This document shows positions 1 to 64,000 of a stretch of DNA of 64,000 nucleotides, in pieces (positions within the stretch are counted from its first letter, which is position 1; every line of letters starts with the position of its first letter). The notes beneath the pieces are model-generated. The model did not search any database. It saw nothing but the letters and a program-made list of their open reading frames with translations, and was not told the origin of the DNA. The stretch is from positions 4,183,001-4,247,000 of the forward strand of contig NC_015275.1 in assembly GCF_000178835.2 (NCBI RefSeq), given 5' to 3'. Made by a program: the position numbers and the translations under genes. The DNA is from Cellulosilyticum lentocellum DSM 5427 (lineage in GTDB: Bacteria > Bacillota > Clostridia > Lachnospirales > Cellulosilyticaceae).

Positions 1-955
1 CAAATGCAACAACTTCACCCATTACTACATTGTCTGCACCATTTGTAAGGTCATCGCCTTTGATATCTACTTTGAAATCACCTGTGTCAGGTTCTTTTAC
101 TAAGCAATCAACTTTAAGACCTTTGATTGTTAATTTACCAATAGAGTCTTGGTTTGCAATAGCTGAACCATCAATACCGATGTATAAGATACCATTGTCT
201 TTTTTGTCCATAGCAGCATAAACTTTAACGCTTTGGTTAGCGAAACCATATTTGCCTTCTACTGTAGTTGTAATATCTGTACCGTCTGCAAATACATTGT
301 CTTTTTTATCTGTTATTTTATATCCATAGAAATTGAAATCTGTATCATTGATTTCAAGTGTAAGGATAGTTTTACCATTTGTAGCTGCTTTTAAAGCACC
401 TGAATAACTTTCATCAAGAATTAAATCAGAAAGTTTGCTATCATTATCTGTGTAGAATGTTGTTTTATCTCCTACAGAATATTTGAAAACTTTTTCATCT
501 GTTGTAGCAAATACAAATGTTTGACCACCTGTAATTGTAGATTGGCTACCACCTGAAAGAATAGTTACTTTTGCATCTCCACCTGTAGCTTTTGCTAATA
601 ATGGAATGTATACACTATTGCCAGCTGTTGCACGTGTAACTTCAACTTTCATTGATGTTTTGCTTTGTCTAGTAAGTTTTACATCTGCTGTAGAAGCAGC
701 ATTGATTGCAGCTTCATTATATTCTGCATTTTCAATATCTAAGTAGAATACTTCAACACCACTTGCTGGTGCAACATCTTTGAATTCAACTAGTAATTGG
801 TTTGCTGTAGTTGCTTGTAAAAATTCTGTGTCTTTTTTAACTTTTAAAGTTTCTTTTTGAAGTCTGTTTGTAGAAGCAGCCATTGTTACAACTGGAACAG
901 CTGTTACTACCATAGCTGAAGCTAAAACTACGGCTAATTTTTGACGTAATTTCAT
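1..955 (-). CDS. Surface protein, paralog A (5' part only, runs off left edge)
   Basis: The gene starts with ATG at 953-955 and stays open to the window edge, so only about 318 N-terminal residues are visible. It begins MKLRQKLAVVLASAMVV and continues to an AxA-type cleavage site near residue 26, the same signal peptide as the genes at 2680 and 5447. The visible mature part is Thr/Lys/Asp-rich, has no Cys, and aligns in layout with the N-terminal beta-rich region of those two paralogs (for example the segment around VFATTDEKVFKYSVGD). By analogy the missing C terminus should carry a copper-amine-oxidase-like domain. The likely role is an exported cell-surface or S-layer-associated protein. 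A purine-rich GAGGGGG ribosome site lies about 10 bases upstream. The exact function is unknown. Confidence 0.85.
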   Translation of the reverse strand, partial: MKLRQKLAVVLASAMVVTAVPVVTMAASTNRLQKETLKVKKDTEFLQATTANQLLVEFKDVAPASGVEVFYLDIENAEYNEAAINAASTADVKLTRQSKTSMKVEVTRATAGNSVYIPLLAKATGGDAKVTILSGGSQSTITGGQTFVFATTDEKVFKYSVGDKTTFYTDNDSKLSDLILDESYSGALKAATNGKTILTLEINDTDFNFYGYKITDKKDNVFADGTDITTTVEGKYGFANQSVKVYAAMDKKDNGILYIGIDGSAIANQDSIGKLTIKGLKVDCLVKEPDTGDFKVDIKGDDLTNGADNVVMGEVVAF

Positions 956-1028
956 TTGGAAATCCCCCTCTTATTTATTATTTAAATTTTTGATTTTTAT
1001 TAAATAATATCTTTATTTAATTAATATC

Positions 1029-1057
1029 ATAATATATACTTTTTTATTAATTTTCAA
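1029..1057 (-). promoter_or_regulatory. Sigma-A-type promoter of surface protein A
   Basis: On the minus strand TTGAAA (1052-1057) is followed after exactly 17 bases by TATTAT (1029-1034). It predicts a leader of about 65 bases before the ATG at 955. The region 956-1115 is otherwise very AT-rich with nothing else seen. Confidence 0.6.
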
Positions 1058-1115
1058 TAGCAATCTTATTTTGTAATTACTTTGTAATATAAATGTAATT
1101 TAAATTGAATCAATT

Positions 1116-2540
1116 CTATCTTTTGAATATAGCTACTTTATTCTCAGCATCCCATTGCTTTTTAATCCCTAATAATTTTGCAACTTCACTAATCGGTGCA
1201 TAGCTTCTTCCATCCTTTATGACAACCGGAGTGGTTAACTTAATGGATGCTTTATTAACAATAGCAATATCACTACCTGGTCTTAATTCTATATTTCTAT
1301 AATTATAATTAATGAAAATACTTCCTCCCGCATAACGTACGTCTTCCTCATCTATATCTAGAGCAGCGGCAACATATTTTAGAGGTACCATTATGTAACC
1401 CGGCGCTTGTATAAAAGTCTCGCCATCCATCTCGAACTTCTCACCATCTACTGTGTAGTAGCTTGTTCCTACCTTAAAGTGTGCACCTCGTTGTGCTTCC
1501 GCTAAAACTTCAGCTTGTTTTTCTGCTTCTTGCTTAGCTTTTTCTTCTGCTTGTTTCTCTGTTTCTATTTGTTCTTTGCTTTTGAGTACTATTTCGGCTA
1601 CTTTAACATGTTGTTTATTATCAACTACATCCATTCCTTGAATGGACATAAAAAGTGCTTGCTCACTATAAGTTGTGTTTAAATTTACAACAGGCATATT
1701 TTTAAGCTTGATTTTTCCTATCGAAGAAGCCACTTCTCCTTTAATAACAACTTCTACTTTCTGGCGTGTGCCCTTAGGGACAATTACTTTGAAAGTATTT
1801 GCTATCCCCTTGAAGCCCCCTCCATATTCTAAGTATTTATTAGTTGGTACCATGTATACTGTGTTGTCAGCATATTCCTCCTTGGACTCATATGTAAACT
1901 CGCCAAAACCATACTGGCTATTTTCTATTATAAAAGTCACTCGAAATTCTTTCTCAGATAACGCATTTTTTACTACTTCTGTAAAATCAATAGTAGCCAT
2001 ATTGCCCTGTCCGACTATTTCTGGTACCTCATCTATGCGCCATGTCACCTTCTTATCTGAAGTAGTTCCTATTAACAAAGTCTCTTCTTCTATCAATTCT
2101 GCATCTGCCCCAGGCTTAATGGTTAGCCTAACATCTGCTGCCATTACTTCCAATAGCAATGGTACCTTAAAACTAACATTTTCTCCTTCTTGTAAATCGT
2201 TAGGAATCGTTACATCAAATCCAAAAATCTGTTCTCCAATAGCTTGTATTGCAATATCTCTTTTGTCAATATTTCGACACTCAAAAGGACTGCTCATACT
2301 TCCATTATAAAGCCACCTTCCTCCATCTATAGAGAACTGAATTCTTTCAACCTGTCCTTTTCTTTTATAGGCATCCTGAATGTCAATTAACACTGATGGT
2401 GCTTCATAAGTATCTTCCCACTTGTCATCTATATGAATATATTGTGTACCTTCAACTAATGTTGCCGTTGTCTTAGCCCATAGTTGAATAGGACAGATAC
2501 ATAATACACTCATTAGAGCAACTAAAATAATCTTTTTCAC
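1116..2540 (-). CDS. Exported protein with coiled-coil linker and C-terminal copper-amine-oxidase-like domain
   Basis: The chosen start is GTG at 2538-2540, because AAAGGAG lies 8-9 bases upstream and the product then opens with a good signal peptide (VKKIILVALMSVLC, cleavage near LWAKT). An upstream ATG would add 25 residues with no ribosome site. The 474-residue product has a beta-rich N-terminal region to about residue 310 that resembles the paralogs at 2680 and 5447. A short charged Glu/Lys/Gln/Ala linker, probably a coiled coil, follows around residues 320-350. Residues about 355-474 form a copper-amine-oxidase-like domain (PF07833 type; GYIMVPLKYVAAAL, DGRSYAPISEVAKLLG, then a Trp-Asp near the end). 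That domain is common on clostridial surface proteins and implies no oxidase activity. Probably a surface protein; function unknown. Confidence 0.82.
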   Translation of the reverse strand: MKKIILVALMSVLCICPIQLWAKTTATLVEGTQYIHIDDKWEDTYEAPSVLIDIQDAYKRKGQVERIQFSIDGGRWLYNGSMSSPFECRNIDKRDIAIQAIGEQIFGFDVTIPNDLQEGENVSFKVPLLLEVMAADVRLTIKPGADAELIEEETLLIGTTSDKKVTWRIDEVPEIVGQGNMATIDFTEVVKNALSEKEFRVTFIIENSQYGFGEFTYESKEEYADNTVYMVPTNKYLEYGGGFKGIANTFKVIVPKGTRQKVEVVIKGEVASSIGKIKLKNMPVVNLNTTYSEQALFMSIQGMDVVDNKQHVKVAEIVLKSKEQIETEKQAEEKAKQEAEKQAEVLAEAQRGAHFKVGTSYYTVDGEKFEMDGETFIQAPGYIMVPLKYVAAALDIDEEDVRYAGGSIFINYNYRNIELRPGSDIAIVNKASIKLTTPVVIKDGRSYAPISEVAKLLGIKKQWDAENKVAIFKR

Positions 2541-2631
2541 GCTATCCTCTCCTTTATATTGAATCATTAATTTAAAATATAAATTAAATTCTATATATAT
2601 TATAATATAACTCATTATTGTATTTAAGACA

Positions 2632-2669
2632 AATGAAAAGGCAACTCAAATTCGAGTTGCCTTTTCATT
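2632..2669 (-). terminator. Intrinsic terminator after surface protein B
   Basis: Inverted repeat with 16-base arms (2632-2647 and 2654-2669) and a 6-base loop, 11 bases past the stop of the 2680-5064 gene. The outer A/T tracts give a U-run on the minus strand. Confidence 0.8.
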
Positions 2670-2679
2670 ATCTTAAATA

Positions 2680-5064
2680 TTATTTATTTGTGAATGTAGC
2701 AGTTTTAGCTGTTGCATCCCAAGCTGTAGAAATACCAAGGATTCTTGCGATTTCTCCAACTGGAGCATATGTTCTACCTTCTTTAATAGCTACTTTTGTA
2801 CCCATAGCTACTTGAGCACCATTAACTACAGCAATGTTGCTACCATTTGTTAATTGGATTGTTCTTGTACCAGCGAAGATTGTTACTACGCCATTACCGA
2901 ACAAGATATCTTGTTCAGATACACCGAATGCTTCTGCAACGTATCTTACTGGAACCATTGTGTAACCTGGATCTTGAATGTAAGATGCAGCATCCATAGT
3001 TTTTTCTGTACCATCGATAGCTGTATATGTTGTTTTACCAATTTCAAATACAGCTGTTCCTTTTACAAGGCCGTTTGATGCTGTGATGTCTTGTGTATTT
3101 GGTGTACCAACTACGATGAAATCTTCGATTGTGATTGATTCGCCATATGCATCGATAGCATCACCTGAAATTTTAAGATCGTATGAACCTTCTGGAACTG
3201 TTCTATCAACTGTTACGATGAAGTCTTCTACAGAGATTGTAGCTGCTTCTTTTGAAGTACGGTTAAGTGTTACAGTTGTTGATTCACCAGCTTTGTCAGT
3301 TTTAATCTCAACATTTTTGATGCCGCCTTCAGTAGCAAGTGTTACATCACCAGAGAAAGAGATACCTGAATCTGCTTTTTCTACTGCGAATGTGATGTCA
3401 CCTTTTTTGATCATATCTTTGTCTGTTTCAGTAAGAGTGATTTTACCACCTTTTTGTTTTTGAAGACCAACTTTTACAGTTAAAGCTTCTGTTTCAACAT
3501 TGAATGGGTTAACAATTGTTACAGCAGTTGTAGATACTTCTGTTTCAAGAGCACGACCTTCAGCTGTAATTTTAACTGTTTCTTTTTCTTTGTTAGCTAC
3601 AGATACAGCAACTGGAAGTTTGAATGTCATTTTATCGATATTCTTATTTGTTTGTAAACCTGTGTTTAATGTTACAATTAAAGTTGTTGGATCGATTAAA
3701 TCATCTTTGTCTCTAGCAAATTCAATTTCATCAATGATAACATTTGATGTTGAACCAACTTTATCTTTTAATAAATCAGCTGTTCTAAGAGCTGCAACAT
3801 CTAACTGACCATTTAAAGCTTTAACTTGTTTATTTGTTAATTCATCAAAGCTTGTAACACCTGATGGTAATGTAATAGTATTTTTGCTATATTTTTCAAT
3901 AATTGTTCTGTAGTCGATATTTGCATTATCAAGTTTGATTTCGAATTCACGTCCACCAACGATACTATCTTCTACAGTTTCACCAATTGTGAACTCAACA
4001 TCTTTAATACGTCCAGCAACGATTTCTACTGCTTTTTCATCTTTCATTTCAATAAATGTTGCATATTCTGCAATTTTAGCGAATGCTACATCATTTTTAG
4101 CATCTACAAGATTATCAGATTTAACATCGATTAATAATTCGCCAGCTTCTGGAGTTTTTGTAGTAGCTTTAACTTTAAGACCTGTTACTTTAAGAGTACC
4201 CATAGAGTCTTGAGCTGCTTTGTTAGCTGCACTTAATGCATTGAAAGTAATTACAACTGAACCTTCATCACTACCTTTAGCTACTGTGAAGTCTGTACCG
4301 TTAGTAAATGTCATATTTCCAAATCCATATGAACCTTTTACTTGTACGTTAGCGTAATCTTCAAATCTGAAGTCACTATCAGCAATTTCAAGTGTGATTT
4401 TAGCACCATCTGCTAAAGATCCTGTATATGTTTCTGTAAGTACTAATTCAGCAACTTCACCTGATGTGTAGAATGATGGTAAATCACCTACTTTATATGT
4501 AGCTTTTTTCTCAGATGCTGTAGCAAATACCCATTCACTAGCTGTAGCAGTTGTTGAACCACCTCTTGTTACAACAGCTACTTTAGCATCTGCACCTGTC
4601 ATTGTCGCTAATACTGGAAGTACAACTTCATTGTTAGTACCAGAAAGTTGTGCACCATATACTGTTACTTTCATTGAGCTTTTATCTTGTAATTCATATT
4701 TTGCAATAGCATTTGTATGATCAAGTGCTGCCCCTTTAGCACCATAGTACCAAGCATCTGTAGTTCCAATTTGTTGGAATTCATTGTTTGAATTTAATGC
4801 ATGATCTGCATCATTAAATAATTTTGCTTCCCATTTAGCATCTGAAAGATCTAAGTAGAAAATTTCATTTGATGCACCTTGATTATCTTTAAATGCCATT
4901 TTTACAGCATTTGCTGTTGTGATTTGTGTGAATGAACCATCTTCTTTGATTTTAATAGTTTCTTTTAATAAAGCATTTGTTGAAGCAGCCATAGTTACAA
5001 CTGGAACAGCTGTTACTACCATAGCTGAAGCTAATGCTACTGCTAATTTTTGACGTAATTTCAT
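2680..5064 (-). CDS. Surface protein, paralog B, copper-amine-oxidase-like C-terminal domain
   Basis: The 794-residue exported protein starts 9 bases after AGGAGG. The signal peptide MKLRQKLAVALASAMVV cleaves near VTMAAS. Residues about 30-650 are a long Thr/Val/Lys/Asp-rich beta-type region without Cys or recognisable catalytic motifs. Residues about 675-794 form the copper-amine-oxidase-like domain (PGYTMVPVRYVAEAFGV, EGRTYAPVGEIARILGI, AWD). The C-terminal 110 residues are nearly superimposable on those of the 5447-7684 gene while the central body is much less similar, the pattern expected for a conserved anchor with a variable exposed part. It sits in a tandem run of four such genes, each with its own promoter or terminator. 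Likely an abundant wall or S-layer-like protein; the ligand is unknown. Confidence 0.85.
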   Translation of the reverse strand: MKLRQKLAVALASAMVVTAVPVVTMAASTNALLKETIKIKEDGSFTQITTANAVKMAFKDNQGASNEIFYLDLSDAKWEAKLFNDADHALNSNNEFQQIGTTDAWYYGAKGAALDHTNAIAKYELQDKSSMKVTVYGAQLSGTNNEVVLPVLATMTGADAKVAVVTRGGSTTATASEWVFATASEKKATYKVGDLPSFYTSGEVAELVLTETYTGSLADGAKITLEIADSDFRFEDYANVQVKGSYGFGNMTFTNGTDFTVAKGSDEGSVVITFNALSAANKAAQDSMGTLKVTGLKVKATTKTPEAGELLIDVKSDNLVDAKNDVAFAKIAEYATFIEMKDEKAVEIVAGRIKDVEFTIGETVEDSIVGGREFEIKLDNANIDYRTIIEKYSKNTITLPSGVTSFDELTNKQVKALNGQLDVAALRTADLLKDKVGSTSNVIIDEIEFARDKDDLIDPTTLIVTLNTGLQTNKNIDKMTFKLPVAVSVANKEKETVKITAEGRALETEVSTTAVTIVNPFNVETEALTVKVGLQKQKGGKITLTETDKDMIKKGDITFAVEKADSGISFSGDVTLATEGGIKNVEIKTDKAGESTTVTLNRTSKEAATISVEDFIVTVDRTVPEGSYDLKISGDAIDAYGESITIEDFIVVGTPNTQDITASNGLVKGTAVFEIGKTTYTAIDGTEKTMDAASYIQDPGYTMVPVRYVAEAFGVSEQDILFGNGVVTIFAGTRTIQLTNGSNIAVVNGAQVAMGTKVAIKEGRTYAPVGEIARILGISTAWDATAKTATFTNK

Positions 5065-5127
5065 TATGTAAGCCTCCTAAGTAAATATATCCGGTACAAT
5101 TCTATGTTAATTAATATAATTATGTAA

Positions 5128-5174
5128 ATTATACCAGGTATACCTATTATAGCTGTGTGCATGACACGATGCAA
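5128..5174 (-). promoter_or_regulatory. Promoter region of surface protein B (two candidate -10 boxes)
   Basis: On the minus strand there are two TATAAT boxes. The upstream one (5146-5151) has TTGCAT 17 bases before it (5169-5174). The downstream one (5128-5133) is preceded by TGG, an extended -10. The predicted leader is 60-80 bases. The rest of the gap 5065-5446 is AT-rich and holds only the terminator at 5389-5430. Confidence 0.5.
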
Positions 5175-5388
5175 TAATCAAAACAGAATTGTAACGTTCT
5201 TGTAAATTTATTACATTTTCAAAACCAAACGTATTATCAAACCTTTAAGACTATATATATTTTTATTTTTTTATTTAAATTGTTTATGATTTAAAATTAA
5301 ATTTTTTATTGTTGTCCCCTAATGCTCCTATCATCTTTACTTTATTTTTATAAAATTATGTAAACTGCCATAAAATTATAAATGTAAA

Positions 5389-5430
5389 AAAGCCTTTAGC
5401 AAGCAGTCTATACTACTTGCTAAAGGCTTT
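5389..5430 (-). terminator. Intrinsic terminator after surface protein C
   Basis: Perfect 15-base arms (5389-5403 and 5416-5430) with a 12-base loop, 17 bases past the stop of the 5447-7684 gene, flanked by A/T tracts. Confidence 0.8.
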
Positions 5431-5446
5431 GTAAGTTATTTAGTTA

Positions 5447-7684
5447 TTATTTATTTGTAAATGTAGCTGTTTTTGTTGTGTTATCCCATGCTTTAGATAC
5501 ACCAAGAAGTTGAGCTACTTCACCGATTGGTGCGTATGTTCTACCATCTTTCATAACTACTTTTGTAGCCATTTTGATTTGAGCACCGTTAACAATTGCA
5601 ATATCGCTATTGTTTGTTAATTGAATTGTTCTTGTTCCTGCAAAGATTGTTGCTACACCATTAGAGAATAAGATATTATTTCCTTCTACACCGAATGCTT
5701 CAGCAACATATCTTACTGGTACCATTGTGTAACCTGGATCTTGAATGAATGATTTAGCATCCATTTCTTTTACTACACCATCTACTGTGTATTTACTTTC
5801 ACCAATTACGAATGTTGATGTACCTCTTCTAAGACCATTTGAACCTAAATCTTCTGTATTTTTTGTTCCAATTGTGATGAAGTCTGTAGCTTCGATTGTA
5901 TCGTTAAGTGCTGTTAAAGCTTCGCCACCAATTTGTACATCATATGCACCTTCTGCTACTGTACGGTCTGTATCAATTACGAAGTTTGCAATTTCGATTA
6001 TTGAAGCTGTTTTAGATGTACGAGTTACAGGAATAGTTACTTTTTGACCTGTTACTTTACCATCTTTAGTAACATCTTCAAGTTTAACTTTACCAATTTG
6101 AAGGTCACCTGTTACTTTAACCTCTGGAGCTTCAGCAAATGTGATCCCTTTTTCTGCTGGTAAAGTAATTTCGATATCTTTACCTTTTTTGATCATTTCT
6201 TTTTCTGTTTCAGTAATAGTGATTTTACCTGCTTCTTGCCCTTTAAGACCTACTTTAAGAACAGCTGCCTCTGTTTTAACTTCGATTGATTGTTTAGCTG
6301 TTGCTACTACTTTAGTAAGTTCTTCACCGATTGCACGACCTGTTACTGCAAGTGTCGCTTCTCCTGATTCCTCTAAGCCCATATTTACATCTGCATTGAT
6401 AGTAATTTTATCAATAGAAGTTGTTGCTAAAACTGAGCTAGTTGTATTTAATGTGAAACCAACTACTTTTTTATCTTCTACGATAGTTCCTGTAATAGCT
6501 GCACTAATTTGGTCACTTGTTAATGTAGTTTTACCATTTTTGATAGAGTTAATGCTTGCGATTAAGTTAGCTTTTGTTTTAGCTTCATTTTTATCAGCAT
6601 CTTCTAACGCAAAGTAACCTTTGTCTAATTTAAATTCTACTTCACGGTTTGCAATCATAGAGTCTTCAACATTTTCAGAAAGAGTAAATTCTACTGCTTT
6701 AGTTTGACCAGCTACGATTTCTACTGCTTTATCATCTTTAACTGAAAGTGTATTACCATAATCAGCTACTTTTGCTACTACTACATCGCTTTGTGAAGTA
6801 ACTGCTTTACCATCAATATCGATAGTTAAATCACCTGTCTCTGGTGTTTTTTCCTTAGATGCTACAGTAATTCCTGTAAGTGTAATTTTACCGATTGAAT
6901 CTTGTGTAAGATTTTTTGGTAATGTGATTGTTAATACTTGAGAGTCATTTGTATTAATTGAAGCAATACCTGTTACTGTACCTGTACCAAATCCATAGCT
7001 AAGTTGAGCTGTACCTACTCCTGTGAAGTAGAAGTCATCGTTTTGGATTGTAAGTTCAATTGTATCTTTACCTGCTGAATTTTTGAAAGCACCTGCAACT
7101 GCTTCTGTAAGAACGATATCAGCGATAGAACCTGATTTGTAGAATGAAGGAATATCTGTTCCTACTGTAACCTTTGCGATATCTTCGCTAGTTGTTGCAA
7201 ATGTATAAGTTCCACCTGTTACTGTAGAAGATGAACCGAAAGATTTAACTGTTACTTTAGCATCACCTTCTTTAACTGTTGTTAAAAGAGGAATTCTAAG
7301 TGTTGGAGCTGAACCAGCAGCCACGTCAACTACTACCTTAGCTTCTTTTTCATTGATAACATCTACTGTAACACCTGTTGGTTCAGTCCATGCTGTTTTG
7401 TTCCCTGTTGCATCTTCTACAGCAAGTTTACCATTGAGTTCACTCCATTTAGCATTTTCAAGCTCAAGATAAAATACATCTTTAGCTGTTCCTGTTGCTA
7501 CGTAATCTTTTAATTCAATTTTAAGTTGTGGTGCTGTTGCTACATCTGTTAATGATGCATTTTCTGAAACCATTACTGTTTCTCTGTTTAATGTATTTGT
7601 TGATGCCGCCATTGTTACAACTGGTACTGATGTTAATACCATTGCTGATGCAAGAGCTACTGCTAATTTCTGACGTAATTTCAT
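5447..7684 (-). CDS. Surface protein, paralog C, copper-amine-oxidase-like C-terminal domain
   Basis: The 745-residue exported protein has the same signal peptide as paralogs A and B (MKLRQKLAVALASAMVL, cleavage near VTMAAS) and starts about 10 bases after AGGAGG. The body, residues 30-620, is Thr/Val/Lys-rich with short sections matching B (for example EMIKKGKDIEITLPAEKGI beside EMIKKGDITFAVEKADSGI). Residues about 625-745 are the copper-amine-oxidase-like domain (PGYTMVPVRYVAEAFGVEG, DGRTYAPIGEVAQLLGV, AWD). Codon use in the shared signal-peptide segment differs from A and B at many synonymous sites, so the duplication is old rather than recent. It is the first gene of the tandem run, facing a divergent deacetylase gene 918 bases away. 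Likely a surface-layer-type protein. Confidence 0.85.
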   Translation of the reverse strand: MKLRQKLAVALASAMVLTSVPVVTMAASTNTLNRETVMVSENASLTDVATAPQLKIELKDYVATGTAKDVFYLELENAKWSELNGKLAVEDATGNKTAWTEPTGVTVDVINEKEAKVVVDVAAGSAPTLRIPLLTTVKEGDAKVTVKSFGSSSTVTGGTYTFATTSEDIAKVTVGTDIPSFYKSGSIADIVLTEAVAGAFKNSAGKDTIELTIQNDDFYFTGVGTAQLSYGFGTGTVTGIASINTNDSQVLTITLPKNLTQDSIGKITLTGITVASKEKTPETGDLTIDIDGKAVTSQSDVVVAKVADYGNTLSVKDDKAVEIVAGQTKAVEFTLSENVEDSMIANREVEFKLDKGYFALEDADKNEAKTKANLIASINSIKNGKTTLTSDQISAAITGTIVEDKKVVGFTLNTTSSVLATTSIDKITINADVNMGLEESGEATLAVTGRAIGEELTKVVATAKQSIEVKTEAAVLKVGLKGQEAGKITITETEKEMIKKGKDIEITLPAEKGITFAEAPEVKVTGDLQIGKVKLEDVTKDGKVTGQKVTIPVTRTSKTASIIEIANFVIDTDRTVAEGAYDVQIGGEALTALNDTIEATDFITIGTKNTEDLGSNGLRRGTSTFVIGESKYTVDGVVKEMDAKSFIQDPGYTMVPVRYVAEAFGVEGNNILFSNGVATIFAGTRTIQLTNNSDIAIVNGAQIKMATKVVMKDGRTYAPIGEVAQLLGVSKAWDNTTKTATFTNK

Positions 7685-8602
7685 TATGTAAGTCCTCCTG
7701 ATGTATATAAATTGTATTAATTAACATAATCCTAATAAGCGAAAAATTTATGCGGAGGAAAGATATTCTGACTTTGTTGTCTTCATTCTATTACTAATCT
7801 AATTTTTCATTATTCAATTATATAATTTACAGACAAATCATCTTAGCGTGATACTTATATATTCTATTTTTTAGATAAGTAAATATCAAAATCCAGAATA
7901 TTAATGATGTATTTAAAACTTCACATTTAGCTTAGTGCTCTTCTTAATGATTATTTTAAATATTAATTTTTATCTTATTTAATTATATTTTTGTTTAATT
8001 ATGTTTAGTATGAATAGATGTGATTGCAAAGTCATTTTTGAATACATTGTAATAACTTGTAATATTTTTTAATATGTATGTAATATTTTTATCTTCTTTC
8101 GCGTTTTCGCTAACTTTCAAAGGTATCTTTCCTTTGATGTTTTCATTATACATTGATAATCATAGAATTTCAACATCCATTTATTGGTATTAGTTAAGTT
8201 TAACTATTCTTTATTATTTTACATTTATTTACATTACAGGTTTTTATTTTCCATATCTCTTGGTATACAAGGGTTTTCTCGTATCTTAGCCTTATCCTCC
8301 AAATAATATTTATATTAATATTTGTAACATTTTTGTAATATATTTATACTCAGCTGTTTATCATAATAATTTTTATCCTTCTACCTTCTTGTTCCTACTA
8401 TTACTCGGTTTATGCTCTGCTATTTTATGCCTTTTACTCTGATAAAACTACCTAGGTAAACTACCCTAATTTCTAGTTTATTTATAAAAAGTATTTTAAC
8501 TTCTTTCATTCTTTACTTTTATAAGCTACACTGATAAAAAGAATGAGTAAACATATTAAACGTATATAATAACTATACATATAACATATACCGGAGGAAA
8601 TC
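7685..8602. other. Long AT-rich divergent intergenic region
   Basis: This 918-base gap lies between the divergent genes at 7684 and 8603. It has no credible ORF. Visible elements are a small inverted repeat (TCAAAGG/CCTTTGA, about 8117-8137) without a U-run, a TATAAT at 8565-8570 with no clear -35 partner, and the ribosome site GGAGG at 8593-8597 for the deacetylase. The stretch 8350-8500 is pyrimidine-rich on the plus strand. No RNA gene or repeat was recognised. Confidence 0.5.
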
Positions 8603-10507
8603 ATGTTAATAAACAAGTTACTTAAACATAGATATATTCTTATTTTTTTACTACTTGTAATAGGTGGCTTTGCTATTTATCTTTTCTCCCTACCCCCACG
8701 TAGTGAAAAAGATACTTTACAAGTTATGCGCTTAAAAGCAGATGCCACTTCCACTTTTAGATTGGAATCACAACTGAGTTATACACCTGATTTAATATCG
8801 CAATTAAAATCCAATTTGACGCAAACAACTACAGAATCATCTCCTATTCACGTGTTTAATATTAGTATTTCTCTAGGACATGAACCCATGCAGCTTAATC
8901 AGGTAGTTAATGAGCTTGTTTCACTAGCCACTTATGTACCTAAGCTAACGATTTCTTTAATCCCTGATGATGAAATAGATGAAACAACTTATATGAATCT
9001 CTACAACGATTTTACTTCTCTATTAGCCCTGCAAAACAGTTCCAATATTGAGGTCATTTGTTATCCCTTAGATTTATCAAGCCTCAAACAATATACCCAG
9101 TTAGATAGTATTTCTAGTATAGGTGTCAACATTAGTAGCACCGACGATTTAGAGAAACTTAATGTTATCTATAACTTCCTTAATGACGCAAAAAAACTAT
9201 ATATCAGGGAAAACTTACTCAACAGCTCTAGTGATAATATCAGAAAAACTACTGAAGAAATTAATGCTCTATACTATACTTTGGCCATTCAATATCCTGA
9301 ATGTCAAACAATCTTTTCTCCTCTTATTAAATTACCTTTTGGATTGCAAGATGCTTTTGTACTTACAGAAAAAAATCCTAACTATGCCACATACCAGAGC
9401 ATCTATGGCAGATTATTAACTGAGCCATGGTTAACACTTAAGGAACTGCCTTTAGCTACTACTTCTCCTTATGAACTTTTGGATAGCTATGATATACTTA
9501 CCGGCACAGAAGAAATTCTCCTTGCACCTGGATCAACTATTTTACCTGGAAAGTCTATAAGCACTTCTAAAACTAGCTATATACACTACAGATTAGAAGA
9601 CCAAGAGATATCTGTGCAGAGCTATTACCCTTATGTAGCTAAAATAGATACCACTTCGGAGCCTAATGGCATAACTAGATTTAAAGCTCTTGGCTATAAT
9701 AGTACTGGTGAAATAACTGAAGTGCAAAGTATAGATTTAACAATTCAAAATGACAATGCCTTTTCACGTGCTGAACGTAGCTTGAGAGATTTCCCGCTTA
9801 CTAGCCAAATGGTATATAATTCTAAATATATTCCTATTTTGATGTATCATACCGTTGCAGAGACGGTATCTACAGAGGAAAATAATAGCTGCGTTGAAAT
9901 AGAATTATTTGATGCTCAAATGAAAGCATTAATAGATAACGGATATACACCTATTAATTTCAAAGTACTTTACGACTATATAAATAGAGTAAGCGGTTTA
10001 CCCGAAAAGCCTATTTTAATCACTATGGATGATGGCTACTTAAACAACTATACAAACGCTTATCCTATTTATAAGAAATATAATATTCCAGCTACACTAT
10101 TCGTTTCTCCCTATTTTATGGAAAAAGAGAATACAGAAAGGCACTTTGGTTGGAAGGCTGCTAAAGAAATGGAGGACAGTGGTTTAATCGATATTCAATC
10201 ACATGGCTATAATCACACCCCTCTTCCTTATCTTTCTTTAAAAGATGTACGATATCATATCTCACGTTCTAAAGGACTTATAGAAAAGAATCTAGGGCCG
10301 CGCGATGTATTTGTGGTAGCCTACCCACAATTTCGTAACACCAGCTACACAAGAAAGCTTTTATCTGAACTCGGCATCGATCTTCAAATTACCAAACTTG
10401 CAAAAAGAGGGACGGTTCTTGATGCTTCTAATTTAAAGCGAATTAATGTTCCTAATACTATGTCTCCGGAAGAACTCATTAGTACGCTTGAAAAACTAAC
10501 GAATTAA
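8603..10507 (+). CDS. Membrane-anchored polysaccharide deacetylase (NodB-type)
   Basis: The 634-residue protein has a single N-terminal membrane segment (residues about 10-30, YILIFLLLVIGGFAIYLF) and no cleavage site, so the rest lies outside the cell. Residues 35-400 are an unrecognised region. From about residue 409 there is a carbohydrate esterase family 4 domain: PILMYH opens it, TMDDGY near 473 carries the metal and base Asp residues, SHGYNH near 533 gives the two metal-binding His, and AYPQF follows. The expected reaction is removal of acetyl groups from N-acetylglucosamine polymers, peptidoglycan or a surface polysaccharide. An exact copy of the dispersed motif GGGACGGTTCTT lies inside the gene at 10409-10420 and is read as Gly-Thr-Val-Leu near residue 603. 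The inverted-pair copy 24 bases past the stop serves as terminator. Confidence 0.85.
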   Translation: MLINKLLKHRYILIFLLLVIGGFAIYLFSLPPRSEKDTLQVMRLKADATSTFRLESQLSYTPDLISQLKSNLTQTTTESSPIHVFNISISLGHEPMQLNQVVNELVSLATYVPKLTISLIPDDEIDETTYMNLYNDFTSLLALQNSSNIEVICYPLDLSSLKQYTQLDSISSIGVNISSTDDLEKLNVIYNFLNDAKKLYIRENLLNSSSDNIRKTTEEINALYYTLAIQYPECQTIFSPLIKLPFGLQDAFVLTEKNPNYATYQSIYGRLLTEPWLTLKELPLATTSPYELLDSYDILTGTEEILLAPGSTILPGKSISTSKTSYIHYRLEDQEISVQSYYPYVAKIDTTSEPNGITRFKALGYNSTGEITEVQSIDLTIQNDNAFSRAERSLRDFPLTSQMVYNSKYIPILMYHTVAETVSTEENNSCVEIELFDAQMKALIDNGYTPINFKVLYDYINRVSGLPEKPILITMDDGYLNNYTNAYPIYKKYNIPATLFVSPYFMEKENTERHFGWKAAKEMEDSGLIDIQSHGYNHTPLPYLSLKDVRYHISRSKGLIEKNLGPRDVFVVAYPQFRNTSYTRKLLSELGIDLQITKLAKRGTVLDASNLKRINVPNTMSPEELISTLEKLTN

Positions 10508-10530
10508 AATAAAAAAAGAAGGACAGAAAA

Positions 10531-10573
10531 AGAGGGACGGTTCTTAAATTCTACATTTAAGAACCGTCCCTCT
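10531..10573. terminator. Bidirectional terminator built from an inverted pair of the dispersed 12-mer
   Basis: Perfect 19-base arms (10531-10549 and 10555-10573) with the 5-base loop TCTAC. Each arm contains GGGACGGTTCTT or its complement. It lies between the convergent genes ending at 10507 (+) and 10580 (-), so it can stop transcription from both sides. Confidence 0.75.
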
Positions 10574-10579
10574 CTCTCT

Positions 10580-12103
10580 TTAACCTATTAGCATTTTATC
10601 ATTATAGTCTTTTTGTAATTCATATCTTAAATAATTAATTAACTGATCTAAGAAAGTGGCACACTCTGCTTTAGTTACTAACTTTTTAGGAAGTATATAG
10701 CCGTTACTAGGTGTAATAATACCTAAATTACTTGCTGCATAAATAGAAGATTTAGCCCAGCTAGAAATCTGTCCATCGTCTACAAATGGTGTATAGCTAT
10801 CCATAGTTCCTAGTCCTAGTCTTTCTAAACCTATTGCTTTTACATTAAGTAAATACATAAGTTCTCTGGTCATACTCGTATTGCCATTAAAGTATCCTCC
10901 ATCAATTAGACCCGCTTTATAAGCTGCAACAGCATATGGATAATAACTATCCCCTTCACTAATGTCTTTAAATGGGGACGGTTCTACTTGTTTTTTAGAG
11001 GAACTACGTGTACTTTTGCTGTTTTCTTCTGGCAATGGGATTTGAAGAGCTTTTACAAGCATCTTTACATATTCTTTTTTTGTCACAATTTGATTTGGTG
11101 AAAAAGTAAGTGGATTTTCATCAAAGATCTTCATGCTATACATTTTCTTAATTTGAGTTTCTGCTGGATGTCCTTTAAGATTGAGTGATGTCGGTATAGA
11201 AAGTTGTTCCACTGTAGGGCTACTTTCTATATTCATCATGCCAGATAGTTCATCATCATATAACCCAATATTACCTTGTAAAATATTATAACTTAGTGCA
11301 CCTTCGCTTCTGATAATTTCTTTGTAGTTTCCTGCCATGCTTATAGCAGTTGGTTCATTAGCCCCATATTGTATATCTCTATATACAGTAACTGTTGGTG
11401 TTTCCTCTACCGCATAGCCTTTACCACTAGCTAAATCTATGGTTATCTCTCTCTTTTGTGTTTCTGTTTTTGCAAATGCTTGTTCATAACCATAAATAGG
11501 TGCATTAACTGCTATCACAATATTTTTTTCTTCTCCTGGATTCCCTACCCCTTCATAAACAGCTTCATAGTGTACATCACCTCTATAGTAAAGTACACCT
11601 GGTGTATCATCTTCTAGTACACTCTTGGAGTATTGAGATTTTGTATTATCTAAGGTATAGCTTTGTCCTTTTACTGTAATAATTTCTTTCCACTTTTTAG
11701 CTTTGGTAACTTTTGTAGTCTGTTTTCTATTGGCTTCGTATATGTATTGCGTTTCAAAAGTAATATCTCTAGTCAGCTTTACTGTACCATCTGTATTAGC
11801 AGCTTCCATAACATATCTCTCAGTATATGTTCCTTCAGCTTTTTCTTTATCTACACCCTTGCCCGGCGAAATAGTTACTGTTCCTTCTACTAATTCTGCC
11901 TTGCCAGTCAAATAAATATTCTCTTTATAAGGTAAAGTATATTTTGACGTAGTGGATTTCTTACTTGTTTGCGCCATAGAAGTTAAAGTTTCTAATTTAA
12001 CTCCTGGTGTAATCCCACCAAAGCTTCCCATCTCACCTTCGGCTGCAAAGGTCGAGGTTGCAAATAACATAAAACTTATTCCCAGTGTTAGTATTTTTTT
12101 CAT
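10580..12103 (-). CDS. Exported protein with three C-terminal SLH domains
   Basis: The 507-residue protein has signal peptide MKKILTLGISFMLFATSTFAA and AGGAGG upstream. Residues 25-310 are a Thr/Tyr-rich beta-type region of unknown function. Three S-layer-homology repeats follow: roughly 315-365 (HPAETQIKKMYSMKIF), 385-435 (PFKDISEGDSYYPYAVAAY) and 440-500 (PFVDDGQISSWAKSSIYAA). SLH domains bind pyruvylated wall polysaccharide, so the protein should be wall-anchored. The start lies 9 bases after the stop of the 12113-13858 gene, which indicates one operon. A one-mismatch copy of the dispersed motif at 10975-10986 falls at the beginning of the second SLH repeat and is read as Glu-Pro-Ser-Pro. 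Confidence 0.85.
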   Translation of the reverse strand: MKKILTLGISFMLFATSTFAAEGEMGSFGGITPGVKLETLTSMAQTSKKSTTSKYTLPYKENIYLTGKAELVEGTVTISPGKGVDKEKAEGTYTERYVMEAANTDGTVKLTRDITFETQYIYEANRKQTTKVTKAKKWKEIITVKGQSYTLDNTKSQYSKSVLEDDTPGVLYYRGDVHYEAVYEGVGNPGEEKNIVIAVNAPIYGYEQAFAKTETQKREITIDLASGKGYAVEETPTVTVYRDIQYGANEPTAISMAGNYKEIIRSEGALSYNILQGNIGLYDDELSGMMNIESSPTVEQLSIPTSLNLKGHPAETQIKKMYSMKIFDENPLTFSPNQIVTKKEYVKMLVKALQIPLPEENSKSTRSSSKKQVEPSPFKDISEGDSYYPYAVAAYKAGLIDGGYFNGNTSMTRELMYLLNVKAIGLERLGLGTMDSYTPFVDDGQISSWAKSSIYAASNLGIITPSNGYILPKKLVTKAECATFLDQLINYLRYELQKDYNDKMLIG

Positions 12104-12112
12104 TTTGACCTC

Positions 12113-13858
12113 CTAGTTCTCTACAATGATGATATAACCATTTACCGCGCCTGCAGAATCTTTTAAGTTAGTTTCAACCATGGCACTGATGATATCGCCT
12201 TCTTCTAGGCTACGGGCTGGAACTACTTTACCATCCTTTAAAATAACAGTATTAGACTGAAGATTAATGGTAGCCCCTGTATTTTTCTTGCTATATTGAA
12301 CCCATTTCTTTTGCTGTTTATGGTAATAATATGCATCTTTAATTTGAATACTACCATCAGCAGCTTTATAGACCTGTCCCTTAACAGATTCTGTTATATA
12401 TGGCATATCAATAATCATATAAGCTTTATCACCTATAGCCACTACTGTATACACATTACTTACTTCTGATTTATCTCCATAATCTAGGAATGCCTCAATT
12501 CCATCTTCTACAATACCCTCTGCTGTATAGAACTTGGTATTAGCATCTATTGAGAAAGTATGTGGTGTTGGATGATAGTACCATGTATTATCTTGTAGTA
12601 ATGAGAAAGTTTCAAATTGGAAAGACTCTCTTTCTTTAATTTGTTTAATTCTTCCTCTAAATACCTCTAAAGAACCTGTTGTTTTCTCGCTCAATATATT
12701 TCCAATAGCCAGCTTGTTCTCACCAGTAACAACAGCCTGCAAGGTATCTCCTACCATAATACTGTTACCATCAACTAAACGTTTATCTCTTACTACAATA
12801 GCATCTTCTGCAATATAAATGGTTTCTCCCGATAATAATTTTACCGTATTTGCAGAAGCATAGGTTACTAGGGACGGTTCTAATGTAGTTTGAAGCTTAC
12901 TCTGGAAATTTAGCTTGATTGCATTTTCTTTTCCTTTATAGTTTTCTGCTGCTACATACACATATCCATCCGCATTTTTTAAGTTTCTACTTACATAATC
13001 TAGCGATACACGATTTCCAATAAGGTAAGCTGCTACATTAGTAGTATCTAATCCTATACGTAGTAAACTATTATATGCTCCCCAATTAGTTTTCCCTAAT
13101 GCCTGAGCATTTTTTAAGTTAAGCACCTTCTTAAATGTATCTACAGAGGTAACCTGGCCCCTATAAATATTAGAAATATATCTTGTATCATTATCAATTA
13201 CAATTTCTTGAACAGTCTCATCTATAATGCCTTCCCCTAAAATCTTTTGACAAACTAATACTTTCACCCAACTTCCAGTTTTAATTGCACTTAAAGCAGT
13301 TGATGTACTACCTTTAGTTACGGGTGTATTAAGTCCTACATCATAAACATAGACGTTTCCTTGGTCATCTTGAAGCTGCAAACCAGCTGTTTCTCCTGTA
13401 TTATATTGGAAAGAAATAACCTTACCATAACGCACTAAATAGTCATTGTATGCGCTGATATAAGTTGCAATTCCATCTTTATTTAATCTAATATAAATGC
13501 TGTCACCTGCTTGAATACTTGTTATAGATGAATCTCTAGGGTCATATTCAAAATTAGGAAACATCTCATCAATATATCCTATCCTATCCTCCATCTCATA
13601 GTAGGGTTGCTTTTCAACTACTAATTCATCTTTATAGTAATTACAAGTTATCTCTCTACCTTGGCTATTCTTATATACTAAATATCCTAGCTCTGGATAA
13701 TTTTCTACGACGATTCCTCTATCTTCTGTATAATTATCATATAACATATCATTGTATTCTGATTCTGTAAGATATGCAGGTATCTCTGCAAATGTTGTCA
13801 TACCCATACCAACGCTTAAAATAACTGTCCCCAGTATGTAACACCAACGTTTTCCCAT
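12113..13858 (-). CDS. Exported protein of unknown function, operon partner of the SLH protein
   Basis: The 581-residue protein has an N-terminal signal peptide (MGKRWCYILGTVILSVGMG, cleavage near TTFAE) and AGGAGG at normal spacing. No family was recognised. The chain alternates short beta-type segments with recurring phrases such as IKTGSWVKVLV, IMVGDTLQAVV and LEEGDIISAMV, which suggests several copies of a small beta-barrel fold in tandem. No Cys pairs, SLH repeats or catalytic motifs are evident after the signal. Being first in a two-gene unit with an SLH protein suggests a wall or extracellular structural role. A one-mismatch copy of the dispersed motif at 12871-12882 is read as Glu-Pro-Ser-Leu. 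Confidence 0.75.
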   Translation of the reverse strand: MGKRWCYILGTVILSVGMGMTTFAEIPAYLTESEYNDMLYDNYTEDRGIVVENYPELGYLVYKNSQGREITCNYYKDELVVEKQPYYEMEDRIGYIDEMFPNFEYDPRDSSITSIQAGDSIYIRLNKDGIATYISAYNDYLVRYGKVISFQYNTGETAGLQLQDDQGNVYVYDVGLNTPVTKGSTSTALSAIKTGSWVKVLVCQKILGEGIIDETVQEIVIDNDTRYISNIYRGQVTSVDTFKKVLNLKNAQALGKTNWGAYNSLLRIGLDTTNVAAYLIGNRVSLDYVSRNLKNADGYVYVAAENYKGKENAIKLNFQSKLQTTLEPSLVTYASANTVKLLSGETIYIAEDAIVVRDKRLVDGNSIMVGDTLQAVVTGENKLAIGNILSEKTTGSLEVFRGRIKQIKERESFQFETFSLLQDNTWYYHPTPHTFSIDANTKFYTAEGIVEDGIEAFLDYGDKSEVSNVYTVVAIGDKAYMIIDMPYITESVKGQVYKAADGSIQIKDAYYYHKQQKKWVQYSKKNTGATINLQSNTVILKDGKVVPARSLEEGDIISAMVETNLKDSAGAVNGYIIIVEN

Positions 13859-13923
13859 TTTTGATTCCTCCTAAGTAAAACTAACCTTAACATTTATATC
13901 GACTTGCTTCTTTACTTTCTTTA

Positions 13924-14040
13924 GGGACAGGTCTTAATTTATTATGTTGTTTTATAGTGTTTTACAGGGACAGGTCTTTAATCATGCCGGTCTTTAATCA
14001 TGCCTAGCTTATGGAGACTAGCTTATGGGGACAGGTCTTA
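13924..14040 (+). repeat. Tandem array of the 12-mer GGGACAGGTCTT
   Basis: There are three exact direct copies (13924-13935, 13967-13978, 14028-14039) and a truncated one near 13988. Two of the full copies and the truncated one are followed by TAATCATG or TTAATCATG, so the repeated unit is longer than the 12-mer. The array lies between the galU terminator and the start of the 12113-13858 gene. Confidence 0.8.
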
Positions 14041-14070
14041 ATCATGAGCTTCATTATGTCTGGATAATAA

Positions 14071-14099
14071 AAAAGATAAGGAGGCTATCCTTATCTTTT
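14071..14099 (-). terminator. galU terminator
   Basis: 12-base arms (14071-14082 and 14088-14099) with a 5-base loop overlap the galU stop codon. An A-run on the plus strand gives the U-run. Confidence 0.8.
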
Positions 14100-14970
14100 A
14101 AAATGTTTTTACAATTTCTTTTAGATATGCTTTAAATTCTTCATTTAGTTCTGGTCTTTTTAACGCAAATTCAACAGTTGCTTGGAGGAATCCCATTTTA
14201 TTACCTACATCATAGCGATGTCCAATAAAATCATATGCATACATCGGCTCTTCTTTAGCCAATTTATTAAGTGCATCTGTAAGTTGGATTTCTCCACCTG
14301 CTCCTATTTCCTGTTTCTCAAGGTAATCAAATATTCTAGGAGTAATAATGTATCTTCCTAGTACTGCTACATTGGTTGGTGCTTCATCTATAGGTGGTTT
14401 TTCCACCATATTTTTTACTTCATAAATACGACTATCTAATTGAACTCCATCTACTATTCCATATTTATTAACGTCTTTTCTTTCTACTGTTTGGACACCC
14501 AAAACAGATGCATTATATTTTTCATATACTTCTATCATTTGCTTAAGCGCTGGCTTCTCCGAATCAATGACATCATCACCAAGTAGTACTGCAAATGGCT
14601 CATTTCCCACAAAAGTTTTAGCTGTTAGGACTGCATGACCTAAGCCCTTTGGTTCTTTTTGTCGTATATAATAAATGTTAGCTATTTGAGACACTGACCT
14701 TGCAATTTCTAAAAGCTTTTTACTTTGTTTCTTCTCTAGTTCCATTTCCAATTCTACTGATTTATCAAAATGGTCTTCTATTGCTTTTTTAGTTCTTCCT
14801 GTTACGATAATAATATCTTCTATTCCTGATGCAACAGCTTCCTCTACTATATATTGAATTGTTGGTTTGTCTACTATTGGTAACATTTCTTTTGGCTGTG
14901 CTTTAGTAGCAGGTAAAAACCTTGTCCCTAATCCCGCTGCAGGTATGATTGCTTTTCTTATTTTACTCAT
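14098..14970 (-). CDS. galU: UTP--glucose-1-phosphate uridylyltransferase
   Basis: Makes UDP-glucose from UTP and glucose-1-phosphate for wall, glycolipid and surface polysaccharide synthesis in the cytoplasm. The ATG at 14968-14970 is used because AAGGGGG lies 6-7 bases before it; an upstream in-frame ATG would add eight unlikely residues. The 290-residue product has the usual length. It has the nucleotide-binding motif [14 protein letters not shown] near residue 12, [19 protein letters not shown], and the conserved EKP and [10 protein letters not shown] segments later. It has its own terminator. It is followed upstream by a DUF1934 gene with a 67-base gap and no visible functional tie. Confidence 0.95.
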
Positions 14971-15037
14971 TATATCCCCCTTATTTCTCTCCATTTAGTT
15001 TATACTTCTATTTTTATCTAACTAGTATATTTTTATA

Positions 15038-15436
15038 TTAGTTAGCCACTATTAAATATATATTATCACTAACCTTTTCACCTTGCATCATAATCTTGTA
15101 TTCGATGTATATCTTTACCCCTTTTGTTAAGAAATATATATCACATTTATTTGTAACAATTTCTATCTCCATATCTCCATAGGGAGTACTATAAAGTGTT
15201 TTATGTGGCTTATTACTATCAAACTCTAAGTTTCCTTTCATGGCACCTATCCTTTTTACAGAAACCATATTATCCTTAGTTTTTATGACTGTAGTTATAC
15301 CTTGTTCTTGATCTTTATAGGTAATATAGATGCTCTCATTCTTAAAAGTAAGATTTCCTAAAAATTTATTTTCAGCTTCATCACTATGAGTGGGATACAT
15401 TTGTTTATCATAGACTGTAATTTGTGTTTCTTTCAT
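15038..15436 (-). CDS. DUF1934 family protein (YwiB-like beta-barrel)
   Basis: The 132-residue protein has no signal peptide or membrane segment. The ribosome site AAAGGAGGG is at good distance. It shows the DUF1934 pattern of a small calycin-like barrel: an early beta segment (YITYKDQEQGITTVI), an Arg-x-Gly turn (VKRIGAMKG), and the family hallmark Y-S-T-P-Y-G-D-M-E-I, then a final IEYKI segment. Family members are short Firmicutes cytoplasmic proteins of unknown function. It sits alone between galU and ddl. Confidence 0.7.
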   Translation of the reverse strand: MKETQITVYDKQMYPTHSDEAENKFLGNLTFKNESIYITYKDQEQGITTVIKTKDNMVSVKRIGAMKGNLEFDSNKPHKTLYSTPYGDMEIEIVTNKCDIYFLTKGVKIYIEYKIMMQGEKVSDNIYLIVAN

Positions 15437-15469
15437 TTCACCCTCCTTTGATTGAGTACAAGCTTAGTT

Positions 15470-15518
15470 ATAAATAAGGTTACTTGTGACTTTCCTGCCC
15501 ACAAATAACCTTACTTAT
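15470..15518 (-). terminator. Imperfect hairpin, probable ddl terminator
   Basis: 19-base arms (15470-15488 and 15500-15518) with two mismatches and an 11-base loop. It lies about 70 bases past the ddl stop. The U-run is weak. Confidence 0.45.
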
Positions 15519-15586
15519 ACATCTTATTATTTTCTTATAATGTAGAGATATTCTACTAATAAACTATCACAATGGTCGAAAATATA

Positions 15587-16639
15587 TTATAAGCTTGCTA
15601 GCTCTAATAATTTTGTAATGATTTCTTTTACACTAAGTCCTGTTGCCGCAAATAGCATTGGATACATACTGATAGACGTAAATCCAGGAAGTGTATTAAT
15701 TTCATTAAAAATAATCTCACCGTTTTCTTTAACAAAGAAATCTACTCTGGACAGTCCTTTTCCTTCTACTGCATCAAATACATCTTTGGCATAACCTCGA
15801 ATTTTTTCCTTTATCTCATTTGGCAAATCTGCATCTACTACTGTTTTGGATTCCGCATTATTATACTTAGCATCAAAATCATAAAATTCTGCCGCTGCTA
15901 AAATTTCTCCAACACCTGAGACTACAATCTCATCATTTCCCATAACTGCCGTTTCTACTTCACGTCCTATTATAGTTTCCTCAATTAATACTTTACGGTC
16001 ATGTTTAACTGCTTCATATAGTCCACTAATTAGTTCTTCTTTATTATTTGCCTTTGAAATACCAACAGAAGACCCTGCATTAGCTGGCTTGATAAAATAA
16101 GGATAAGAAAAGGCTGATTCTATTTTCTTAATAGTTTCCTCCATATGTTTTAACTCTGGCTCTTTAACTAAAACAAAACGTGCTTGGGGAACATTTTTAG
16201 TTGCCACTGCTATTTTTGTAAACGCCTTATCCATAGATACTGCTGAGGCTAAAACACCACAACCCACAAAAGGAATTTGTGCAAGCTGACATAAGCCCTG
16301 TATAGTTCCGTCTTCTCCATTCTTACCATGTAATACTGGAAATACAATGTCTATATTGATCTTGATAGATTCTTGACCTTCACCTTTGAAAATCCATAAT
16401 GCTTTTTGAGTTGCATCTGGACTTAAAAAAGCAGAAATACCGCTTTTTTGCCACTCATTATTTGATAAATCATTATTAGTTCCTGTATATAATAACCACT
16501 TACCTTCTTTAGTAATACCTACTGGATGTACTTCATATATGCTTCTATCAATATTATTTAAGATAGTAGTTGCTGACTTCAGAGATACCTCATGTTCAGA
16601 TGAACAACCTCCAAATAGTAGTAAAACACTTTTCTTCAT
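15587..16639 (-). CDS. ddl: D-alanine--D-alanine ligase
   Basis: Joins two D-alanines with ATP to make the dipeptide end of peptidoglycan precursors. The start at 16637-16639 follows AGGAGG by 6 bases; a longer reading would add 18 residues from an upstream ATG. The 350-residue product shows the full ATP-grasp layout: FGGCSSEHEVSL (N-terminal site Glu), FPVLHGKNGEDGTIQG, KPANAGSSVGI, the omega-loop segment FYDFDAKYN, and FNEINTLPGFTSISMYP with metal-binding Glu and Asn. The Tyr of the DAKY loop is typical of true D-Ala-D-Ala enzymes, not VanA-type D-Ala-D-lactate ligases. Two direct copies of the dispersed motif lie upstream. Confidence 0.95.
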   Translation of the reverse strand: MKKSVLLLFGGCSSEHEVSLKSATTILNNIDRSIYEVHPVGITKEGKWLLYTGTNNDLSNNEWQKSGISAFLSPDATQKALWIFKGEGQESIKINIDIVFPVLHGKNGEDGTIQGLCQLAQIPFVGCGVLASAVSMDKAFTKIAVATKNVPQARFVLVKEPELKHMEETIKKIESAFSYPYFIKPANAGSSVGISKANNKEELISGLYEAVKHDRKVLIEETIIGREVETAVMGNDEIVVSGVGEILAAAEFYDFDAKYNNAESKTVVDADLPNEIKEKIRGYAKDVFDAVEGKGLSRVDFFVKENGEIIFNEINTLPGFTSISMYPMLFAATGLSVKEIITKLLELASL

Positions 16640-16743
16640 TATTATCCTCCTAGTTATATCCTCTAACCATATCATATTCCTTAATAACTTCATTGCTTAC
16701 TATATTTTATTACTTAATCCTTCAATATTCAATAATTGTTTTA

Positions 16744-16785
16744 GGGACAGGTCTTAGTATATGTTATATGTTAGGGACAGGTCTT
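16744..16785 (+). repeat. Two direct copies of GGGACAGGTCTT
   Basis: Exact copies at 16744-16755 and 16774-16785, each preceded by TTA and followed by TA or TT, 30 bases apart, between ddl and spoIIR. Confidence 0.8.
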
Positions 16786-16803
16786 ATTTTTAACTGCAAA
16801 TAA

Positions 16804-16843
16804 AAAGGTTATTGCCTAATTATGTGTAACAGCAACAACCTTT
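16804..16843 (-). terminator. spoIIR terminator
   Basis: 12-base arms (16804-16815, 16832-16843) with one G-U-compatible mismatch. On the minus strand the hairpin is followed by a U-run, 10 bases past the spoIIR stop. Confidence 0.65.
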
Positions 16844-16852
16844 ACATGTGTC

Positions 16853-17566
16853 CTATTTAATCTCCTTATAATCGGATGGATTAAAGAAGGAGTTTATTTC
16901 ATCTATTAGCTTAAAACGTATTTGATAAGGTCTGCTTTTACTAGTAATTAATTTGTATTGTTCTGTATTTAACTGCTGTTCTAATTGTTCTTTCCCTTCT
17001 AACGGCACTACTCCTGTTGAAGCATCTAGATAACATAAAGGTGGGAACATAACACACCACCAATTTTCTCCCTTTCCTTCACCAATAACTACTCTACATG
17101 CTTCATATTTTCCTGCCGGTAGCACTACATCACCATAAGACTTGGTTGGAAAATTAGCTTGGTCAAGTGCAACATATATCGAATAATCTTTTCCCCAGTT
17201 AGCAACCACTTCCTCCGCCACTTCTTTGATAAGTGGAATGGATTCTTTTATAATATACCTGCTATCTTCTATATCTGTTGACTCCTTAAGCAAAGGTTCC
17301 ATGTAAGCTATAACCTCATCCTTTACTTGTTGTTTTAAAAGTTGATCTTGCGTTGAATCACTATTAGCTACGACATGAAACCTAATAACTTTATCAGCTA
17401 AAGAACTCGTGGTAGTACTAGAATAGCTCACAGCCACCGTCAAGCATATAGTTACCAGTATCAAACTCATAAGCATAATAAAACTAATTCGAATCATTCT
17501 TTCATCATCTTTAATAAATTCTCTGTATTTTTGTTTTATCGTATTCGTCCTACTTACTTTTTTCAT
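16853..17566 (-). CDS. spoIIR: Stage II sporulation protein R
   Basis: The forespore-made signalling protein that triggers SpoIIGA to process pro-sigma-E in the mother cell. The ATG at 17564-17566 is chosen over an upstream TTG, with GGTGGTG as ribosome site. The 237-residue product has one N-terminal membrane segment (residues about 27-50) and the family motifs IRFHVVANSDS, FPTKSYGDVVLPAGKYEA and the diagnostic NWWCVMFPPLCYLD. It lies outside any visible operon. A promoter matching the sigma-F consensus is present upstream, which fits known control of spoIIR in Bacillus. Confidence 0.95.
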   Translation of the reverse strand: MKKVSRTNTIKQKYREFIKDDERMIRISFIMLMSLILVTICLTVAVSYSSTTTSSLADKVIRFHVVANSDSTQDQLLKQQVKDEVIAYMEPLLKESTDIEDSRYIIKESIPLIKEVAEEVVANWGKDYSIYVALDQANFPTKSYGDVVLPAGKYEACRVVIGEGKGENWWCVMFPPLCYLDASTGVVPLEGKEQLEQQLNTEQYKLITSKSRPYQIRFKLIDEINSFFNPSDYKEIK

Positions 17567-17610
17567 TATATTCACCACCAATAATTTATTTTATAAATTT
17601 TGTGTAACTA

Positions 17611-17639
17611 AATTATTGCCAGCTTATTATTTATTATAC
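17611..17639 (-). promoter_or_regulatory. Sigma-F-type promoter of spoIIR
   Basis: On the minus strand GTATA (17635-17639) is followed after 14 bases by GGCAATAATT (17611-17620). These match the sigma-F consensus GYWTA and GGNRANANTW in every defined position. It lies about 45 bases before the start codon. Confidence 0.6.
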
Positions 17640-17663
17640 AAATGTTTATTATTTTATATAAAT

Positions 17664-18551
17664 TTATTTTTGTAGGGATGCTATTATAGCATCCCTTTCA
17701 ATCATTATCATTTTGTCATTAATCATTGCTTCTACTATTTTCTTAATACTCATGGATATATATACATCGCTCATATTCAACAATTGTCCAATCTTTTTAT
17801 AAGAAAGTCTTTCAATCAATGCTATGAAATAAATTAACATTTCCTTTCTAAATCCTTGAGTCCTATTGCACATTATTTCTCCAACACTTGTTTTCCAATG
17901 ACCAGATAATCTATTAATGAGTTCCTCATGCTCTAACTTAATCATTCCTCTTAAACAAATATCATTTATTTTCTCTTCTTCTGCACTTGCTACTTCTTCA
18001 TCTACCAATTCTTTTTCTTCTACATAATGTTTATATAAAACTTTACTCTGTGTATATTGAGGTGCAAAATAGCTCAGTAGCAACTCAACATCAACAATAT
18101 CATCTTTCTTATCTGCTATATATACAGAATAACTACTCCATTCATATTCCTCTGGCTTTTGTACAAGTTGTGCTTTTACCGGATTTAGATGTATATATTT
18201 AGATACATTTACAAAGTATGCTTCATTCTTAACTATACTACTAGTGTATCTATCTTGAAATAAGTGTCCTGAACATTTATATTTCTTATTAAAATAAATG
18301 GCATAACTTAGATTCAAACCTTGCATAAATCTAGATATATCTTGACCATTATCAAATATTAGCAAATGAACATGGTTTGTCATCAAACAATAGGCATATA
18401 TACATACCTTATAGCTTTCTTTATATCTTCTTAATCTTGCTAGATATTCTATTCGATCATCATCATCTACAAAAATACTTTGCTTATTATTCCCACGAAC
18501 ACTAATATGATAGATACTACACTCAGCTTTTTCTCTAGCTTTTCTAGGCAT
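17664..18551 (-). CDS. REP-associated tyrosine transposase (RAYT-type, Y1/HUH family)
   Basis: The 295-residue protein starts MPRKAREKAECSIYHISVRG about 8 bases after AAGGAG. The Y1 transposase fold is clear: the early GNNKQSIF loop, the HUH metal site in LMTNHVHLLI near residue 70, the FQDRY segment, the catalytic-Tyr helix SKYIHLNPVKA, and the SSYSVY segment typical of RAYTs. A C-terminal extension from about residue 190 contains a helix-turn-helix-like stretch (YKKIGQLLNMSDVYISMSI), a layout common in single-copy RAYT proteins. RAYTs are domesticated IS200/IS605 relatives that go with short palindromic REP elements and lack insertion-sequence ends. None are seen here, but a one-mismatch dispersed motif lies 66 bases upstream. 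Reading frame intact. Confidence 0.85.
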   Translation of the reverse strand: MPRKAREKAECSIYHISVRGNNKQSIFVDDDDRIEYLARLRRYKESYKVCIYAYCLMTNHVHLLIFDNGQDISRFMQGLNLSYAIYFNKKYKCSGHLFQDRYTSSIVKNEAYFVNVSKYIHLNPVKAQLVQKPEEYEWSSYSVYIADKKDDIVDVELLLSYFAPQYTQSKVLYKHYVEEKELVDEEVASAEEEKINDICLRGMIKLEHEELINRLSGHWKTSVGEIMCNRTQGFRKEMLIYFIALIERLSYKKIGQLLNMSDVYISMSIKKIVEAMINDKMIMIERDAIIASLQK

Positions 18552-18617
18552 GTATAATACTCCTTCCATTCTATTGTTTAGAAGAAGTATTGACTAAGAA
18601 AATAATTTTTAATCTTT

Positions 18618-18629
18618 TAGACCTGTCCC
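18618..18629 (-). repeat. Dispersed 12-mer (GGGACAGGTCTA) upstream of the RAYT gene
   Basis: A single inverted-orientation copy with one mismatch, in the 88-base gap between the transposase start and the end of the GerC-type gene. Confidence 0.7.
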
Positions 18630-18639
18630 TACTCAACTT

Positions 18640-19794
18640 TTATTCAAGCATTCCCGTATTATGAATAGTAACTATTGTTACTACTTTGATTGGTATATTT
18701 TTATATCCTGTTATCAGCCATTGATTTTCATAAGACTCCCATTCTTTAGGATGCTTACGATACATTTCTAATCCTATATTTAGAAAATCCACGTTTATTT
18801 CTTTTGAATAGACAATACTCTCTTGTGTTTGCTTATTAATTTCTGCTTTAATTAAACTGCCTATTTCTCTTATGCTTGATTCATTAAATAATTCGTTCTG
18901 CTCTGATGATACAAACTCTGTTATATTTCCTTTTACTTTTATTTCTATCTCTGCACACCATTCACCATTATTTGCATTAAAAGAAACTCTAGATTCTTCT
19001 TCCTCTATATTGTAGGTCAAATTCTCCCCTTTATATTTCACAACAATAGGCACTTCTTTAATCTTTCCCTCAACGAACAATTCTCCTCTTACTTGCTCCT
19101 TGTTTATCCAGTCTGCTAACTCATAATCTTTAATTACTGCAGCACCTTGAATAAGAACCGTCCCTTCTTGATCACTTATTACAGGAATGGTAGTTACGCC
19201 TGTATTTTGCAATTCTTTTATCAGATTGCCTAACGTTTGTTGTTTCGCATAGCTAGTTGGCCGTTCTGAATTATTAAAGAATTTCATAACATAAAGTCCT
19301 ATGATAGGATTCTGAGGATTTTTAGCTTGTGTTAACTTTCCAGCCTTTCCCTTCACAGCTAAAATACTTGTTCCTCTCCCTATCTGCATATTTCTAATAA
19401 GCCCATCAATAGTTGCTTTAAACAGTTCCTTATCTTTTAGCAATTCCTCTCCCAATACTAAAGCTTTAGTATGGCTGAAGGTAACTGTATTTTGTGTTTT
19501 ACGTTCTACTTCATCAACACTTGTGGCTATCGTTGAGCTTTTGGTTATTATCGCTGTTTTTACATCTTCTGATAAACTATCTTGGCCTGATAACTTTGCT
19601 ATATCTGGTATTGTATAGGTGACTTCATATCGTTTATCTTGTGCTTCTGTACTACTTTGTTTTGAAGCATCATTTTTATCTATTGCAACCTCTAAAACCA
19701 CATGTCTCTCATTAATCTCTACACTATCCCAGCACCCTGTTAAAACAAAAGGTAAAAAGATAATTATGATATATTTTAATTTATTAATGATCAT
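18640..19794 (-). CDS. Spore germination lipoprotein, GerAC/GerKC type
   Basis: The 384-residue C subunit of a nutrient germinant receptor, lipid-anchored on the spore inner membrane. The ATG at 19792-19794 follows GAGGAG by 8-9 bases and overlaps the end of the permease gene by 11 bases. The product opens with a lipoprotein signal ending LTGC (Cys21) and then WDSVEINERHVVLEVAIDK, the hallmark of the family. Later family segments include SFSHTKALVLGEEL and the C-terminal KHPKEWES. An exact dispersed 12-mer at 19153-19164 is read as Gly-Thr-Val-Leu in the family region that precedes the variable AV-F/I strand. Last gene of the four-gene operon. Confidence 0.9.
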   Translation of the reverse strand: MIINKLKYIIIIFLPFVLTGCWDSVEINERHVVLEVAIDKNDASKQSSTEAQDKRYEVTYTIPDIAKLSGQDSLSEDVKTAIITKSSTIATSVDEVERKTQNTVTFSHTKALVLGEELLKDKELFKATIDGLIRNMQIGRGTSILAVKGKAGKLTQAKNPQNPIIGLYVMKFFNNSERPTSYAKQQTLGNLIKELQNTGVTTIPVISDQEGTVLIQGAAVIKDYELADWINKEQVRGELFVEGKIKEVPIVVKYKGENLTYNIEEEESRVSFNANNGEWCAEIEIKVKGNITEFVSSEQNELFNESSIREIGSLIKAEINKQTQESIVYSKEINVDFLNIGLEMYRKHPKEWESYENQWLITGYKNIPIKVVTIVTIHNTGMLE

Positions 19795-20881
19795 AACCAA
19801 CTCTCCTCACTTTAGCAATTAACCATAATAAAAGAGGGACAGGTATTAAAAACCATGCTCCAAAACAGCGCTGGAACTTAATATAGTAATCGTATGTTTG
19901 AATTAAACTTGTAGGCCATACTGCTATGAAATAAACTATTGGCACAAGAGGTAATACAAATACATTTTCTCTTTTAAATCTGAAGCTTCTGCTTCCTATA
20001 AGTGAAGTAAAATAAAGACCTGAACTAATATACATAAATATGCTGAGTATCCAGCCTGTCATCATAAAAATCTCTTGATTTTCTATGATTCTTCCGGCAT
20101 TTTCAATGCTTTGCATAAGCGTTAATACTGGCCATATCTGCCTATCAACTTCACCAATTCCAATACTACATATAGTTAGCAGAATAATAAGCGCCTCTAA
20201 TATTGCAATAATAAGAATAGCCCTAAATGCTGCCCGTCTTGCTTTCTTTGGTTTTTCCATTAACCCAGTCATCATCAACATAAATTCAATAGGCATAAAA
20301 CTTAAGCTAATATAGTAGCTTCCCCGACCCACCTGCGCGAGGTTAGTCTGAAAAAAAGGCATAACTTGCTTATAATCTGCACTTATAAGAATTTTGCAAA
20401 AAACAATCCCTAAGGGAACAAATACAAAATAAACTAAAATCTCTCCCATTCTGGCTGTTGCTTCCATTCCTGATTTCACAAGGTAAGCTGTTGATAAAAG
20501 CATAACCAACATAATCACTACTAAAGGTGTTTTAGGTAACATCACTTGAGTAATCATTTCTCCGAACATACGTAATTCTAACCCTGTTGTTACAATAAGT
20601 TTTATAGCAAATGCAATGACGATAATATATGCTACAAATCTAGGCACAACCTTAGGCGTAAATTCTACCAGAGTATCACCCGGGAAATTTTTAGTCAATC
20701 CTGTAATACACCACACATAAATTACACCAAAGATTAAGGCTACTATAGGTAATATATATCCATTTCTTCCTACAAAATCAGCTGCCATCTTCGGTAATAT
20801 AAGAATAGTCATATTAAACATCTGCAAGACAAGTAGCATAGTAACCTGTCTAACCGATATCTTTCCATTATGGGTAAACAT
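19784..20881 (-). CDS. Spore germination permease, GerAB/GerKB type
   Basis: The 365-residue integral membrane B subunit of a germinant receptor (spore permease family, APC fold). It starts VRQVTMLLVLQMF after a short cytoplasmic tip and shows about ten hydrophobic segments with little between them. The ribosome site GGAGGTGAG lies within the end of the A-subunit gene; stop and start codons abut. The expected role is recognition of small nutrients by the A/B/C receptor. A one-mismatch dispersed motif at 19836-19847 is read in the last membrane segment as Ile-Pro-Val-Pro-Leu, an unusually Pro-rich stretch for a helix. Confidence 0.9.
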   Translation of the reverse strand: MFTHNGKISVRQVTMLLVLQMFNMTILILPKMAADFVGRNGYILPIVALIFGVIYVWCITGLTKNFPGDTLVEFTPKVVPRFVAYIIVIAFAIKLIVTTGLELRMFGEMITQVMLPKTPLVVIMLVMLLSTAYLVKSGMEATARMGEILVYFVFVPLGIVFCKILISADYKQVMPFFQTNLAQVGRGSYYISLSFMPIEFMLMMTGLMEKPKKARRAAFRAILIIAILEALIILLTICSIGIGEVDRQIWPVLTLMQSIENAGRIIENQEIFMMTGWILSIFMYISSGLYFTSLIGSRSFRFKRENVFVLPLVPIVYFIAVWPTSLIQTYDYYIKFQRCFGAWFLIPVPLLLWLIAKVRRVGYDH

Positions 20882-22540
20882 TTACTCACCTCCACCATTC
20901 TTATTATTTTTATCCTTAACTTGACCATTAGTTACTCCACTATTAGGTCCTGGTGCCACATCTTGCGCATTAATTCCCGATTTCACTCTTAACCTTGTTC
21001 GTTGTGTATGTCTTGCAAAAATAGGCCTTGTAGTCTGCATAAATGTAGGAAATCTTAAAATTGTATCCTTTAAATCTTTAGAATCATTTTGATCAGATAT
21101 ATTATATGGCGCTAAATACGGAATTCCAAAACTCTCTAAAGATGAGAGATGTGTTAATACTAATAACGCAGCAATTAAAAATCCATATAAACCAAATACT
21201 GCAGAGAAGGCAATAAATAAGTACCTAATCAACCTAAATGCTGAAGTTAAACTATAATCAGGTATTGCAAAAGTACATATAGCAGTAAATGCAATGATGA
21301 TAATAATCATTGGACTAATAATGTTGGCATCAACAGCAGCTTGCCCTATAACAATACCACCCACCAAACCAATAACATGTCCTATTGCCCCAGGCGCTCG
21401 TATACCAGCTTCCCGAAACAATTCAAAAATAAGTTCCATGACTATAATCTCCATAACTGTAGAAAAGGTTATACCTTCCCTAGATGCAGCGATGGATATT
21501 GCAAAAGATGTTGGTAACATTTGGGGTTGAAAATTAAGTGTAGCAATATAAAGTCCTGGAAGTGCAAAAGAAAGAAAAGAAACTATATATCTTAATATTC
21601 TAGTAAAAGTCATGATTTGCCAGCGTTGATAATAATCTTCGGAGGCTTGATAGTATGCATTAAGTGTAGCTGGTACTATAATTCCAAAAGGAGAATTATC
21701 TACTAAAATTCCTACCTTCCCCTCCAACAAACTCGCTGCAAACTTATCTGGTCTTTCTGTCGCTTGCGTCTGTGGAAATGGACTTTTCCAACTATCTTCA
21801 ATAAGTTGTTCTATATAGCCACTATCGAAAATGGCGTCTATAACATATTTATCAATTCTTCTTTCCACTGTCTCAACTAGTTCAGGTCTAACAATATCAT
21901 CTACATAAACAATAGCTACATCAGTTCGACTCCTAGTGCCTACACTGACCATTTTTATTTTTAGTTTAGTATCACGAATACGTCTTCTAACTAAAACTGT
22001 ATTAAATCTTATGGTTTCTGTGAACCCATCTCTTGGACCTCTTACTACGCTTTCCGTAGCAGGTTCACTTACACCTCTAGCGGGCCATCCTCTAGTAGCA
22101 ATTACAAGTCCCGTTTTTGAACCTTCTACAAAAATAGCACTATCTCCTGATAGTACTGCATTTGCCATAGCATCCATGCCTTCAACTTCTTTTACATCAA
22201 AGGTTGCTGAAAAGTGTTGCATTACCAACTTCGTAGGTGTAATTTTTGCATCAAATACCTCTCCATTTAGATTTTTGTACTCAAACACCTTACTAAGCAA
22301 ATAGTTTTCTAGAATATCACGATTTACAAGACCATCTACATAAACACCATATATTCTAAATTTAGCATCTTTGCAAATATTTACTTCTCTTTTAACAACA
22401 TCCATACAGTCATGAAATAAGTATTCTATACACTTTATATTTTCATCTAAATCTGTAAATATCTCTAAGGATATTTTATTATCCCGGTCATGAAATTCAT
22501 CCTCGTTACTTGCTTTAACCTCTTTTTTTTCTTCAATCAT
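20882..22540 (-). CDS. Spore germination receptor A subunit, GerAA/GerKA type
   Basis: The 552-residue product starts at the ATG 22538-22540, 6 bases after AGGAGGTG; the longer reading is rejected because it overlaps the previous gene and has no ribosome site. Layout: soluble N-terminal domain to about residue 270, with the strongly conserved GWPARGVSEPATESVVRGPR and DGFTETIRFNTVLVRRRI. The membrane domain (residues about 285-490) includes LPGLYIATLNFQPQM and REAGIRAPGAIGHVIGLVGG. The short C-terminal tail is rich in Asn/Lys/Gly. It is the largest subunit of the germinant receptor and directly coupled to the B subunit. No second A subunit is present here. Confidence 0.92.
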   Translation of the reverse strand: MIEEKKEVKASNEDEFHDRDNKISLEIFTDLDENIKCIEYLFHDCMDVVKREVNICKDAKFRIYGVYVDGLVNRDILENYLLSKVFEYKNLNGEVFDAKITPTKLVMQHFSATFDVKEVEGMDAMANAVLSGDSAIFVEGSKTGLVIATRGWPARGVSEPATESVVRGPRDGFTETIRFNTVLVRRRIRDTKLKIKMVSVGTRSRTDVAIVYVDDIVRPELVETVERRIDKYVIDAIFDSGYIEQLIEDSWKSPFPQTQATERPDKFAASLLEGKVGILVDNSPFGIIVPATLNAYYQASEDYYQRWQIMTFTRILRYIVSFLSFALPGLYIATLNFQPQMLPTSFAISIAASREGITFSTVMEIIVMELIFELFREAGIRAPGAIGHVIGLVGGIVIGQAAVDANIISPMIIIIIAFTAICTFAIPDYSLTSAFRLIRYLFIAFSAVFGLYGFLIAALLVLTHLSSLESFGIPYLAPYNISDQNDSKDLKDTILRFPTFMQTTRPIFARHTQRTRLRVKSGINAQDVAPGPNSGVTNGQVKDKNNKNGGGE

Positions 22541-22560
22541 GCTACACCTCCTTAATCTAG

Positions 22561-22755
22561 TTAAATACTGGTGATTATGAATCCCAGTATCCCTACAATG
22601 ATGTAGATCCAACCCACCACTTTTGAGAACCTTCCCTCTCTATCCATGTGATCTACTCGTATTAAGTTATTACTCTGAACAAACGCCATATATAATCCAA
22701 TAACTAGCATAATACTATCTATATAAACAGAAAATAAACCACTCAGCTGTGTCAT
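22561..22755 (-). CDS. Small two-helix membrane protein heading the germination operon
   Basis: The 64-residue protein has two hydrophobic segments (residues about 10-27 and 47-63) joined by a polar loop with RVDHMDREGRFSK. The ribosome site AGGGG is followed by the start after a normal gap, and the A-subunit start lies 20 bases past its stop. The position, strand and spacing say it is the first gene of the germination operon. Small membrane D-type proteins accompany some germinant receptors, so it may be an accessory subunit. The family is not identified. Confidence 0.65.
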   Translation of the reverse strand: MTQLSGLFSVYIDSIMLVIGLYMAFVQSNNLIRVDHMDREGRFSKVVGWIYIIVGILGFIITSI

Positions 22756-22798
22756 ACCCTACACCCCTTTTTATCAAAATCAATTCTATATACATAAC

Positions 22799-22827
22799 CA
22801 TTATCTGTAATTAAGTAATTTTTATGC
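22799..22827 (-). promoter_or_regulatory. Weak forespore-type promoter candidate of the germination operon
   Basis: On the minus strand GCATA (22823-22827) and GATAATG (22799-22805) are 17 bases apart. The -35 fits sigma-F/G; the -10 matches CATNNTA only partly. It lies 44 bases before the small gene. Confidence 0.3.
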
Positions 22828-22828
22828 A

Positions 22829-22886
22829 AAAAGAGAGGGACGGTTCTTAAAATGCTTAAGCATTTTAAGAACCGTCCCTCTCTTTT
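22829..22886. terminator. Perfect 58-base palindrome containing an inverted pair of the 12-mer
   Basis: The 29-base arms (22829-22857, 22858-22886) are perfectly complementary with no loop bases. Each arm carries GGGACGGTTCTT (22837-22848) or its complement (22867-22878). It lies 6 bases past the LacI gene stop with A and T runs at both ends, so it should terminate that transcript. Confidence 0.8.
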
Positions 22887-22891
22887 AATTT

Positions 22892-23908
22892 CTAATTTTT
22901 CTTTTCTTTAACACTATCGCCCTCTACTAATTTTGTTTCTAGAACAATATGTTGGTTTTCTACCTTATTTTCTAAAAGTCCAATTAATAACTTTACACTC
23001 ACTACTGATAGTTCATCTTGTGGCTGTTCAATAGTTGTGATACTAGGATTATAGTAACTTGCAATATCAATACCATCAAATCCCATTACGGATATATCAT
23101 CTCCTACTTTATATCCTAAATCTACTATAGCCTTTGCTGCTCCTATAGCCATTGTATCTGCAGTTGCAAAAATAGCTGTTATTTGAGGATTAACTGCTAA
23201 AAACTTTTTTGTTCTTTCATAGGACAAAGCCGTATCATAATTACCATAAATAACATAATTTAAGTTATGTTTGATCCTATAATCCTTACAAGCATTTTTA
23301 TAGCCTTCATATCTCAGTTTTCCAATACTATAGTCCTGTTTATTACCTAAAATAATAGCTACTTCTTTATGCCCTTTCTCAATTAAATAAGAAGTGGCTT
23401 TATAACCTGCTTTCTCATTACTAATACTTACCGTAGAAAAGTTCTTCCAGGTCTTCGGCTGCTTAAAATCTACACTTATCATAACAATTGCTATGTCTAA
23501 CCCGTGAAAACTTTCTTCATTTACCCCTATAAAGTTTCCTCCTAAACAAATAACCCCTTGAAGTCTCTTTTCTTTTGCAAAACCAACCAATGTAGAGACA
23601 TCATCCACATTATTATGATAATGTACAATAATTGAATATCCTGCTTTTTCTATACTCATACTGATATTTTTTAATAGCGCAGCAAAAAAAGGATTGAAAA
23701 CCCCTCGAATGAGTATTCCTATATTATTTGTGTTTGTCTGCTTTAGTACCCGAGCACTGTTATTTGGAATATAATTATTCTCACGTATTATATCTAGTAT
23801 TCTTTCTCTAGTCTCATATTTTACGTCTGGATGATTGTTTATTACTCTAGAAACCGTACTTACCCCTACCCCTGCTATCCTAGCAATATCAACTATTGTC
23901 ATCCCCAT
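22892..23908 (-). CDS. LacI-family transcriptional regulator 1 (maltodextrin locus)
   Basis: The 338-residue regulator. Residues 3-25 are the DNA-binding helix-turn-helix and hinge (TIVDIARIAGVGVSTVSRVIN, read across the first two helices). ARVLKQTNTNNIGILIRG links to a periplasmic-binding-protein-like sugar domain ending in the usual GFDGIDIASYYNPSITTIEQP. It is closely similar throughout to the regulator at 31620, and the two flank the uptake and degradation genes, so they are duplicates that probably respond to related alpha-glucans. It stands alone downstream of glgP with a terminator on each side. Confidence 0.9.
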   Translation of the reverse strand: MGMTIVDIARIAGVGVSTVSRVINNHPDVKYETRERILDIIRENNYIPNNSARVLKQTNTNNIGILIRGVFNPFFAALLKNISMSIEKAGYSIIVHYHNNVDDVSTLVGFAKEKRLQGVICLGGNFIGVNEESFHGLDIAIVMISVDFKQPKTWKNFSTVSISNEKAGYKATSYLIEKGHKEVAIILGNKQDYSIGKLRYEGYKNACKDYRIKHNLNYVIYGNYDTALSYERTKKFLAVNPQITAIFATADTMAIGAAKAIVDLGYKVGDDISVMGFDGIDIASYYNPSITTIEQPQDELSVVSVKLLIGLLENKVENQHIVLETKLVEGDSVKEKKN

Positions 23909-24037
23909 CTGATGTATCCTCTTTCCTTTCTGGAATTTTACTCTTCCTGTTTAATTAATACCCTTTTGCCTATTGGTACATATACTGTTAAGTTATTCTA
24001 GCATACTTTTTTCAGATTGTTAACTATTTCTCTTTCT

Positions 24038-24094
24038 AACTAAGTTAAAGAACCGTCCCCATATTTTACATAGGGACGGTTCTTTAACTTAGTT
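24038..24094 (-). terminator. glgP terminator built from an inverted pair of the 12-mer
   Basis: Perfect 22-base arms (24038-24059, 24073-24094) and a 13-base loop, 25 bases past the glgP stop. The arms include the 12-mer at 24048-24059 and 24073-24084. Confidence 0.75.
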
Positions 24095-24119
24095 CCTCTT
24101 TTGTTACTTTTGGAAATTA

Positions 24120-26480
24120 TTACTTAACTGTTTTTGGTGTAATACCCCAAATCTCGTTAGCATATTGCATAATGGTTCTATCACTTGAGAAGATACCTGA
24201 GTTTGCAATGTTCATTAAGCTCATTTGTGCCCAATGTTTTTGATCTTTATATGCTGCAAATACTTTATCTTCAGCTTCTTTAAATGCTACAAAGTCAGCT
24301 AATAAGAAGTAAGTATCTCCTTCGTTTACTAATGAATTATATAAATCTTGGAATTCACCTGTACCACCATCGCAGAATGTACCATCTACTAATGCATCTA
24401 CTACTGTTTTTAGGGACAGGTCTGCTTCGTAGTATTCTTTTGAATTGTATTTACCACCAATTTGTTCGATATCTTCTACACGAAGACCAAAGATGAAGTT
24501 ATTTTCTTCTTTTGCTTCTTGAACGATTTCTACGTTTGCTCCATCGTATGTTCCAAATGTTAAAGCACCGTTCATCATGAATTTCATGTTACCTGTACCT
24601 GATGCTTCTTTACCTGCTGTTGAAATTTGTTTTGAAATATCTGCAGCTGGGAAGAGTTTTTCACCGTAAGATACGCGGTAGTTTTCTACGAAGATAACTT
24701 TCATTTTGCCACCGATAACTGGGTCATTGTTAACTTTCTTAGCAATTTCTCCAATAAATTTAACGATAGCTTTTGCTCTTACATAACCTGGGAATGCTTT
24801 TGCACCGAAGATAAATGTAACATTTGGAATATCCATTGATGGATTAGCTTTAAGTCTATTATATAAATCTAAGATATAAAATGCATTAAGTAATTGACGT
24901 TTGTACTCATGTAAACGTTTGATTTGGATATCAAATAATGAGTTTGGATCAAGCTCTACGCCTTCTACTTCTTTAATGTAAGCTGCAAGCTGTTCTTTCT
25001 TAGTTTTCTTAATAGCCATAAGTTTATTAAGTACAGCTTCATCATCGATGTATTTTTCTAATTGTTTAAGCTCTGATAAATTATTTACCCAGCTTTCTGT
25101 TCCTAAGAGCTCAGTGATGTATGCTGATAATTCTTGGTTACAAAGTCTCATCCATCTTCTTGGTGTGATACCATTTGTTTTGTTTTGGAATTTCTCTGGA
25201 TATAATTCATACCAGTTGTGTAATTCTGTATCTTTTAAGATATCTGTATGAAGTGCAGCAACACCATTTACAGCGAAACCAACATAGATCGCTAAGTTAG
25301 CCATTCTTACTTGGTTGTAATTTATGATTTTAAATTCATTGATTGCTTCTTTATCATAACCTTTATCTTCTAATTCTTGTACGAAAACAAAGTCAATGTG
25401 ACGGATGATTTCAAGAATACGTGGGAAAAGTTTTTCAATAAGTTTGACATCCCATTTTTCTAAAGCTTCAGCTAAAATCGTATGATTTGTATAAGCAAAT
25501 ACTGTTTTGGCAATACTTAAAGCATCTTTAAATTTTACATTTTCTTCGTCAACTAAGATTCTAATTAATTCTGGGATAGCAAGAACTGGGTGAGTATCAT
25601 TAAGCTGAACTGCATGTTCTTTTCCAAAGCTGCTAAAGTCACTACCGAATTTAGCTTTATGTGTACGGATAATATCTTTTAAGCTTGCACTTACCATGAA
25701 GTATTGTTGACGTAGTCTTAAAAGTTTACCAGCTTCTTTTGAGTCATTTGGATAAAGTACTCTTGAAATGTTTTCTGCATCATTTTTGCATTTTAAAGCT
25801 TCTGTATATTCTTGTTTGTTAAATAGGTCAAAGTCAAAGCTTTCAAGAGACTCTGATTGCCATAGTCTAAGTGTGTTTACATTTTTAGAACCGTAAGCAA
25901 TAATTGGCATATCATAAGGTACAGCTTTTACACTGTAATCACTAAATTCTACAATAACAGCTTCGTCATCTTTACGGATACTCCATGGATCACCATATTT
26001 AAGCCATGTATCAACCTCTTCCATTTGAGCTCCATCAACCATTTTTTGATTGAATAAACCGTTTGAGTAACGGATTCCGTATCCTTGAAGTGGAATGTTT
26101 GTTGTTGCTCCTGAATCCATAAAACAGGCAGCAAGTCTACCAAGACCACCATTACCAAGTCCAGCATCTTCTTCAATTTCTTCAATAGCATTAAGATCAA
26201 TGTTAAGTTCGTTAAGTACTTCCTTAACTTCATCATATACACCCATGCTGATTAAATTGTTACCAAGTGCACGACCCATTAAATATTCAGCTGATAAGTA
26301 GTATGCTTTTTTCCCTTGGTTGTATAATGCTTTTGTTTCACTCCAGTCATCAACTACTTCTTCAAGTAACGCTAAAGATAGCGCATTAAAAATTTCATAA
26401 TCTTTTGCTTCTCCCAAAGATTTTCCATATTTAACTTTACAATATTTGTTTATGCTATTTTTAAGTGCTTCCTTATTCAT
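24120..26480 (-). CDS. glgP: Glycogen/maltodextrin phosphorylase
   Basis: Phosphorolysis of alpha-1,4-glucans to glucose-1-phosphate, using pyridoxal phosphate. The 786-residue protein has the expected length. Conserved features: EYLMGRALGNNL near residue 63, GNGGLGRLAACFMDS near 108, QLNDTHPVLAIPELIRIL near 290, the phosphate site EASGTGNMKFMMNGA with the PLP Lys near 632. The start codon overlaps the malQ stop by 8 bases, so translation is coupled. Within the conserved YEADLSLKTVVDAL region a one-mismatch dispersed motif (24413-24424) encodes Asp-Leu-Ser-Leu, with no length change against the family pattern. It degrades maltodextrins imported by the adjacent transporter, and may also act on stored glycogen. 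Confidence 0.95.
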   Translation of the reverse strand: MNKEALKNSINKYCKVKYGKSLGEAKDYEIFNALSLALLEEVVDDWSETKALYNQGKKAYYLSAEYLMGRALGNNLISMGVYDEVKEVLNELNIDLNAIEEIEEDAGLGNGGLGRLAACFMDSGATTNIPLQGYGIRYSNGLFNQKMVDGAQMEEVDTWLKYGDPWSIRKDDEAVIVEFSDYSVKAVPYDMPIIAYGSKNVNTLRLWQSESLESFDFDLFNKQEYTEALKCKNDAENISRVLYPNDSKEAGKLLRLRQQYFMVSASLKDIIRTHKAKFGSDFSSFGKEHAVQLNDTHPVLAIPELIRILVDEENVKFKDALSIAKTVFAYTNHTILAEALEKWDVKLIEKLFPRILEIIRHIDFVFVQELEDKGYDKEAINEFKIINYNQVRMANLAIYVGFAVNGVAALHTDILKDTELHNWYELYPEKFQNKTNGITPRRWMRLCNQELSAYITELLGTESWVNNLSELKQLEKYIDDEAVLNKLMAIKKTKKEQLAAYIKEVEGVELDPNSLFDIQIKRLHEYKRQLLNAFYILDLYNRLKANPSMDIPNVTFIFGAKAFPGYVRAKAIVKFIGEIAKKVNNDPVIGGKMKVIFVENYRVSYGEKLFPAADISKQISTAGKEASGTGNMKFMMNGALTFGTYDGANVEIVQEAKEENNFIFGLRVEDIEQIGGKYNSKEYYEADLSLKTVVDALVDGTFCDGGTGEFQDLYNSLVNEGDTYFLLADFVAFKEAEDKVFAAYKDQKHWAQMSLMNIANSGIFSSDRTIMQYANEIWGITPKTVK

Positions 26481-27969
26481 TTGAATCCTCCTCTAATCTT
26501 CCATACATTTTGGTTAAGTCATAAATTCTCTTAGCAAGTTCTTTTGTAAGTGCGCCGTCTTTTATACGCCACTGCCAGTTTCCACCTAATGTTGAAGGTA
26601 AATTCATACGTGCCTCATTACCTAACCCAAGGAAATCTTGCATTTGAGCTATTGCTGTATCTGCTACACTACTCCAAGCACCTCTAATGAAGCCCCAATG
26701 ATAGCCTTCACAAATATCTAACTTCAAGTAATGTTTTGCATTCTTAACATCTTCAGGGTTACCAGTTGTATCAATCCATCCCATAACTGTGTCATTATCA
26801 TGAGTTCCTGTATATACAACACAGTTTCTAGTATAGTTATGTGGTAAATAATCGCTTTCTTCTCTGGTATCAAATGCAAATTGAAGCACTTTCATACCTG
26901 GATAACCTGTTTTGTCTCTAAAGTTAATCACTTTATCTGTCATATAACCTAGATCTTCTGCTATAACATCGATGTCTCCTAATTTTTCTTTAACTGCTTT
27001 AAAGAGCTTGATGCCAGGTCCTTTAACCCATTTACCCTTTTTAGCTGTTTTATGACCAAATGGAATTTGCCAGTAAGACTCAAAACCTCTGAAGTGATCA
27101 ATACGGATTACATCATAAAGTTTTAAACTAGCTTTAAGTCTTTCAATCCACCACTCATAACCTGTTTCTTCAAGGTAGTCCCAATCATAAATTGGATTTC
27201 CCCATAATTGCCCATCATCAGAGAAAGCATCTGGTGGACAACCTGCAACAAAAATTGGATTTTTATTCTCATCTAATTTGAAAAGTTTATCATTGGCCCA
27301 AGCATCTGAGCTATCTGCTGAAACATAGATAGGAATATCCCCAATAATTTTAATACCTAAACTATTTACATAGCTTTTAAGAGCTTCCCATTGTTTATAA
27401 AATTCATATTGAACAAAAATCCAATATTCAATTTCATCTTTAAGCTCTTTTTCATATGCCTTCATAACTTCTGGCTTTCTGAGCTTAATATCCTCATCCC
27501 ATTCTTGCCAACTACGAAGTTCCATTTTAAATTTAATAGCCATATACATTGCATAGTCTTTAAGCCAAGATGCATTTTCCTTCTTGAACGCTTCAATTTG
27601 TTTTGTTAGCTTACCTTTTGAATTTTTATAAGCTATATGTAATACCTTATTTCTCTCTGTAAATAATTTTTCATAATCTACAAATTCGTCACTTCCAAAA
27701 TCAACATCTACATAATCTTCTGGTTTTAATAACCCTTCTTTTTCTAAGGTCTCTAAGTCTACAAAGTAAGGATTTCCTGCAAAAGCTGAAAATGATTGGT
27801 AAGGAGAATCTCCATAGCTTGTAGGTCCTAATGGTAGTATCTGCCAATAACTTTGTCCTGCTTCTTTTAAGAAGTCAGCAAATTCATATGCCTTTTTACC
27901 AAAGCTACCAATACCATATTTTTCTGAAAGGGAAGATATATGCATTATAATACCGCTTTTTCTGCTCAC
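26473..27969 (-). CDS. malQ: 4-alpha-glucanotransferase (GH77)
   Basis: Transfers glucan chains between maltodextrins, producing longer substrates for phosphorylase plus glucose. The start is GTG at 27967-27969 (product SRKSGIIMHISSLSEKYGIG), with GGGAG upstream. The 498-residue length is standard. GH77 motifs present: DSPYQSFSAFAGNPYF, GDIPIYVSADSSDAW, VIRIDHFRGFESYW (nucleophile Asp), VIAEDLGYMT (acid/base Glu) and YTGTHDNDTVMGW (stabilising Asp). First gene of the malQ-glgP pair; a cre-like site lies about 100 bases upstream. Confidence 0.95.
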   Translation of the reverse strand: MSRKSGIIMHISSLSEKYGIGSFGKKAYEFADFLKEAGQSYWQILPLGPTSYGDSPYQSFSAFAGNPYFVDLETLEKEGLLKPEDYVDVDFGSDEFVDYEKLFTERNKVLHIAYKNSKGKLTKQIEAFKKENASWLKDYAMYMAIKFKMELRSWQEWDEDIKLRKPEVMKAYEKELKDEIEYWIFVQYEFYKQWEALKSYVNSLGIKIIGDIPIYVSADSSDAWANDKLFKLDENKNPIFVAGCPPDAFSDDGQLWGNPIYDWDYLEETGYEWWIERLKASLKLYDVIRIDHFRGFESYWQIPFGHKTAKKGKWVKGPGIKLFKAVKEKLGDIDVIAEDLGYMTDKVINFRDKTGYPGMKVLQFAFDTREESDYLPHNYTRNCVVYTGTHDNDTVMGWIDTTGNPEDVKNAKHYLKLDICEGYHWGFIRGAWSSVADTAIAQMQDFLGLGNEARMNLPSTLGGNWQWRIKDGALTKELAKRIYDLTKMYGRLEEDSNE

Positions 27970-28066
27970 TGCTAATCACGCTCCCAATTTAATGTATGAT
28001 TATTCTTGATGCTTATATGTTTAACTTCTAGTTTATACCTCTTGCTAAATCCTTGATTTATGCTAT

Positions 28067-28081
28067 TGGTACCGTTTTCAG
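28067..28081 (-). promoter_or_regulatory. Catabolite-response-element-like site upstream of malQ-glgP
   Basis: On the minus strand CTGAAAACGGTACCA fits the cre consensus WTGNAANCGNWNNCW at all but the first defined position. It lies about 100 bases before the malQ start, in the 226-base gap 27970-28195. Confidence 0.5.
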
Positions 28082-28093
28082 TTATTATATATT

Positions 28094-28139
28094 AAATTTT
28101 CGAAAAACACAATTACTTAATTGTATTTTTCGAAAATTT
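28094..28139 (-). terminator. AU-rich 22-bp hairpin after the transport genes (terminator or operator)
   Basis: Arms 28094-28115 and 28118-28139 with a 2-base loop and one mismatch that is a G-U pair on the minus strand. Each arm includes TTTTCGAAAA, itself a 10-base palindrome. It lies between the MalG-type gene and malQ. Confidence 0.55.
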
Positions 28140-28174
28140 TATTTTGAAACTATTTATTTTTGAGTTTTAAGTAT

Positions 28175-28186
28175 AAGAACCGTCCC
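28175..28186 (-). repeat. Single dispersed 12-mer GGGACGGTTCTT
   Basis: Exact copy in minus orientation, 9 bases past the stop of the MalG-type gene; unpaired. Confidence 0.75.
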
Positions 28187-28195
28187 TACTAGCTC

Positions 28196-29026
28196 TTATT
28201 TTACTGCCCCATCTACAACACCTTTAATAATTTTCTTTTGTGCAAATACGTAGAAGATTACGATTGGTAACATAGATAAGATAAGTGCTGCTGATGCATA
28301 ATCCCAACGGCTTGAGAATTGACCAAAGAAGTAGAAAGTCTTAAGTGGTAAAGTACGCCACTCTATGTTCGAACCAATTACAAGACTTGGTAATAAGTAG
28401 TCATTCCAAATCCACATGATATTTAAGATACCTACTGTTGTTACGATAGGTCCTAATAATGGAAGCACAATTTGTCTATAAACACCAAACATACTACATC
28501 CATCTAGCATCGCTGATTCTTCTAACTCTACTGGTATTCCTTTTATAAATCCATGGAAAAGCATAATAGATAATGCAGATCCAAACCCAACATAAGCAAA
28601 TATTAAACCTACTGGGTTTAACATATTTAATTTTCCCATAATACTCATCATTGGTAACATAACGCATTGGAAAGGAATAAGCATGGAGATTGCAAATAAT
28701 GTAAAGATGAAGTTTGACATCTTTGTTTTATAACGTACAAGTACCCATGCTGCCATAGAGGCAAAGAAAATGATTAAAATTGTTGATATAACGGTGAAAA
28801 ATACAGAGTTAAATAATGCTCTTAAGTAATCCATACGTGCCATGGCTTCGCCAAAATTAGTCCATACGATAGGGTCTGGAAAACCAAATATATCTTTGAA
28901 AATATTTTTTTGTGTTTTAAATGCTGCGGATAATAGCATTATAATTGGTACAAGGTATAATACAGCTAAAATACAGCCTATAACAATCTTGATTGTTCTT
29001 GATACCACATTTTCTCTTTCTTCCAT
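28196..29026 (-). CDS. Sugar ABC transporter permease, MalG type
   Basis: The 276-residue inner-membrane permease has six hydrophobic segments and a C-terminal family motif. The EAA loop EESAMLDGCSMFGVYRQIVLP near residue 190 is the contact for the ATPase. GGAGGTAA precedes the start; the gene lies 28 bases after the MalF-type gene. With the binding protein at 30178 it should import maltodextrins (CUT1 family). No ATPase gene is in the window; such systems commonly share a distant MsmX/MsmK-type ATPase. Confidence 0.9.
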   Translation of the reverse strand: MEERENVVSRTIKIVIGCILAVLYLVPIIMLLSAAFKTQKNIFKDIFGFPDPIVWTNFGEAMARMDYLRALFNSVFFTVISTILIIFFASMAAWVLVRYKTKMSNFIFTLFAISMLIPFQCVMLPMMSIMGKLNMLNPVGLIFAYVGFGSALSIMLFHGFIKGIPVELEESAMLDGCSMFGVYRQIVLPLLGPIVTTVGILNIMWIWNDYLLPSLVIGSNIEWRTLPLKTFYFFGQFSSRWDYASAALILSMLPIVIFYVFAQKKIIKGVVDGAVK

Positions 29027-29054
29027 AAAAATTACCTCCCTCCACTACCTACTA

Positions 29055-29909
29055 TTAGGCTTCTATTTCTGCTCTCTTTGAAATTGTAAGTTGAATAATT
29101 GAAACAACTGCAATAGTAACTAGGAACACTAAAGCTTTAGCTTGTGCATATCCCATCTCATTACCACTAAATGCTGTCTGATAAATATTAAGAGCTAGCA
29201 TTTCTGTTGAACGGTTAGGACCACCACCAGTAAGAGCTAAGTTTTGGTCAAATAACTTAAATGAGTTAGAAAGCATTAGGAATAAACCTACTGTAAATGC
29301 TTGTGATACCATTGGCATAATAATGGTTCTTAATTTAGTGAGACCTTTTGCTCCATCTAATTCAGCTGCTTCTAATACTGTATCTGGAATACCTTGAAGA
29401 GCTGCCACATAGATAATCATCATGTATCCACCCATTTGCCATACCATTACGATTAAAAGAGCCATAAAACCTGTTTCTTTATTAGTAAGCCAGTTTTGTA
29501 AGAAAGGAATTCCTGTAGCTGGAAATACTTTTGTGAAAATAAACTGCCATGCAAAACCTAAGAGTAATCCTCCGATTAAGTTTGGCATAAAGAATATACT
29601 TCTTAATAAGTTTGCACCTTTAAATCTCTTTGTAACAAGTAATGCTAATGCAAAACCTACAATGTTAATTAGGATAACTGAAGCTAAAGTAAATAATGCT
29701 GTAAATTTAAAGGATATCCAAAACTGTTTTTCTTCAGTGAATAGCCTAACAAAGTTATCAAGACCTACAAAATTAACACTTGAAGCCATACCATCCCAGT
29801 CTGTGAATGAATAGTAAAATCCACCAAGCATAGGTATAAATACTACTGTTAAAAATGCTAATAAACATGGTGCTAAAAACAGCCAAAACCCTACTTTTGA
29901 GCGTTTCAT
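29055..29909 (-). CDS. Sugar ABC transporter permease, MalF type
   Basis: The 284-residue membrane protein has six hydrophobic segments. It opens KVGFWLFLAPCLLAFLTVVF and contains the CUT1 pattern YYSFTDWDG in the first external loop and the EAA motif LEAAELDGAKGLTKLRTIIMP near residue 190. It partners the MalG-type protein downstream. GAGGGG lies upstream of the start. The 268-base gap to the binding-protein gene includes an inverted repeat that may let the binding protein be made in excess. Confidence 0.9.
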   Translation of the reverse strand: MKRSKVGFWLFLAPCLLAFLTVVFIPMLGGFYYSFTDWDGMASSVNFVGLDNFVRLFTEEKQFWISFKFTALFTLASVILINIVGFALALLVTKRFKGANLLRSIFFMPNLIGGLLLGFAWQFIFTKVFPATGIPFLQNWLTNKETGFMALLIVMVWQMGGYMMIIYVAALQGIPDTVLEAAELDGAKGLTKLRTIIMPMVSQAFTVGLFLMLSNSFKLFDQNLALTGGGPNRSTEMLALNIYQTAFSGNEMGYAQAKALVFLVTIAVVSIIQLTISKRAEIEA

Positions 29910-30103
29910 ATAAGCACATCCCCTCTCTTATTTGCTTCTTCTTTCTGTCTTACTTCTTAACCCCTTTATGTAACTTAAATTTTCTTTAGACACTACATAA
30001 GCTGTATCACCTGGGGCCATATTTACTTGGTATTACCTATATATTTCTTTATACATTTCAGACTAAATTATTATGTCTTTTATATTTACTAAGTAATATT
30101 AGA

Positions 30104-30132
30104 GGGTGCGATTCTTATTTGTTATCACACCC
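30104..30132 (-). terminator. Hairpin between binding protein and permease genes
   Basis: 9-base arms GGGTGCGAT (30104-30112) and ATCACACCC (30124-30132), one G-U-compatible mismatch, 46 bases past the binding-protein stop. The U-run is poor, so a partial terminator or mRNA-stabilising element is likelier than a full stop. Confidence 0.45.
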
Positions 30133-30177
30133 ACTAATTGTTACTCTAGTAATGCTACATTATCACCATTTAGACTA

Positions 30178-31575
30178 TTATTGTCTCATTTTAGCCCATT
30201 CAGCTGCTGATTCATCAAATACTTGATCCCAAGTTAAGTCTCCTGTTAAGAAACCTTGTACTTTTGCACCGAATACGTCTTGTAACCAAGATGCACCTGG
30301 TGTTCCTTTGAATACAGCACTTACAGCTTTACCTTGAGCTGCAAAATCAAGAATTGATCTTGATAAGCCGTCTGCTGGAGCTAAATCACCATAGTTATCA
30401 AATACTGGTAAGAAACCAAATTCATTAACAACGATTTGTTTACCTTCATCTGATTGATATAACCAATTTAAGAAGTCTTTAGCAACTAATTTCTTGTTAG
30501 CATCTGATTGTGAATTTACACACCAGTAGTTCGCAACTAATGTGATGATACTATCTTCTTTGTAACCTTTGATTGGAGCTGGTAAGAATGCTAAGTTATC
30601 AGCAACTTCTTGATCAATACTAGATACGTCACCATAGATCCAGTTTCCTTGTTGGATAACTGCAACTTGACCAAGACCTAATAATTCTTTTACAGCTGTG
30701 CTATAATCAACTGCTACAGCACCTTTGTAATCATCTTTGTTTGCAGAATATTTAAGTTGTAATTCCATATATGCTTTGTAAGCATCTTTAAAATTAAATT
30801 GAAGTTCTTTTGCGTTTGCTACAGCAAATACATCTTCATTAAATTCTGGAGCTAAGGCAACATTTACAGCATGGTCACCAAGTACCCATTTTTCAGCACC
30901 TTGAACTGCTGTTACATTTTTAAGATCTGGGAATTTATCTTTTAATTCACCAGCATCAATTTTTGCTTGTAATGTAGCGAAAGCTGAATCGATTGCATCA
31001 TATGATGTAAGTGTGCTGGCATCGATTCCCGCTGCTTCAAAAATAGCTTTATTATAGATAAGACCAAATGCTTCTGCTGATACTGGAAGACCATATACTT
31101 TACCATCAATAGTGTTAAGGTCTAACATACCTGCGTTAGCGTGAGATACCCAAGGTTGATCTGATAAATCTTCTAAGTATTCCATGTATGTGCCACATTC
31201 TTCTGGCCCAATGGCATTAAAGATATCTGGCATTTGCCCTGCTGCTGCTTTTGATTTATAAACAACACCGATATCATCTCCACCACCAACAGTTTCTAAA
31301 GTGATGTTTACATTTGGATGAAGCTCCATATATTTATTTACTGCTGCTTGTAATGCATCATGAATCTCTACTTTATATTGTAAAATGTAAAGATCAACTT
31401 TTTCTCCACCCGCTAATTCTTCTGTAGCTGGCGCCTCTGAAGCTTCTGTGCTTGGGCTAGCTGAAGGTGAACTAGTTGCTGCATTATTACCTGCATTATT
31501 GCTATTGCCACATCCTGCTAGCATTGTTGATAACATTGCTGTTCCTAATAATACACTAATAAATTTCTTTTTCAT
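30178..31575 (-). CDS. Maltodextrin-type ABC transporter substrate-binding lipoprotein
   Basis: The 465-residue extracellular lipoprotein. The ATG at 31573-31575 is preferred because GAGGGG is then 7 bases away; a nearby ATG would leave no spacing. The signal peptide ends MLAGC (Cys22), followed by a Ser/Ala/Asn-rich linker to about residue 50. The binding fold follows: LYILQYKVEIHDALQAAVNKY, GGDDIGVVYKSKAAAGQMPDI, VYGLPVSAEAFGLIYNKAIF, and a late SDEGKQIVVNEFGFLPVF. This is the CUT1 binding-protein pattern for di- and oligosaccharides. The neighbours malQ and glgP support maltodextrin as ligand. It starts 44 bases after the regulator gene and is probably cotranscribed. Confidence 0.88.
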   Translation of the reverse strand: MKKKFISVLLGTAMLSTMLAGCGNSNNAGNNAATSSPSASPSTEASEAPATEELAGGEKVDLYILQYKVEIHDALQAAVNKYMELHPNVNITLETVGGGDDIGVVYKSKAAAGQMPDIFNAIGPEECGTYMEYLEDLSDQPWVSHANAGMLDLNTIDGKVYGLPVSAEAFGLIYNKAIFEAAGIDASTLTSYDAIDSAFATLQAKIDAGELKDKFPDLKNVTAVQGAEKWVLGDHAVNVALAPEFNEDVFAVANAKELQFNFKDAYKAYMELQLKYSANKDDYKGAVAVDYSTAVKELLGLGQVAVIQQGNWIYGDVSSIDQEVADNLAFLPAPIKGYKEDSIITLVANYWCVNSQSDANKKLVAKDFLNWLYQSDEGKQIVVNEFGFLPVFDNYGDLAPADGLSRSILDFAAQGKAVSAVFKGTPGASWLQDVFGAKVQGFLTGDLTWDQVFDESAAEWAKMRQ

Positions 31576-31619
31576 ATTCATTCCCCTCTCTCATTTGAGA
31601 AATAATAAAATTATATATA

Positions 31620-32624
31620 TTAAATTGATTGACAAGATCCTCCCTCAACCAACTTAACATCTAAGAAAATGTGTGCATTCTCAGCCTTACCAGACAGCAG
31701 ATTGAGAAGTAAATCTACACTGCGTAATCCCATATCTTGTTTAGGCTGCTTTATTGTTGCAATTGATGGTTCATAATATGTAGCAAAATCCATTCCATCA
31801 AATCCCATAATGGAAATATCTTTTCCTATTGTATATCCAAGATTAGCTGTTGCTTTAGCTACTCCAACAGCCATAATATCTGATATAGCAAAAATGGCTG
31901 TGATTTGTTTTTCCTTTTTTAGAAATTCTATTGTTTTGTCATATGCCCCTTTACACTCAAAACCTCCATAAAGAACATATTTCTCGTTAAAAGGAATATG
32001 ATGATCTGCTAAGGCCTTTTTATATCCTTCATAACGTTCTTTGCCAATTCCGAAATCAACTACCTCACCTAACATAAGTCCTATTTCATGATGTCCATTA
32101 TTAATTAAATAGTTAACTGCCATATAGGATGCTTGTTGATTATCGATACTAATGGAGGAACATCTTTTCAAATTTTTTCTAGTAACTGAATCTACTGACA
32201 CCAGTACAATGGCTGTACTTATTTCTGCTAATACTTCATCTGTTAAATCTAAGAAGTTTCCACCTAGGCAAATAACACCTTGGAGTTTCTTTTCTTTGAT
32301 AAAGCCTAGTAATGTATCAATATCATTTTCATTATTGTGATGTTGTAAAATCATTGTGTATCCTGCATTTTCTACTCCTGTACTTACTGTTTTTAAGATT
32401 TCAGAGAAGAAAGGGTTAAAAACACCTTTTACTAGAATGCCAATATTTCTTGTGTTGGTTTGTTTTAATACTCTAGCACTATTATTGGGAATATAGTTGT
32501 TCTTTTTAATAACCGCTAGCACTTTCGCCCTTGTTTCATCCTTTACATCTGGATGCCCGTTTAACACTCTAGATACAGTGCTCACACCAACATTGGCAAT
32601 TTGCGCTATGTCTTTAATGTTCAT
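31620..32624 (-). CDS. LacI-family transcriptional regulator 2 (maltodextrin locus)
   Basis: The 334-residue regulator. The ATG at 32622-32624 has GGGAGA 7 bases upstream; the longer reading starts with TTG. The helix-turn-helix is IKDIAQIANVGVSTVSRVLN with the hinge NNSARVLKQTNTRNIGILVKG. The effector domain ends GFDGMDFATYYEPSIATIKQP. It is the close paralog of the regulator at 22892. It leads the unit with the binding protein, so it likely autoregulates and represses transport genes until a maltodextrin is present. A cre-like site lies about 90 bases upstream. Confidence 0.9.
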   Translation of the reverse strand: MNIKDIAQIANVGVSTVSRVLNGHPDVKDETRAKVLAVIKKNNYIPNNSARVLKQTNTRNIGILVKGVFNPFFSEILKTVSTGVENAGYTMILQHHNNENDIDTLLGFIKEKKLQGVICLGGNFLDLTDEVLAEISTAIVLVSVDSVTRKNLKRCSSISIDNQQASYMAVNYLINNGHHEIGLMLGEVVDFGIGKERYEGYKKALADHHIPFNEKYVLYGGFECKGAYDKTIEFLKKEKQITAIFAISDIMAVGVAKATANLGYTIGKDISIMGFDGMDFATYYEPSIATIKQPKQDMGLRSVDLLLNLLSGKAENAHIFLDVKLVEGGSCQSI

Positions 32625-32715
32625 AGGCATTTCTCCCAATCCTTTATTAACTTATCTTTCTTGCAATTTATTTATTGCCTCAAGTTTAGTGTACTTTGCT
32701 GTTCGGTACCCTTTT

Positions 32716-32730
32716 CGGTATCGTTTTCAA
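32716..32730 (-). promoter_or_regulatory. Catabolite-response-element-like site
   Basis: On the minus strand TTGAAAACGATACCG fits the cre consensus WTGNAANCGNWNNCW at all but the last defined position. It shares the core TGAAAACG.TACC with the site at 28067. Confidence 0.5.
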
Positions 32731-33019
32731 TATCATAATAAACTACTTTAATCTAAAAATCAACTACTTTTAATTAATTTATTATATTTTTACAGAAAAT
32801 ATCATTCCAATTCATTGTGCATTTTGTACATAACTTAATATTATATCGTTTCAAACCTTGCAAAACTTTACTTTACATCAGAATATTCCTGCCAATTGAT
32901 CTTCTATATTCTTCTATTAATGCCTCTATTTGTTTTCATATAATTTTTTTCTAATGGGAACTATAGAGTTATATAAGATAAATGTTAAAATAAATTTAAT
33001 AATTAGCCTTATTTTTTTC

Positions 33020-33048
33020 TTTACTTATACAAACACAATTATTATAAT
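33020..33048 (+). promoter_or_regulatory. Candidate fruK-fruA promoter
   Basis: TTTACT (33020-33025), a 17-base spacer, TATAAT (33043-33048), about 57 bases of leader before the fruK ATG. Confidence 0.5.
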
Positions 33049-33111
33049 TGTAGCTACGGTCTATTTGAAGTTATTTACATTTTTAGTTTTTTATACAAGG
33101 AGGATAGTTAA

Positions 33112-34014
33112 ATGATTTATACCGTAACCTTAAACCCATCTTTAGATTACGTCATGCATTTAGATCAAATGAATGCTCACTGTGTTAATAGAAGTAATAA
33201 AGAAGAGATTTATCCTGGTGGTAAGGGTATTAATGTCTCAATTGTACTTAATAATTTACGTATTCCTAATAAAGCACTAGGTTTTATTGCTGGCTTTACA
33301 GGGAAAGAAATTGAGAATGTCATGAAACAATTAGGTGGAGACACTGATTTCATCTTGCTCGATCGTGGTATTTCTAGAATTAATGTAAAACTTGAAGCAG
33401 ATAAAGAAACTGAAATCAATGGTATGGGACCTCAAATTACACCTAGTGATTTAAAGGACCTTTATATCAAATTAGAACAAATCGAAGAAGGCGACTTCTT
33501 AGTCTTAGCTGGAAGCATTCCAAAAAGTGTCCCTGATAGTATTTACAAAGACATCATGAAAATGCTAGCTAATAAAAATATTAATGTGGTAGTAGATGCT
33601 ACTAAAGATTTGCTTCTTAATGTACTTCAATACAAACCATTCCTTATTAAACCAAATCATATTGAGCTAGCTGAGATGTTCAATGTCACATTAAATTCAG
33701 ATGATGACATTGTTACCTATGCTCGAAAACTACAAGAAATGGGTGCTCAAAATGTACTTATCTCTATGGGTGGGGACGGTTCTATCTTAATCACCAATGA
33801 AGGCGAAGTAGTTAAAATCTCTGTTCCTGAAGGTACCGTAATTAATACCGTAGGTTCTGGAGATTCTATGGTAGCAGGATTTATTGCTGGCTACCTTAAA
33901 ACTAAAGATTTAAAACAAGCTCTTAAATTCGCTACAGCAACTGGTAGTGCAACTGCCTTTTCTACATGGCTTGCTACTAGCGATAAAATTGATGACTTAC
34001 TTTCTAAGCTATAA
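33112..34014 (+). CDS. fruK: 1-phosphofructokinase
   Basis: Phosphorylates fructose-1-phosphate, made by the adjacent PTS enzyme, to fructose-1,6-bisphosphate. The 300-residue PfkB-family protein begins MIYTVTLNPSLDYVMHLD, the typical 1-phosphofructokinase opening. GGKGINVSIVLNNL near residue 37 is the sugar-binding motif, and NTVGSGDSMVAGFIAGYL near 247 holds the anion hole and base Asp. AGGAGG is at good distance and fruA follows after 21 bases. The string GGGACGGTTCTA at 33773-33784 looks like the dispersed motif but falls in the conserved GGDGS segment, so it may be chance. Confidence 0.95.
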   Translation: MIYTVTLNPSLDYVMHLDQMNAHCVNRSNKEEIYPGGKGINVSIVLNNLRIPNKALGFIAGFTGKEIENVMKQLGGDTDFILLDRGISRINVKLEADKETEINGMGPQITPSDLKDLYIKLEQIEEGDFLVLAGSIPKSVPDSIYKDIMKMLANKNINVVVDATKDLLLNVLQYKPFLIKPNHIELAEMFNVTLNSDDDIVTYARKLQEMGAQNVLISMGGDGSILITNEGEVVKISVPEGTVINTVGSGDSMVAGFIAGYLKTKDLKQALKFATATGSATAFSTWLATSDKIDDLLSKL

Positions 34015-34035
34015 TAATAAAACTCGGAGGCTATA

Positions 34036-35943
34036 ATGAGAATTACAGATTTACTTACGACCGAAAGTATCGACTTGAATTTTAAAGTAAATTCTAAATC
34101 AGAAGCAATTAATCATTTAGTAGACTTAATGTATTCTACTGGTAATATCAGTGATAAAGAAGTTTACAAATCAGCTATTTTAGCACGTGAAGATTTAAGC
34201 ACAACTGGTATAGGAGAGGGCATTGCTATTCCTCATGCCAAAACAAGTGCTGTTAAAAAAGCTACACTTGTAGCTGCTGTAAGTAAAGATGGTGTTGATT
34301 ATGAAGCTTTAGACGGAGCTCCTTCACACTTATTCTTTATGATTGCTGCTCCAGATGGAGCTAATAATACACATCTAGATGTACTTTCTAGATTATCTAC
34401 AATTCTTATGGATGCTAAGTTTAGAGAAAAACTTATTCATGCTAATAGTCCACAAGAATTTTTAAAACTTATTAACGTAAAAGAAACTGAAAAATTTGGT
34501 GATGTAGTAGATACAGCCAAGACCTCTACTTCTAGTAATGATGCTAAAGAAACTAAGGGTTATACTATCCTTGCCGTTACAGCTTGTCCTACTGGTATCG
34601 CACATACTTATATGGCTGCTGAAGCACTTCAAAACAAAGCAGATGAAATGGGTATTTCATGTAAAGTAGAAACAAATGGATCTGGCGGTATTAAAAATGC
34701 ACTTACTGATGAAGACATCAAAAATGCAACATGTATTATCGTAGCTGCAGATAAAAACGTAGAGATGAACCGTTTTGATGGTAAAAAGGTAATCATCACT
34801 AAAGTAGCTAATGGTATCCATAAAGCTGAAGAACTTATCACCAAAGCTTCTCAAGGTGATGCACCTATTTATCATGCTAAAAATGCTGGAGTTGCTGGTG
34901 ATAGTGAAACACAAACAAGCGAAGGTCTTGGCCGTCAACTTTACAAACACTTAATGAATGGTGTTTCTCATATGCTGCCATTCGTTATTGGGGGCGGTAT
35001 CCTCATTGCACTTGCTTTCTTAATTGATTCTTTACTTGGTTATACAGATGCCCTTGGTTCTAATGCCGCTGCGGCTGTGTGGTTTAAATCTATTGGTGAC
35101 GCTGCCTTTGGATTCATGCTACCTGTCCTTGCAGGGTATATTGCTATGAGTATTGGTGAGCGTCCTGCCCTTGTAGTTGGTTTTGTCGGTGGTATGTTAG
35201 CTAACTCAGGAGGCTCAGGATTTTTAGGTGCACTTATTGCTGGTTTTGCTGGTGGTTATTTAATGGTTGGCCTCAAAAAAGTACTATCTGTTTTACCACA
35301 ATCACTAGAAGGACTTAAACCAACTTTACTATACCCTGTCCTTGGTGTTGGTCTAATTGGTGTTGCTATTACATTCATCATTAACCCACCAGTTGCTTTT
35401 GTTAACACTTGGCTTACAGATACTCTTTTAAATATGGGTACAACAAGTGCTGTATTAGTTGGTACTATTCTTGCTGCTATGATGGCTATTGATATGGGTG
35501 GTCCATTTAATAAAGCTGCTTATGTGGTAGGTATTGCTGCTTTAGAGGCTGGTAATCTTTCTCTTATGGCTGCTGTAATGATCGGTGGTATGGTACCTCC
35601 ATTAGCTATTGCACTTTGTACTACTTTCTTCAAGAATAGATTTACAGAAAGAGAACGTCAATCAGGTATTGTTAACTACATTATGGGACTTTCCTTCATC
35701 ACTGAAGGTGCAATTCCTTTTGCGGCTTCTGATCCATTAAAGGTTATTCCTGCTTGTGTTATTGGTTCAGGTATTGCTGGTGCACTTTCATCATTCTTTG
35801 GATGTACACTTAATGCACCTCATGGTGGTATCTTCGTACTTCCAGTAATCGGTCAGCCACTTTGGTACTTTGTATCATTAGTAGTTGGCTCAGTAGTAGG
35901 TGCTGTCATTCTTGGATTCTTAAAGAAACCATTAAACAAATAG
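34036..35943 (+). CDS. fruA: Fructose PTS permease, EIIABC fusion
   Basis: The 635-residue fused enzyme II takes up fructose and phosphorylates it at C1. Domain order: EIIA residues 1-150 with active His67 in IAIPHAKTS; a Thr/Ser/Lys linker; EIIB residues about 175-275 with active Cys184 in VTACPTGIAHTYMAAEAL; EIIC from about 305 to the end, with about eight to ten membrane segments starting MLPFVIGGGILIALAF and the motif FITEGAIPFAASDP. CGGAGG precedes the start. With fruK it forms a two-gene operon ending in a strong terminator. No HPr or regulator gene is adjacent. Confidence 0.95.
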   Translation: MRITDLLTTESIDLNFKVNSKSEAINHLVDLMYSTGNISDKEVYKSAILAREDLSTTGIGEGIAIPHAKTSAVKKATLVAAVSKDGVDYEALDGAPSHLFFMIAAPDGANNTHLDVLSRLSTILMDAKFREKLIHANSPQEFLKLINVKETEKFGDVVDTAKTSTSSNDAKETKGYTILAVTACPTGIAHTYMAAEALQNKADEMGISCKVETNGSGGIKNALTDEDIKNATCIIVAADKNVEMNRFDGKKVIITKVANGIHKAEELITKASQGDAPIYHAKNAGVAGDSETQTSEGLGRQLYKHLMNGVSHMLPFVIGGGILIALAFLIDSLLGYTDALGSNAAAAVWFKSIGDAAFGFMLPVLAGYIAMSIGERPALVVGFVGGMLANSGGSGFLGALIAGFAGGYLMVGLKKVLSVLPQSLEGLKPTLLYPVLGVGLIGVAITFIINPPVAFVNTWLTDTLLNMGTTSAVLVGTILAAMMAIDMGGPFNKAAYVVGIAALEAGNLSLMAAVMIGGMVPPLAIALCTTFFKNRFTERERQSGIVNYIMGLSFITEGAIPFAASDPLKVIPACVIGSGIAGALSSFFGCTLNAPHGGIFVLPVIGQPLWYFVSLVVGSVVGAVILGFLKKPLNK

Positions 35944-35952
35944 TTTAACCAT

Positions 35953-35982
35953 AAAAAGAGGAGATTACTATCTCCTCTTTTT
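35953..35982 (+). terminator. fruK-fruA terminator
   Basis: Perfect 13-base arms (35953-35965 and 35970-35982) with a 4-base loop and a T-tract, 10 bases past the fruA stop. A perfect DnaA-box sequence TTATCCACA follows at 35986-35994. Confidence 0.88.
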
Positions 35983-36012
35983 ATTTTATCCACAGATAGC
36001 CGACTAATTTTA

Positions 36013-36133
36013 GGAACTGTCCCCAATTTCAATCACATTTATCCTCTTATTCACAAGACCTGTCCCTCTTTATTGTCCCTCTTTATTCCTCTTTATTCTT
36101 TTTATTTTAAGAACCGTCCCTAATTTTGTCCCT
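36013..36133 (-). repeat. Degenerate cluster of dispersed motifs
   Basis: In minus orientation: a variant GGAACTGTCCCC (36013-36024), exact AAGACCTGTCCC (36055-36066), exact AAGAACCGTCCC (36109-36120), and two bare GTCCCT stubs at about 36075 and 36128. Both motif families occur side by side, interspersed with T-rich CTTTATT units, between fruA and the chemoreceptor gene. Confidence 0.7.
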
Positions 36134-36238
36134 AATTTTACTAATTTTAGATAGATTTAACCTTAATTTAATACTAGTTTGATGCTGTTTCTTTACAATA
36201 CTCTTACTTACCCAATTAAAAATATTCAAGGAGATTTT

Positions 36239-38296
36239 ATGAAAAAGTTCATCAAACATGTACCTTTATGGAAATGTCATTCTTCAAAAAAAGTGCGTTT
36301 CAATTTAATGAGTCGTATTATCATACTCATCTTTATGATTTCCATTTTCCCTATTTTTCTATTGATTTCTACCATTATTCAAAATACCTCTTCAAACTTA
36401 AAACGTGACATAACTAATACTGCCGTACAAATTAACGATATAACCTCTTCTACTTTAGCAACACTTTTAGAACATGAATCCTCTGTCCTTACTGTATTAA
36501 GTAATGATACCTCACTACTTAACTATGAAGATTCTAACAATGCTAAAGAGTTCACTACTAATAAGCTTAAATATATTGTAGATGAGAGTCCTTTTATTTC
36601 TGGTATTTCTCTTAAAGCGGAGGATCAAGAAGAATCTTTTTCTTACCCTGATAATACACAAGGTAAGCTTACCAGTAAGGATCTAGATGGTACCTATTTT
36701 TATAAATTAGCCAAAAAAAATAAGAAGACTGCTGTATCAGCCCCTTATTTTGATAGTTTATCTAAAGAACTTGTCATTACTATAACCTCTCCTATTTTAA
36801 ACAATTCTAATGAATTTCTAGGAGCAATTAATCTTGATATCAGTATGGGTACTTTTTCTGAGTATCTTAATTCTGCTTTGGAAAAGTATAAAGGTCATTT
36901 TCCCTTAGAATCCATGATTTATCTTTCTAATGGTAATATTCTTGCCTCTACAGCTGGTGAAGCTATCAATACAAAGCTTGTTTTACTTCCCGGGGGATAT
37001 CACATCGTCAATACTCATGATGAGGAGTTTTCAGCAAGCTTTAAAGATATTCCTTATTATTTTTATCGTGGTCAAACCATTAATCAATTGAATTTTATCA
37101 CCTATATTGCTGAAGATAAAATAAATAGTCTAGTTGTAGATATGCTTCAGCCTCTTGTTTTATCTATTACGATTATCTTCATGATTTCACTCATTATAGG
37201 ACTCATTTATACTACAAGATTCCTAAAACCACTTCAATATATTGTACACACACTAACTAAATTAAAAGCCAACGACCTTAACATTCATATTGATACTAGT
37301 AAAATCAAAACAAAGGATTTATTAGAAATTGCCCTTGCTACTAACGAACTTACTCATCATCTAAGTACCTCTATCCATGATTTAAAGAAAACTTCCGGTT
37401 CGCTACTAAAGGATGCTTCTGCTGTCGATCAAGTAAGTACACAATGTAATCATTATGCCACCGCTACTTTAAATGCTATAAACGAAATTAAGGCGGGTGC
37501 TAAAGAACAGATTACCCAAGTTACAGATGCTATTGCTTCCATCTCTACACTTCATTGCCAATGCGAAAATGGGGATACGATCAAAGAACAACTTAATGAG
37601 CACTCTACTTACGTCATTTCCTATGTGCAACAAGGTCTTCAAACTTCTAAGGACCTTACACTTGCCATTAATACACAACGTGACAAGCTTTATGAGCTTC
37701 GTATTAAGGTTAAAGATTTAGGAGAAAAATCTTCTCAGATTGCTTCTATACTTATCACCCTTCAAGCTATCTCCAGAAAAATCAACCTTCTAGCCTTTAA
37801 TGCCTCTATAGAAACTACTAGAGCTGGTCAACAAGGCAATGGGTTCTCCGTTATTGCACAAGAGATGCAACAATTAGCTGATACTGCCCTTAGCTTCACA
37901 CAAAATATTCAAACCATCGTAGAGGATAATATTGCATCCGTTTCTTATGTTTCTAATAATATGAAGCAAGTTATCCTTGCTGAGCAAACTACCGAAAATG
38001 TTTTAGGTGAAGTTCAAAAACAATTTGATTCCATTGAAGGTGCTACCACCTTAGTTGAGCAATCCATTAAAGCTGTTAATGATATCTTAACTTCCGTTAG
38101 CCTCACCAAAGACGTTATCCATGTAGACATGCAAACTATCTTTCATATTGCTGAAAAAATCATTAACCTCACTCATTCTAGTGAAGACTATGGTAATATT
38201 GAATTTGCTACCCTGCAAGAACTTCTTTCAACCTCTGAAAGCTTAACTCAAAGCTCGCAGTATTTGGAGACGCAAATTGGTCAGTATACTATATAG
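36239..38296 (+). CDS. Methyl-accepting chemotaxis-like sensor protein
   Basis: The 685-residue protein starts at ATG 36239, 5 bases after AAGGAGA; an upstream ATG lacks a ribosome site. Layout: a membrane segment near residues 27-50 (IIILIFMISIFPIFLLIS), an external dCache-like sensor region to about 300, a second membrane segment near 305-330, a HAMP-type linker, and a coiled-coil cytoplasmic domain. The tip, near residues 515-550, reads INLLAFNASIETTRAGQQG then FSVIAQEMQQLAD, recognisably the MCP tip but with Ser and Thr replacing two conserved Ala of NAAIEAA. No chemotaxis genes are adjacent. The ligand is unknown. Confidence 0.85.
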   Translation: MKKFIKHVPLWKCHSSKKVRFNLMSRIIILIFMISIFPIFLLISTIIQNTSSNLKRDITNTAVQINDITSSTLATLLEHESSVLTVLSNDTSLLNYEDSNNAKEFTTNKLKYIVDESPFISGISLKAEDQEESFSYPDNTQGKLTSKDLDGTYFYKLAKKNKKTAVSAPYFDSLSKELVITITSPILNNSNEFLGAINLDISMGTFSEYLNSALEKYKGHFPLESMIYLSNGNILASTAGEAINTKLVLLPGGYHIVNTHDEEFSASFKDIPYYFYRGQTINQLNFITYIAEDKINSLVVDMLQPLVLSITIIFMISLIIGLIYTTRFLKPLQYIVHTLTKLKANDLNIHIDTSKIKTKDLLEIALATNELTHHLSTSIHDLKKTSGSLLKDASAVDQVSTQCNHYATATLNAINEIKAGAKEQITQVTDAIASISTLHCQCENGDTIKEQLNEHSTYVISYVQQGLQTSKDLTLAINTQRDKLYELRIKVKDLGEKSSQIASILITLQAISRKINLLAFNASIETTRAGQQGNGFSVIAQEMQQLADTALSFTQNIQTIVEDNIASVSYVSNNMKQVILAEQTTENVLGEVQKQFDSIEGATTLVEQSIKAVNDILTSVSLTKDVIHVDMQTIFHIAEKIINLTHSSEDYGNIEFATLQELLSTSESLTQSSQYLETQIGQYTI

Positions 38297-38321
38297 GTAA
38301 ACTCACTAAATATTATCTATG

Positions 38322-38364
38322 CTCATTATGCACTTAATGCAGCAGCTAGCTGCTCTATGATGAG
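38322..38364. repeat. Palindromic element after the chemoreceptor gene
   Basis: A perfect 14-base palindrome AGCAGCTAGCTGCT (38341-38354) nested inside CTCAT/ATGAG (38322-38326 and 38360-38364). Confidence 0.5.
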
Positions 38365-38393
38365 GATGGATTGGATTTAATATTTGAGCAACA

Positions 38394-38441
38394 AAAAAGC
38401 ACTCACCAAGTGATGTTATACATACTTGGTGAGTGCTTTTT
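38394..38441. terminator. Strong bidirectional terminator
   Basis: Perfect 18-base arms (38394-38411, 38424-38441), a 12-base loop, with A and T runs outside. It can stop the chemoreceptor transcript on the plus strand and anything read leftward from the structured region beyond it. Confidence 0.85.
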
Positions 38442-38445
38442 CGCT

Positions 38446-38640
38446 CCAGACTCCTGAAATGAACTTTCATGGCTACTTAAGTAAACCTTATTCGAGGCAT
38501 AAAATGGCTCCTCAGCACTTCTATGATTTAGAATAGCGCCTACTAAGAGCAACTATGAAAGCCAAGCCAATGAGTGAGGAGCTCCTTAAAGTCTTGGCCG
38601 GTGCACCCTATGCTAGGAAGCTCAGACCTTAAGACTCTGG
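38446..38640. ncRNA. Candidate structured RNA, module 1 (family not recognised)
   Basis: About 195 bases, visibly richer in G and C than its surroundings, with no ORF. Nested pairings: closing CCAGA (38446-38450) with TCTGG (38636-38640); a stem of GCTCCTC plus ACT with AGT plus GAGGAGC around 38507-38582, enclosing CTAT/ATAG; AGTCTT with AAGACT around 38590-38636, enclosing CCTA/TAGG near 38608-38618; and TGAAA/TTTCA near 38455-38470. The strand is uncertain; minus is slightly favoured because the terminator at 38394-38441 would directly follow. It does not show the conserved cores of RNase P RNA, tmRNA or a T-box. Confidence 0.5.
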
Positions 38641-38681
38641 CTTAAAACTTTATTTGGTAATGATAAATGTAAAAACGTTTT

Positions 38682-38825
38682 GACAACTTATAAATGGCGC
38701 CTCCCTGCCAGCGCACTAGTGAACATTTTCCTTAGAGCCAGAGGTACCTGTAACGACAGATTGAGACTTGGTCGACCCGGTCAGTTCCTCAAGTTGAAGC
38801 TGCGGTGATTATGCCGTGGAAGTTG
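38682..38825. ncRNA. Candidate structured RNA, module 2 (family not recognised)
   Basis: About 144 bases, GC-rich relative to flanks, closed by CAACTT and ATGGC at one end pairing with GCCGT and AAGTTG at the other. Inside are CTGT-AACG-ACAG, ACTTG/CAAGT around a GGTCGACC core, and CAGC/GCTG. A tandem near-repeat GACTTGGTC-GACCCGGTC lies in the middle. An AT-rich linker (38641-38681) separates it from module 1. It ends just before the stop of the minus-strand hydrolase gene, so it could be that gene's 3' untranslated region or an independent RNA. Confidence 0.45.
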
Positions 38826-38845
38826 TTTGATTTATTTTTACACTT

Positions 38846-39796
38846 CTATATATGTGGGCTGCAAGTAGACTCCCTAGTAAAAGTTAATATTTTTTCTATA
38901 TATGTATTAAAATCTATAGGAAAATCATGTCCCAAATGTGCTACCTTTTCATATATATAATCTATTTGAGTTTGCTCCAGTGCTTTAACAAGTGCCTCAG
39001 TCTCACTTAAGCAATCTACGTCGTCTTCTCCGCAAACAATATAGACTTTTGTTTCTTTTAATCTGCCTAAGAGAGGTAACCATTGTTCTATTTCAGGCAG
39101 CCATGGTGCTATTAGTATCAGTCCTTTAATTTTTACTTTGCTATGTAAAGCAAAATACAAGCTTACTCTTGCTCCTGAAGAGAAGCCTCCTAAAATGACA
39201 TTCTCTTGTTGCACTTTAAAATTTTCTACTATGGTAGTATAATGGCTCCCCAGTTCTTTATAACCTTTCTCTATATCATTCCAATAATAGCCTCCATCAA
39301 ATTTGATTTCTGAAGACTGTGGCAAGGCTAAAAGATAGCCTTTCTCTTTGAAATTCTTCCAATAGTACTCCGCTATAGCCATGTTTTCTTCATTACCATG
39401 CAACCCTATTACAAGGGGATACGCCTTTTGCTGATGGCTTGGTTCAACCAGCTTCAGCTGAGGTAAGCTTTGCTTTACTGCTAGTTCTTCTCTCTTCTTG
39501 CATATGTCACAAAGCTGATGGAATAGTTCATGACTTCTTAGGGCATCTAGGTCTTCGTCCCCTTGCAAGTAGCTATAACTATACCAATGACCTTTCTCTA
39601 ATATAGCTTCTTTCATAAGTTTGATTGCTTCTTCATATAAACCTGCTTTACTAGCTATGGCATATCTAAAATTATAAATTTGAGCCATATTACCTTGCAC
39701 TTCTTTATAGTTTTCCGTAAGGAAGCTATAAGCTTCCAGATATTTTTCTTCACAATATAAGGTAATCGTTTCATTTAATAATTGTGTATAAGTCAT
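38846..39796 (-). CDS. Alpha/beta-hydrolase (esterase/phospholipase-like) with helical N-terminal domain
   Basis: The 316-residue cytoplasmic protein, with no signal peptide. Residues 1-110 are helical and TPR-like (YLEAYSFLTENYKEVQ, LYEEAIKLMKEAIL). From about 120 the hydrolase fold: VIGLHGNEEN (oxyanion strand), GGFSSGARVSLYFAL (nucleophile Ser in G-F-S-S-G near residue 204), VCGEDDVDCLSETEA (acid Asp) and KVAHLGHDFPIDF (catalytic His). This matches the carboxylesterase/phospholipase superfamily; the substrate is unknown. GGAGGG lies 4-5 bases before the start. The leader carries a 25-codon ORF and a terminator-like hairpin (39822-40032) that could control it. Confidence 0.8.
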   Translation of the reverse strand: MTYTQLLNETITLYCEEKYLEAYSFLTENYKEVQGNMAQIYNFRYAIASKAGLYEEAIKLMKEAILEKGHWYSYSYLQGDEDLDALRSHELFHQLCDICKKREELAVKQSLPQLKLVEPSHQQKAYPLVIGLHGNEENMAIAEYYWKNFKEKGYLLALPQSSEIKFDGGYYWNDIEKGYKELGSHYTTIVENFKVQQENVILGGFSSGARVSLYFALHSKVKIKGLILIAPWLPEIEQWLPLLGRLKETKVYIVCGEDDVDCLSETEALVKALEQTQIDYIYEKVAHLGHDFPIDFNTYIEKILTFTRESTCSPHI

Positions 39797-39821
39797 TTTC
39801 CCTCCATTTTATTTCGGGCAT

Positions 39822-39867
39822 AAAAAATAGCCCTCAAGTAGATGTGACTACTCAGGACCTTTTGAGG
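39822..39867 (-). terminator. Intrinsic terminator in the hydrolase leader (possible attenuator)
   Basis: On the minus strand a hairpin (CCTGAGTAG with CTACTTGAGG, loop TCACAT) is followed by GCTA and six T residues (39822-39827). An outer CCTCAA/TTGAGG pairing (39862-39867 with 39832-39837) is also possible. The 5' arm GTAGTCACA (39843-39851) is perfectly complementary over nine bases to TGTGACTAC (39922-39930) in the upstream small ORF, so two exclusive structures can form. Confidence 0.65.
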
Positions 39868-39893
39868 TACTTATACAGCATATCTCTACCCCA

Positions 39894-39971
39894 TTACAAG
39901 ATACAAGTATACCTATTTGATGTAGTCACAGATGAAATATAAAATTCGTTTAGACTTGTTATTTTTATCAT
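39894..39971 (-). CDS. Candidate 25-residue leader peptide
   Basis: ATG 39969-39971 to TAA 39894-39896. It encodes MIKITSLNEFYISSVTTSNR and then YTCIL. AAAGGATGTG, one mismatch from the full anti-16S complement AAAGGAGGTG, sits 6 bases before the ATG, and a well-formed promoter lies upstream. The Ser/Thr-rich middle (codons 13-19) overlaps the nine bases that can pair with the downstream terminator arm, as in ribosome-controlled attenuators. The peptide resembles nothing recognised. It could instead be a chance ORF inside a small RNA. Confidence 0.45.
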   Translation of the reverse strand: MIKITSLNEFYISSVTTSNRYTCIL

Positions 39972-40003
39972 ACTGACCACATCCTTTCACTAAATATACG
40001 AGA

Positions 40004-40032
40004 ATTTTATCACACTTCATCATAAAGGTAAA
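40004..40032 (-). promoter_or_regulatory. Promoter of the hydrolase leader
   Basis: On the minus strand TTTACC (40027-40032), spacer 17 bases, TAAAAT (40004-40009). Transcription would begin near 39997, about 26 bases before the 25-codon ORF and 200 bases before the hydrolase start. Confidence 0.55.
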
Positions 40033-40077
40033 CTACTACTCTAAAATTTCAGTTTTTATTCATGTTTTTTCATATAT

Positions 40078-40117
40078 AGCTTTTTAAAAAGCTTGTTAAA
40101 AACTTTTTTAAAAAGCT
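40078..40117. repeat. Repeated A/T palindrome
   Basis: AGCTTTTTAAAAAGCT (40078-40093) is a perfect 16-base palindrome, followed by an imperfect second copy at 40102-40117. It lies between cls and the hydrolase leader promoter. Nothing else was seen in 40033-40181. Confidence 0.5.
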
Positions 40118-40181
40118 ACAAGGCACTTTTTAGATTAGAACTCTAACGATTCACACGAATATGATTTCACCTATTAAATAA

Positions 40182-40216
40182 AAAGAGATTGCTTTTACTT
40201 TTAAGCAACCTCTCTT
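40182..40216 (-). terminator. cls terminator
   Basis: Hairpin of about 13-base arms (40182-40194, 40203-40216) with one or two imperfect pairs and a U-run on the minus strand, 16 bases past the cls stop. Confidence 0.75.
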
Positions 40217-40231
40217 ATTACCTGTTTTTTA

Positions 40232-41767
40232 TTACATTAGTGGTGCAAATAAACGTAAAATGGAACGCATTAATCTAGTCCATATGCTAACGTTCTTACA
40301 ATCCTCCAGTGTAATAGGTGTACAAATCTCTAACATCTTTAAATAATCATCTTTAACTTCAAAAACAGTTTTATTTTGATAAACCATAGTAGCACACTCA
40401 AAGTGTAAATATAAGCTTCTATAATCAAAATTAATACTACCCACTATAGCCACTTCATCATCTGAAACCACTGTTTTAGAATGAATAAAACCAGGCGTAT
40501 ATTCGTAGATTTTAATACCAGCTTCAATAAGCTGTTTATAATAAGCTCTTGTTACAATGTGCACATACCACTTATCTTCTTTATGCGGTGTTACAATTCT
40601 TATATCCACTCCACTTTTAGCAGCCAAACTTAAGGCTGTGACCATTTCATTATCTACAATTAAATACGGTGTACTGATATACACGTAATCCTTTGACTTA
40701 TGTAGTAAATTCAGGTACACATTTTCACCTACTGTTTCACGGTCTAATGGACTATCACCATAGGGTTGCACATAACCATCAGATTCAAATGGCTCTGGGT
40801 GGTAGGTATGAGGCTTGAACATTTCATAATCATCATATTTATTGGTACTGAAATTCCATGTCTGCAAAAACATCATTGTAAGATTCCATACTGCATCTCC
40901 CTTGAGCATAATGGCTGCATCTTTCCAGTGACCAAATCTATCAATGGCATTGATATATTCATCTGCTAGATTAATACCTCCCATATATCCAATGTATCCA
41001 TCAATAACCGTTATTTTTCTATGGTCTCGATTATTAAGAATAACATTAAGTACAGGCGCAAGAGGATTAAAGACAACACACTGAATGCCTTTCTTCCTTA
41101 TTTTTTCCTCATACTTATAAGGTAAGGTTTGTAAGGAACCTATGTCATCATAAAGTATTCTAACATCAACACCTGCTTTTGCCTTTCTTTCTAGGATTTC
41201 TAGAACGGTATCCCACATCTTCCCTTCATGAATGATAAAGTACTCCATAAAAATAAAATGTTCTGCCTTCTCTAGTTCCTCTATAAGGCTATCAAAAAAA
41301 CGTTCTCCGGGACTTAAGTATTTAGTAGTTGTATTTTGATGCACCGGGAAAAGTGCATAGTCTTTAATATACTTTGTTTGATTAGCAATTTGCTTATCTT
41401 TTCTCTCTAATTCCTCAATAATCTTAGGATCTTGCTTAAGCTGAGGCGCAGTACGATAGTAAATCACTTCTAAACGTTTCGTTAGCTTTTTACCCAATCT
41501 ATTATTGCCAGCTAAAATATAAAAGAACCCACCAAACATAGGAAATAACATAATAGGAATGCCCCAAGCTAATTTATAAGATGGATTATCCTGTTTACTT
41601 ACTAAATGAACTACTGCAACTGTACTAATCAATATCGAAATAGCATAGAAGTAAATAAAATAGTTACTTAATTTCCAAATAACCCCTATGATTAAAGCAA
41701 GCTGAAAAAGAATTAACAGCCCTACAATAACCATTCGACTAAAAATAAAATTTAATACTCTTCTCAT
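40232..41767 (-). CDS. cls: Cardiolipin synthase (phospholipase D family)
   Basis: Condenses two phosphatidylglycerol molecules to cardiolipin and glycerol at the cell membrane. The ATG at 41765-41767 follows GGGAGAAAGG; a TTG nine codons earlier overlaps the previous gene. The 511-residue protein has two N-terminal membrane segments (residues about 8-50) and a PLDN-type segment (LAWGIPIMLFPMFGGFFYIL). It has two HKD motifs: HRKITVIDGYIGYMGG near residue 247 and HSKTVVSDDEVAIVGSINFD near 425. The length and order match bacterial ClsA. Its start is close to the end of the esterase gene at 41787 (19-base gap), so the two may be cotranscribed. Confidence 0.92.
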   Translation of the reverse strand: MRRVLNFIFSRMVIVGLLILFQLALIIGVIWKLSNYFIYFYAISILISTVAVVHLVSKQDNPSYKLAWGIPIMLFPMFGGFFYILAGNNRLGKKLTKRLEVIYYRTAPQLKQDPKIIEELERKDKQIANQTKYIKDYALFPVHQNTTTKYLSPGERFFDSLIEELEKAEHFIFMEYFIIHEGKMWDTVLEILERKAKAGVDVRILYDDIGSLQTLPYKYEEKIRKKGIQCVVFNPLAPVLNVILNNRDHRKITVIDGYIGYMGGINLADEYINAIDRFGHWKDAAIMLKGDAVWNLTMMFLQTWNFSTNKYDDYEMFKPHTYHPEPFESDGYVQPYGDSPLDRETVGENVYLNLLHKSKDYVYISTPYLIVDNEMVTALSLAAKSGVDIRIVTPHKEDKWYVHIVTRAYYKQLIEAGIKIYEYTPGFIHSKTVVSDDEVAIVGSINFDYRSLYLHFECATMVYQNKTVFEVKDDYLKMLEICTPITLEDCKNVSIWTRLMRSILRLFAPLM

Positions 41768-41786
41768 CAAGCCTTTCTCCCACTCT

Positions 41787-42608
41787 TTAATCAAAAATAA
41801 ATCTTATGGCCTTATCAATCCAATCACTAGATATATGAGTTTCTCCGTATTGCATTTCTCCTTGTACTAAGTGGTTGCCTAAAGATAGGCCGTGGCCACC
41901 TCTTCTATACACATGTAATTCCACTGGAACCTGTTCCTTAACTAATGCACTAGCAAAGAGTAAAGCGTTTTGAACAGGTACTGTCTCATCTTCATAAGTA
42001 TGCCATATAAAACTTGGAGGCACATCTTTTGTAACTTGATTTTCTAATGATGCAAGCTCTAGCAGCTCTGCTTCTTTATTATTCCCTAATAAGTTGTCCA
42101 TAGAACCTTGGTGAGTAAATTCTCCACTTGTAATTACTGGATAAGATAAGATAAGTTTATTAGGCTTTACTTTTTCACGATCAGTTCCAATATAGGATTC
42201 TAGAAAAGACTTATTCCAAAATGTACCTACGCTTGCACATAGATGTCCTCCAGCTGAAAAACCACATACAGCAATTTGATCTTTATCGATTTTCCATTCT
42301 TCTGCATGCTCTCTAATATAACCAATAGCCGTTAAAGCTTCACATAAAGCTTGTGGAAAACGTGCTGGTGCTGGGCTATAGTGTAAAACAAAAGCACATA
42401 CGCCTTCTGTTAAAAATTTAAGTGCTATAGGTTCGCCCTCCCTTTCAGAGGTATATTCATAGCCACCTCCAGGCAGTATCAAGACCGCTGGGCGAATACG
42501 ATATATTCCTTGTGCTTCATGCGTATCTGGAATATATGCTAATAGTCTTGCCGTATTTTCTGAAGCCCCTTCAGTTTTTATAGTAATATTTTTCTCAAAG
42601 TGTTTCAT
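41787..42608 (-). CDS. Alpha/beta-hydrolase, esterase/lipase of the acetylesterase type
   Basis: The 273-residue cytoplasmic protein. LILPGGGYEYTSEREGEPIAL is the oxyanion region with the HGGG-like motif, CGFSAGGHLCASV near residue 118 holds the nucleophile Ser in G-F-S-A-G, and a late HVYRRGGHGLSLG contains the catalytic His. This subgroup includes acetylxylan esterases and other sugar acetylesterases of gut and rumen Firmicutes, and intracellular location suggests deacetylation of imported oligosaccharides. GAGGTGG precedes the start. Substrate not proven by sequence. Confidence 0.82.
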   Translation of the reverse strand: MKHFEKNITIKTEGASENTARLLAYIPDTHEAQGIYRIRPAVLILPGGGYEYTSEREGEPIALKFLTEGVCAFVLHYSPAPARFPQALCEALTAIGYIREHAEEWKIDKDQIAVCGFSAGGHLCASVGTFWNKSFLESYIGTDREKVKPNKLILSYPVITSGEFTHQGSMDNLLGNNKEAELLELASLENQVTKDVPPSFIWHTYEDETVPVQNALLFASALVKEQVPVELHVYRRGGHGLSLGNHLVQGEMQYGETHISSDWIDKAIRFIFD

Positions 42609-42694
42609 TTATCCACCTCTACTCATATAGTATTTATCGTTTCATTATAAAATATTTTGTCTTTATTTTATATTATCATTTTTACATAAAAATC

Positions 42695-43684
42695 TTATGT
42701 GCTCTTATCTGATTTGGAGGAATCTTTTTTACACTTTTCTATATCATTCAGTGTCTGATTATAACAATCACGTACTAAGTCTATTGCTGTTAGGAAAATG
42801 CAACCATTACCTACTTCCGCCGGTGTATAACCAAAATTAATTGTTCTTTTAATAAGTTGGGCATACATTTCACTTTCAGTTAGTTTCCTACCAAATTCTT
42901 TCTTACAATAGTTCATTAAAAGCGCTAGCGCCCCTGTTACATGAGGTACAGCCATGGAAGTACCAGACATCTTGGCATAAGTTCCATCTAGATAAGTAGA
43001 CAAAATGCCTACTCCTGGTGCCACCAGATCCAAATGGCGCTCTCTCTTCATTTGTTTATTAAGGTTTCCATAATCTACAGAACCCACAGAAATACACTCA
43101 TCATAATCTGCAGGATAAGATATCATAGGTAGACCATCCGCATTTTCGTTTGCTGCCGCACATACAACTAAAATATTATGTCTAATTGCTTCTCTAATAG
43201 CTTCATGAAGCATTTCATTATCTGCTTCTCCTCCTAGCGATAAAGAAATAATATCCACCTTAATCTTTATAGAATAATAAATTGCATTAATAATTGAGCT
43301 GTATCGAGCTATCCCTTTTTTATTACTGGCTTTTAAAATAATTAAACTAGCTTCTGGCGCCACTCCGACCACACCTGTCCCATTCATACTAGCAGCAATT
43401 GTGCCACATACGTGGGTACCATGACCATTATAATCCTTATATATATTTGCATTTCCTTCATCCTCCTCTGTAAAATTTCTTCCACCAATAATCCTATCCT
43501 TTAACTCTATATGTTCTGTATCACACCCCGTGTCTATAACAGCAATAGTAACTCCTCGTCCTTTTTCTCCCTGTTCCCATAGCTTTGAGGCCCCTATCAA
43601 ATCTACTCCTTTAGGTAATTTATATACTTCTTTTTGAACTTCTATCAACTGATAATTAGCGAGTTTCATTGTAGAATCTGACAT
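42695..43684 (-). CDS. Intracellular subtilisin-like serine protease
   Basis: The 329-residue protein lacks a signal peptide. The catalytic triad is Asp51 (AVIDTGCDTEH), His88 (NGHGTHVCGTIAAS) and Ser243 (GTSMAVPHVTGA). The N-terminal region LPKGVDLIGASKLWEQGEKGRG and IIGGRNFTEEDEGN match intracellular subtilisins of Bacillus (IspA group). Those carry a short inhibitory propeptide with an LIPY motif; here the corresponding place reads YQLIEVQKEVYKL, so the inhibitory tetrapeptide is not obvious. GGAGGTAC lies before the start. The C-terminal tail is Lys/Ser-rich. Divergent from argC. Confidence 0.9.
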   Translation of the reverse strand: MSDSTMKLANYQLIEVQKEVYKLPKGVDLIGASKLWEQGEKGRGVTIAVIDTGCDTEHIELKDRIIGGRNFTEEDEGNANIYKDYNGHGTHVCGTIAASMNGTGVVGVAPEASLIILKASNKKGIARYSSIINAIYYSIKIKVDIISLSLGGEADNEMLHEAIREAIRHNILVVCAAANENADGLPMISYPADYDECISVGSVDYGNLNKQMKRERHLDLVAPGVGILSTYLDGTYAKMSGTSMAVPHVTGALALLMNYCKKEFGRKLTESEMYAQLIKRTINFGYTPAEVGNGCIFLTAIDLVRDCYNQTLNDIEKCKKDSSKSDKST

Positions 43685-43791
43685 TTAAATGTACCTCCTT
43701 CCCTATCTATATTATATTATGAAGCTTATTTATGGTTTGTACCTTAAAAAGAGTTTAGAAATAGTAGTTTTACTTTTTCGAATATTTTTCA

Positions 43792-43855
43792 TTGAAATAG
43801 TTTATTTTTTAATATATAATGAATAAATATTATATATTTTAAATTTTTATTCATA
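43792..43855 (+). promoter_or_regulatory. argC: argC promoter with ArgR-box-like elements
   Basis: TTGAAA (43792-43797), spacer 17 bases, TATAAT (43815-43820). A sequence close to the ARG box, AATGAATAAATATTATAT (43818-43835), overlaps the -10, and a second inverted half, AAATTTTTATTCATA (43841-43855), precedes the ribosome site. Placement would block RNA polymerase, as expected for ArgR repression by arginine. Confidence 0.55.
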
Positions 43856-43866
43856 AGGAGGATGCT

Positions 43867-44838
43867 ATGGATACTCAAAAGTTTAATGTTTATGTGGATG
43901 GGCAAGCTGGTACAACTGGCCTTAAGATAAATGAACGTTTAAAACTTCACCCCTATATTAATATTCTTAAGATTGATGAAGATAAAAGAAAAGACCCAGC
44001 TGCTCGTAAAGAAATGATTAACGCTGCTGATATCGTTTTTCTATGCCTTCCTGATGCTGCTTCTATAGAAGCAGTCTCAATGATTGACCCTGCTAACACA
44101 CGCACTAAAGTCATTGATGCTAGTACAGCTCACCGTACTCATCCAGAATGGACCTACGGTATTCCTGAATTAAGCGCCCAGGCAAGAGAAGCAATTAGTC
44201 ATTCTACACGTACTACTGTGGCTGGCTGCTATGCGAGTGCTTTTATCTTACCTCTATATCCACTAGTGCAATCTGGCATCATTCCTGCAGATTATCCCAT
44301 CTCTTCTCATGGTATATCTGGCTATAGTGGTGCTGGCAAGTCAGCTATATTAGAATATACTGACCCTCACAGAGATGAGCTTTACCCTACCTATGGTACA
44401 CCTAGACATTATGCTTTAGGACTTCATCATAAACATGTACCAGAAATGCAGCAAAAAGTAGGATTAACCTATCCACCTATTTTCTCACCTATTATTGCTG
44501 ATTACTATCAAGGGTTAGCTGTAGCTACTCAAATTCATACAAGACTACTAGGTAAAAAAGTGACTCCACTTGATGTACATACTTACTTGGCTAAGCACTA
44601 TGAAGGCCAAAATTTTGTAAAGGTAATGCCTTTTAACCCTTCACAATGTTTAGATGAAAATTTCTATAATCCAGTTGCATGTAACGGCACAAATAATGCG
44701 GAAATCTTTGTTTTCGGTAATGATGAGCAAATCTTGCTCCTTACGCGTTTAGACAACCTCGGTAAAGGTGCTTCTGGCGCTGCTGTTCAAAACATGAATA
44801 TTATGCTTGGTTTAGATGAAACGATATCACTCATCTAA
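43867..44838 (+). CDS. argC: N-acetyl-gamma-glutamyl-phosphate reductase, short (type 2) form
   Basis: NADPH-dependent reduction of N-acetylglutamyl phosphate to the semialdehyde in arginine synthesis. The 323-residue protein opens VYVDGQAGTTGLKI, the dinucleotide-binding motif of the type 2 enzymes (G-x-x-G-T-T-G-L). The catalytic Cys121 is in TVAGCYASAFILPLYPLV, and HGISGYSGAGKSAI and GLHHKHVPEMQ are conserved. AAGGAGG precedes the start. It is a single-gene unit; no other arginine gene is in the window. Control by ArgR is likely from the operator-like elements. Confidence 0.93.
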   Translation: MDTQKFNVYVDGQAGTTGLKINERLKLHPYINILKIDEDKRKDPAARKEMINAADIVFLCLPDAASIEAVSMIDPANTRTKVIDASTAHRTHPEWTYGIPELSAQAREAISHSTRTTVAGCYASAFILPLYPLVQSGIIPADYPISSHGISGYSGAGKSAILEYTDPHRDELYPTYGTPRHYALGLHHKHVPEMQQKVGLTYPPIFSPIIADYYQGLAVATQIHTRLLGKKVTPLDVHTYLAKHYEGQNFVKVMPFNPSQCLDENFYNPVACNGTNNAEIFVFGNDEQILLLTRLDNLGKGASGAAVQNMNIMLGLDETISLI

Positions 44839-44841
44839 TAC

Positions 44842-44886
44842 TATGGGGACAGGTCTTAAAAGCAATTTTTAAGACCTGTCCCCATA
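44842..44886. terminator. Bidirectional terminator from an inverted pair of GGGACAGGTCTT
   Basis: Perfect 20-base arms (44842-44861, 44867-44886), 5-base loop. The 12-mers lie at 44846-44857 and 44871-44882. It begins 4 bases past the argC stop and faces the convergent GH13 gene. Confidence 0.8.
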
Positions 44887-44916
44887 TTTAATTATCTCGT
44901 CATATTTAGTTATTTG

Positions 44917-44965
44917 AAGAACCGTCCCCATTTGTTTGTCCCTTTTTATTCTTAAGAACCGTCCC
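44917..44965 (-). repeat. Two direct copies of GGGACGGTTCTT
   Basis: Exact minus-orientation copies at 44917-44928 and 44954-44965, with a bare GTCCC stub between, 11 bases past the GH13 gene stop. Together with 44842-44886, both motif families share this 137-base gap. Confidence 0.8.
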
Positions 44966-44975
44966 CATAGTAAAA

Positions 44976-46700
44976 TCATATAAGTTTGATTATCTGAGCT
45001 GTCATTGGAGTTAAAGTAATAGTTGAGGCTAGTTTAACTTCCTTATCTGTGAAGAGGTCTATTCCTTTTAATGATTTTGGCAATCTTACTTGCTCATGGT
45101 CATCGCTATTATTTAAAAGAACTAGAATGCTCTCTGAGCCCGCATTTCTTGTAAAACCTAAACAGTTATTTTCACAAAGGATAGTTTTATAATCTCCTGT
45201 CTGAAGTGCTGGATGTGTTTTTCTAAGCTTAATCATTTGTTTGTAAAAGCTTAGAAGCTCTTGATCTTGCTTCTTAGGATCCCACTCCATACACTTTCTA
45301 CATTCTGGATCATCTCCGCCATTTAAACCAATTTCATCTCCATAGTAAATATAGGGTACGCCAATGTAAGTAAATTGAAAGGCAAGCATAAGAAGCATAC
45401 GTTTTTTATCATCACTAGCTTCTGTTAAAAATCGTTTTGTATCGTGACTATCACAAAGGTTCCAGAGTTGCCTTGTAATACTCTCCATATAAATCGCTCT
45501 ATTTTCTGCTAGAACGTGGTCAAAGCGTTCTACACCTATACTTCTTCTAGCAAAGAAATCTGTTACTGCCCATTTGAAAGGATAATTCATGATACCGTCT
45601 AGCTGATCTCCCTTTAGAAAAGAAGCTGCTTCATGCATAATTTCCCCTATGACAATGGCATCCTTTTTAACGGATTTAACTACCTTTCTAAATGCTTTCC
45701 AAAACTCATGATCTACTTCATCACAAACATCTAATCTCCAACCATCTATATCCACTTCTTCTATCCAGTATTTAGCTACTTTCAATAGGTAAGCTTCTAC
45801 TTCAGGATTATGTATTTGAAACTTAGGCATTTTTTTATGGCAAGCTCCAAAAGTATAATAATTAACCTTTTCTTGATCAATAGGTAAGCTATCTATATGG
45901 TACCAGTCTTTGTAAGGTGAAGCCTCTCCCTTTTCTATAACGTCTTTAAATGCAAAGAAGTCATCTCCAGAATGATTAAACACTGCATCAAAAACAATTT
46001 TCATACCACGCTCATGGCACTTTCTCACAAGCTCTTTAGCGATTTCTACATCCCCAAACTGAGGATCAATCTTATAATAATCTTTAGTATTGTACTTATG
46101 ATTTGAATTAGATTCAAAGATAGGCGTTAAATATAAGAGATTAACCCCTAAATCCTCTAGATAATCCAAATGATTGATAATACCTCTTAAATCTCCACCA
46201 AACATAGTTCTAAGTCCAACCTTGCTGCCCCAAGGTAAGGTGTTTTCCGGATTAATTGTTTCATCTCCGTTATCAAAGCGATCTACAAAGATTTGATACA
46301 CAACGGCTTGTTGCAACCATTCTTCCTCCTTATATATGTCCCCTTCACAAATGTAGGCATACTGAAATGGTGTTAAGTATTCAAAAGAGCTGACCTCTTC
46401 TTGACCACGTTCATCTAAGAAGACTATTTTCTCTTGTGTATCTATAAGCTCAAAGAAATATTTATACCTATTTCTAAAGCAGGAAATATCTACACTCCAA
46501 AAATCAAAGAGCTCTGTACTTGTATAAAGTTCTAGAGGTTTCTTTTTAAATTCACCATCATCATCGTAACGGTCTCTAAAGTATACATTACACGCTTTTA
46601 AGTCGCCTCTAGCTGCTCTTAAACGAAGTGCTAAAGTATCTTTATCTTTGCCATAGGCATAAGGTATATCTGTTGTATGGTAAATAGCATATTTATTCAT
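44976..46700 (-). CDS. GH13 alpha-glucanase, neopullulanase/cyclomaltodextrinase type
   Basis: The 574-residue enzyme lacks a signal peptide, so it acts on imported maltodextrins, cyclodextrins or pullulan fragments. Residues 1-120 form an N-terminal beta domain of CBM34 type. The catalytic barrel follows with VVYQIFVDRFDNGD, VNLLYLTPIFESNSNHKYNT, FDAVFNHSG, GWRLDVCDEVDHEFW (nucleophile Asp near 324), VIGEIMH (acid Glu near 350) and CDSHDTKRFL (Asp near 420). The end is a short beta domain. It is divergent from an AraC-type regulator, 198 bases away, likely its control gene. A TGCTATAAT extended -10 lies upstream. It works with malQ and glgP in the same starch pathway. Confidence 0.9.
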   Translation of the reverse strand: MNKYAIYHTTDIPYAYGKDKDTLALRLRAARGDLKACNVYFRDRYDDDGEFKKKPLELYTSTELFDFWSVDISCFRNRYKYFFELIDTQEKIVFLDERGQEEVSSFEYLTPFQYAYICEGDIYKEEEWLQQAVVYQIFVDRFDNGDETINPENTLPWGSKVGLRTMFGGDLRGIINHLDYLEDLGVNLLYLTPIFESNSNHKYNTKDYYKIDPQFGDVEIAKELVRKCHERGMKIVFDAVFNHSGDDFFAFKDVIEKGEASPYKDWYHIDSLPIDQEKVNYYTFGACHKKMPKFQIHNPEVEAYLLKVAKYWIEEVDIDGWRLDVCDEVDHEFWKAFRKVVKSVKKDAIVIGEIMHEAASFLKGDQLDGIMNYPFKWAVTDFFARRSIGVERFDHVLAENRAIYMESITRQLWNLCDSHDTKRFLTEASDDKKRMLLMLAFQFTYIGVPYIYYGDEIGLNGGDDPECRKCMEWDPKKQDQELLSFYKQMIKLRKTHPALQTGDYKTILCENNCLGFTRNAGSESILVLLNNSDDHEQVRLPKSLKGIDLFTDKEVKLASTITLTPMTAQIIKLI

Positions 46701-46733
46701 TTCTTTTCCCCCGATTGGTTTGAATTTGATTTG

Positions 46734-46742
46734 ATTATAGCA
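46734..46742 (-). promoter_or_regulatory. Extended -10 promoter of the GH13 gene
   Basis: TGCTATAAT on the minus strand, 34 bases before the start codon. No good -35 box was seen, which suits activator-dependent transcription. Confidence 0.45.
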
Positions 46743-46898
46743 AAGTAACCTTTGTATTTTTGTTTATAATTCATATAATTTGTTTCTTTTTTATTTAACT
46801 TAAAAAGTGTATACTAAAAATAACTTATATTGAAATAGAGATTAATTTAATAAAATTAACTTTGTAAAAAAGAACATAACAAGTAAAGGACGAGAAAT

Positions 46899-47570
46899 AT
46901 GCGAGAAATATTTGTTTCTGACGATTACTTTTTTAATCTAGAGGTTTCCCTTATTATGGAGACAAGAGACAAGGAAAAATTGTTACAGCTAGTCAAACAA
47001 AAGCATAGCTGGGAAATCCAAGACAACTTATCTGCTTCGACTAAACGTAATGACCTACTCATATGGAATGTTTTGTACACTCGGGAAATCATTAAAAATG
47101 GTGTATCCAAACAATATCTTCATCCTGTTTATAATAAGTACTATAAGTCTATTCAACTACTTTCCTCTCTAGCTGAGCTTCAAGATATCGAGTGTAAAAT
47201 GATTCATTCCTACTTTGATATTCTTACTCACTCTTTAGAAGCTGCTGGACATACCATGGTTAATAAAATGATTAGCTATCTCTATTTACATATTGAAGAC
47301 AAAATCGTCTTATCCGATATGGCTGCTGCCGTTAATCTTTCTATAGGCTATATGTGCCAGTGTTTTAAAGAGGCTTTGGGCATGTCTATCATGAACTACA
47401 ATAAAAAGATTAAAATAGAACGTGCTCAAATCTTACTTACAGGCACAGACTACAGTATTTTAGAAATTGCTACTTTATTAGGCTTTTGTGACCAAAGTAA
47501 CTTCTGCAAAGCTTTCAAACAAATTACCGGAATGTCCCCTTCTAAGTATCGCTCCTTAGACATTAAATAA
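46899..47570 (+). CDS. AraC-family transcriptional regulator
   Basis: The 223-residue protein. Residues 1-120 are an unrecognised helical N-terminal part. Residues about 125-220 are the double helix-turn-helix domain: ISYLYLHIEDKIVLSDMAAA, NLSIGYMCQCFKEALGMSI, and the strongly conserved second half IERAQILLTGTDYSILEIA, LGFCDQSNFCKAFKQITGMSPSKY. AAAGGACGAG precedes the start. Divergence from the GH13 gene suggests it activates that gene in response to a maltooligosaccharide. It has a strong terminator. Confidence 0.87.
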   Translation: MREIFVSDDYFFNLEVSLIMETRDKEKLLQLVKQKHSWEIQDNLSASTKRNDLLIWNVLYTREIIKNGVSKQYLHPVYNKYYKSIQLLSSLAELQDIECKMIHSYFDILTHSLEAAGHTMVNKMISYLYLHIEDKIVLSDMAAAVNLSIGYMCQCFKEALGMSIMNYNKKIKIERAQILLTGTDYSILEIATLLGFCDQSNFCKAFKQITGMSPSKYRSLDIK

Positions 47571-47600
47571 CCTATAGGCTTGTTTTAGACGTTTCGTAAA

Positions 47601-47653
47601 AATAATAGGCATAGCCTTTAAATGTTTATACATTAATGACTATGCCTATTATT
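47601..47653 (+). terminator. Terminator after the AraC gene
   Basis: 14-base perfect arms (47601-47614, 47640-47653), 25-base loop, T-rich end, 31 bases past the stop. Confidence 0.7.
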
Positions 47654-47755
47654 TGTTAGCTAATTTTTGTTTATTTTAGTGTTTTATAGACTACCTTATT
47701 TAGTTTATTCTCATATCATCTTGACTTCGCCAATTAAGCATACTCCAATAACACA

Positions 47756-48019
47756 CTATTTGTGTTTCATTTTATTCTCAAGATTTCCTATGCCTTGCAT
47801 TGTTTTATCAATAGCTTTTTCAGCACCTTTTTTCATAGCTTTTACGCCTGCAGTTGCTTTTTGGCTAAGATATTCACTTCCTGCAATGGCTTTGTGTCCT
47901 AAGTCTTCAACGCTACCTAACGCTTTGTGACCTAGATCCCCAGCATCATCCATTACATGATGAGCCATGTTTTGTACATCTTGTTTGTATTTTTCGAATG
48001 TATCTTTTTTATCTTGCAT
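47756..48019 (-). CDS. Small helical protein with repeated Gly-His-Lys-Ala units
   Basis: The 87-residue protein starts at ATG 48017-48019, 7-8 bases after AAGAGGTG. The whole chain is one long amphipathic helix type: KKDTFEKYKQDVQNMAHHVM, then DLGHKALGSVEDLGHKAIAG (an 11-residue unit repeated) and SQKATAGVKAMKKGAEKAID. There is no signal peptide or membrane segment. Such 11-residue periodic proteins resemble LEA/YtxH-like stress proteins, but the family is not certain. Single gene between the AraC and DUF1294 genes. Confidence 0.6.
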   Translation of the reverse strand: MQDKKDTFEKYKQDVQNMAHHVMDDAGDLGHKALGSVEDLGHKAIAGSEYLSQKATAGVKAMKKGAEKAIDKTMQGIGNLENKMKHK

Positions 48020-48116
48020 CAAAATCACCTCTTGTAGGTATTATTTGCTACTTATGATTTTGTATACATATAATTTTAATAAAACTAATCATTCGCTTTT
48101 TAAACGCCTTTATTTT

Positions 48117-48155
48117 AAGAACCGTCCCTACTTGCTACCCATTAAGAACCGTCCC
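48117..48155 (-). repeat. Two direct copies of GGGACGGTTCTT, one inside the DUF1294 gene end
   Basis: Exact minus-orientation copies at 48117-48128 (after the stop) and 48144-48155 (coding Gly-Thr-Val-Leu as the penultimate residues), 27 bases apart. Confidence 0.8.
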
Positions 48156-48416
48156 CAAATAAAATGCTACTATAAGTTGTAAAAGAAGAATGGCTGGCAT
48201 GCCGTATTTAAAATACCAATGCTTTGTTTTATGTCTAAATTTCTTCATGCCAGCTATACTGCCGATACTTCCCCCTAGAATAGCTACTGTAAATAAAGCT
48301 TTTTCTGAAATGCGATATTCTCCTCTTTTGGCTTTTTTCTTATCTGACCACATCGTTACATAGCCTAAAATATTCATTAATAGGAGATATCCTAGTAAAA
48401 TTAATATGTTATTCAT
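48135..48416 (-). CDS. DUF1294 small membrane protein
   Basis: The 93-residue protein has two or three membrane segments (residues about 3-23, 38-55, 70-90). The family signature is clear: GYVTMWSDKKKAKRGEYRI then SEKALFTVAILGGSIGS, GMKKFRHKTKHWYFKYGMP. Function unknown; such proteins are small inner-membrane proteins, sometimes fused to cold-shock domains. GAGAGGAAAAG is the ribosome site. Its last codons are Leu-Gly-Thr-Val-Leu-Asn-Gly-stop, where Gly-Thr-Val-Leu comes from an exact dispersed 12-mer, so the C terminus was shaped by that element. Confidence 0.82.
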   Translation of the reverse strand: MNNILILLGYLLLMNILGYVTMWSDKKKAKRGEYRISEKALFTVAILGGSIGSIAGMKKFRHKTKHWYFKYGMPAILLLQLIVAFYLGTVLNG

Positions 48417-48547
48417 GACTTTTCCTCTCTTGTCTTTTAGTTGTACTGCTTTATCTTGATTTGTAATTTAAATAACTCTTCTTCCTACTAATATAAGTTT
48501 AGTTAGAACTATCCCCTTTTGTCAACTAAGCTATTTTTGCACGGCAA

Positions 48548-48592
48548 AAGTCTCTTTATTTTAGAATAAGATCTTCTAAAATAAAGAGACTT
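48548..48592 (-). terminator. Terminator after the first PfkB kinase gene
   Basis: Perfect 18-base arms (48548-48565 and 48575-48592), 9-base loop, between the kinase stop (48676) and the DUF1294 start. Confidence 0.75.
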
Positions 48593-48675
48593 CACATAGA
48601 TTACTAATTTAAATGTTACTACTTCTATATGTTTAAGAGACTCTTTATGATTTACCCTGTCGAAAAGTAAAAGTA

Positions 48676-49620
48676 TTATAAAGCTTTTTTCTCCATAAAC
48701 CCAAATAGCTGTTCTCTTGTTGGTAGACCTTCATTGTCTCCCTTATGCATAACTTGAAGTGCACCAATAGCATTAGCTCTGTCTGCACATTCGCGTACAT
48801 CTTTATTTTCTAAAAGCCCACTGATGAAACCAACAGCAAAACCATCTCCTGCGCCTACTGTATCGATTACTTTTTCAACGTGGTAACCACCTATGTATGC
48901 TTCCTCTGTTTGAGTCTTTACGTATGCGCCTTTTGGTCCCATCTTAATAACTACATTTTTTACACCATGGCTTAAATAGAAATCTGCAATATCTTTTTCA
49001 TGATTAAAGCCAGTTAAGATTTTTCCTTCTGAAATACCTGGAAGTACTGTATCACATCTAAATGCAATTTTATTAATAGTAGCTACCATATCAGTTGAAT
49101 CTTTCCATAAGCTTGGTCTTAAGTTTGGATCAAATGAAGTTGTTAAACCATTATTTTTTGCTTTCTCTATAAGGTAAAGTAATGTGGCTCTTGAAATATC
49201 TGAAATAGCTGGGAAAATACCTGTTAAGTGGAAGTGATTGAAACCACACATATCAATTTCATCTACATCATCTACTTTTAAATTAGAAGCCGCAGAACCA
49301 TTACGATAGTAAGCTACATCTGGATCTCCAACTGAAGTTTTCCCTTTAAGCTGGAAAGCTGTTGGGTAATGATCGTCAAAACAGATAAAACTTGTATCAA
49401 TGCCTTCACCTTTTAAGAAGTCAATTAAGTATTTGCCGAATGGGTCCCTCCCTAATTTGGTAATGTAACATACTTCATGTTCAAGTCTTTTTAGACCTAT
49501 GGCTACATTCATTTCAGCTCCTGCTGCTGATCTTGTAAAACTTGTTACTGTATCTAAAGTGCCTTCTGTTTCTGCAATAAATAATGCCATAGGTTCCCCT
49601 ACTAAAATTACTTTTGACAT
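48676..49620 (-). CDS. PfkB-family sugar kinase, probable 2-keto-3-deoxygluconate kinase
   Basis: The 314-residue protein opens VILVGEPMALFIAETEGTLD, then SAAGAEMNVAIGLKRLEHEV near residue 30 (sugar site), FDPNLRPSLW, and VIDTVGAGDGFAVGFISGLLE near 250 (anion hole and base Asp). The ribosome site is AGGAGG. Substrate preference within this subgroup (ketodeoxygluconate versus fructose or 5-keto sugars) cannot be settled by eye, but the neighbours kdgK and eda favour a ketodeoxy sugar acid. It lies 354 bases after the second kinase with hairpins in the gap. Confidence 0.8.
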   Translation of the reverse strand: MSKVILVGEPMALFIAETEGTLDTVTSFTRSAAGAEMNVAIGLKRLEHEVCYITKLGRDPFGKYLIDFLKGEGIDTSFICFDDHYPTAFQLKGKTSVGDPDVAYYRNGSAASNLKVDDVDEIDMCGFNHFHLTGIFPAISDISRATLLYLIEKAKNNGLTTSFDPNLRPSLWKDSTDMVATINKIAFRCDTVLPGISEGKILTGFNHEKDIADFYLSHGVKNVVIKMGPKGAYVKTQTEEAYIGGYHVEKVIDTVGAGDGFAVGFISGLLENKDVRECADRANAIGALQVMHKGDNEGLPTREQLFGFMEKKAL

Positions 49621-49852
49621 TTTACGTCCTCCTATTTTTTTATATTGGTAATAGTTTATAGTCCACTAGCTTTTATATTTAGGTACGATGATGTCTACTC
49701 CTTAAATATCTTCCAAACATGTTTGTTACTATAAAAATTATTCCATTCGCCCATGATTTTGTTTCATTTAATGTAACATTGTCTATTAATTGTCAAAAAA
49801 AATACGACTAAAGCCACATTTCATTTTTCTGTGTGTTTTAATCGTCTTTCAT

Positions 49853-49943
49853 AATTAGGGTGCATAATAAGGGTATGCACCCTAATTCTTTAGGAGTGTC
49901 TCTATATGGTACTGTTAGTATAGAGACCATAGTGCATTGCACT
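49853..49943 (-). other. Three consecutive hairpins between the two kinase genes
   Basis: In the 354-base gap 49621-49974: AGTGCA/TGCACT (49931-49943); GTCTCTATA/TATAGAGAC (49898-49906, 49919-49927); and a perfect 13-bp stem (49853-49865, 49875-49887, loop 9). The outer two share GTGCAT, so alternative pairings are possible. No U-run follows, so they may stabilise or process mRNA. The rest of the gap is AT-rich. Confidence 0.55.
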
Positions 49944-49974
49944 AAGATAAGGGGTAATATGTTTCGCTAATAAC

Positions 49975-51000
49975 TTATCTTTGAACACGTCCAGAACCGT
50001 CTCCACCAGCAAGAGATTGAACTTCTGCTACTGATACGCGATTGAAGTCGCCTTCGATTGTGTGTTTTAAACATGAAGCTGCAACTGCAAATTCGATTGC
50101 TGCTTGTGGTTCATAGTTGTTAACTAATGAGTAGATGAGACCACCGCCAAATGAATCTCCTCCACCTACACGGTCAACAATACGTACAGCGTATTTTTTA
50201 GAGAAGAAGTAATCTTCGCCATTGTATAACATTGCTGCCCAATTGTTATCACTTGCTGAGATTGACTCTCTAAGAGTAATTGCTACATATTCAAATCCAA
50301 ATCTATCTTTAAGTTGTTTAGCTACATCTTTATAACCATCATGGTTAACTTCACCTTTTGTTACGTCAGTGTTTGCTGCGTGAATACCGAATACGTCTGC
50401 TGCATCTTCTTCGTTAGCAATACATACATCTACATATTCCATAAGTCCAGCCATTACTTGACCAGCTTTTTCTCTAGTCCATAATTTTTTTCTGTAGTTA
50501 AGGTCACAGCTTACTTTGATGCCTTTAGCTTTAGCTGCTTTACATGCTTCTAAACAGATAGCTGCTGCATTGTCACCTAATGCTGGTGTGATACCTGTAA
50601 AGTGGAACCATGTTGCTCCTTCAAAGATTTCATCCCAGTTAAAATCAGCTGTTGTTGCTTCCATAATTGCAGAGTGATTTCTATCATAAATTACTTTTGA
50701 AGGTCTTTGAGAAGCACCTTTTTCTAAGAAGTAAATACCAATTCTTTCTCCACCGCGAGCGATATGTTTTGTTTCTACACCGTATCTACGGAGATCATTA
50801 ATAGCTGCTTGACCGATTTCGTGTGCTGGTAATTTTGTAACGAATTCTGCATCTACACCATAATTAGCAAGAGAAACAGCTACGTTAGCTTCTCCACCGC
50901 CATATGTAGCTTGAAATTGATCTACTTGGTTAAATCTTAAGTATCCGTTTGGTGCAAGTCTTAACATAATTTCGCCGAAAGTTACTACTTTATTGTTCAT
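49975..51000 (-). CDS. kdgK: 2-dehydro-3-deoxygluconokinase
   Basis: Phosphorylates ketodeoxygluconate, from pectin or uronate breakdown, to KDPG. The 341-residue protein begins VVTFGEIMLRLAPNGYLRFNQ, the typical KdgK opening. TYGGGEANVAVSLANYG near residue 35 binds sugar; CDLNYRKKLW and VDRVGGGDSFGGGLIYSL near 262-282 form the catalytic end. The C terminus GGDGSGRVQR is common to this group; its resemblance to the dispersed 12-mer at 49993 is therefore probably chance. AGGAGAATG precedes the start. Upstream gene eda makes the next step. Confidence 0.88.
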   Translation of the reverse strand: MNNKVVTFGEIMLRLAPNGYLRFNQVDQFQATYGGGEANVAVSLANYGVDAEFVTKLPAHEIGQAAINDLRRYGVETKHIARGGERIGIYFLEKGASQRPSKVIYDRNHSAIMEATTADFNWDEIFEGATWFHFTGITPALGDNAAAICLEACKAAKAKGIKVSCDLNYRKKLWTREKAGQVMAGLMEYVDVCIANEEDAADVFGIHAANTDVTKGEVNHDGYKDVAKQLKDRFGFEYVAITLRESISASDNNWAAMLYNGEDYFFSKKYAVRIVDRVGGGDSFGGGLIYSLVNNYEPQAAIEFAVAASCLKHTIEGDFNRVSVAEVQSLAGGDGSGRVQR

Positions 51001-51169
51001 GGTTCATTCTCCTATTTTATTGAATTAAAATTTATTGATTAAGTTTACTCATACTATAGCCAATTCTCCTTAGAGTCCAATAGCTAAGAATCACTTTTTA
51101 TAGTACTAGCACTTTATCTAGTCTTAGTTGTCATTGTTAGTGAGTTAATTAACAGTATTTAGGTAAGTT

Positions 51170-51200
51170 AAAAGACTCTTTATTGTTAGTCACGTCTTTT
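51170..51200 (-). terminator. Weak hairpin after eda
   Basis: AAAAGAC/GTCTTTT (51170-51176, 51194-51200), loop 17, in the 256-base gap between eda and kdgK. It may allow partial read-through. Nothing else was recognised in this gap. Confidence 0.35.
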
Positions 51201-51256
51201 ATAATTTGTCTTTTAATTAAGTGTTTTAAATTGCTTGTTTATGTTTTAGAAAGCTA

Positions 51257-52219
51257 TTATTTTTGTAATAAATGAATAGCGAATCCACCGATTTCTTCTT
51301 CTAAGTAAATAGCTGCAAGTTTACCTTTTGCGTTATATTTAGCTGACTCTTCATTGATTTTAACACCTTTTGCTTTAAGGTAAGCTACTGCTCTTTCAAT
51401 GTAGTTTGTTTTATATGCAATATGACCTTTTGCGCCAAGGTATGGTGATTTCATAACTTCAATACCTTTACCAGCAAAGATTGAACTATTGCCTTCTTTG
51501 ATTGATGTATTAAATAAACCATCGAAACCAGCTGCGATTTCTGAAGCTGCTGCTTCTGATTCTGCATTGATACCAACGTGTGCAAGCTCAAAGCCTAACA
51601 TTTGTGTTACAGCTTCTCTTGTCATTTCTGTGATTTTATCAAATTCACCTGCTGCTACTAAGCTTGGATCTACCATCCAGCTACCACCACAAGCGATGAT
51701 TCTATCAAATGATAAGTAATCATTAAGATTTTTAGCATTGATTCCACCAGTAGGCATGAATTTCATGTTTGTGTATGGACCAGCCATTGATTTAATAAGT
51801 TTAATACCACCAACTGCTTCAGCTGGGAAGATTTTTACAACATTAAGACCAAGCTCGATAGCTTGCTCGATATCTGAAGGATTAGCACAACCTGGTGTAA
51901 CAGGGATACCTTTATCTACACAGTATTTCACTACTTTTGGATTAAGCCCTGGACTTACGATAAATTTAGCGCCAGCCTCTACTGCTTCATCAACTTGCTC
52001 AGTTGTAAGAACTGTACCTGCTCCAATTAACATTTCTGGGAATTCTTTTGCCATAATGCTAATAGCTTCTTTTGCACATGCTGTTCTGAATGTTACTTCA
52101 GCAACTGGAAGACCTCCATCACATAATGCTTTCGCAAGTGGTTTTGCTTCTTCAATTTTATTAATTACTACTACTGGCACAATACCATATGCACCAATTT
52201 GTTCAAGAACGTTACTCAT
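51257..52219 (-). CDS. eda: KDPG/KHG aldolase fused to a VOC-like C-terminal domain
   Basis: Splits KDPG to pyruvate and glyceraldehyde-3-phosphate. The ATG at 52217-52219 follows AAGGAGG by 8 bases. Residues 1-205 form the aldolase: Glu41 (VAEVTFRT), GAGTVLTTEQVDEAVEAGAKF, TPGCANPSDIEQA, and Schiff-base Lys129 in VVKIFPAEAVGG. Residues about 210-320 are an added domain starting GFELAHVGINAESEAAASEIA, with GKGIEVMKSPYLGAKGHIAY and ending IYLEEEIGGFAIHLLQK, which looks like a single glyoxalase/VOC module. Ordinary Eda is about 210 residues. The added part might bind a sugar acid or act on a product; not known. Confidence 0.88.
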   Translation of the reverse strand: MSNVLEQIGAYGIVPVVVINKIEEAKPLAKALCDGGLPVAEVTFRTACAKEAISIMAKEFPEMLIGAGTVLTTEQVDEAVEAGAKFIVSPGLNPKVVKYCVDKGIPVTPGCANPSDIEQAIELGLNVVKIFPAEAVGGIKLIKSMAGPYTNMKFMPTGGINAKNLNDYLSFDRIIACGGSWMVDPSLVAAGEFDKITEMTREAVTQMLGFELAHVGINAESEAAASEIAAGFDGLFNTSIKEGNSSIFAGKGIEVMKSPYLGAKGHIAYKTNYIERAVAYLKAKGVKINEESAKYNAKGKLAAIYLEEEIGGFAIHLLQK

Positions 52220-52279
52220 TACCCCTGCCTCCTTGTAGACTCCTAAATTATTTTGTTCAATTAAGTTAAATCTAACTAT

Positions 52280-52295
52280 TTTGATTATAATCAAA
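52280..52295. promoter_or_regulatory. 16-bp palindromic operator candidate upstream of eda
   Basis: TTTGATTATAATCAAA is a perfect palindrome 60 bases before the eda start, containing a TATAAT on the minus strand. It lies in the divergent gap with the YheO-type regulator gene (52220-52584), which is otherwise AT-rich. Confidence 0.45.
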
Positions 52296-52543
52296 TTATA
52301 TATTATTATTTTTTATATGTATAGTTATTTTAACACTTTTTTTAAGACGTATGTTGGCGATTTATATAAACTTTGATATAAATTGCTACGTATTCGTCAC
52401 GATTCTAATATTTTATTTTATATTTCTTACTTATTTTTATTTATTTTAAAAATCATCCTTAATAATTTGCTTATTATTCTTTATTTAATGTATTATTATT
52501 TTTAGACAAAATCATACTTTTTTATTTATTTGTACACTAATTA

Positions 52544-52552
52544 TGCTATACT
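52544..52552 (+). promoter_or_regulatory. Extended -10 promoter of the YheO-type regulator
   Basis: TGCTATACT, 33 bases before the ATG; no matched -35 box was found. GGGGG at 52575-52579 is the ribosome site. Confidence 0.35.
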
Positions 52553-52584
52553 TATGGTTATAAATCATACTATAGGGGGTAACT

Positions 52585-53238
52585 ATGCAAACCATTTATG
52601 ATAATATTGAGATGTTTACAAGTATCTTAGATTTATTAGAAAATCATCTTGGTACTAGCTGTGAGATCGTACTTCATGACAATACTAAAGAATATGAACA
52701 TAGCATAGTAGATATTCGTAATGGCTATATTACAGGCCGCAAGATTGGTGATTGTGGTGGTAACTGGGGCTTAGAGGTACTGAGCAAGATGACCTCTGAT
52801 ACACACATCTATAATAAAATAGTACATATGAGAAATGGTAAAATTATTCGTGGCTCCTCTATGTTTATACAAGATGATGCTGGAACAAATATTGGTGCCA
52901 TTTGTATCAACATGGATATTACAGATACACTTAAATGTGAAGAATACCTTAAACAGTTCAATAGATATTCTACACCATCACCTTCTTCCAATGAGCTTTT
53001 CACCACAGATGTTAATCAGCTCATGGACAATCTTCTTACCCAATGTGAAAACATGTTTGAAAAGTCAATGAATCATCTAAATAAAGATGAGAAAATGCAA
53101 ATTATTCGCTTCTTAGATAGTAAGGGAGCCTTCCTTATTACTAAATCTGGGGATCGTGTTTGTGAATTCTTAAACATCTCTAAATTTACCCTATATAACT
53201 ACTTAGAGATTACAAGACAAGGTATAGAAAATGAATAA
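52585..53238 (+). CDS. YheO-type PAS/helix-turn-helix regulator
   Basis: The 217-residue cytoplasmic regulator. Residues about 10-120 are a YheO-type PAS domain: LLENHLGTSCEIVLHD, HSIVDIRNGYITGRKIG, GSSMFIQDDAGTNIGAICINMD. Residues about 150-215 are the HTH_22-type DNA-binding domain (MNHLNKDEKMQIIRFLDSKG, AFLITKSGDRVCEFLNISKF, TLYNYLEI). It is divergent from eda, and a palindrome lies between them, so control of the ketodeoxygluconate genes is the obvious guess. The ligand is unknown. Confidence 0.82.
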   Translation: MQTIYDNIEMFTSILDLLENHLGTSCEIVLHDNTKEYEHSIVDIRNGYITGRKIGDCGGNWGLEVLSKMTSDTHIYNKIVHMRNGKIIRGSSMFIQDDAGTNIGAICINMDITDTLKCEEYLKQFNRYSTPSPSSNELFTTDVNQLMDNLLTQCENMFEKSMNHLNKDEKMQIIRFLDSKGAFLITKSGDRVCEFLNISKFTLYNYLEITRQGIENE

Positions 53239-53244
53239 AAAAAC

Positions 53245-53290
53245 AAAAAAAGGAATAGCCCTAATAATATTATTAGTCTATTCCTTTTTT
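53245..53290 (+). terminator. Terminator after the YheO-type gene
   Basis: A long inverted repeat with AAAAAAGGAATA outer arm and CTAATAAT/ATTATTAG inner arm, T-run at 53285-53290, 6 bases past the stop. It also has an A-run for the convergent Nudix gene. Confidence 0.8.
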
Positions 53291-53312
53291 GTATAAGCAA
53301 ATACATATAATG

Positions 53313-53840
53313 TTAGTATTCAGGTACAACACCTGATTCTTTGAGTCTTCTTAAGGCTAAGGTTTCTCTATAAACCCAAGGATTAATCTGTGTCCCCTTT
53401 TGTGTGAGGATTGCCTCATTTTTTGCAATAACCTCATCTAATTCTATCCATCTTGGTTCAAATTCTTGTTCTTCTTCATATTTATCCAAATGTTGTTTTG
53501 TTTTATTAGTTTTTACATCACAAAAATAATAATAAGAAGTCATCTCGAATATCCCTGAAGTATCAAATTGATTAGGATTTCTTTGAACGATAATGCCCGC
53601 ACGTTCTCCCATTCCTTCTATAATATATCCAGTTTCCTCGATTACTTCTCTGCGCAGGGCTTCTTCGTGGCTTTCTTGCCTTTTGATGCCCCCACCAGGA
53701 AATTTATAATCGCCTTTATTCGTGTGTACCATGAGTATCTTATTATCTTTTAAAACAATGGCTCTGACAGCTTGCCTTGTTGTTATTTTTATATTTCTAT
53801 TTTTTATTTTTTGTATACCTAATATCTCATCAATGATCAT
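53313..53840 (-). CDS. Nudix hydrolase
   Basis: The 175-residue protein carries a complete Nudix box near residues 49-71: G-I-K-R-Q-E-S-H-E-E-A-L then RREVIEETGY, matching GX5EX7REUXEEXGU. Nudix enzymes cleave nucleoside diphosphates linked to other groups, with Mg2+; the substrate here is unpredictable. Start at ATG 53838-53840 after AAGGAGG. Single gene. Confidence 0.87.
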   Translation of the reverse strand: MIIDEILGIQKIKNRNIKITTRQAVRAIVLKDNKILMVHTNKGDYKFPGGGIKRQESHEEALRREVIEETGYIIEGMGERAGIIVQRNPNQFDTSGIFEMTSYYYFCDVKTNKTKQHLDKYEEEQEFEPRWIELDEVIAKNEAILTQKGTQINPWVYRETLALRRLKESGVVPEY

Positions 53841-54182
53841 AGACTCCTCCTTATCTCTTTTTGTCGTCTATTTCTTTATATTTAATATGCCTAACTGTTC
53901 AATGTTTTATCAATAAATATATATTCCTTATTTTGCTATGTACGACTAGCTTTGTTTATATTCCCGAATATTTTATTTTATATTATCACATTTCACAAAG
54001 GATTAATAGTTTATTGTTCATATTATTATACTCAAAAATAATTTTTATCATAAAATCATGATATTTTATTTCCTAGAGCATCAGAGAATACAAGAAAAGA
54101 AAGCCCTGTAACATTTTTTTCTGTACCGGGCTTTCTTATTATTTACTCTGTCTCTAATCTATGTCTCTTACAAACTCCTCTG
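53841..54182. other. AT-rich gap between Nudix gene and two-component system
   Basis: 342 bases without credible ORF, about 54 percent or more A/T runs. The only element seen is the terminator at 54097-54137. Confidence 0.4.
54097..54137 (-). terminator. Terminator of the two-component operon
   Basis: Arms AAGAAAGCCC (54097-54106) and GGGCTTTCTT (54128-54137), 21-base loop, 46 bases past the kinase stop. Confidence 0.75.
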
Positions 54183-56360
54183 CTATTTTTTATTTAATGA
54201 AACAGTATCTTTGATAGCAGGTATTTTTACTTCTACTTTAAATAAGTCGCCATCTATACTAATAGCCATTTGTCCTCCTTGCAGGTGCATAAGGCTTTGA
54301 GCTATAGCTAATCCCAAACCTGATCCTTCTGTGGTTCTAGAAGCATCTCCTCTTACAAAACGTTCTGTTAATTCCTGAGGATCAATATTAAGTGCTTCTT
54401 TTGAAATATTTTTAATAATAAATGTCCCATATTCTCCTTCATTTAATACTTCAATATAAGCTCTAGTATGTGGCATTGCATATTTACTTACATTAGAAAG
54501 GAGATTTTCTACCACTCGCCACATATGCCTACTATCCCCTAACACCTTAGCTGGCTGAACTCCCTTTGTAATCAACTGTAAGCCTTGTGCTTCTAGCCTA
54601 TCTGTATATTCCCCTAAAGCTTGAAGTATAAGCTCATCTAGCATAAAAGGTTCTAATTTAGCTTCTACATTTCCAGTTACTGCCTTAGAAGCATCTACCA
54701 AATCCTCTACTAATTGTTTTAATCGATTACTTCTTTCATCTAAAATGCTTATATATTCCTTAGCCGTTTCATTATTTATTTCTTCGCCCTTTAGTAAATC
54801 AATATAGCTAATAATAGAAGTCAAAGGTGTTTTTAAGTCATGTGACACATTGGTAATAAGTTCTGCTTTTAAACGTTCACTTTTTACTGATTGAACTACT
54901 GCTTTTTCAAGACCTGTCCCCATGGTATTAACCGTATCTGCTAAATCTACTAGGACAGGAAGAGACCTTTCTAATTGAATCTTATAGTCTAATTCACCAT
55001 CTGCAATAGCCTTGGTGCCTTCAAGAATTCGTCTATAGTCAAAAACGACCTTGGCTAATCCTAATAATAAAACGCCACTCCAAGCCATCATTAAAATAAT
55101 GAGGATAACAGCTGAACTTAGCGCTAAACCAACTATAAAACTCAAAAGGAATGCCCCTGCATTAATACCAACAAGTACAAATATAGCTACCATCAACATA
55201 CGCTTAGTCATTAAGTATTTTTTTAAAAGTTTTATTACCCTGATAACCCCTATATATTCATCTATACTCTTATTCTTAATATGCTTAATCAAGCTGCTTA
55301 CTACAGCTAACCCAATTCCCACATAAACACTACTTAAAACAAATACCAAGCCAGCTACTATTAGACTTTGAGGGACGGTTCTTGTACCTACATAAGGAAG
55401 ACAACTCAATAAATCAAACGACCTATTAATGTCTTTCATTAATATACTAAAAATAAGTGTACTTATTCCTAGGCCTATCAATTGGAGTTCAAATGGTATC
55501 TTATCAAATCCATTCATTCTAATGTCTTCTTTTTTACTACTTCTTCCTACTGCTACAATCCAATACACCATTAATATAATGCCTACTAATGCAGTAAAAG
55601 CAATCATTTGATAAGTAATCGACTTAAGCTGCTGAGCTTTTTCAAAATTTTGCTCGTAGGTATAAAATACATCTCCTGGTTCAAGTGGTTGTTTAAGGGC
55701 TACATAAACCTCATATTGGCCTTCATCCTCAAATCCTTCACCTCTATAATAATCATAGTGCGTTACTGAATGATTGCCGTATACCCCATATATATTCGTA
55801 TCATAGTCATAATCTCCATATTTTCCATAACTCATCAAAGCGTTACTTCCATTATTAATATAATGACCATCACCCACTAAGTATACTTCTCTATGAGTTA
55901 AATCCTGGAGTATTTTCTCTTCACCAATAGAAGTATCCATATTAGTAATCACCACATTATCTTTTAGGCTTTTAGCATAAAAGTCCACATTAATATTACT
56001 TTTACCGGTAGCACTCTCTATACTCATCAGATAATCTTTTCGGTCTTTCATAATTTTTTGCTGAGCTTCTTCATCAGTTAGTGTACCACCATGAGCTTCT
56101 TTGTACTTCTGAATATCTTCTGCCGTTATATTGCTTATAATCTCTGGCTTTCTGTAACGTACAATATAGTCTCTTACATAACCTGCCTTTTGAATAAAGG
56201 CTTCATTAAAATAATACGTATTATAAATACTATCTTGACTCGGTATTACTTGACTGTTAAAAAAACTAAACAGTGTCAAAAAACCTACTAAGAAAAATCC
56301 TAGAACAGCAATAGTCTTAAGCCAGCTACTATAAATTAATTTTTTCCACCAGGTATCCAC
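54183..56360 (-). CDS. Sensor histidine kinase
   Basis: The 725-residue membrane kinase starts at GTG 56358-56360, overlapping the regulator gene by 32 bases. Layout: membrane segment near residues 15-37, external region to about 245, then about six more hydrophobic segments to about 440, HAMP-like linker, HisKA with phosphorylated His near 505 (NVSHDLKTPLTSIISYIDLL), N-box near 620 (NLLSNVSKYA) and G-box near 680 (GSGLGLAIAQSL). The multi-pass input suggests sensing of membrane or wall state. Two dispersed motifs lie in frame: exact at 54909-54920 (Gly-Thr-Gly-Leu in the pre-HisKA coiled coil) and exact at 55372-55383 (Arg-Thr-Val-Pro in a loop between membrane segments). Confidence 0.9.
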   Translation of the reverse strand: MDTWWKKLIYSSWLKTIAVLGFFLVGFLTLFSFFNSQVIPSQDSIYNTYYFNEAFIQKAGYVRDYIVRYRKPEIISNITAEDIQKYKEAHGGTLTDEEAQQKIMKDRKDYLMSIESATGKSNINVDFYAKSLKDNVVITNMDTSIGEEKILQDLTHREVYLVGDGHYINNGSNALMSYGKYGDYDYDTNIYGVYGNHSVTHYDYYRGEGFEDEGQYEVYVALKQPLEPGDVFYTYEQNFEKAQQLKSITYQMIAFTALVGIILMVYWIVAVGRSSKKEDIRMNGFDKIPFELQLIGLGISTLIFSILMKDINRSFDLLSCLPYVGTRTVPQSLIVAGLVFVLSSVYVGIGLAVVSSLIKHIKNKSIDEYIGVIRVIKLLKKYLMTKRMLMVAIFVLVGINAGAFLLSFIVGLALSSAVILIILMMAWSGVLLLGLAKVVFDYRRILEGTKAIADGELDYKIQLERSLPVLVDLADTVNTMGTGLEKAVVQSVKSERLKAELITNVSHDLKTPLTSIISYIDLLKGEEINNETAKEYISILDERSNRLKQLVEDLVDASKAVTGNVEAKLEPFMLDELILQALGEYTDRLEAQGLQLITKGVQPAKVLGDSRHMWRVVENLLSNVSKYAMPHTRAYIEVLNEGEYGTFIIKNISKEALNIDPQELTERFVRGDASRTTEGSGLGLAIAQSLMHLQGGQMAISIDGDLFKVEVKIPAIKDTVSLNKK

Positions 56361-57027
56361 TACCCCACACCACCTTTATATACTTTGGTTCTTTGGGATT
56401 AATCTCAATTTTCTCTCTTAGTCTACGGATATGAACCGCCACCGTATTCTCTGGTGCAAAAGGGGTATCGTGCCATACGTTTTCATAGATTTGGTGCATC
56501 GATAAGACCTGCCCCATATTAATCATGAGATATTGCAAAATTTTGTATTCTGTAGGTGTTAGGCGTACTAGCTCCCCATCTACATAAACCGTATTGGCAC
56601 CTGTATCCATGCACAAGCCACCTGTCATTAAAAGCTGTGGTGTTTGCTGCATGGCTCCAAGTTTAGTATAACGCCTTAGCTGAGACCTTACCCTCGCTAG
56701 AAGCTCAAAGGTATTAAAGGGCTTTGTAATATAGTCATCTGCCCCTAAATTAAGTCCTGCTATTTTATCCGTATCTTCACTTTTAGCTGATAAGATGATA
56801 ATAGGAATATTTTTTTCCTGCCTTATTTTTAGCGTAGCTGATAAACCATCTAGCTGAGGCATCATAATATCCATTAATATAAGATGAACCTCTTGTTTTT
56901 CTATAGCCTCTAGAGCCTCTACGCCGTTGTAAGCTTTTAATGTGCGATAGCCTTCCTTCTGTAAATGAAGGACTATCGAGTTAACAATAAGCTTATCATC
57001 ATCACAAACTAATACGGTATACGTCAT
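56329..57027 (-). CDS. OmpR-family response regulator
   Basis: The 232-residue regulator. Receiver domain 1-115 with acidic pocket CDDD and phospho-Asp53 (HLILMDIMMPQLDGL), Ser/Thr and Lys of IIILSAKSED and DYITKPF. Winged-helix domain 135-230 with RLTPTEYKILQYLMIN and APENTVAVHIRRLREKIE. It is the first gene of the pair, translationally linked to the kinase. The targets are not evident. At 56504-56515 a one-mismatch dispersed motif coincides with the conserved MGQVLSMHQIYENVW segment, so it may be chance. Confidence 0.93.
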   Translation of the reverse strand: MTYTVLVCDDDKLIVNSIVLHLQKEGYRTLKAYNGVEALEAIEKQEVHLILMDIMMPQLDGLSATLKIRQEKNIPIIILSAKSEDTDKIAGLNLGADDYITKPFNTFELLARVRSQLRRYTKLGAMQQTPQLLMTGGLCMDTGANTVYVDGELVRLTPTEYKILQYLMINMGQVLSMHQIYENVWHDTPFAPENTVAVHIRRLREKIEINPKEPKYIKVVWGSGYLVEKINL

Positions 57028-57541
57028 ACGCTTTTCCCACCTTCTATATATTCTTATGTTTATTATAACTGAGATTAGCCTCCTTTATAAATAGATTATA
57101 TTAAAGTGATATTACAAAGGGCTAAATAGGTTTCTTACAATTTCTTAAGAATGTGCTTATGGGGTAAAAGATTCATTATTAAAGATGCGTTATTGAGAAA
57201 ATGAAAAGGGATGACTACCTTCCGTCGCTCCTCTCATTTCTATCAACTATATGGCATCAATATGCTTCATCTAAAAATCCCTTTCTTGCGTAATTCTATA
57301 TCATAGTATCTATACACATCTTAAGCTCAATTACTTAAGTGAACGCTACAATTTCACTTTGCTTAGTCATATGGGCCAAATGCTATGTAAATTATTGTCT
57401 AGAAAAATAAAAGTACAATTATTTTAATGGAATATGGTCCGTTAAAGTAATTGTACTTTTTTATGCATGATTAAATAATATAATTGGGGGGACCAACTTA
57501 TTATGTATGCATCCTATTTTCTTCTCTATCTTGTTTAAGTA
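57028..57541. other. 514-base gap between regulator and pectate lyase
   Basis: No gene could be supported. A 30-codon plus-strand ORF near 57201-57290 lacks a ribosome site. A 9-bp pairing AAAGGGAT/ATCCCTTT spans about 57205-57293. For the regulator, a TATAAT with a TTTATA 18 bases upstream (minus strand, near 57060-57090) is a weak promoter candidate. The pectate lyase terminator lies at 57409-57465. Confidence 0.4.
57409..57465 (-). terminator. Pectate lyase terminator
   Basis: A 13-bp perfect outer stem AAAAGTACAATTA/TAATTGTACTTTT with an imperfect inner part, flanked by A and T runs, 77 bases past the stop. Confidence 0.65.
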
Positions 57542-59116
57542 TTATTTTTCTATGGCTTTAAGCCATTCATTGTATTGTGTTTTTACTTCATCTTTTAAGT
57601 AAGAACCATACCAGCTGTATTTATTTCTTCTTTCATAAGAAATGTCTTCCATGCTGTATTTTACAACACTATCTCTACCAGAGAATACTGGTTTAAAGGT
57701 ACTATCAATTTCATAGAAACGTGCCCAGATAGTTGATTTTGGATCATCTACAAGTACACGATTTGAACCAAATTCAAGGCTATAGTCTGTGATAGTTGTC
57801 ATTTTCTTGCCTTCGATTTTAACTTTATCAAGCCATGCCATACCTGCTTTAACTGCTTCAACTACTTCTTTGCTTGGATCTTCAAGTCTCATTAAGAATT
57901 GCATTACTCTTACACTTTCTTGTGTAGCAATAGATGGAATTTCATAAGCTCTACCGAAAGTAGGCTCAAGTGTTACTTCATCGTATTGAGAAGCCCATGC
58001 TGTCTTTACACCATCTACTTCAATTTGTAAATCTAAAATACATTGAATACCTTTATCGATGCATTTTTGAACTTCTGGAATTTTATCAGCGTATTCTTTT
58101 GTTACAAATTCATATCCTGGATCTGCTTGTACTACATCAAGTAAGAGTTCAAGTACATTGGCCATAGCATTATCATTAATAGTAATATTCTTAAAGTAAC
58201 CTGTAGCTACTGGGAAGTATTGTGCCCAACCACCATTATCATATTGACCATCTACTAAATAATTAAGGCCTTTCATAAAGCTTTCTGCATATTTTTTATT
58301 GCCTGTAGCTGTATATACTTTAGCTAAGTATCTCATTTGAGTAATCGTTGCATCATTATCAATTGTAGATTTAAGAAGTGTAGCTGATTGGTCTTTAATT
58401 GACTGTGTCATATCTACAGCATCTACTACCTTCATCCAACCACCATTGCTGTTTTGGAAAGCAACAATATTATCTGCTACTTTTTTAGCTGTTGTGCTGC
58501 CATATTCGCTGTCCTTTTTATTAAGCAAAGCGCCGAATGTCCAGTCTCCACCTGTTTTAAGGTCCTCTCCACCTTGTCTTGGTGTCATAATACAAGTAGC
58601 CACTAAACGACATCTTTTGCTATCCCAACTTACATTAGCATCTAAGCTTTCAAAAACGAATTTAACTGGTAAGTAAAGTGTCTTACCTCCATCTTCATTT
58701 GTTACAAGCTCTGGTGCGTATGGTGCTTTTAATGTTTTATTATCAAGTTTAGCTTCTGTCTCTCCTACCTTCATGGTAAGTGTTGTATCATTAAGCTTCA
58801 TTTTGATTTCGCCTGTTTTTTCATTATAGCTATAAGTAGCAGCAAGTTTTTCAAATATATCTCTTAAAGGTGCCATCATTGTATCAGCACTTGATTTGCC
58901 ATCTTTCATGATAGGTTTTAAAAGATACCCATAATCTAATTCATGGAATGCACCATTAACAGAAAAGTTTGGTTCTGTCTCAATAATAGCTACTGTTTTT
59001 ACTAATAATTCTTTAAAACTAATATTATCTGCATATAGAGGTGTTGTTACCGCTCCTGCTGTCATTGTCATTGCTAGCATAAGCATACAAGCTTTTCTTT
59101 TAAGTCCTAATTTCAT
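57542..59116 (-). CDS. Exported pectate lyase (PL10) with N-terminal copper-amine-oxidase-like domain
   Basis: Cleaves polygalacturonate by beta-elimination outside the cell. The 524-residue protein has a signal peptide (MLMLAMTMTAGAVTTPLYA, cleavage near residue 29) and AGGAGG. Residues about 50-175 form a copper-amine-oxidase-like domain (MMAPLRDIFEKLAATYSYNE, LYLPVKFVFESLDANVSWD). From about 200 the PL10 catalytic domain: NIVAFQNSNGGWMK, TIDNDATITQMRYLA, YDNGGWAQYFP, ITINDNAMANVLELL, and WASQYD with DRVLVDD-like end segments. The catalytic Asp/Arg set cannot be fully assigned by eye. Products would feed kdgK and eda. Confidence 0.9.
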   Translation of the reverse strand: MKLGLKRKACMLMLAMTMTAGAVTTPLYADNISFKELLVKTVAIIETEPNFSVNGAFHELDYGYLLKPIMKDGKSSADTMMAPLRDIFEKLAATYSYNEKTGEIKMKLNDTTLTMKVGETEAKLDNKTLKAPYAPELVTNEDGGKTLYLPVKFVFESLDANVSWDSKRCRLVATCIMTPRQGGEDLKTGGDWTFGALLNKKDSEYGSTTAKKVADNIVAFQNSNGGWMKVVDAVDMTQSIKDQSATLLKSTIDNDATITQMRYLAKVYTATGNKKYAESFMKGLNYLVDGQYDNGGWAQYFPVATGYFKNITINDNAMANVLELLLDVVQADPGYEFVTKEYADKIPEVQKCIDKGIQCILDLQIEVDGVKTAWASQYDEVTLEPTFGRAYEIPSIATQESVRVMQFLMRLEDPSKEVVEAVKAGMAWLDKVKIEGKKMTTITDYSLEFGSNRVLVDDPKSTIWARFYEIDSTFKPVFSGRDSVVKYSMEDISYERRNKYSWYGSYLKDEVKTQYNEWLKAIEK

Positions 59117-59275
59117 AAGTTATTCCTCCCATTTACTCGTGATACATTGATTATATATTAATATTACCTAAGCATCTGTACATTTTTTGATTATTTTAGT
59201 GCATTTTCTACATTTTTTGATATTGTCTACTTATCTTTCTTGAACTGCCTTTTTTTATACTCTCCTAATCTTAGT

Positions 59276-59317
59276 AAAATAGCGTCATTACACTTAATAG
59301 TGTAATGACGCTATTTT
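59276..59317. terminator. Bidirectional-looking terminator
   Basis: Perfect 19-base arms (59276-59294, 59299-59317) with a 4-base loop, directly at the stop of the small membrane protein gene (59322, minus strand). Confidence 0.82.
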
Positions 59318-59321
59318 AGTC

Positions 59322-59681
59322 TTATCTTTTACTTTTTATATACTTCTTAAGTTTTCTATTAACAAGATCTAATAATTCTCCAATCATTAAAAACATAAAC
59401 AAACCAGGGTATTTAAAGAATGCATAAATGAATATTCCGATCTGAGAAAACGTTAACACAAAAATAACAAATACCATTTTTCCCGAAACCTTTTCTGGAT
59501 CTACATTCCCCACGTACTCATCTAGCTCTTCATCATATTGAAAAGATATCAATCTTTCCAGAATAAAAAATACAAAAAATAATTCACTTCCTCTACCAAA
59601 GGTTACTATATACATCGCATAAATAATGATATATGTCAGCATTATTATCTCTATGGGAAATCTATTTTCTGCTTCTTTCAT
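59322..59681 (-). CDS. Small membrane protein of unknown function
   Basis: The 119-residue protein has hydrophobic segments near residues 8-25, 33-45, 68-85 and 88-105, and a basic tail (NRKLKKYIKSKR). An acidic loop (QYDEELDEYVGNVDPEKVSG) sits in the middle. No family was recognised. The ribosome site AGGAG is at normal spacing; it is a single gene with its own terminator, next to a DnaA-box cluster. Confidence 0.65.
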   Translation of the reverse strand: MKEAENRFPIEIIMLTYIIIYAMYIVTFGRGSELFFVFFILERLISFQYDEELDEYVGNVDPEKVSGKMVFVIFVLTFSQIGIFIYAFFKYPGLFMFLMIGELLDLVNRKLKKYIKSKR

Positions 59682-59772
59682 TTGCTTCTCCTATTTCTAT
59701 CCTACATTTATTTATTCTAAAAAATAATTATAAAACTTCTATATGTAATTTATATTAACATACTTATCCCGA

Positions 59773-59893
59773 TTATTCACATTTTCTTCATCAACAAATT
59801 ATCCACATTTTTCAACAACTTTTTTACGGCATTTATTAATTTTATTTATACTTATCCACACTTTTATGTAATCTATCAACATTTTGTGAATAA
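59773..59893. promoter_or_regulatory. Cluster of DnaA boxes
   Basis: Perfect TTATCCACA at 59799-59807 and 59852-59860, one-mismatch TTATTCACA at 59773-59781 and, inverted, at 59885-59893. All are in 121 bases of the 315-base gap 59682-59996, which is very AT-rich. No dnaA or dnaN gene is adjacent, so this is more likely a DnaA-titration or DnaA-regulated site than the origin. Confidence 0.6.
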
Positions 59894-59935
59894 CTTTTTT
59901 GTTATTGGGGATTATAATTATTTTTTATTAAATTT

Positions 59936-59977
59936 TAATAGGAGTACTATAACCTAATTGTTATAGTACTCCTATTA
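59936..59977. terminator. Terminator of the YibE/F gene
   Basis: Perfect 18-base arms (59936-59953, 59960-59977), 6-base loop, 20 bases past the stop. Confidence 0.82.
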
Positions 59978-59996
59978 ATAGATTTTATTCTCCATT

Positions 59997-61121
59997 TTAA
60001 TGCTTTTTATATCTTAAACTACAAATGAAAGCCGTAATAGGAGATACAATGACAAGGCCTAAACACCCTACTAAAGTATGCAAAATCTCTGAAGCCATTG
60101 ATTGTCCATTAAGAATACTTACCATAGGGGTACCTTGTGCCATATAAACCATCATTATTGTTATAAAGCTTCCCATATAAGCTAATAACAGCGTGGTTGT
60201 TTGTGAACCCACTACAGAGCGTCCAATGTTTAAACCTGACAATAAAATCTCTTTTCTCGAAATAGTAGGTTTTTTATCCACTACTTCTTCTATAGCTGCC
60301 GAAATATCTACAGATAAATCCACTAGAGCCCCTGAACAAGATAAATAAATAGCAGCTTGATAAATCTTAGTTAAGTCTAAGTGTTGATAACCTGAATATA
60401 ATAAGGATTCTGACCAAGGCATTACACCCCCATGGATTCTAAATAAGTTACCAAAAGCAATCGCCATTAAACAGGTCATTATAGAGGCAATACTCATACC
60501 TAATATGGCGCAGTAGGCTTTCTCTGTAAAACCAGCTACTAATAATAATGTAATAACAGCCATAGTCACTCCTATAACGAGCCCTAGAACCATAGGATTA
60601 TAACCATTTAATAAACCAGGCACTAATACCTTCCACATACATAAAAGGCTAACAACAAAAGAAATGATCGTTCTTACCCCAGTTTTACCTGAAAATAAAA
60701 TAAGGGCCCCCATAAATAAGAAAACTAATAACCACTCTAAATTCAAACGGTAATAATCTAATACATTAGCATCTAATACCTGACCATCTTCTGTTTTTTC
60801 TATAAGTGCTAGTGCTTTATCCCCTTTTGCAAATAGTTTATCAACCTCTAATCTACCTGATAATAAGTTGGCAGCTTCGATCTGACTTCCTTTAAAGGTT
60901 CCCTCTAATACCTCTACAAGACATACTTGACTTCCTAATTTTAAAATCCCACTATTATAAATACCACTTTCATTGGTCTCTAAAATCTTTACCTTTACAT
61001 GCTCTGCATTGGTATAAATTTGCTTTTCAAAACCGGTTGGTAACATTAATAAAATAATAATTACCACTATGCACACTAAGGAAAAAATAACTTCCTTATC
61101 TCTCATTTTCTGTAACAGCAT
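59997..61121 (-). CDS. YibE/F-family membrane protein
   Basis: The 374-residue protein has an N-terminal membrane segment (residues about 12-28), an external beta-rich portion to about 125 (VKVKILETNESGIY), and then seven to eight membrane segments. The family signature is seen in VDLSVDISAAIEEVVDKKP, and in LNIGRSVVGSQTTTLLLAYMG. YibE/F proteins are multi-pass membrane proteins of unknown function in Firmicutes. AGAGGAAAT is the ribosome site. Located between the DnaA-box cluster and phoA with its own terminator. Confidence 0.85.
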   Translation of the reverse strand: MLLQKMRDKEVIFSLVCIVVIIILLMLPTGFEKQIYTNAEHVKVKILETNESGIYNSGILKLGSQVCLVEVLEGTFKGSQIEAANLLSGRLEVDKLFAKGDKALALIEKTEDGQVLDANVLDYYRLNLEWLLVFLFMGALILFSGKTGVRTIISFVVSLLCMWKVLVPGLLNGYNPMVLGLVIGVTMAVITLLLVAGFTEKAYCAILGMSIASIMTCLMAIAFGNLFRIHGGVMPWSESLLYSGYQHLDLTKIYQAAIYLSCSGALVDLSVDISAAIEEVVDKKPTISRKEILLSGLNIGRSVVGSQTTTLLLAYMGSFITIMMVYMAQGTPMVSILNGQSMASEILHTLVGCLGLVIVSPITAFICSLRYKKH

Positions 61122-61150
61122 TCTAATTTCCTCTTTCTAGCTAAAAATAG

Positions 61151-61195
61151 AGTGCCTTACTAAAATCGGTGTTCACCTCATTTCAGCAAGGCACT
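61151..61195 (-). terminator. phoA terminator
   Basis: 16-base arms (61151-61166, 61180-61195) with two G-U-compatible mismatches, 34 bases past the stop, U-rich on the minus strand. Confidence 0.7.
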
Positions 61196-61229
61196 TATCA
61201 TATGAAAGGTTTGCTACACTTGTGAATCT

Positions 61230-62753
61230 CTATTTTAATTCACAAAGAGCAACTAACTTATTGAAAATGTCTGTATTATCATAAGCACCACTAAAGAGTT
61301 CAGCACCTTCACCCATTGCATAAACTGGAACAGGTACACCTGTATGTGCGTAAGAGGTCCAACCAATACCTGCTTTATTATTTAAGATATGTGTGAGTGT
61401 CACAGTAAGTGGCTCATAGCCACCATATAAAATGCCTGTTTCTTGATTATTAGTGCGCTCACTGCTATCTTTCATGGTTTGAGCAAAGGCATCTTTTAAT
61501 TTGTTATATTCATACTCAGTTAATACTAATGCTGAATCCTTAGCTGATGCAGCATTACTTGGGCTCACCAAACCAAAGTGCTTTTTAATAAGAGGAAGTA
61601 CATCTTCGATTTTGGCCTTATCTGCTGTAGTCCCTTTTTTGTACTCTGCAAGTAATTCATCAAAAGCTACATAACTCATATCCTGATTAGCTAAGAGGTT
61701 AAATGCCGTATTATAGCCTGTTGTAGAATATCCAATAGTCATACCGCCTGTTTCATGATCCCCTGTTACAATAATAAGTGTTTCCTCTGGATGCTTTTTA
61801 GCAAAATCAACTGCTACCCCAATAGCTTCATCTAATGCAATAACATCTTGAATATTAGATCTGGCATCATTAGCATGACCTGCCCAGTCAATCTTGCCTC
61901 CTTCTACCATCATGAAGAAACCATCTTCATTATCTAAAACATCAATTCCTTTTTCAACAAAATCCTTTAATCTAATACTATCCTTACTAGCATCTAAGTC
62001 ATAGCTCATAGCCTGTGAGTCTTGAAGCTCTGGATTAATAGCATATACTTTACCTGACTCACTATTAAGTGAAAGAATTTCTTCCTTTGTATCTACAATG
62101 TTGTATCCTTTCTCTTCAATAATTTCAAATGCGCTTTTTTGATCACCATTTTTACCATTTGGCTGTACTAATGAACCACCCGCAAAATAATCAAAATTAC
62201 TATCTGCTAACTGGAGTGCGATATCATACATATCCTTTCTAGATACTGCATGTGCATAAAAAGCTGCTGGTGTTGCATGATCTATAGATACACTACTTAC
62301 TATCCCTATTTTATATCCTTCTTTTTTAAGCTTTTCTGTAATACTTTCTGGTTTGGTTTGCTTATCTGCATTGTAACCAATTACACCACTATGTGTTTTA
62401 ACACCGCTAGAAATAGCTGTTGCTGTAGAAGCTGAATCTGGGGCGAAAGATGTAGAGTCTTGGGTTGTAGCTGATCCACATACTGGAAACTGGGATACTG
62501 CTAGCTTGCCTAAGTTAATACCACCTTTTTCAGTTACACCTTTATAGATTTGTGCAGAATTAACTTGTACATAAGACATACCATCCCCAATAAAATTAAA
62601 TATGTATTTAGGTTTTTTGTAAGTTTGCTCTTTAGCACTCTGTACAATATTAGTCGTATTAGCTCTAGCTGGCACTGCAATTGTCCCCACTGCTGTTATG
62701 CCTACAAGGGCTGTACATAAAATAGCTGTAAAAATCTTCTTTGAAAGTTTCAT
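61230..62753 (-). CDS. phoA: Alkaline phosphatase, exported
   Basis: Releases phosphate from monoesters outside the cell. The 507-residue protein has a signal peptide (AILCTALVGITAVGTIAVPA, cleavage near ARA-NT). The active site: metal Asp57 in FIGDGMSY, nucleophile Ser107 in APDSASTATAISSGVKT, DHATPAAFYAH, VEGGKIDWAGHANDA and VTGDHETGGMTIG, with a late SYAHTGVPVPVYA His. The ribosome site is AGGGGAAAT. No pst or pho regulator gene is nearby, and no obvious Pho box was found. Confidence 0.94.
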   Translation of the reverse strand: MKLSKKIFTAILCTALVGITAVGTIAVPARANTTNIVQSAKEQTYKKPKYIFNFIGDGMSYVQVNSAQIYKGVTEKGGINLGKLAVSQFPVCGSATTQDSTSFAPDSASTATAISSGVKTHSGVIGYNADKQTKPESITEKLKKEGYKIGIVSSVSIDHATPAAFYAHAVSRKDMYDIALQLADSNFDYFAGGSLVQPNGKNGDQKSAFEIIEEKGYNIVDTKEEILSLNSESGKVYAINPELQDSQAMSYDLDASKDSIRLKDFVEKGIDVLDNEDGFFMMVEGGKIDWAGHANDARSNIQDVIALDEAIGVAVDFAKKHPEETLIIVTGDHETGGMTIGYSTTGYNTAFNLLANQDMSYVAFDELLAEYKKGTTADKAKIEDVLPLIKKHFGLVSPSNAASAKDSALVLTEYEYNKLKDAFAQTMKDSSERTNNQETGILYGGYEPLTVTLTHILNNKAGIGWTSYAHTGVPVPVYAMGEGAELFSGAYDNTDIFNKLVALCELK

Positions 62754-62854
62754 TCTTATTTCCCCTTTACTATTTGCTTTATTTCATGCGTTTAGTATAA
62801 AAGGGAGATATTAAATCGGAGTTTGTTCTTTATTAGATTTAAGTTAACTCCTTG

Positions 62855-63979
62855 TTAAATCCTTCTTCTTTTCTTTTTTTCCTTTTGAGTGTACATCATA
62901 CTGTCTACATACTTTAAAAATTCTTCTACACATTTATAATCACTATTGTAACTATCCATGCCATAACTAAACTTCAAGTCATAGACTTTACCGCTACTAG
63001 CATTATAAACTTTTACCCGTTCTTTAAATCTCTCCATGTATTTTATCATCTGTTTCTTATTTTGCTGCTCGCTTAAAATAAGGAATTCATCCCCACCCAT
63101 TCTAAAAATACGGTGCTTATAAGGAAAACTACCTCTTAGAATTTGAGAGAAATTTTTCAGAGCCTCATCACCTTCTTGATGTCCATATCGATCATTAATT
63201 ATCTTAAAATCATCCAGATCTATATTAATAGCTGTTAAAGTTAATTTTTGTTTCCTTGCTAATTTGGAAGTGTAACTTAAATAACTTTGTTTATTTTCCA
63301 CCATTGTGAGTGCATCATATTGAAGTCCATCTATAATGTTAAAAACATATGCACAAACTAATAAGCCACCTACTGTACTCCATATCGTTAAATAGTCTTC
63401 ACAAACAATTTGAACTCCTACAACCAAAGCGATAATAGTAAAATACATTAACCCCATAATGTACTTATAAGCTGTCAATCTTTTGTGATAGCGCCAGATA
63501 AGTAAAATGCCATAACCTAAATAAAATAGGGTAATTGTGGGAACTATCCAAAATAACTGACCTCTTATATAATCATTTTCCAAACTTACAGTTGCAATCC
63601 AGCCTGTCCTTATATTAATGAGGGTTAAAACAAAAAGGATAATAGCCGGAACGTAAATCCATCTATTACATTTTATTTTTGCTCGCAGGGCCTTTTGTAA
63701 CCAACATTCAAAATATAACACCCCTAGAAGTAAAAATACTGGCACTATAATAAATCCTAATATATTAACTATTAGATGAAGTACCCTAAAAGTAGATAAA
63801 TTCTTTGTATTAAAAATAACACTCCCTATCTCTAATAACATTATAAGTATATCGAGTCCTATTAAATACATAAACAATCTATTAATCAGCTCCGATTTAT
63901 CTAGTCTAAAAAAAGCATGTGCAATAATAATGCCTAAAATAAGTGATACTACAATATTAGTTTGTACTTGCCAAAACAT
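62855..63979 (-). CDS. Membrane diguanylate cyclase (GGDEF)
   Basis: The 374-residue protein has about seven hydrophobic N-terminal segments (residues 8-215), similar to 7TM-type input modules. The GGDEF domain spans about 225-374: LTAINIDLDDFKIINDRYGH, EGDEALKNFSQILR, FRMGGDEFLILS near residue 295 and FSYGMD near 345. An intact GGDEF signature predicts c-di-GMP synthesis. No RxxD inhibitory site is evident five residues before the signature (KHRIFRMGGDEF). The start uses GAGGGAGGGG. It ends with a Lys/Arg-rich tail. The gene is within 22 bases of the window edge. Confidence 0.9.
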   Translation of the reverse strand: MFWQVQTNIVVSLILGIIIAHAFFRLDKSELINRLFMYLIGLDILIMLLEIGSVIFNTKNLSTFRVLHLIVNILGFIIVPVFLLLGVLYFECWLQKALRAKIKCNRWIYVPAIILFVLTLINIRTGWIATVSLENDYIRGQLFWIVPTITLFYLGYGILLIWRYHKRLTAYKYIMGLMYFTIIALVVGVQIVCEDYLTIWSTVGGLLVCAYVFNIIDGLQYDALTMVENKQSYLSYTSKLARKQKLTLTAINIDLDDFKIINDRYGHQEGDEALKNFSQILRGSFPYKHRIFRMGGDEFLILSEQQNKKQMIKYMERFKERVKVYNASSGKVYDLKFSYGMDSYNSDYKCVEEFLKYVDSMMYTQKEKKKRRRI

Positions 63980-64000
63980 ATCGTTATAACCCCTCCCTCT

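Follow-up and report, generated by a model that had tools for sequence, protein, structure and literature searches.

A 64-kb stretch of the Cellulosilyticum lentocellum DSM 5427 genome (the window) contains a gene encoding a RAYT-like transposase, around which a 12-base tag, RGGGACRGKTCT, is clustered in great excess, lying both between and within genes and, at most of the judgeable sites within genes, leaving length unchanged. The core of the tag reads GGGACGGTTCT or GGGACAGGTCT (variants A and B). The reading that we place first, tentatively and with slightly less than even confidence, is that this RAYT-linked tag has spread by a length-neutral drive, together with REPIN-like hairpins between genes. 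A stronger proposal, which we consider doubtful, would have a domesticated HUH transposase overwriting genic and intergenic sequence with its own 12-base tag by templated replacement at constant length, most densely around its own gene and throughout the chromosome's origin half.

Within the window, 30 exact copies of RGGGACRGKTCT were found on both strands, with 10 of these being intragenic (Table 1). By comparison, 300 synonymous shuffles yielded a mean of 0.07 such gene copies (maximum 2) and 300 codon-order shuffles a mean of 0.003, such that the excess in genes, for which the initial annotation had proposed a check, was borne out. That annotation had correctly placed exact copies in the deacetylase (10409), the SLH protein (10975) and its partner (12871), GerC (19153), glgP (24413), the DUF1294 protein (48144) and the histidine kinase (54909 and 55372), and had correctly noted that both strands and various frames are used, antisense frames (EPS, DLS, RTVP) among them. 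The copy that it assigned to GerB (19836) differs from the tag by one base (GGGACAGGTATT) and is hence a near-match.

Table 1. Tag copies and the RAYT-like gene in the window.
Feature	Position	Strand	Remarks
Gene copy, variant A, polysaccharide deacetylase, GTVL, sense	10409..10420	+	exact
Intergenic inverted pair, variant A (10534+, 10559-), hairpin	10534..10570	.	dG -21 kcal/mol, z -9.9
Gene copy, variant A, SLH protein, EPSP, antisense	10975..10986	+	exact
Gene copy, variant B, SLH partner, KGQVY, sense	12369..12380	-	exact; absent from the initial annotation
Gene copy, variant A, SLH partner, EPSL, antisense	12871..12882	+	exact
Three intergenic direct copies, variant B (13924, 13967, 14028)	13924..14039	+	
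Two direct copies, variant B (16744, 16774), past spoIIR	16744..16785	+	inverted relative to the copy upstream of RAYT
RAYT/TnpA-REP-like Y1 transposase gene, 301 aa	17664..18569	-	
Copy, variant B, between RAYT start and gerC	18618..18629	-	
Gene copy, variant A, gerC, GTVL, sense	19153..19164	-	exact
One-mismatch copy, gerB, IPVPL, antisense	19836..19847	+	GGGACAGGTATT
Intergenic inverted pair, variant A (22837+, 22867-), hairpin	22837..22878	.	dG -26.3 kcal/mol, z -12.8
Intergenic outward inverted pair, variant A (24048-, 24073+)	24048..24084	.	dG -16.4 kcal/mol, z -8.7
Gene copy, variant B, glgP, DLSL, antisense	24413..24424	+	exact; among the two clearest overwritten sites
Intergenic copy, variant A	28175..28186	-	
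Gene copy, variant A, PfkB kinase, GDGS, sense	33773..33784	+	exact; absent from the initial annotation
Intergenic copies, variants B (36055) and A (36109)	36055..36120	-	part-units GGGACA adjoining
Intergenic inverted pair, variant B (44846+, 44871-), hairpin	44846..44882	.	dG -21.3 kcal/mol, z -11.9
Two intergenic direct copies, variant A	44917..44965	-	
Two direct copies, variant A	48117..48155	-	48144-48155 falls within the DUF1294 gene's C-terminal tail, GTVL
Gene copy, variant B, histidine kinase, GTGL, sense	54909..54920	-	exact; residues native to genus
Gene copy, variant A, histidine kinase, RTVP, antisense	55372..55383	+	exact; variable region

Across the 4.71-Mb genome, the two variants amount to 60 copies, 30 of which fall in the window around the RAYT-like gene. 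Among the 30 found elsewhere, 29 are in open frames and 28 lie no more than 0.8 Mb from oriC. The 34 pattern matches outside the window center at 4.63 Mb, closer to oriC than is the RAYT, a pattern not expected if copies simply became rarer with distance from the RAYT. In an origin-side 800-kb sample, GGGACGGTTCT and GGGACAGGTCT were the top two 11-mers among those with at least seven G+C (10 and 9 observed vs. 0.06 and 0.07 expected), and a terminus-side 400-kb sample contained zero copies of either. As to form, a purine occupies position -1 in 59/60 genome copies and T at +12 is partial, with no consensus beyond +12 among the gene copies; an association between the -1 base and variant A or B was sought and none was seen. 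The edges of the 12-mer are sharp and the degenerate purine at -1 is as expected of a protein recognition site. Alone, the 12-mer is non-palindromic and lacks a GTAG foot; strong folding is predicted for four inverted pairs, and many other copies are single.

The window gene is a RAYT/TnpA-REP-like HUH transposase with a Y1_Tnp core. Indeed, its product matches PF01797 (E 1.8e-16) and presents HUH (H66-V-H68) and Y---NP (Y125, N129-P130) motifs, with H66, H68, Y125, N129, and P130 being invariant across 17 aligned proteins. The predicted structure (pLDDT 84.8), all-helical in its C-terminal part, finds its best PDB match in 4er8, a REP-associated tyrosine transposase with REP hairpin (E 8.4e-8). 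The Bac_DnaA_C profile found no match in the window protein and only weak matches, below the curated cut-off, in three RAYT relatives (E 2e-4 to 0.057). In nine genomes from two genera, the RAYT gene is single-copy and fixed beside gerC, a constancy of position that, read without a tree, points to vertical inheritance. In C. ruminicola (G005), the RAYT frame is split, and that of G001 contains stops. The copies upstream (18618, -) and downstream (16744 and 16774, +) of the window gene are inverted, but spoIIR separates the RAYT from the latter; all three read AGGGACAG, and GGGGACAG is found at other copies.

Comparison across relatives revealed a strong link between tag and RAYT. The nine genomes with a RAYT beside gerC contain 8-74 pattern matches each, of which 26/48 in G001 lie on its 38.7-kb RAYT contig and 13/24 in G023 lie within 28 kb around the RAYT. 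In Clostridiaceae 14S0207, 13/15 matches to a sister motif fall in 61 kb around its own RAYT. Eight of the ten relatives with no RAYT match were at chance level. In G007, where gene order is the same, there were 3 pattern matches (control 3) and none of the copies were present in the syntenic 20 kb. The outcome that the initial annotation had named as refuting its view, namely, the same bases in RAYT-free orthologs, thus did not arise in the one good case. Seven further family genomes without a RAYT match contained 0-3 pattern matches each. The remaining two, the congeners G003 and G004 (assemblies 81 and 86% complete), were above chance with 6 and 14 matches (control 0), and G017, where the RAYT persists only as a short remnant with stops, contained 29 (control 7); either copies outlast the gene or the gene was missed. 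Variant use is species-specific, with variant B seen in 5/5 A-or-B copies on the C. ruminicola RAYT contig and variant A in 23/23 (G001) and 12/12 (G006) on theirs. Distinct RAYTs go with distinct local tags. At 15 other RAYT loci inspected, 5-10 gene copies were found at three, all from Rossellomorea, and 0-3 at twelve. Wherever the three Rossellomorea loci (about 88-90% nucleotide identity) can be aligned, they share most copies, and the two unshared ones (L080 17797 and L093 8785) are intergenic, at alignment gaps or diverged flanks, so that the comparison yielded no fresh gain.

Ortholog alignments of the 10 exact gene copies support replacement, rather than insertion, of bases at most judgeable sites. 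Six sites are clean, being ungapped at 12369 and 12871 (seven orthologs each), 19153 in GerC (10; here the carrier is one residue short, four residues upstream of the site), 24413 in glgP (11, plus G008), 33773 in PfkB (5), and 54909 in the kinase (9). Two more are consistent with unchanged length, namely, 10409, where the longer protein is that of non-carrier G006, and 10975, in a linker of variable length. Site 48144, in a C-terminal tail, may be either a replacement or an insertion, and 55372 allows an insertion, with a 4-residue gap pairwise against G001 and 0 to 3 residues aligned with nine orthologs. The claim that length is kept in glgP and the kinase stands for glgP and kinase site 54909 and may fail at 55372. 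GerB from G001, G006, and G002 is likewise ungapped at the tag site. Of six proteins encoded outside the window that were compared with PDB proteins, HemL, LplD, and EcfA gave clear ungapped alignments; a UvrA-like protein (ungapped yet diverged) and PEP synthase (one-residue gap at the site) gave weak support, and L155 no useful alignment. At most of the judgeable sites, the contention that replacement is unlike ordinary transposition holds. The expectation that the motif bases be absent from relatives held at some sites and failed at others: three Cellulosilyticum species have an exact copy at 33773, G019 likewise has those at 10409 and 10975 (10975 is one base off in G014 and G023), and 54909 encodes a GTGL native to the genus.

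A divergence test took in 12 of 16 entries. Set aside were 10409, where a gap in the alignment falls within the site, G006 11242 and G002 6197, which overlap with entries that were kept, and G002 9848, with two orthologs only; unalignable 55372 lay outside the 16, and G019 33334 and the majority of the tail copies in relatives outside the test. At the glgP site, carrier/non-carrier identity was 3.08/11 vs. 5.91 among non-carriers, the lowest of 747 gene windows, and at the PfkB site, 6.00 vs. 9.67, the lowest of 286. Sites 12871 and G006 4783 ranked at the 5th percentile. Combining the 12 sites, three of which belong to one gene, gave a Fisher p of 1.6e-4, single p values having a floor of 0.001. 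Such values favor ectopic short-patch copying, whereby a freed or single-stranded tag would anneal to a partial match and overwrite 11-12 bases in one step, as do one-mismatch words being at background in the origin-side 800 kb (4 vs. 3.0 and 6 vs. 3.3 expected in a Markov comparison). Against this, no burst was seen at 8/12 sites, 10975 went in the opposite direction (99th percentile), several sites already match 8 to 10 of 11 bases in some relatives, and no carry-over of donor flanks was found around gene copies; moreover, the orthologs are too distant for single events to be counted. Depletion of near-matches by conversion had at first seemed suggested by 14 one-mismatch sites vs. 38 reversed-pattern matches with at most one mismatch, and was dropped given the Markov comparison, which shows no depletion. 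Templated patch copying, as the initial annotation had suggested, is possible in that glgP and PfkB look overwritten, yet eight of 12 sites do not, and the sharp edges also speak against it; as an account of the tag overall, we deem short-patch copying rather unlikely.

Chromosomal binding sites, such as parS, DnaA boxes, and KOPS, offer another parallel. Here, a host protein, or a tamed RAYT serving the chromosome near the origin, would bind the tag, with tag-making point mutations being favored. The origin-side bias (28/30), the exactness of the motif, its clear bounds and fixed places of degeneracy, the occurrence of the exact PfkB copy in three species, and the weak Bac_DnaA_C matches in RAYT relatives agree with this; the extreme piling-up at the RAYT gene, with its hairpin and direct arrays, the species-specific variants, and the broken RAYT frames in relatives do not, and we consider such a selected site improbable. 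Ordinary insertion of a 12-bp mobile repeat retained only where in frame is very improbable, being rejected by the ungapped alignments at most judgeable sites, with 55372 and 48144 as exceptions; copies in protein tails also include those lengthening the LacI tail in G001 (8906) and G005 (11905) and one in the GerA tail of G001 (6943). Chance, or preference for such common peptides as GTGL, GTVL, and GDGS, almost certainly did not produce the whole set, given the shuffles, the antisense frames used, and the origin- and terminus-side samples, although single copies at native peptides (GTGL in the kinase and, in a second PfkB at G001 17572 and G002 6197, GDGS) may be due to chance.

Under the favored reading, that of a RAYT-linked tag spread by length-neutral drive, RGGGACRGKTCT would be the recognition tag of the RAYT/TIRYT-like transposase adjoining gerC. 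Between genes and near the RAYT, hairpin pairs and direct copies, the anatomy of which is plain, would multiply like REPINs. Within genes, single exact copies would arise through base replacement at unchanged length and would then spread or be kept via a RAYT-dependent transmission bias. The RAYT may nick single-stranded DNA at the tag, with repair or strand exchange with tag-less DNA copying the tag strand, such that tagged alleles would win, a bias comparable to that of neisserial uptake sequences, which may spread through biased uptake. Cis preference of the transposase would account for the dense core, and the wider distribution in the origin half may be a consequence of replication or of a DnaA-like domain at the C-terminus. 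Counting against drive are the copies without an intact RAYT in G003, G004, and G017, the broken RAYT frames in G005 and G001, and the scarcity of gene copies at 12/15 other RAYT loci.

Of known systems, the TIRYT/TIRtron (subclass 2.1, TnpA-REP-like HUH) is similar in combining a Y1 core with an extra C-terminal part, in having repeats partly in dimers and clusters and, perhaps, in its flanking inverted repeats (PMC3733652, PMC6006769). Subclass 2.1 is marked by a C-terminal HTH (Bac_DnaA_C, HTH_23 or HTH_28) and flanking GGGGWSAS inverted repeats; GGGGACAG fits this pattern and is carried by copies other than the three flanking the RAYT. Exact single in-gene units at unchanged length and an origin-side gradient, as seen here, were not found for TIRYT in the available parts of PMC3733652 and PMC6006769, the latter reporting REP-like sequences to be absent near subclass 2.1 genes. 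REPs and REPINs share with the tag a fixed single-copy RAYT owning a repeat and hairpin pairs (PMC2817692, PMC3116915), and in Thauera over 1/3 of REPs lie near rayt (PMC2817692). However, REPs are 20-40 bp GTAG-tagged palindromes, mainly extragenic, with intragenic ones reported as in-frame insertions (PMC3733652, PMC6006769), whereas the bare 12-mer replaces bases; no GTAG/GTGG-foot hairpin of the REP kind was found for the 12-mer. Rickettsia RPE repeats also lie within open frames but, as related in PMC3733652, were inserted in frame, whereas the tag keeps length. Neisserial DNA uptake sequences likewise comprise a short exact word and close inverted pairs; in relatives, the place of some copies is taken by unrelated sequence and that of others by a word with one mismatch, and drive versus selection is debated (PMC2397512). 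The tag, in contrast, concentrates around a single transposase gene and within the origin half. The whole-core-genome spread of uptake sequences was not seen, with 30/60 copies in 64 kb and 28/30 of the others within 0.8 Mb of oriC. HIP1 is a palindrome tied to methyltransferases and far more frequent than is the tag. The resemblance to HIP1 of cyanobacteria lies in a short word in great excess (PMC4390886). A literature search, with subscription papers mostly outside its reach, recognized no report of length-neutral RAYT tags in genes. Papers containing the letters of the motif numbered 83, and the 15 of them that were listed concern, to judge by their titles, unrelated subjects.

How short exact tags, such as uptake sequences, HIP1, and REP units, enter genes without a change in length has long been an open question. 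The authors of PMC2397512 consider point mutation unlikely to have produced many of the new neisserial tags and do not settle on an original mechanism. In the present case, suspicion falls on a single fixed gene, the RAYT, rendering the question testable with one candidate enzyme. Copy number is low enough for every site to be tracked, G007 provides a relative that shares the gene order and lacks a RAYT match, and the tag differs from one RAYT to another.

The window holds 30 exact copies of the 11-base tag (18 of variant A, GGGACGGTTCT, and 12 of variant B, GGGACAGGTCT), 20 being intergenic and 10 lying in genes, as named by Pfam. Both strands carry copies within genes, and all but one of the six frames are used (sense 0 in four cases, sense 1 and sense 2 in one each, antisense 2 in three and antisense 0 in one), bearing out the initial annotation. 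Coding sequence also has more copies than chance predicts: across the 41,463 coding bases within 8603-56360 there are 10, against an average of 0.07 (at most 2) in 300 synonymous shuffles and of 0.003 in 300 codon-order shuffles. The 64 genome-wide matches to the pattern GGGACRGKTCT (reversed control, 2) comprise 60 copies of A or B, four of GGGACAGTTCT and none of GGGACGGGTCT. A purine precedes 59 of the 60 A and B copies, and T is found at +12 in 19 of 20 intergenic copies, 18 of 30 copies outside the window and five of 10 window gene copies. Past +12, intergenic copies continue A-rich and gene copies present no clear consensus, such that the unit in genes is the bare RGGGACRGKTCT. Between genes, four inverted pairs in the window fold strongly into hairpins when single-stranded (z -8.7 to -12.8), and the pairs and direct arrays near the REP-associated tyrosine transposase-like (RAYT) gene look like REPIN-style copying. 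Part-units AGGGACA also lie beside full tags at 36040-36130 and 44925-44975, as if the first bases alone had been repeated.

RAYT orthologs at the same place beside gerC (45-66% identity over the matched part) were found among related genomes of Cellulosilyticum (G001, G002, where a contig end cuts the gene, G005 and G006) and of genus g9 (G014, G019, G021 and G023). The predicted fold of the window protein is nearest to 4er8, a REP-associated tyrosine transposase in complex with its REP hairpin. Bac_DnaA_C matched weakly in three RAYT relatives and was not found in the window RAYT protein. These features point towards the TIRYT/subclass 2.1 kind, many flanking repeats of which fit GGGGWSAS, according to part of one report (PMC3733652); sections of another describe no REP-like sequences near subclass 2.1 genes (PMC6006769). 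Tags are still present where the RAYT frame is split or interrupted by stops, as in C. ruminicola (G005:C74), G001 (G001:C86) and G017 (G017:C97).

Matches to GGGACRGKTCT were counted in each genome, with the reversed pattern as control (in brackets). Besides the window genome, those with RAYT beside gerC contained 48 (1) in G001, 32 (0) in G002, 28 (0) in G005, 37 (0) in G006, 26 (5) in G014, 74 (0) in G019, 8 (3) in G021 and 24 (3) in G023. A more distant RAYT elsewhere in the genome was accompanied by 5 (0) in G008 and 2 (1) in G012. With no RAYT match, counts were 3 (3) in G007, 3 (2) in G010, 0 (1) in G013 and 0 (0) in G009, G011, G016, G018 and G022; in G007, where gene order is kept, 20 kb contained no tags. 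Two congeners without a RAYT match run against this rule, namely G003 with 6 (0) in an 81% complete assembly and G004 with 14 (0) in one 86% complete, while G017, with only a short RAYT remnant containing stops, has 29 (7).

A further 80 RAYT loci with flanks of up to 10 kb, four belonging to genomes already counted, yielded 137 matches, 98 of them in the 76 other loci (reversed control, 2). Several carry tags of their own, examples being GGGACGGACC, with 12-19 copies at each of four Rossellomorea loci, GGGACGGTTAA, with 14 copies in Clostridium frigidicarnis, and GGGACAGTTCA, with 11 in C. algidicarnis; some other loci have no clear tag. Of the 15 GGGACGGTTCA copies in the chromosome of Clostridiaceae 14S0207, 13 lie in 61 kb around the reckoned place of RAYT. 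Rossellomorea marisflavi (L119/G059), with RAYT at 0.79 Mb, has 345 matches to GGGACGGWYCW. The matches listed (plus strand, up to 1.6 Mb) are dense at 0.4-0.95 Mb, and the GGGACGGTTCT variant among them is concentrated at 0.68-0.73 Mb. Local clustering as such is already known, over a third of Thauera REPs being near rayt according to part of PMC2817692. Three Rossellomorea loci (L072, L080 and L093) have gene copies of GGGACGGACC (GTDL, GDGP) in common at 88-90% identity, with 10/18, 8/19 and 5/16 copies, respectively, in open frames; gene copies thus also occur in another, distant system. Around other RAYT-like genes lie 10-mers of their own (GGGACAGACC, AGGTAAGCAG, GGGACAGTCC and GGGCCAGACC), of which 0/7, 0/10, 0/11, 3/17 and 0/7 are in genes (L092, L095 from Treponema, L100 from Clostridium tepidiprofundi, L055 and L114, respectively). 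A RAYT-like locus, L088, contains 13 copies of CCCCGGGGTC.

It had initially been proposed that the tag replaced rather than inserted bases in genes, by templated conversion or short-patch copying. Ortholog alignments around each copy uphold replacement without length change at glgP, GerC, both SLH partner sites, PfkB and kinase 54910; the copy at 55372 may be an insertion. In the relatives, gene copies at G006 4783, G002 17741 and G002 9848 and in GerB of G001 and G006 (shared) are ungapped, and in G001 and G005 a LacI tail has been extended into the tag. Among proteins encoded outside the window, HemL (GTVL as opposed to GSLL or GALL in the three homologs shown), LplD (RTVP as opposed to RAVP or RTIP) and EcfA (GTVL as opposed to GIVF or GMIF) are ungapped, as is a UvrA-like protein, though diverged; PEP synthase aligns with a one-residue gap.

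Window features and the outcome of ortholog alignment at tag copies
Feature	Position	Strand	Compared with	Observation
RAYT gene	17664-18569	-		adjoins gerC; one of three Y1_Tnp matches in genome
Tag copy	10409		G006, G007, G014, G019	non-carrier G006 five residues longer; tag common to G019 and G014; ungapped against G007, one residue absent just upstream
Tag copy	10975		G014, G019, G023	variable linker; G014 and G023 one base off, G019 exact
SLH partner	12370		7 orthologs	gap-free
SLH partner	12871		7 orthologs	gap-free
GerC	19154		10 orthologs	gap-free at site; carrier one residue short, four residues upstream
glgP	24413		11 orthologs, and G008 in separate alignment	gap-free at site
PfkB	33773		5 orthologs, two being exact carriers	gap-free
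Tag copy	48145			tag in protein tail
Kinase	54910		9 orthologs	gap-free; GTGL native to genus, in other codons
Tag copy	55372			variable region

In a divergence test of 12 sites, identity between carriers and non-carriers was compared with that among non-carriers. The glgP site (3.08 as opposed to 5.91 of 11) and PfkB 33773 (6.00 as opposed to 9.67) were each the lowest window of their gene, and 12871 and G006 4783 fell at the 5th percentile; the other eight sites were unremarkable, 10975 among them being reversed (99th percentile). The pooled p value over the 12 sites was 1.6e-4, with individual values floored at 0.001 and with three sites from a single gene counted as independent. As such, some sites look overwritten and others like near-matches completed. 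Since synonymous sites are probably saturated at these ortholog distances, single events are not countable. Passages of a report on neisserial uptake sequences describe a similar mixture and argue for recombination (PMC2397512), and the window tag is like those sequences in this respect. Patch copying of the tag into genes explains glgP and PfkB better than does RAYT-dependent drive, but the eight unremarkable sites and the lack of carried flanks speak against it; it is an unlikely, second-ranked reading.

As dnaA, dnaN, recF and gyrB come first in the 4,714,237-base chromosome, in which the window spans 4183001-4247000, position 0 was taken as oriC. Half of the A and B copies (30/60) lie inside the window (binomial p 8e-40), with 28 of the other 30 being less than 0.8 Mb from oriC (34% expected, p 2e-11). 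All but one of these 30 sit in open frames of at least 110 codons (gene calls here being the longest open frames, six of 10 checked having NCBIfam matches). The exception, at 242502 (L161, 36-aa frame), has flanks nearly identical to those of the copy at 239616 (L160, 359-aa frame), as if the tag and some of the gene around it had been duplicated together. Within 800 kb on the origin side (0-0.4 and 4.314-4.714 Mb, window left out), A occurs 10 times and B nine times, the top of all 11-mers with at least seven G+C, against order-3 Markov expectations of 0.06 and 0.07, with one-mismatch neighbours near background (4 vs 3.0 expected and 6 vs 3.3, respectively); neither occurs in 400 kb on the terminus side (2.0-2.4 Mb). 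Of the two copies more than 0.8 Mb from oriC, one (2934914) is 3.3 kb away from another Y1_Tnp-like gene, the second noted here (2938199-2938414, E 2e-4, 365-aa frame). Because the 34 outside pattern matches centre at 4.63 Mb and RAYT lies at 4.20 Mb, distance from RAYT alone does not explain the origin bias. Selection for a chromosomal site would best account for that bias, yet is doubtful and ranks third.

Gene copies of the tag, spread across the origin half of the chromosome, are sharp and exact, mostly leave length unchanged and fall in peptides that are native or slightly altered. RAYT-dependent drive, by which the tag would be spread in genes, is tentatively placed first, as it would explain the exactness, the sharp edges, the absence of carried flanks and the link to RAYT.
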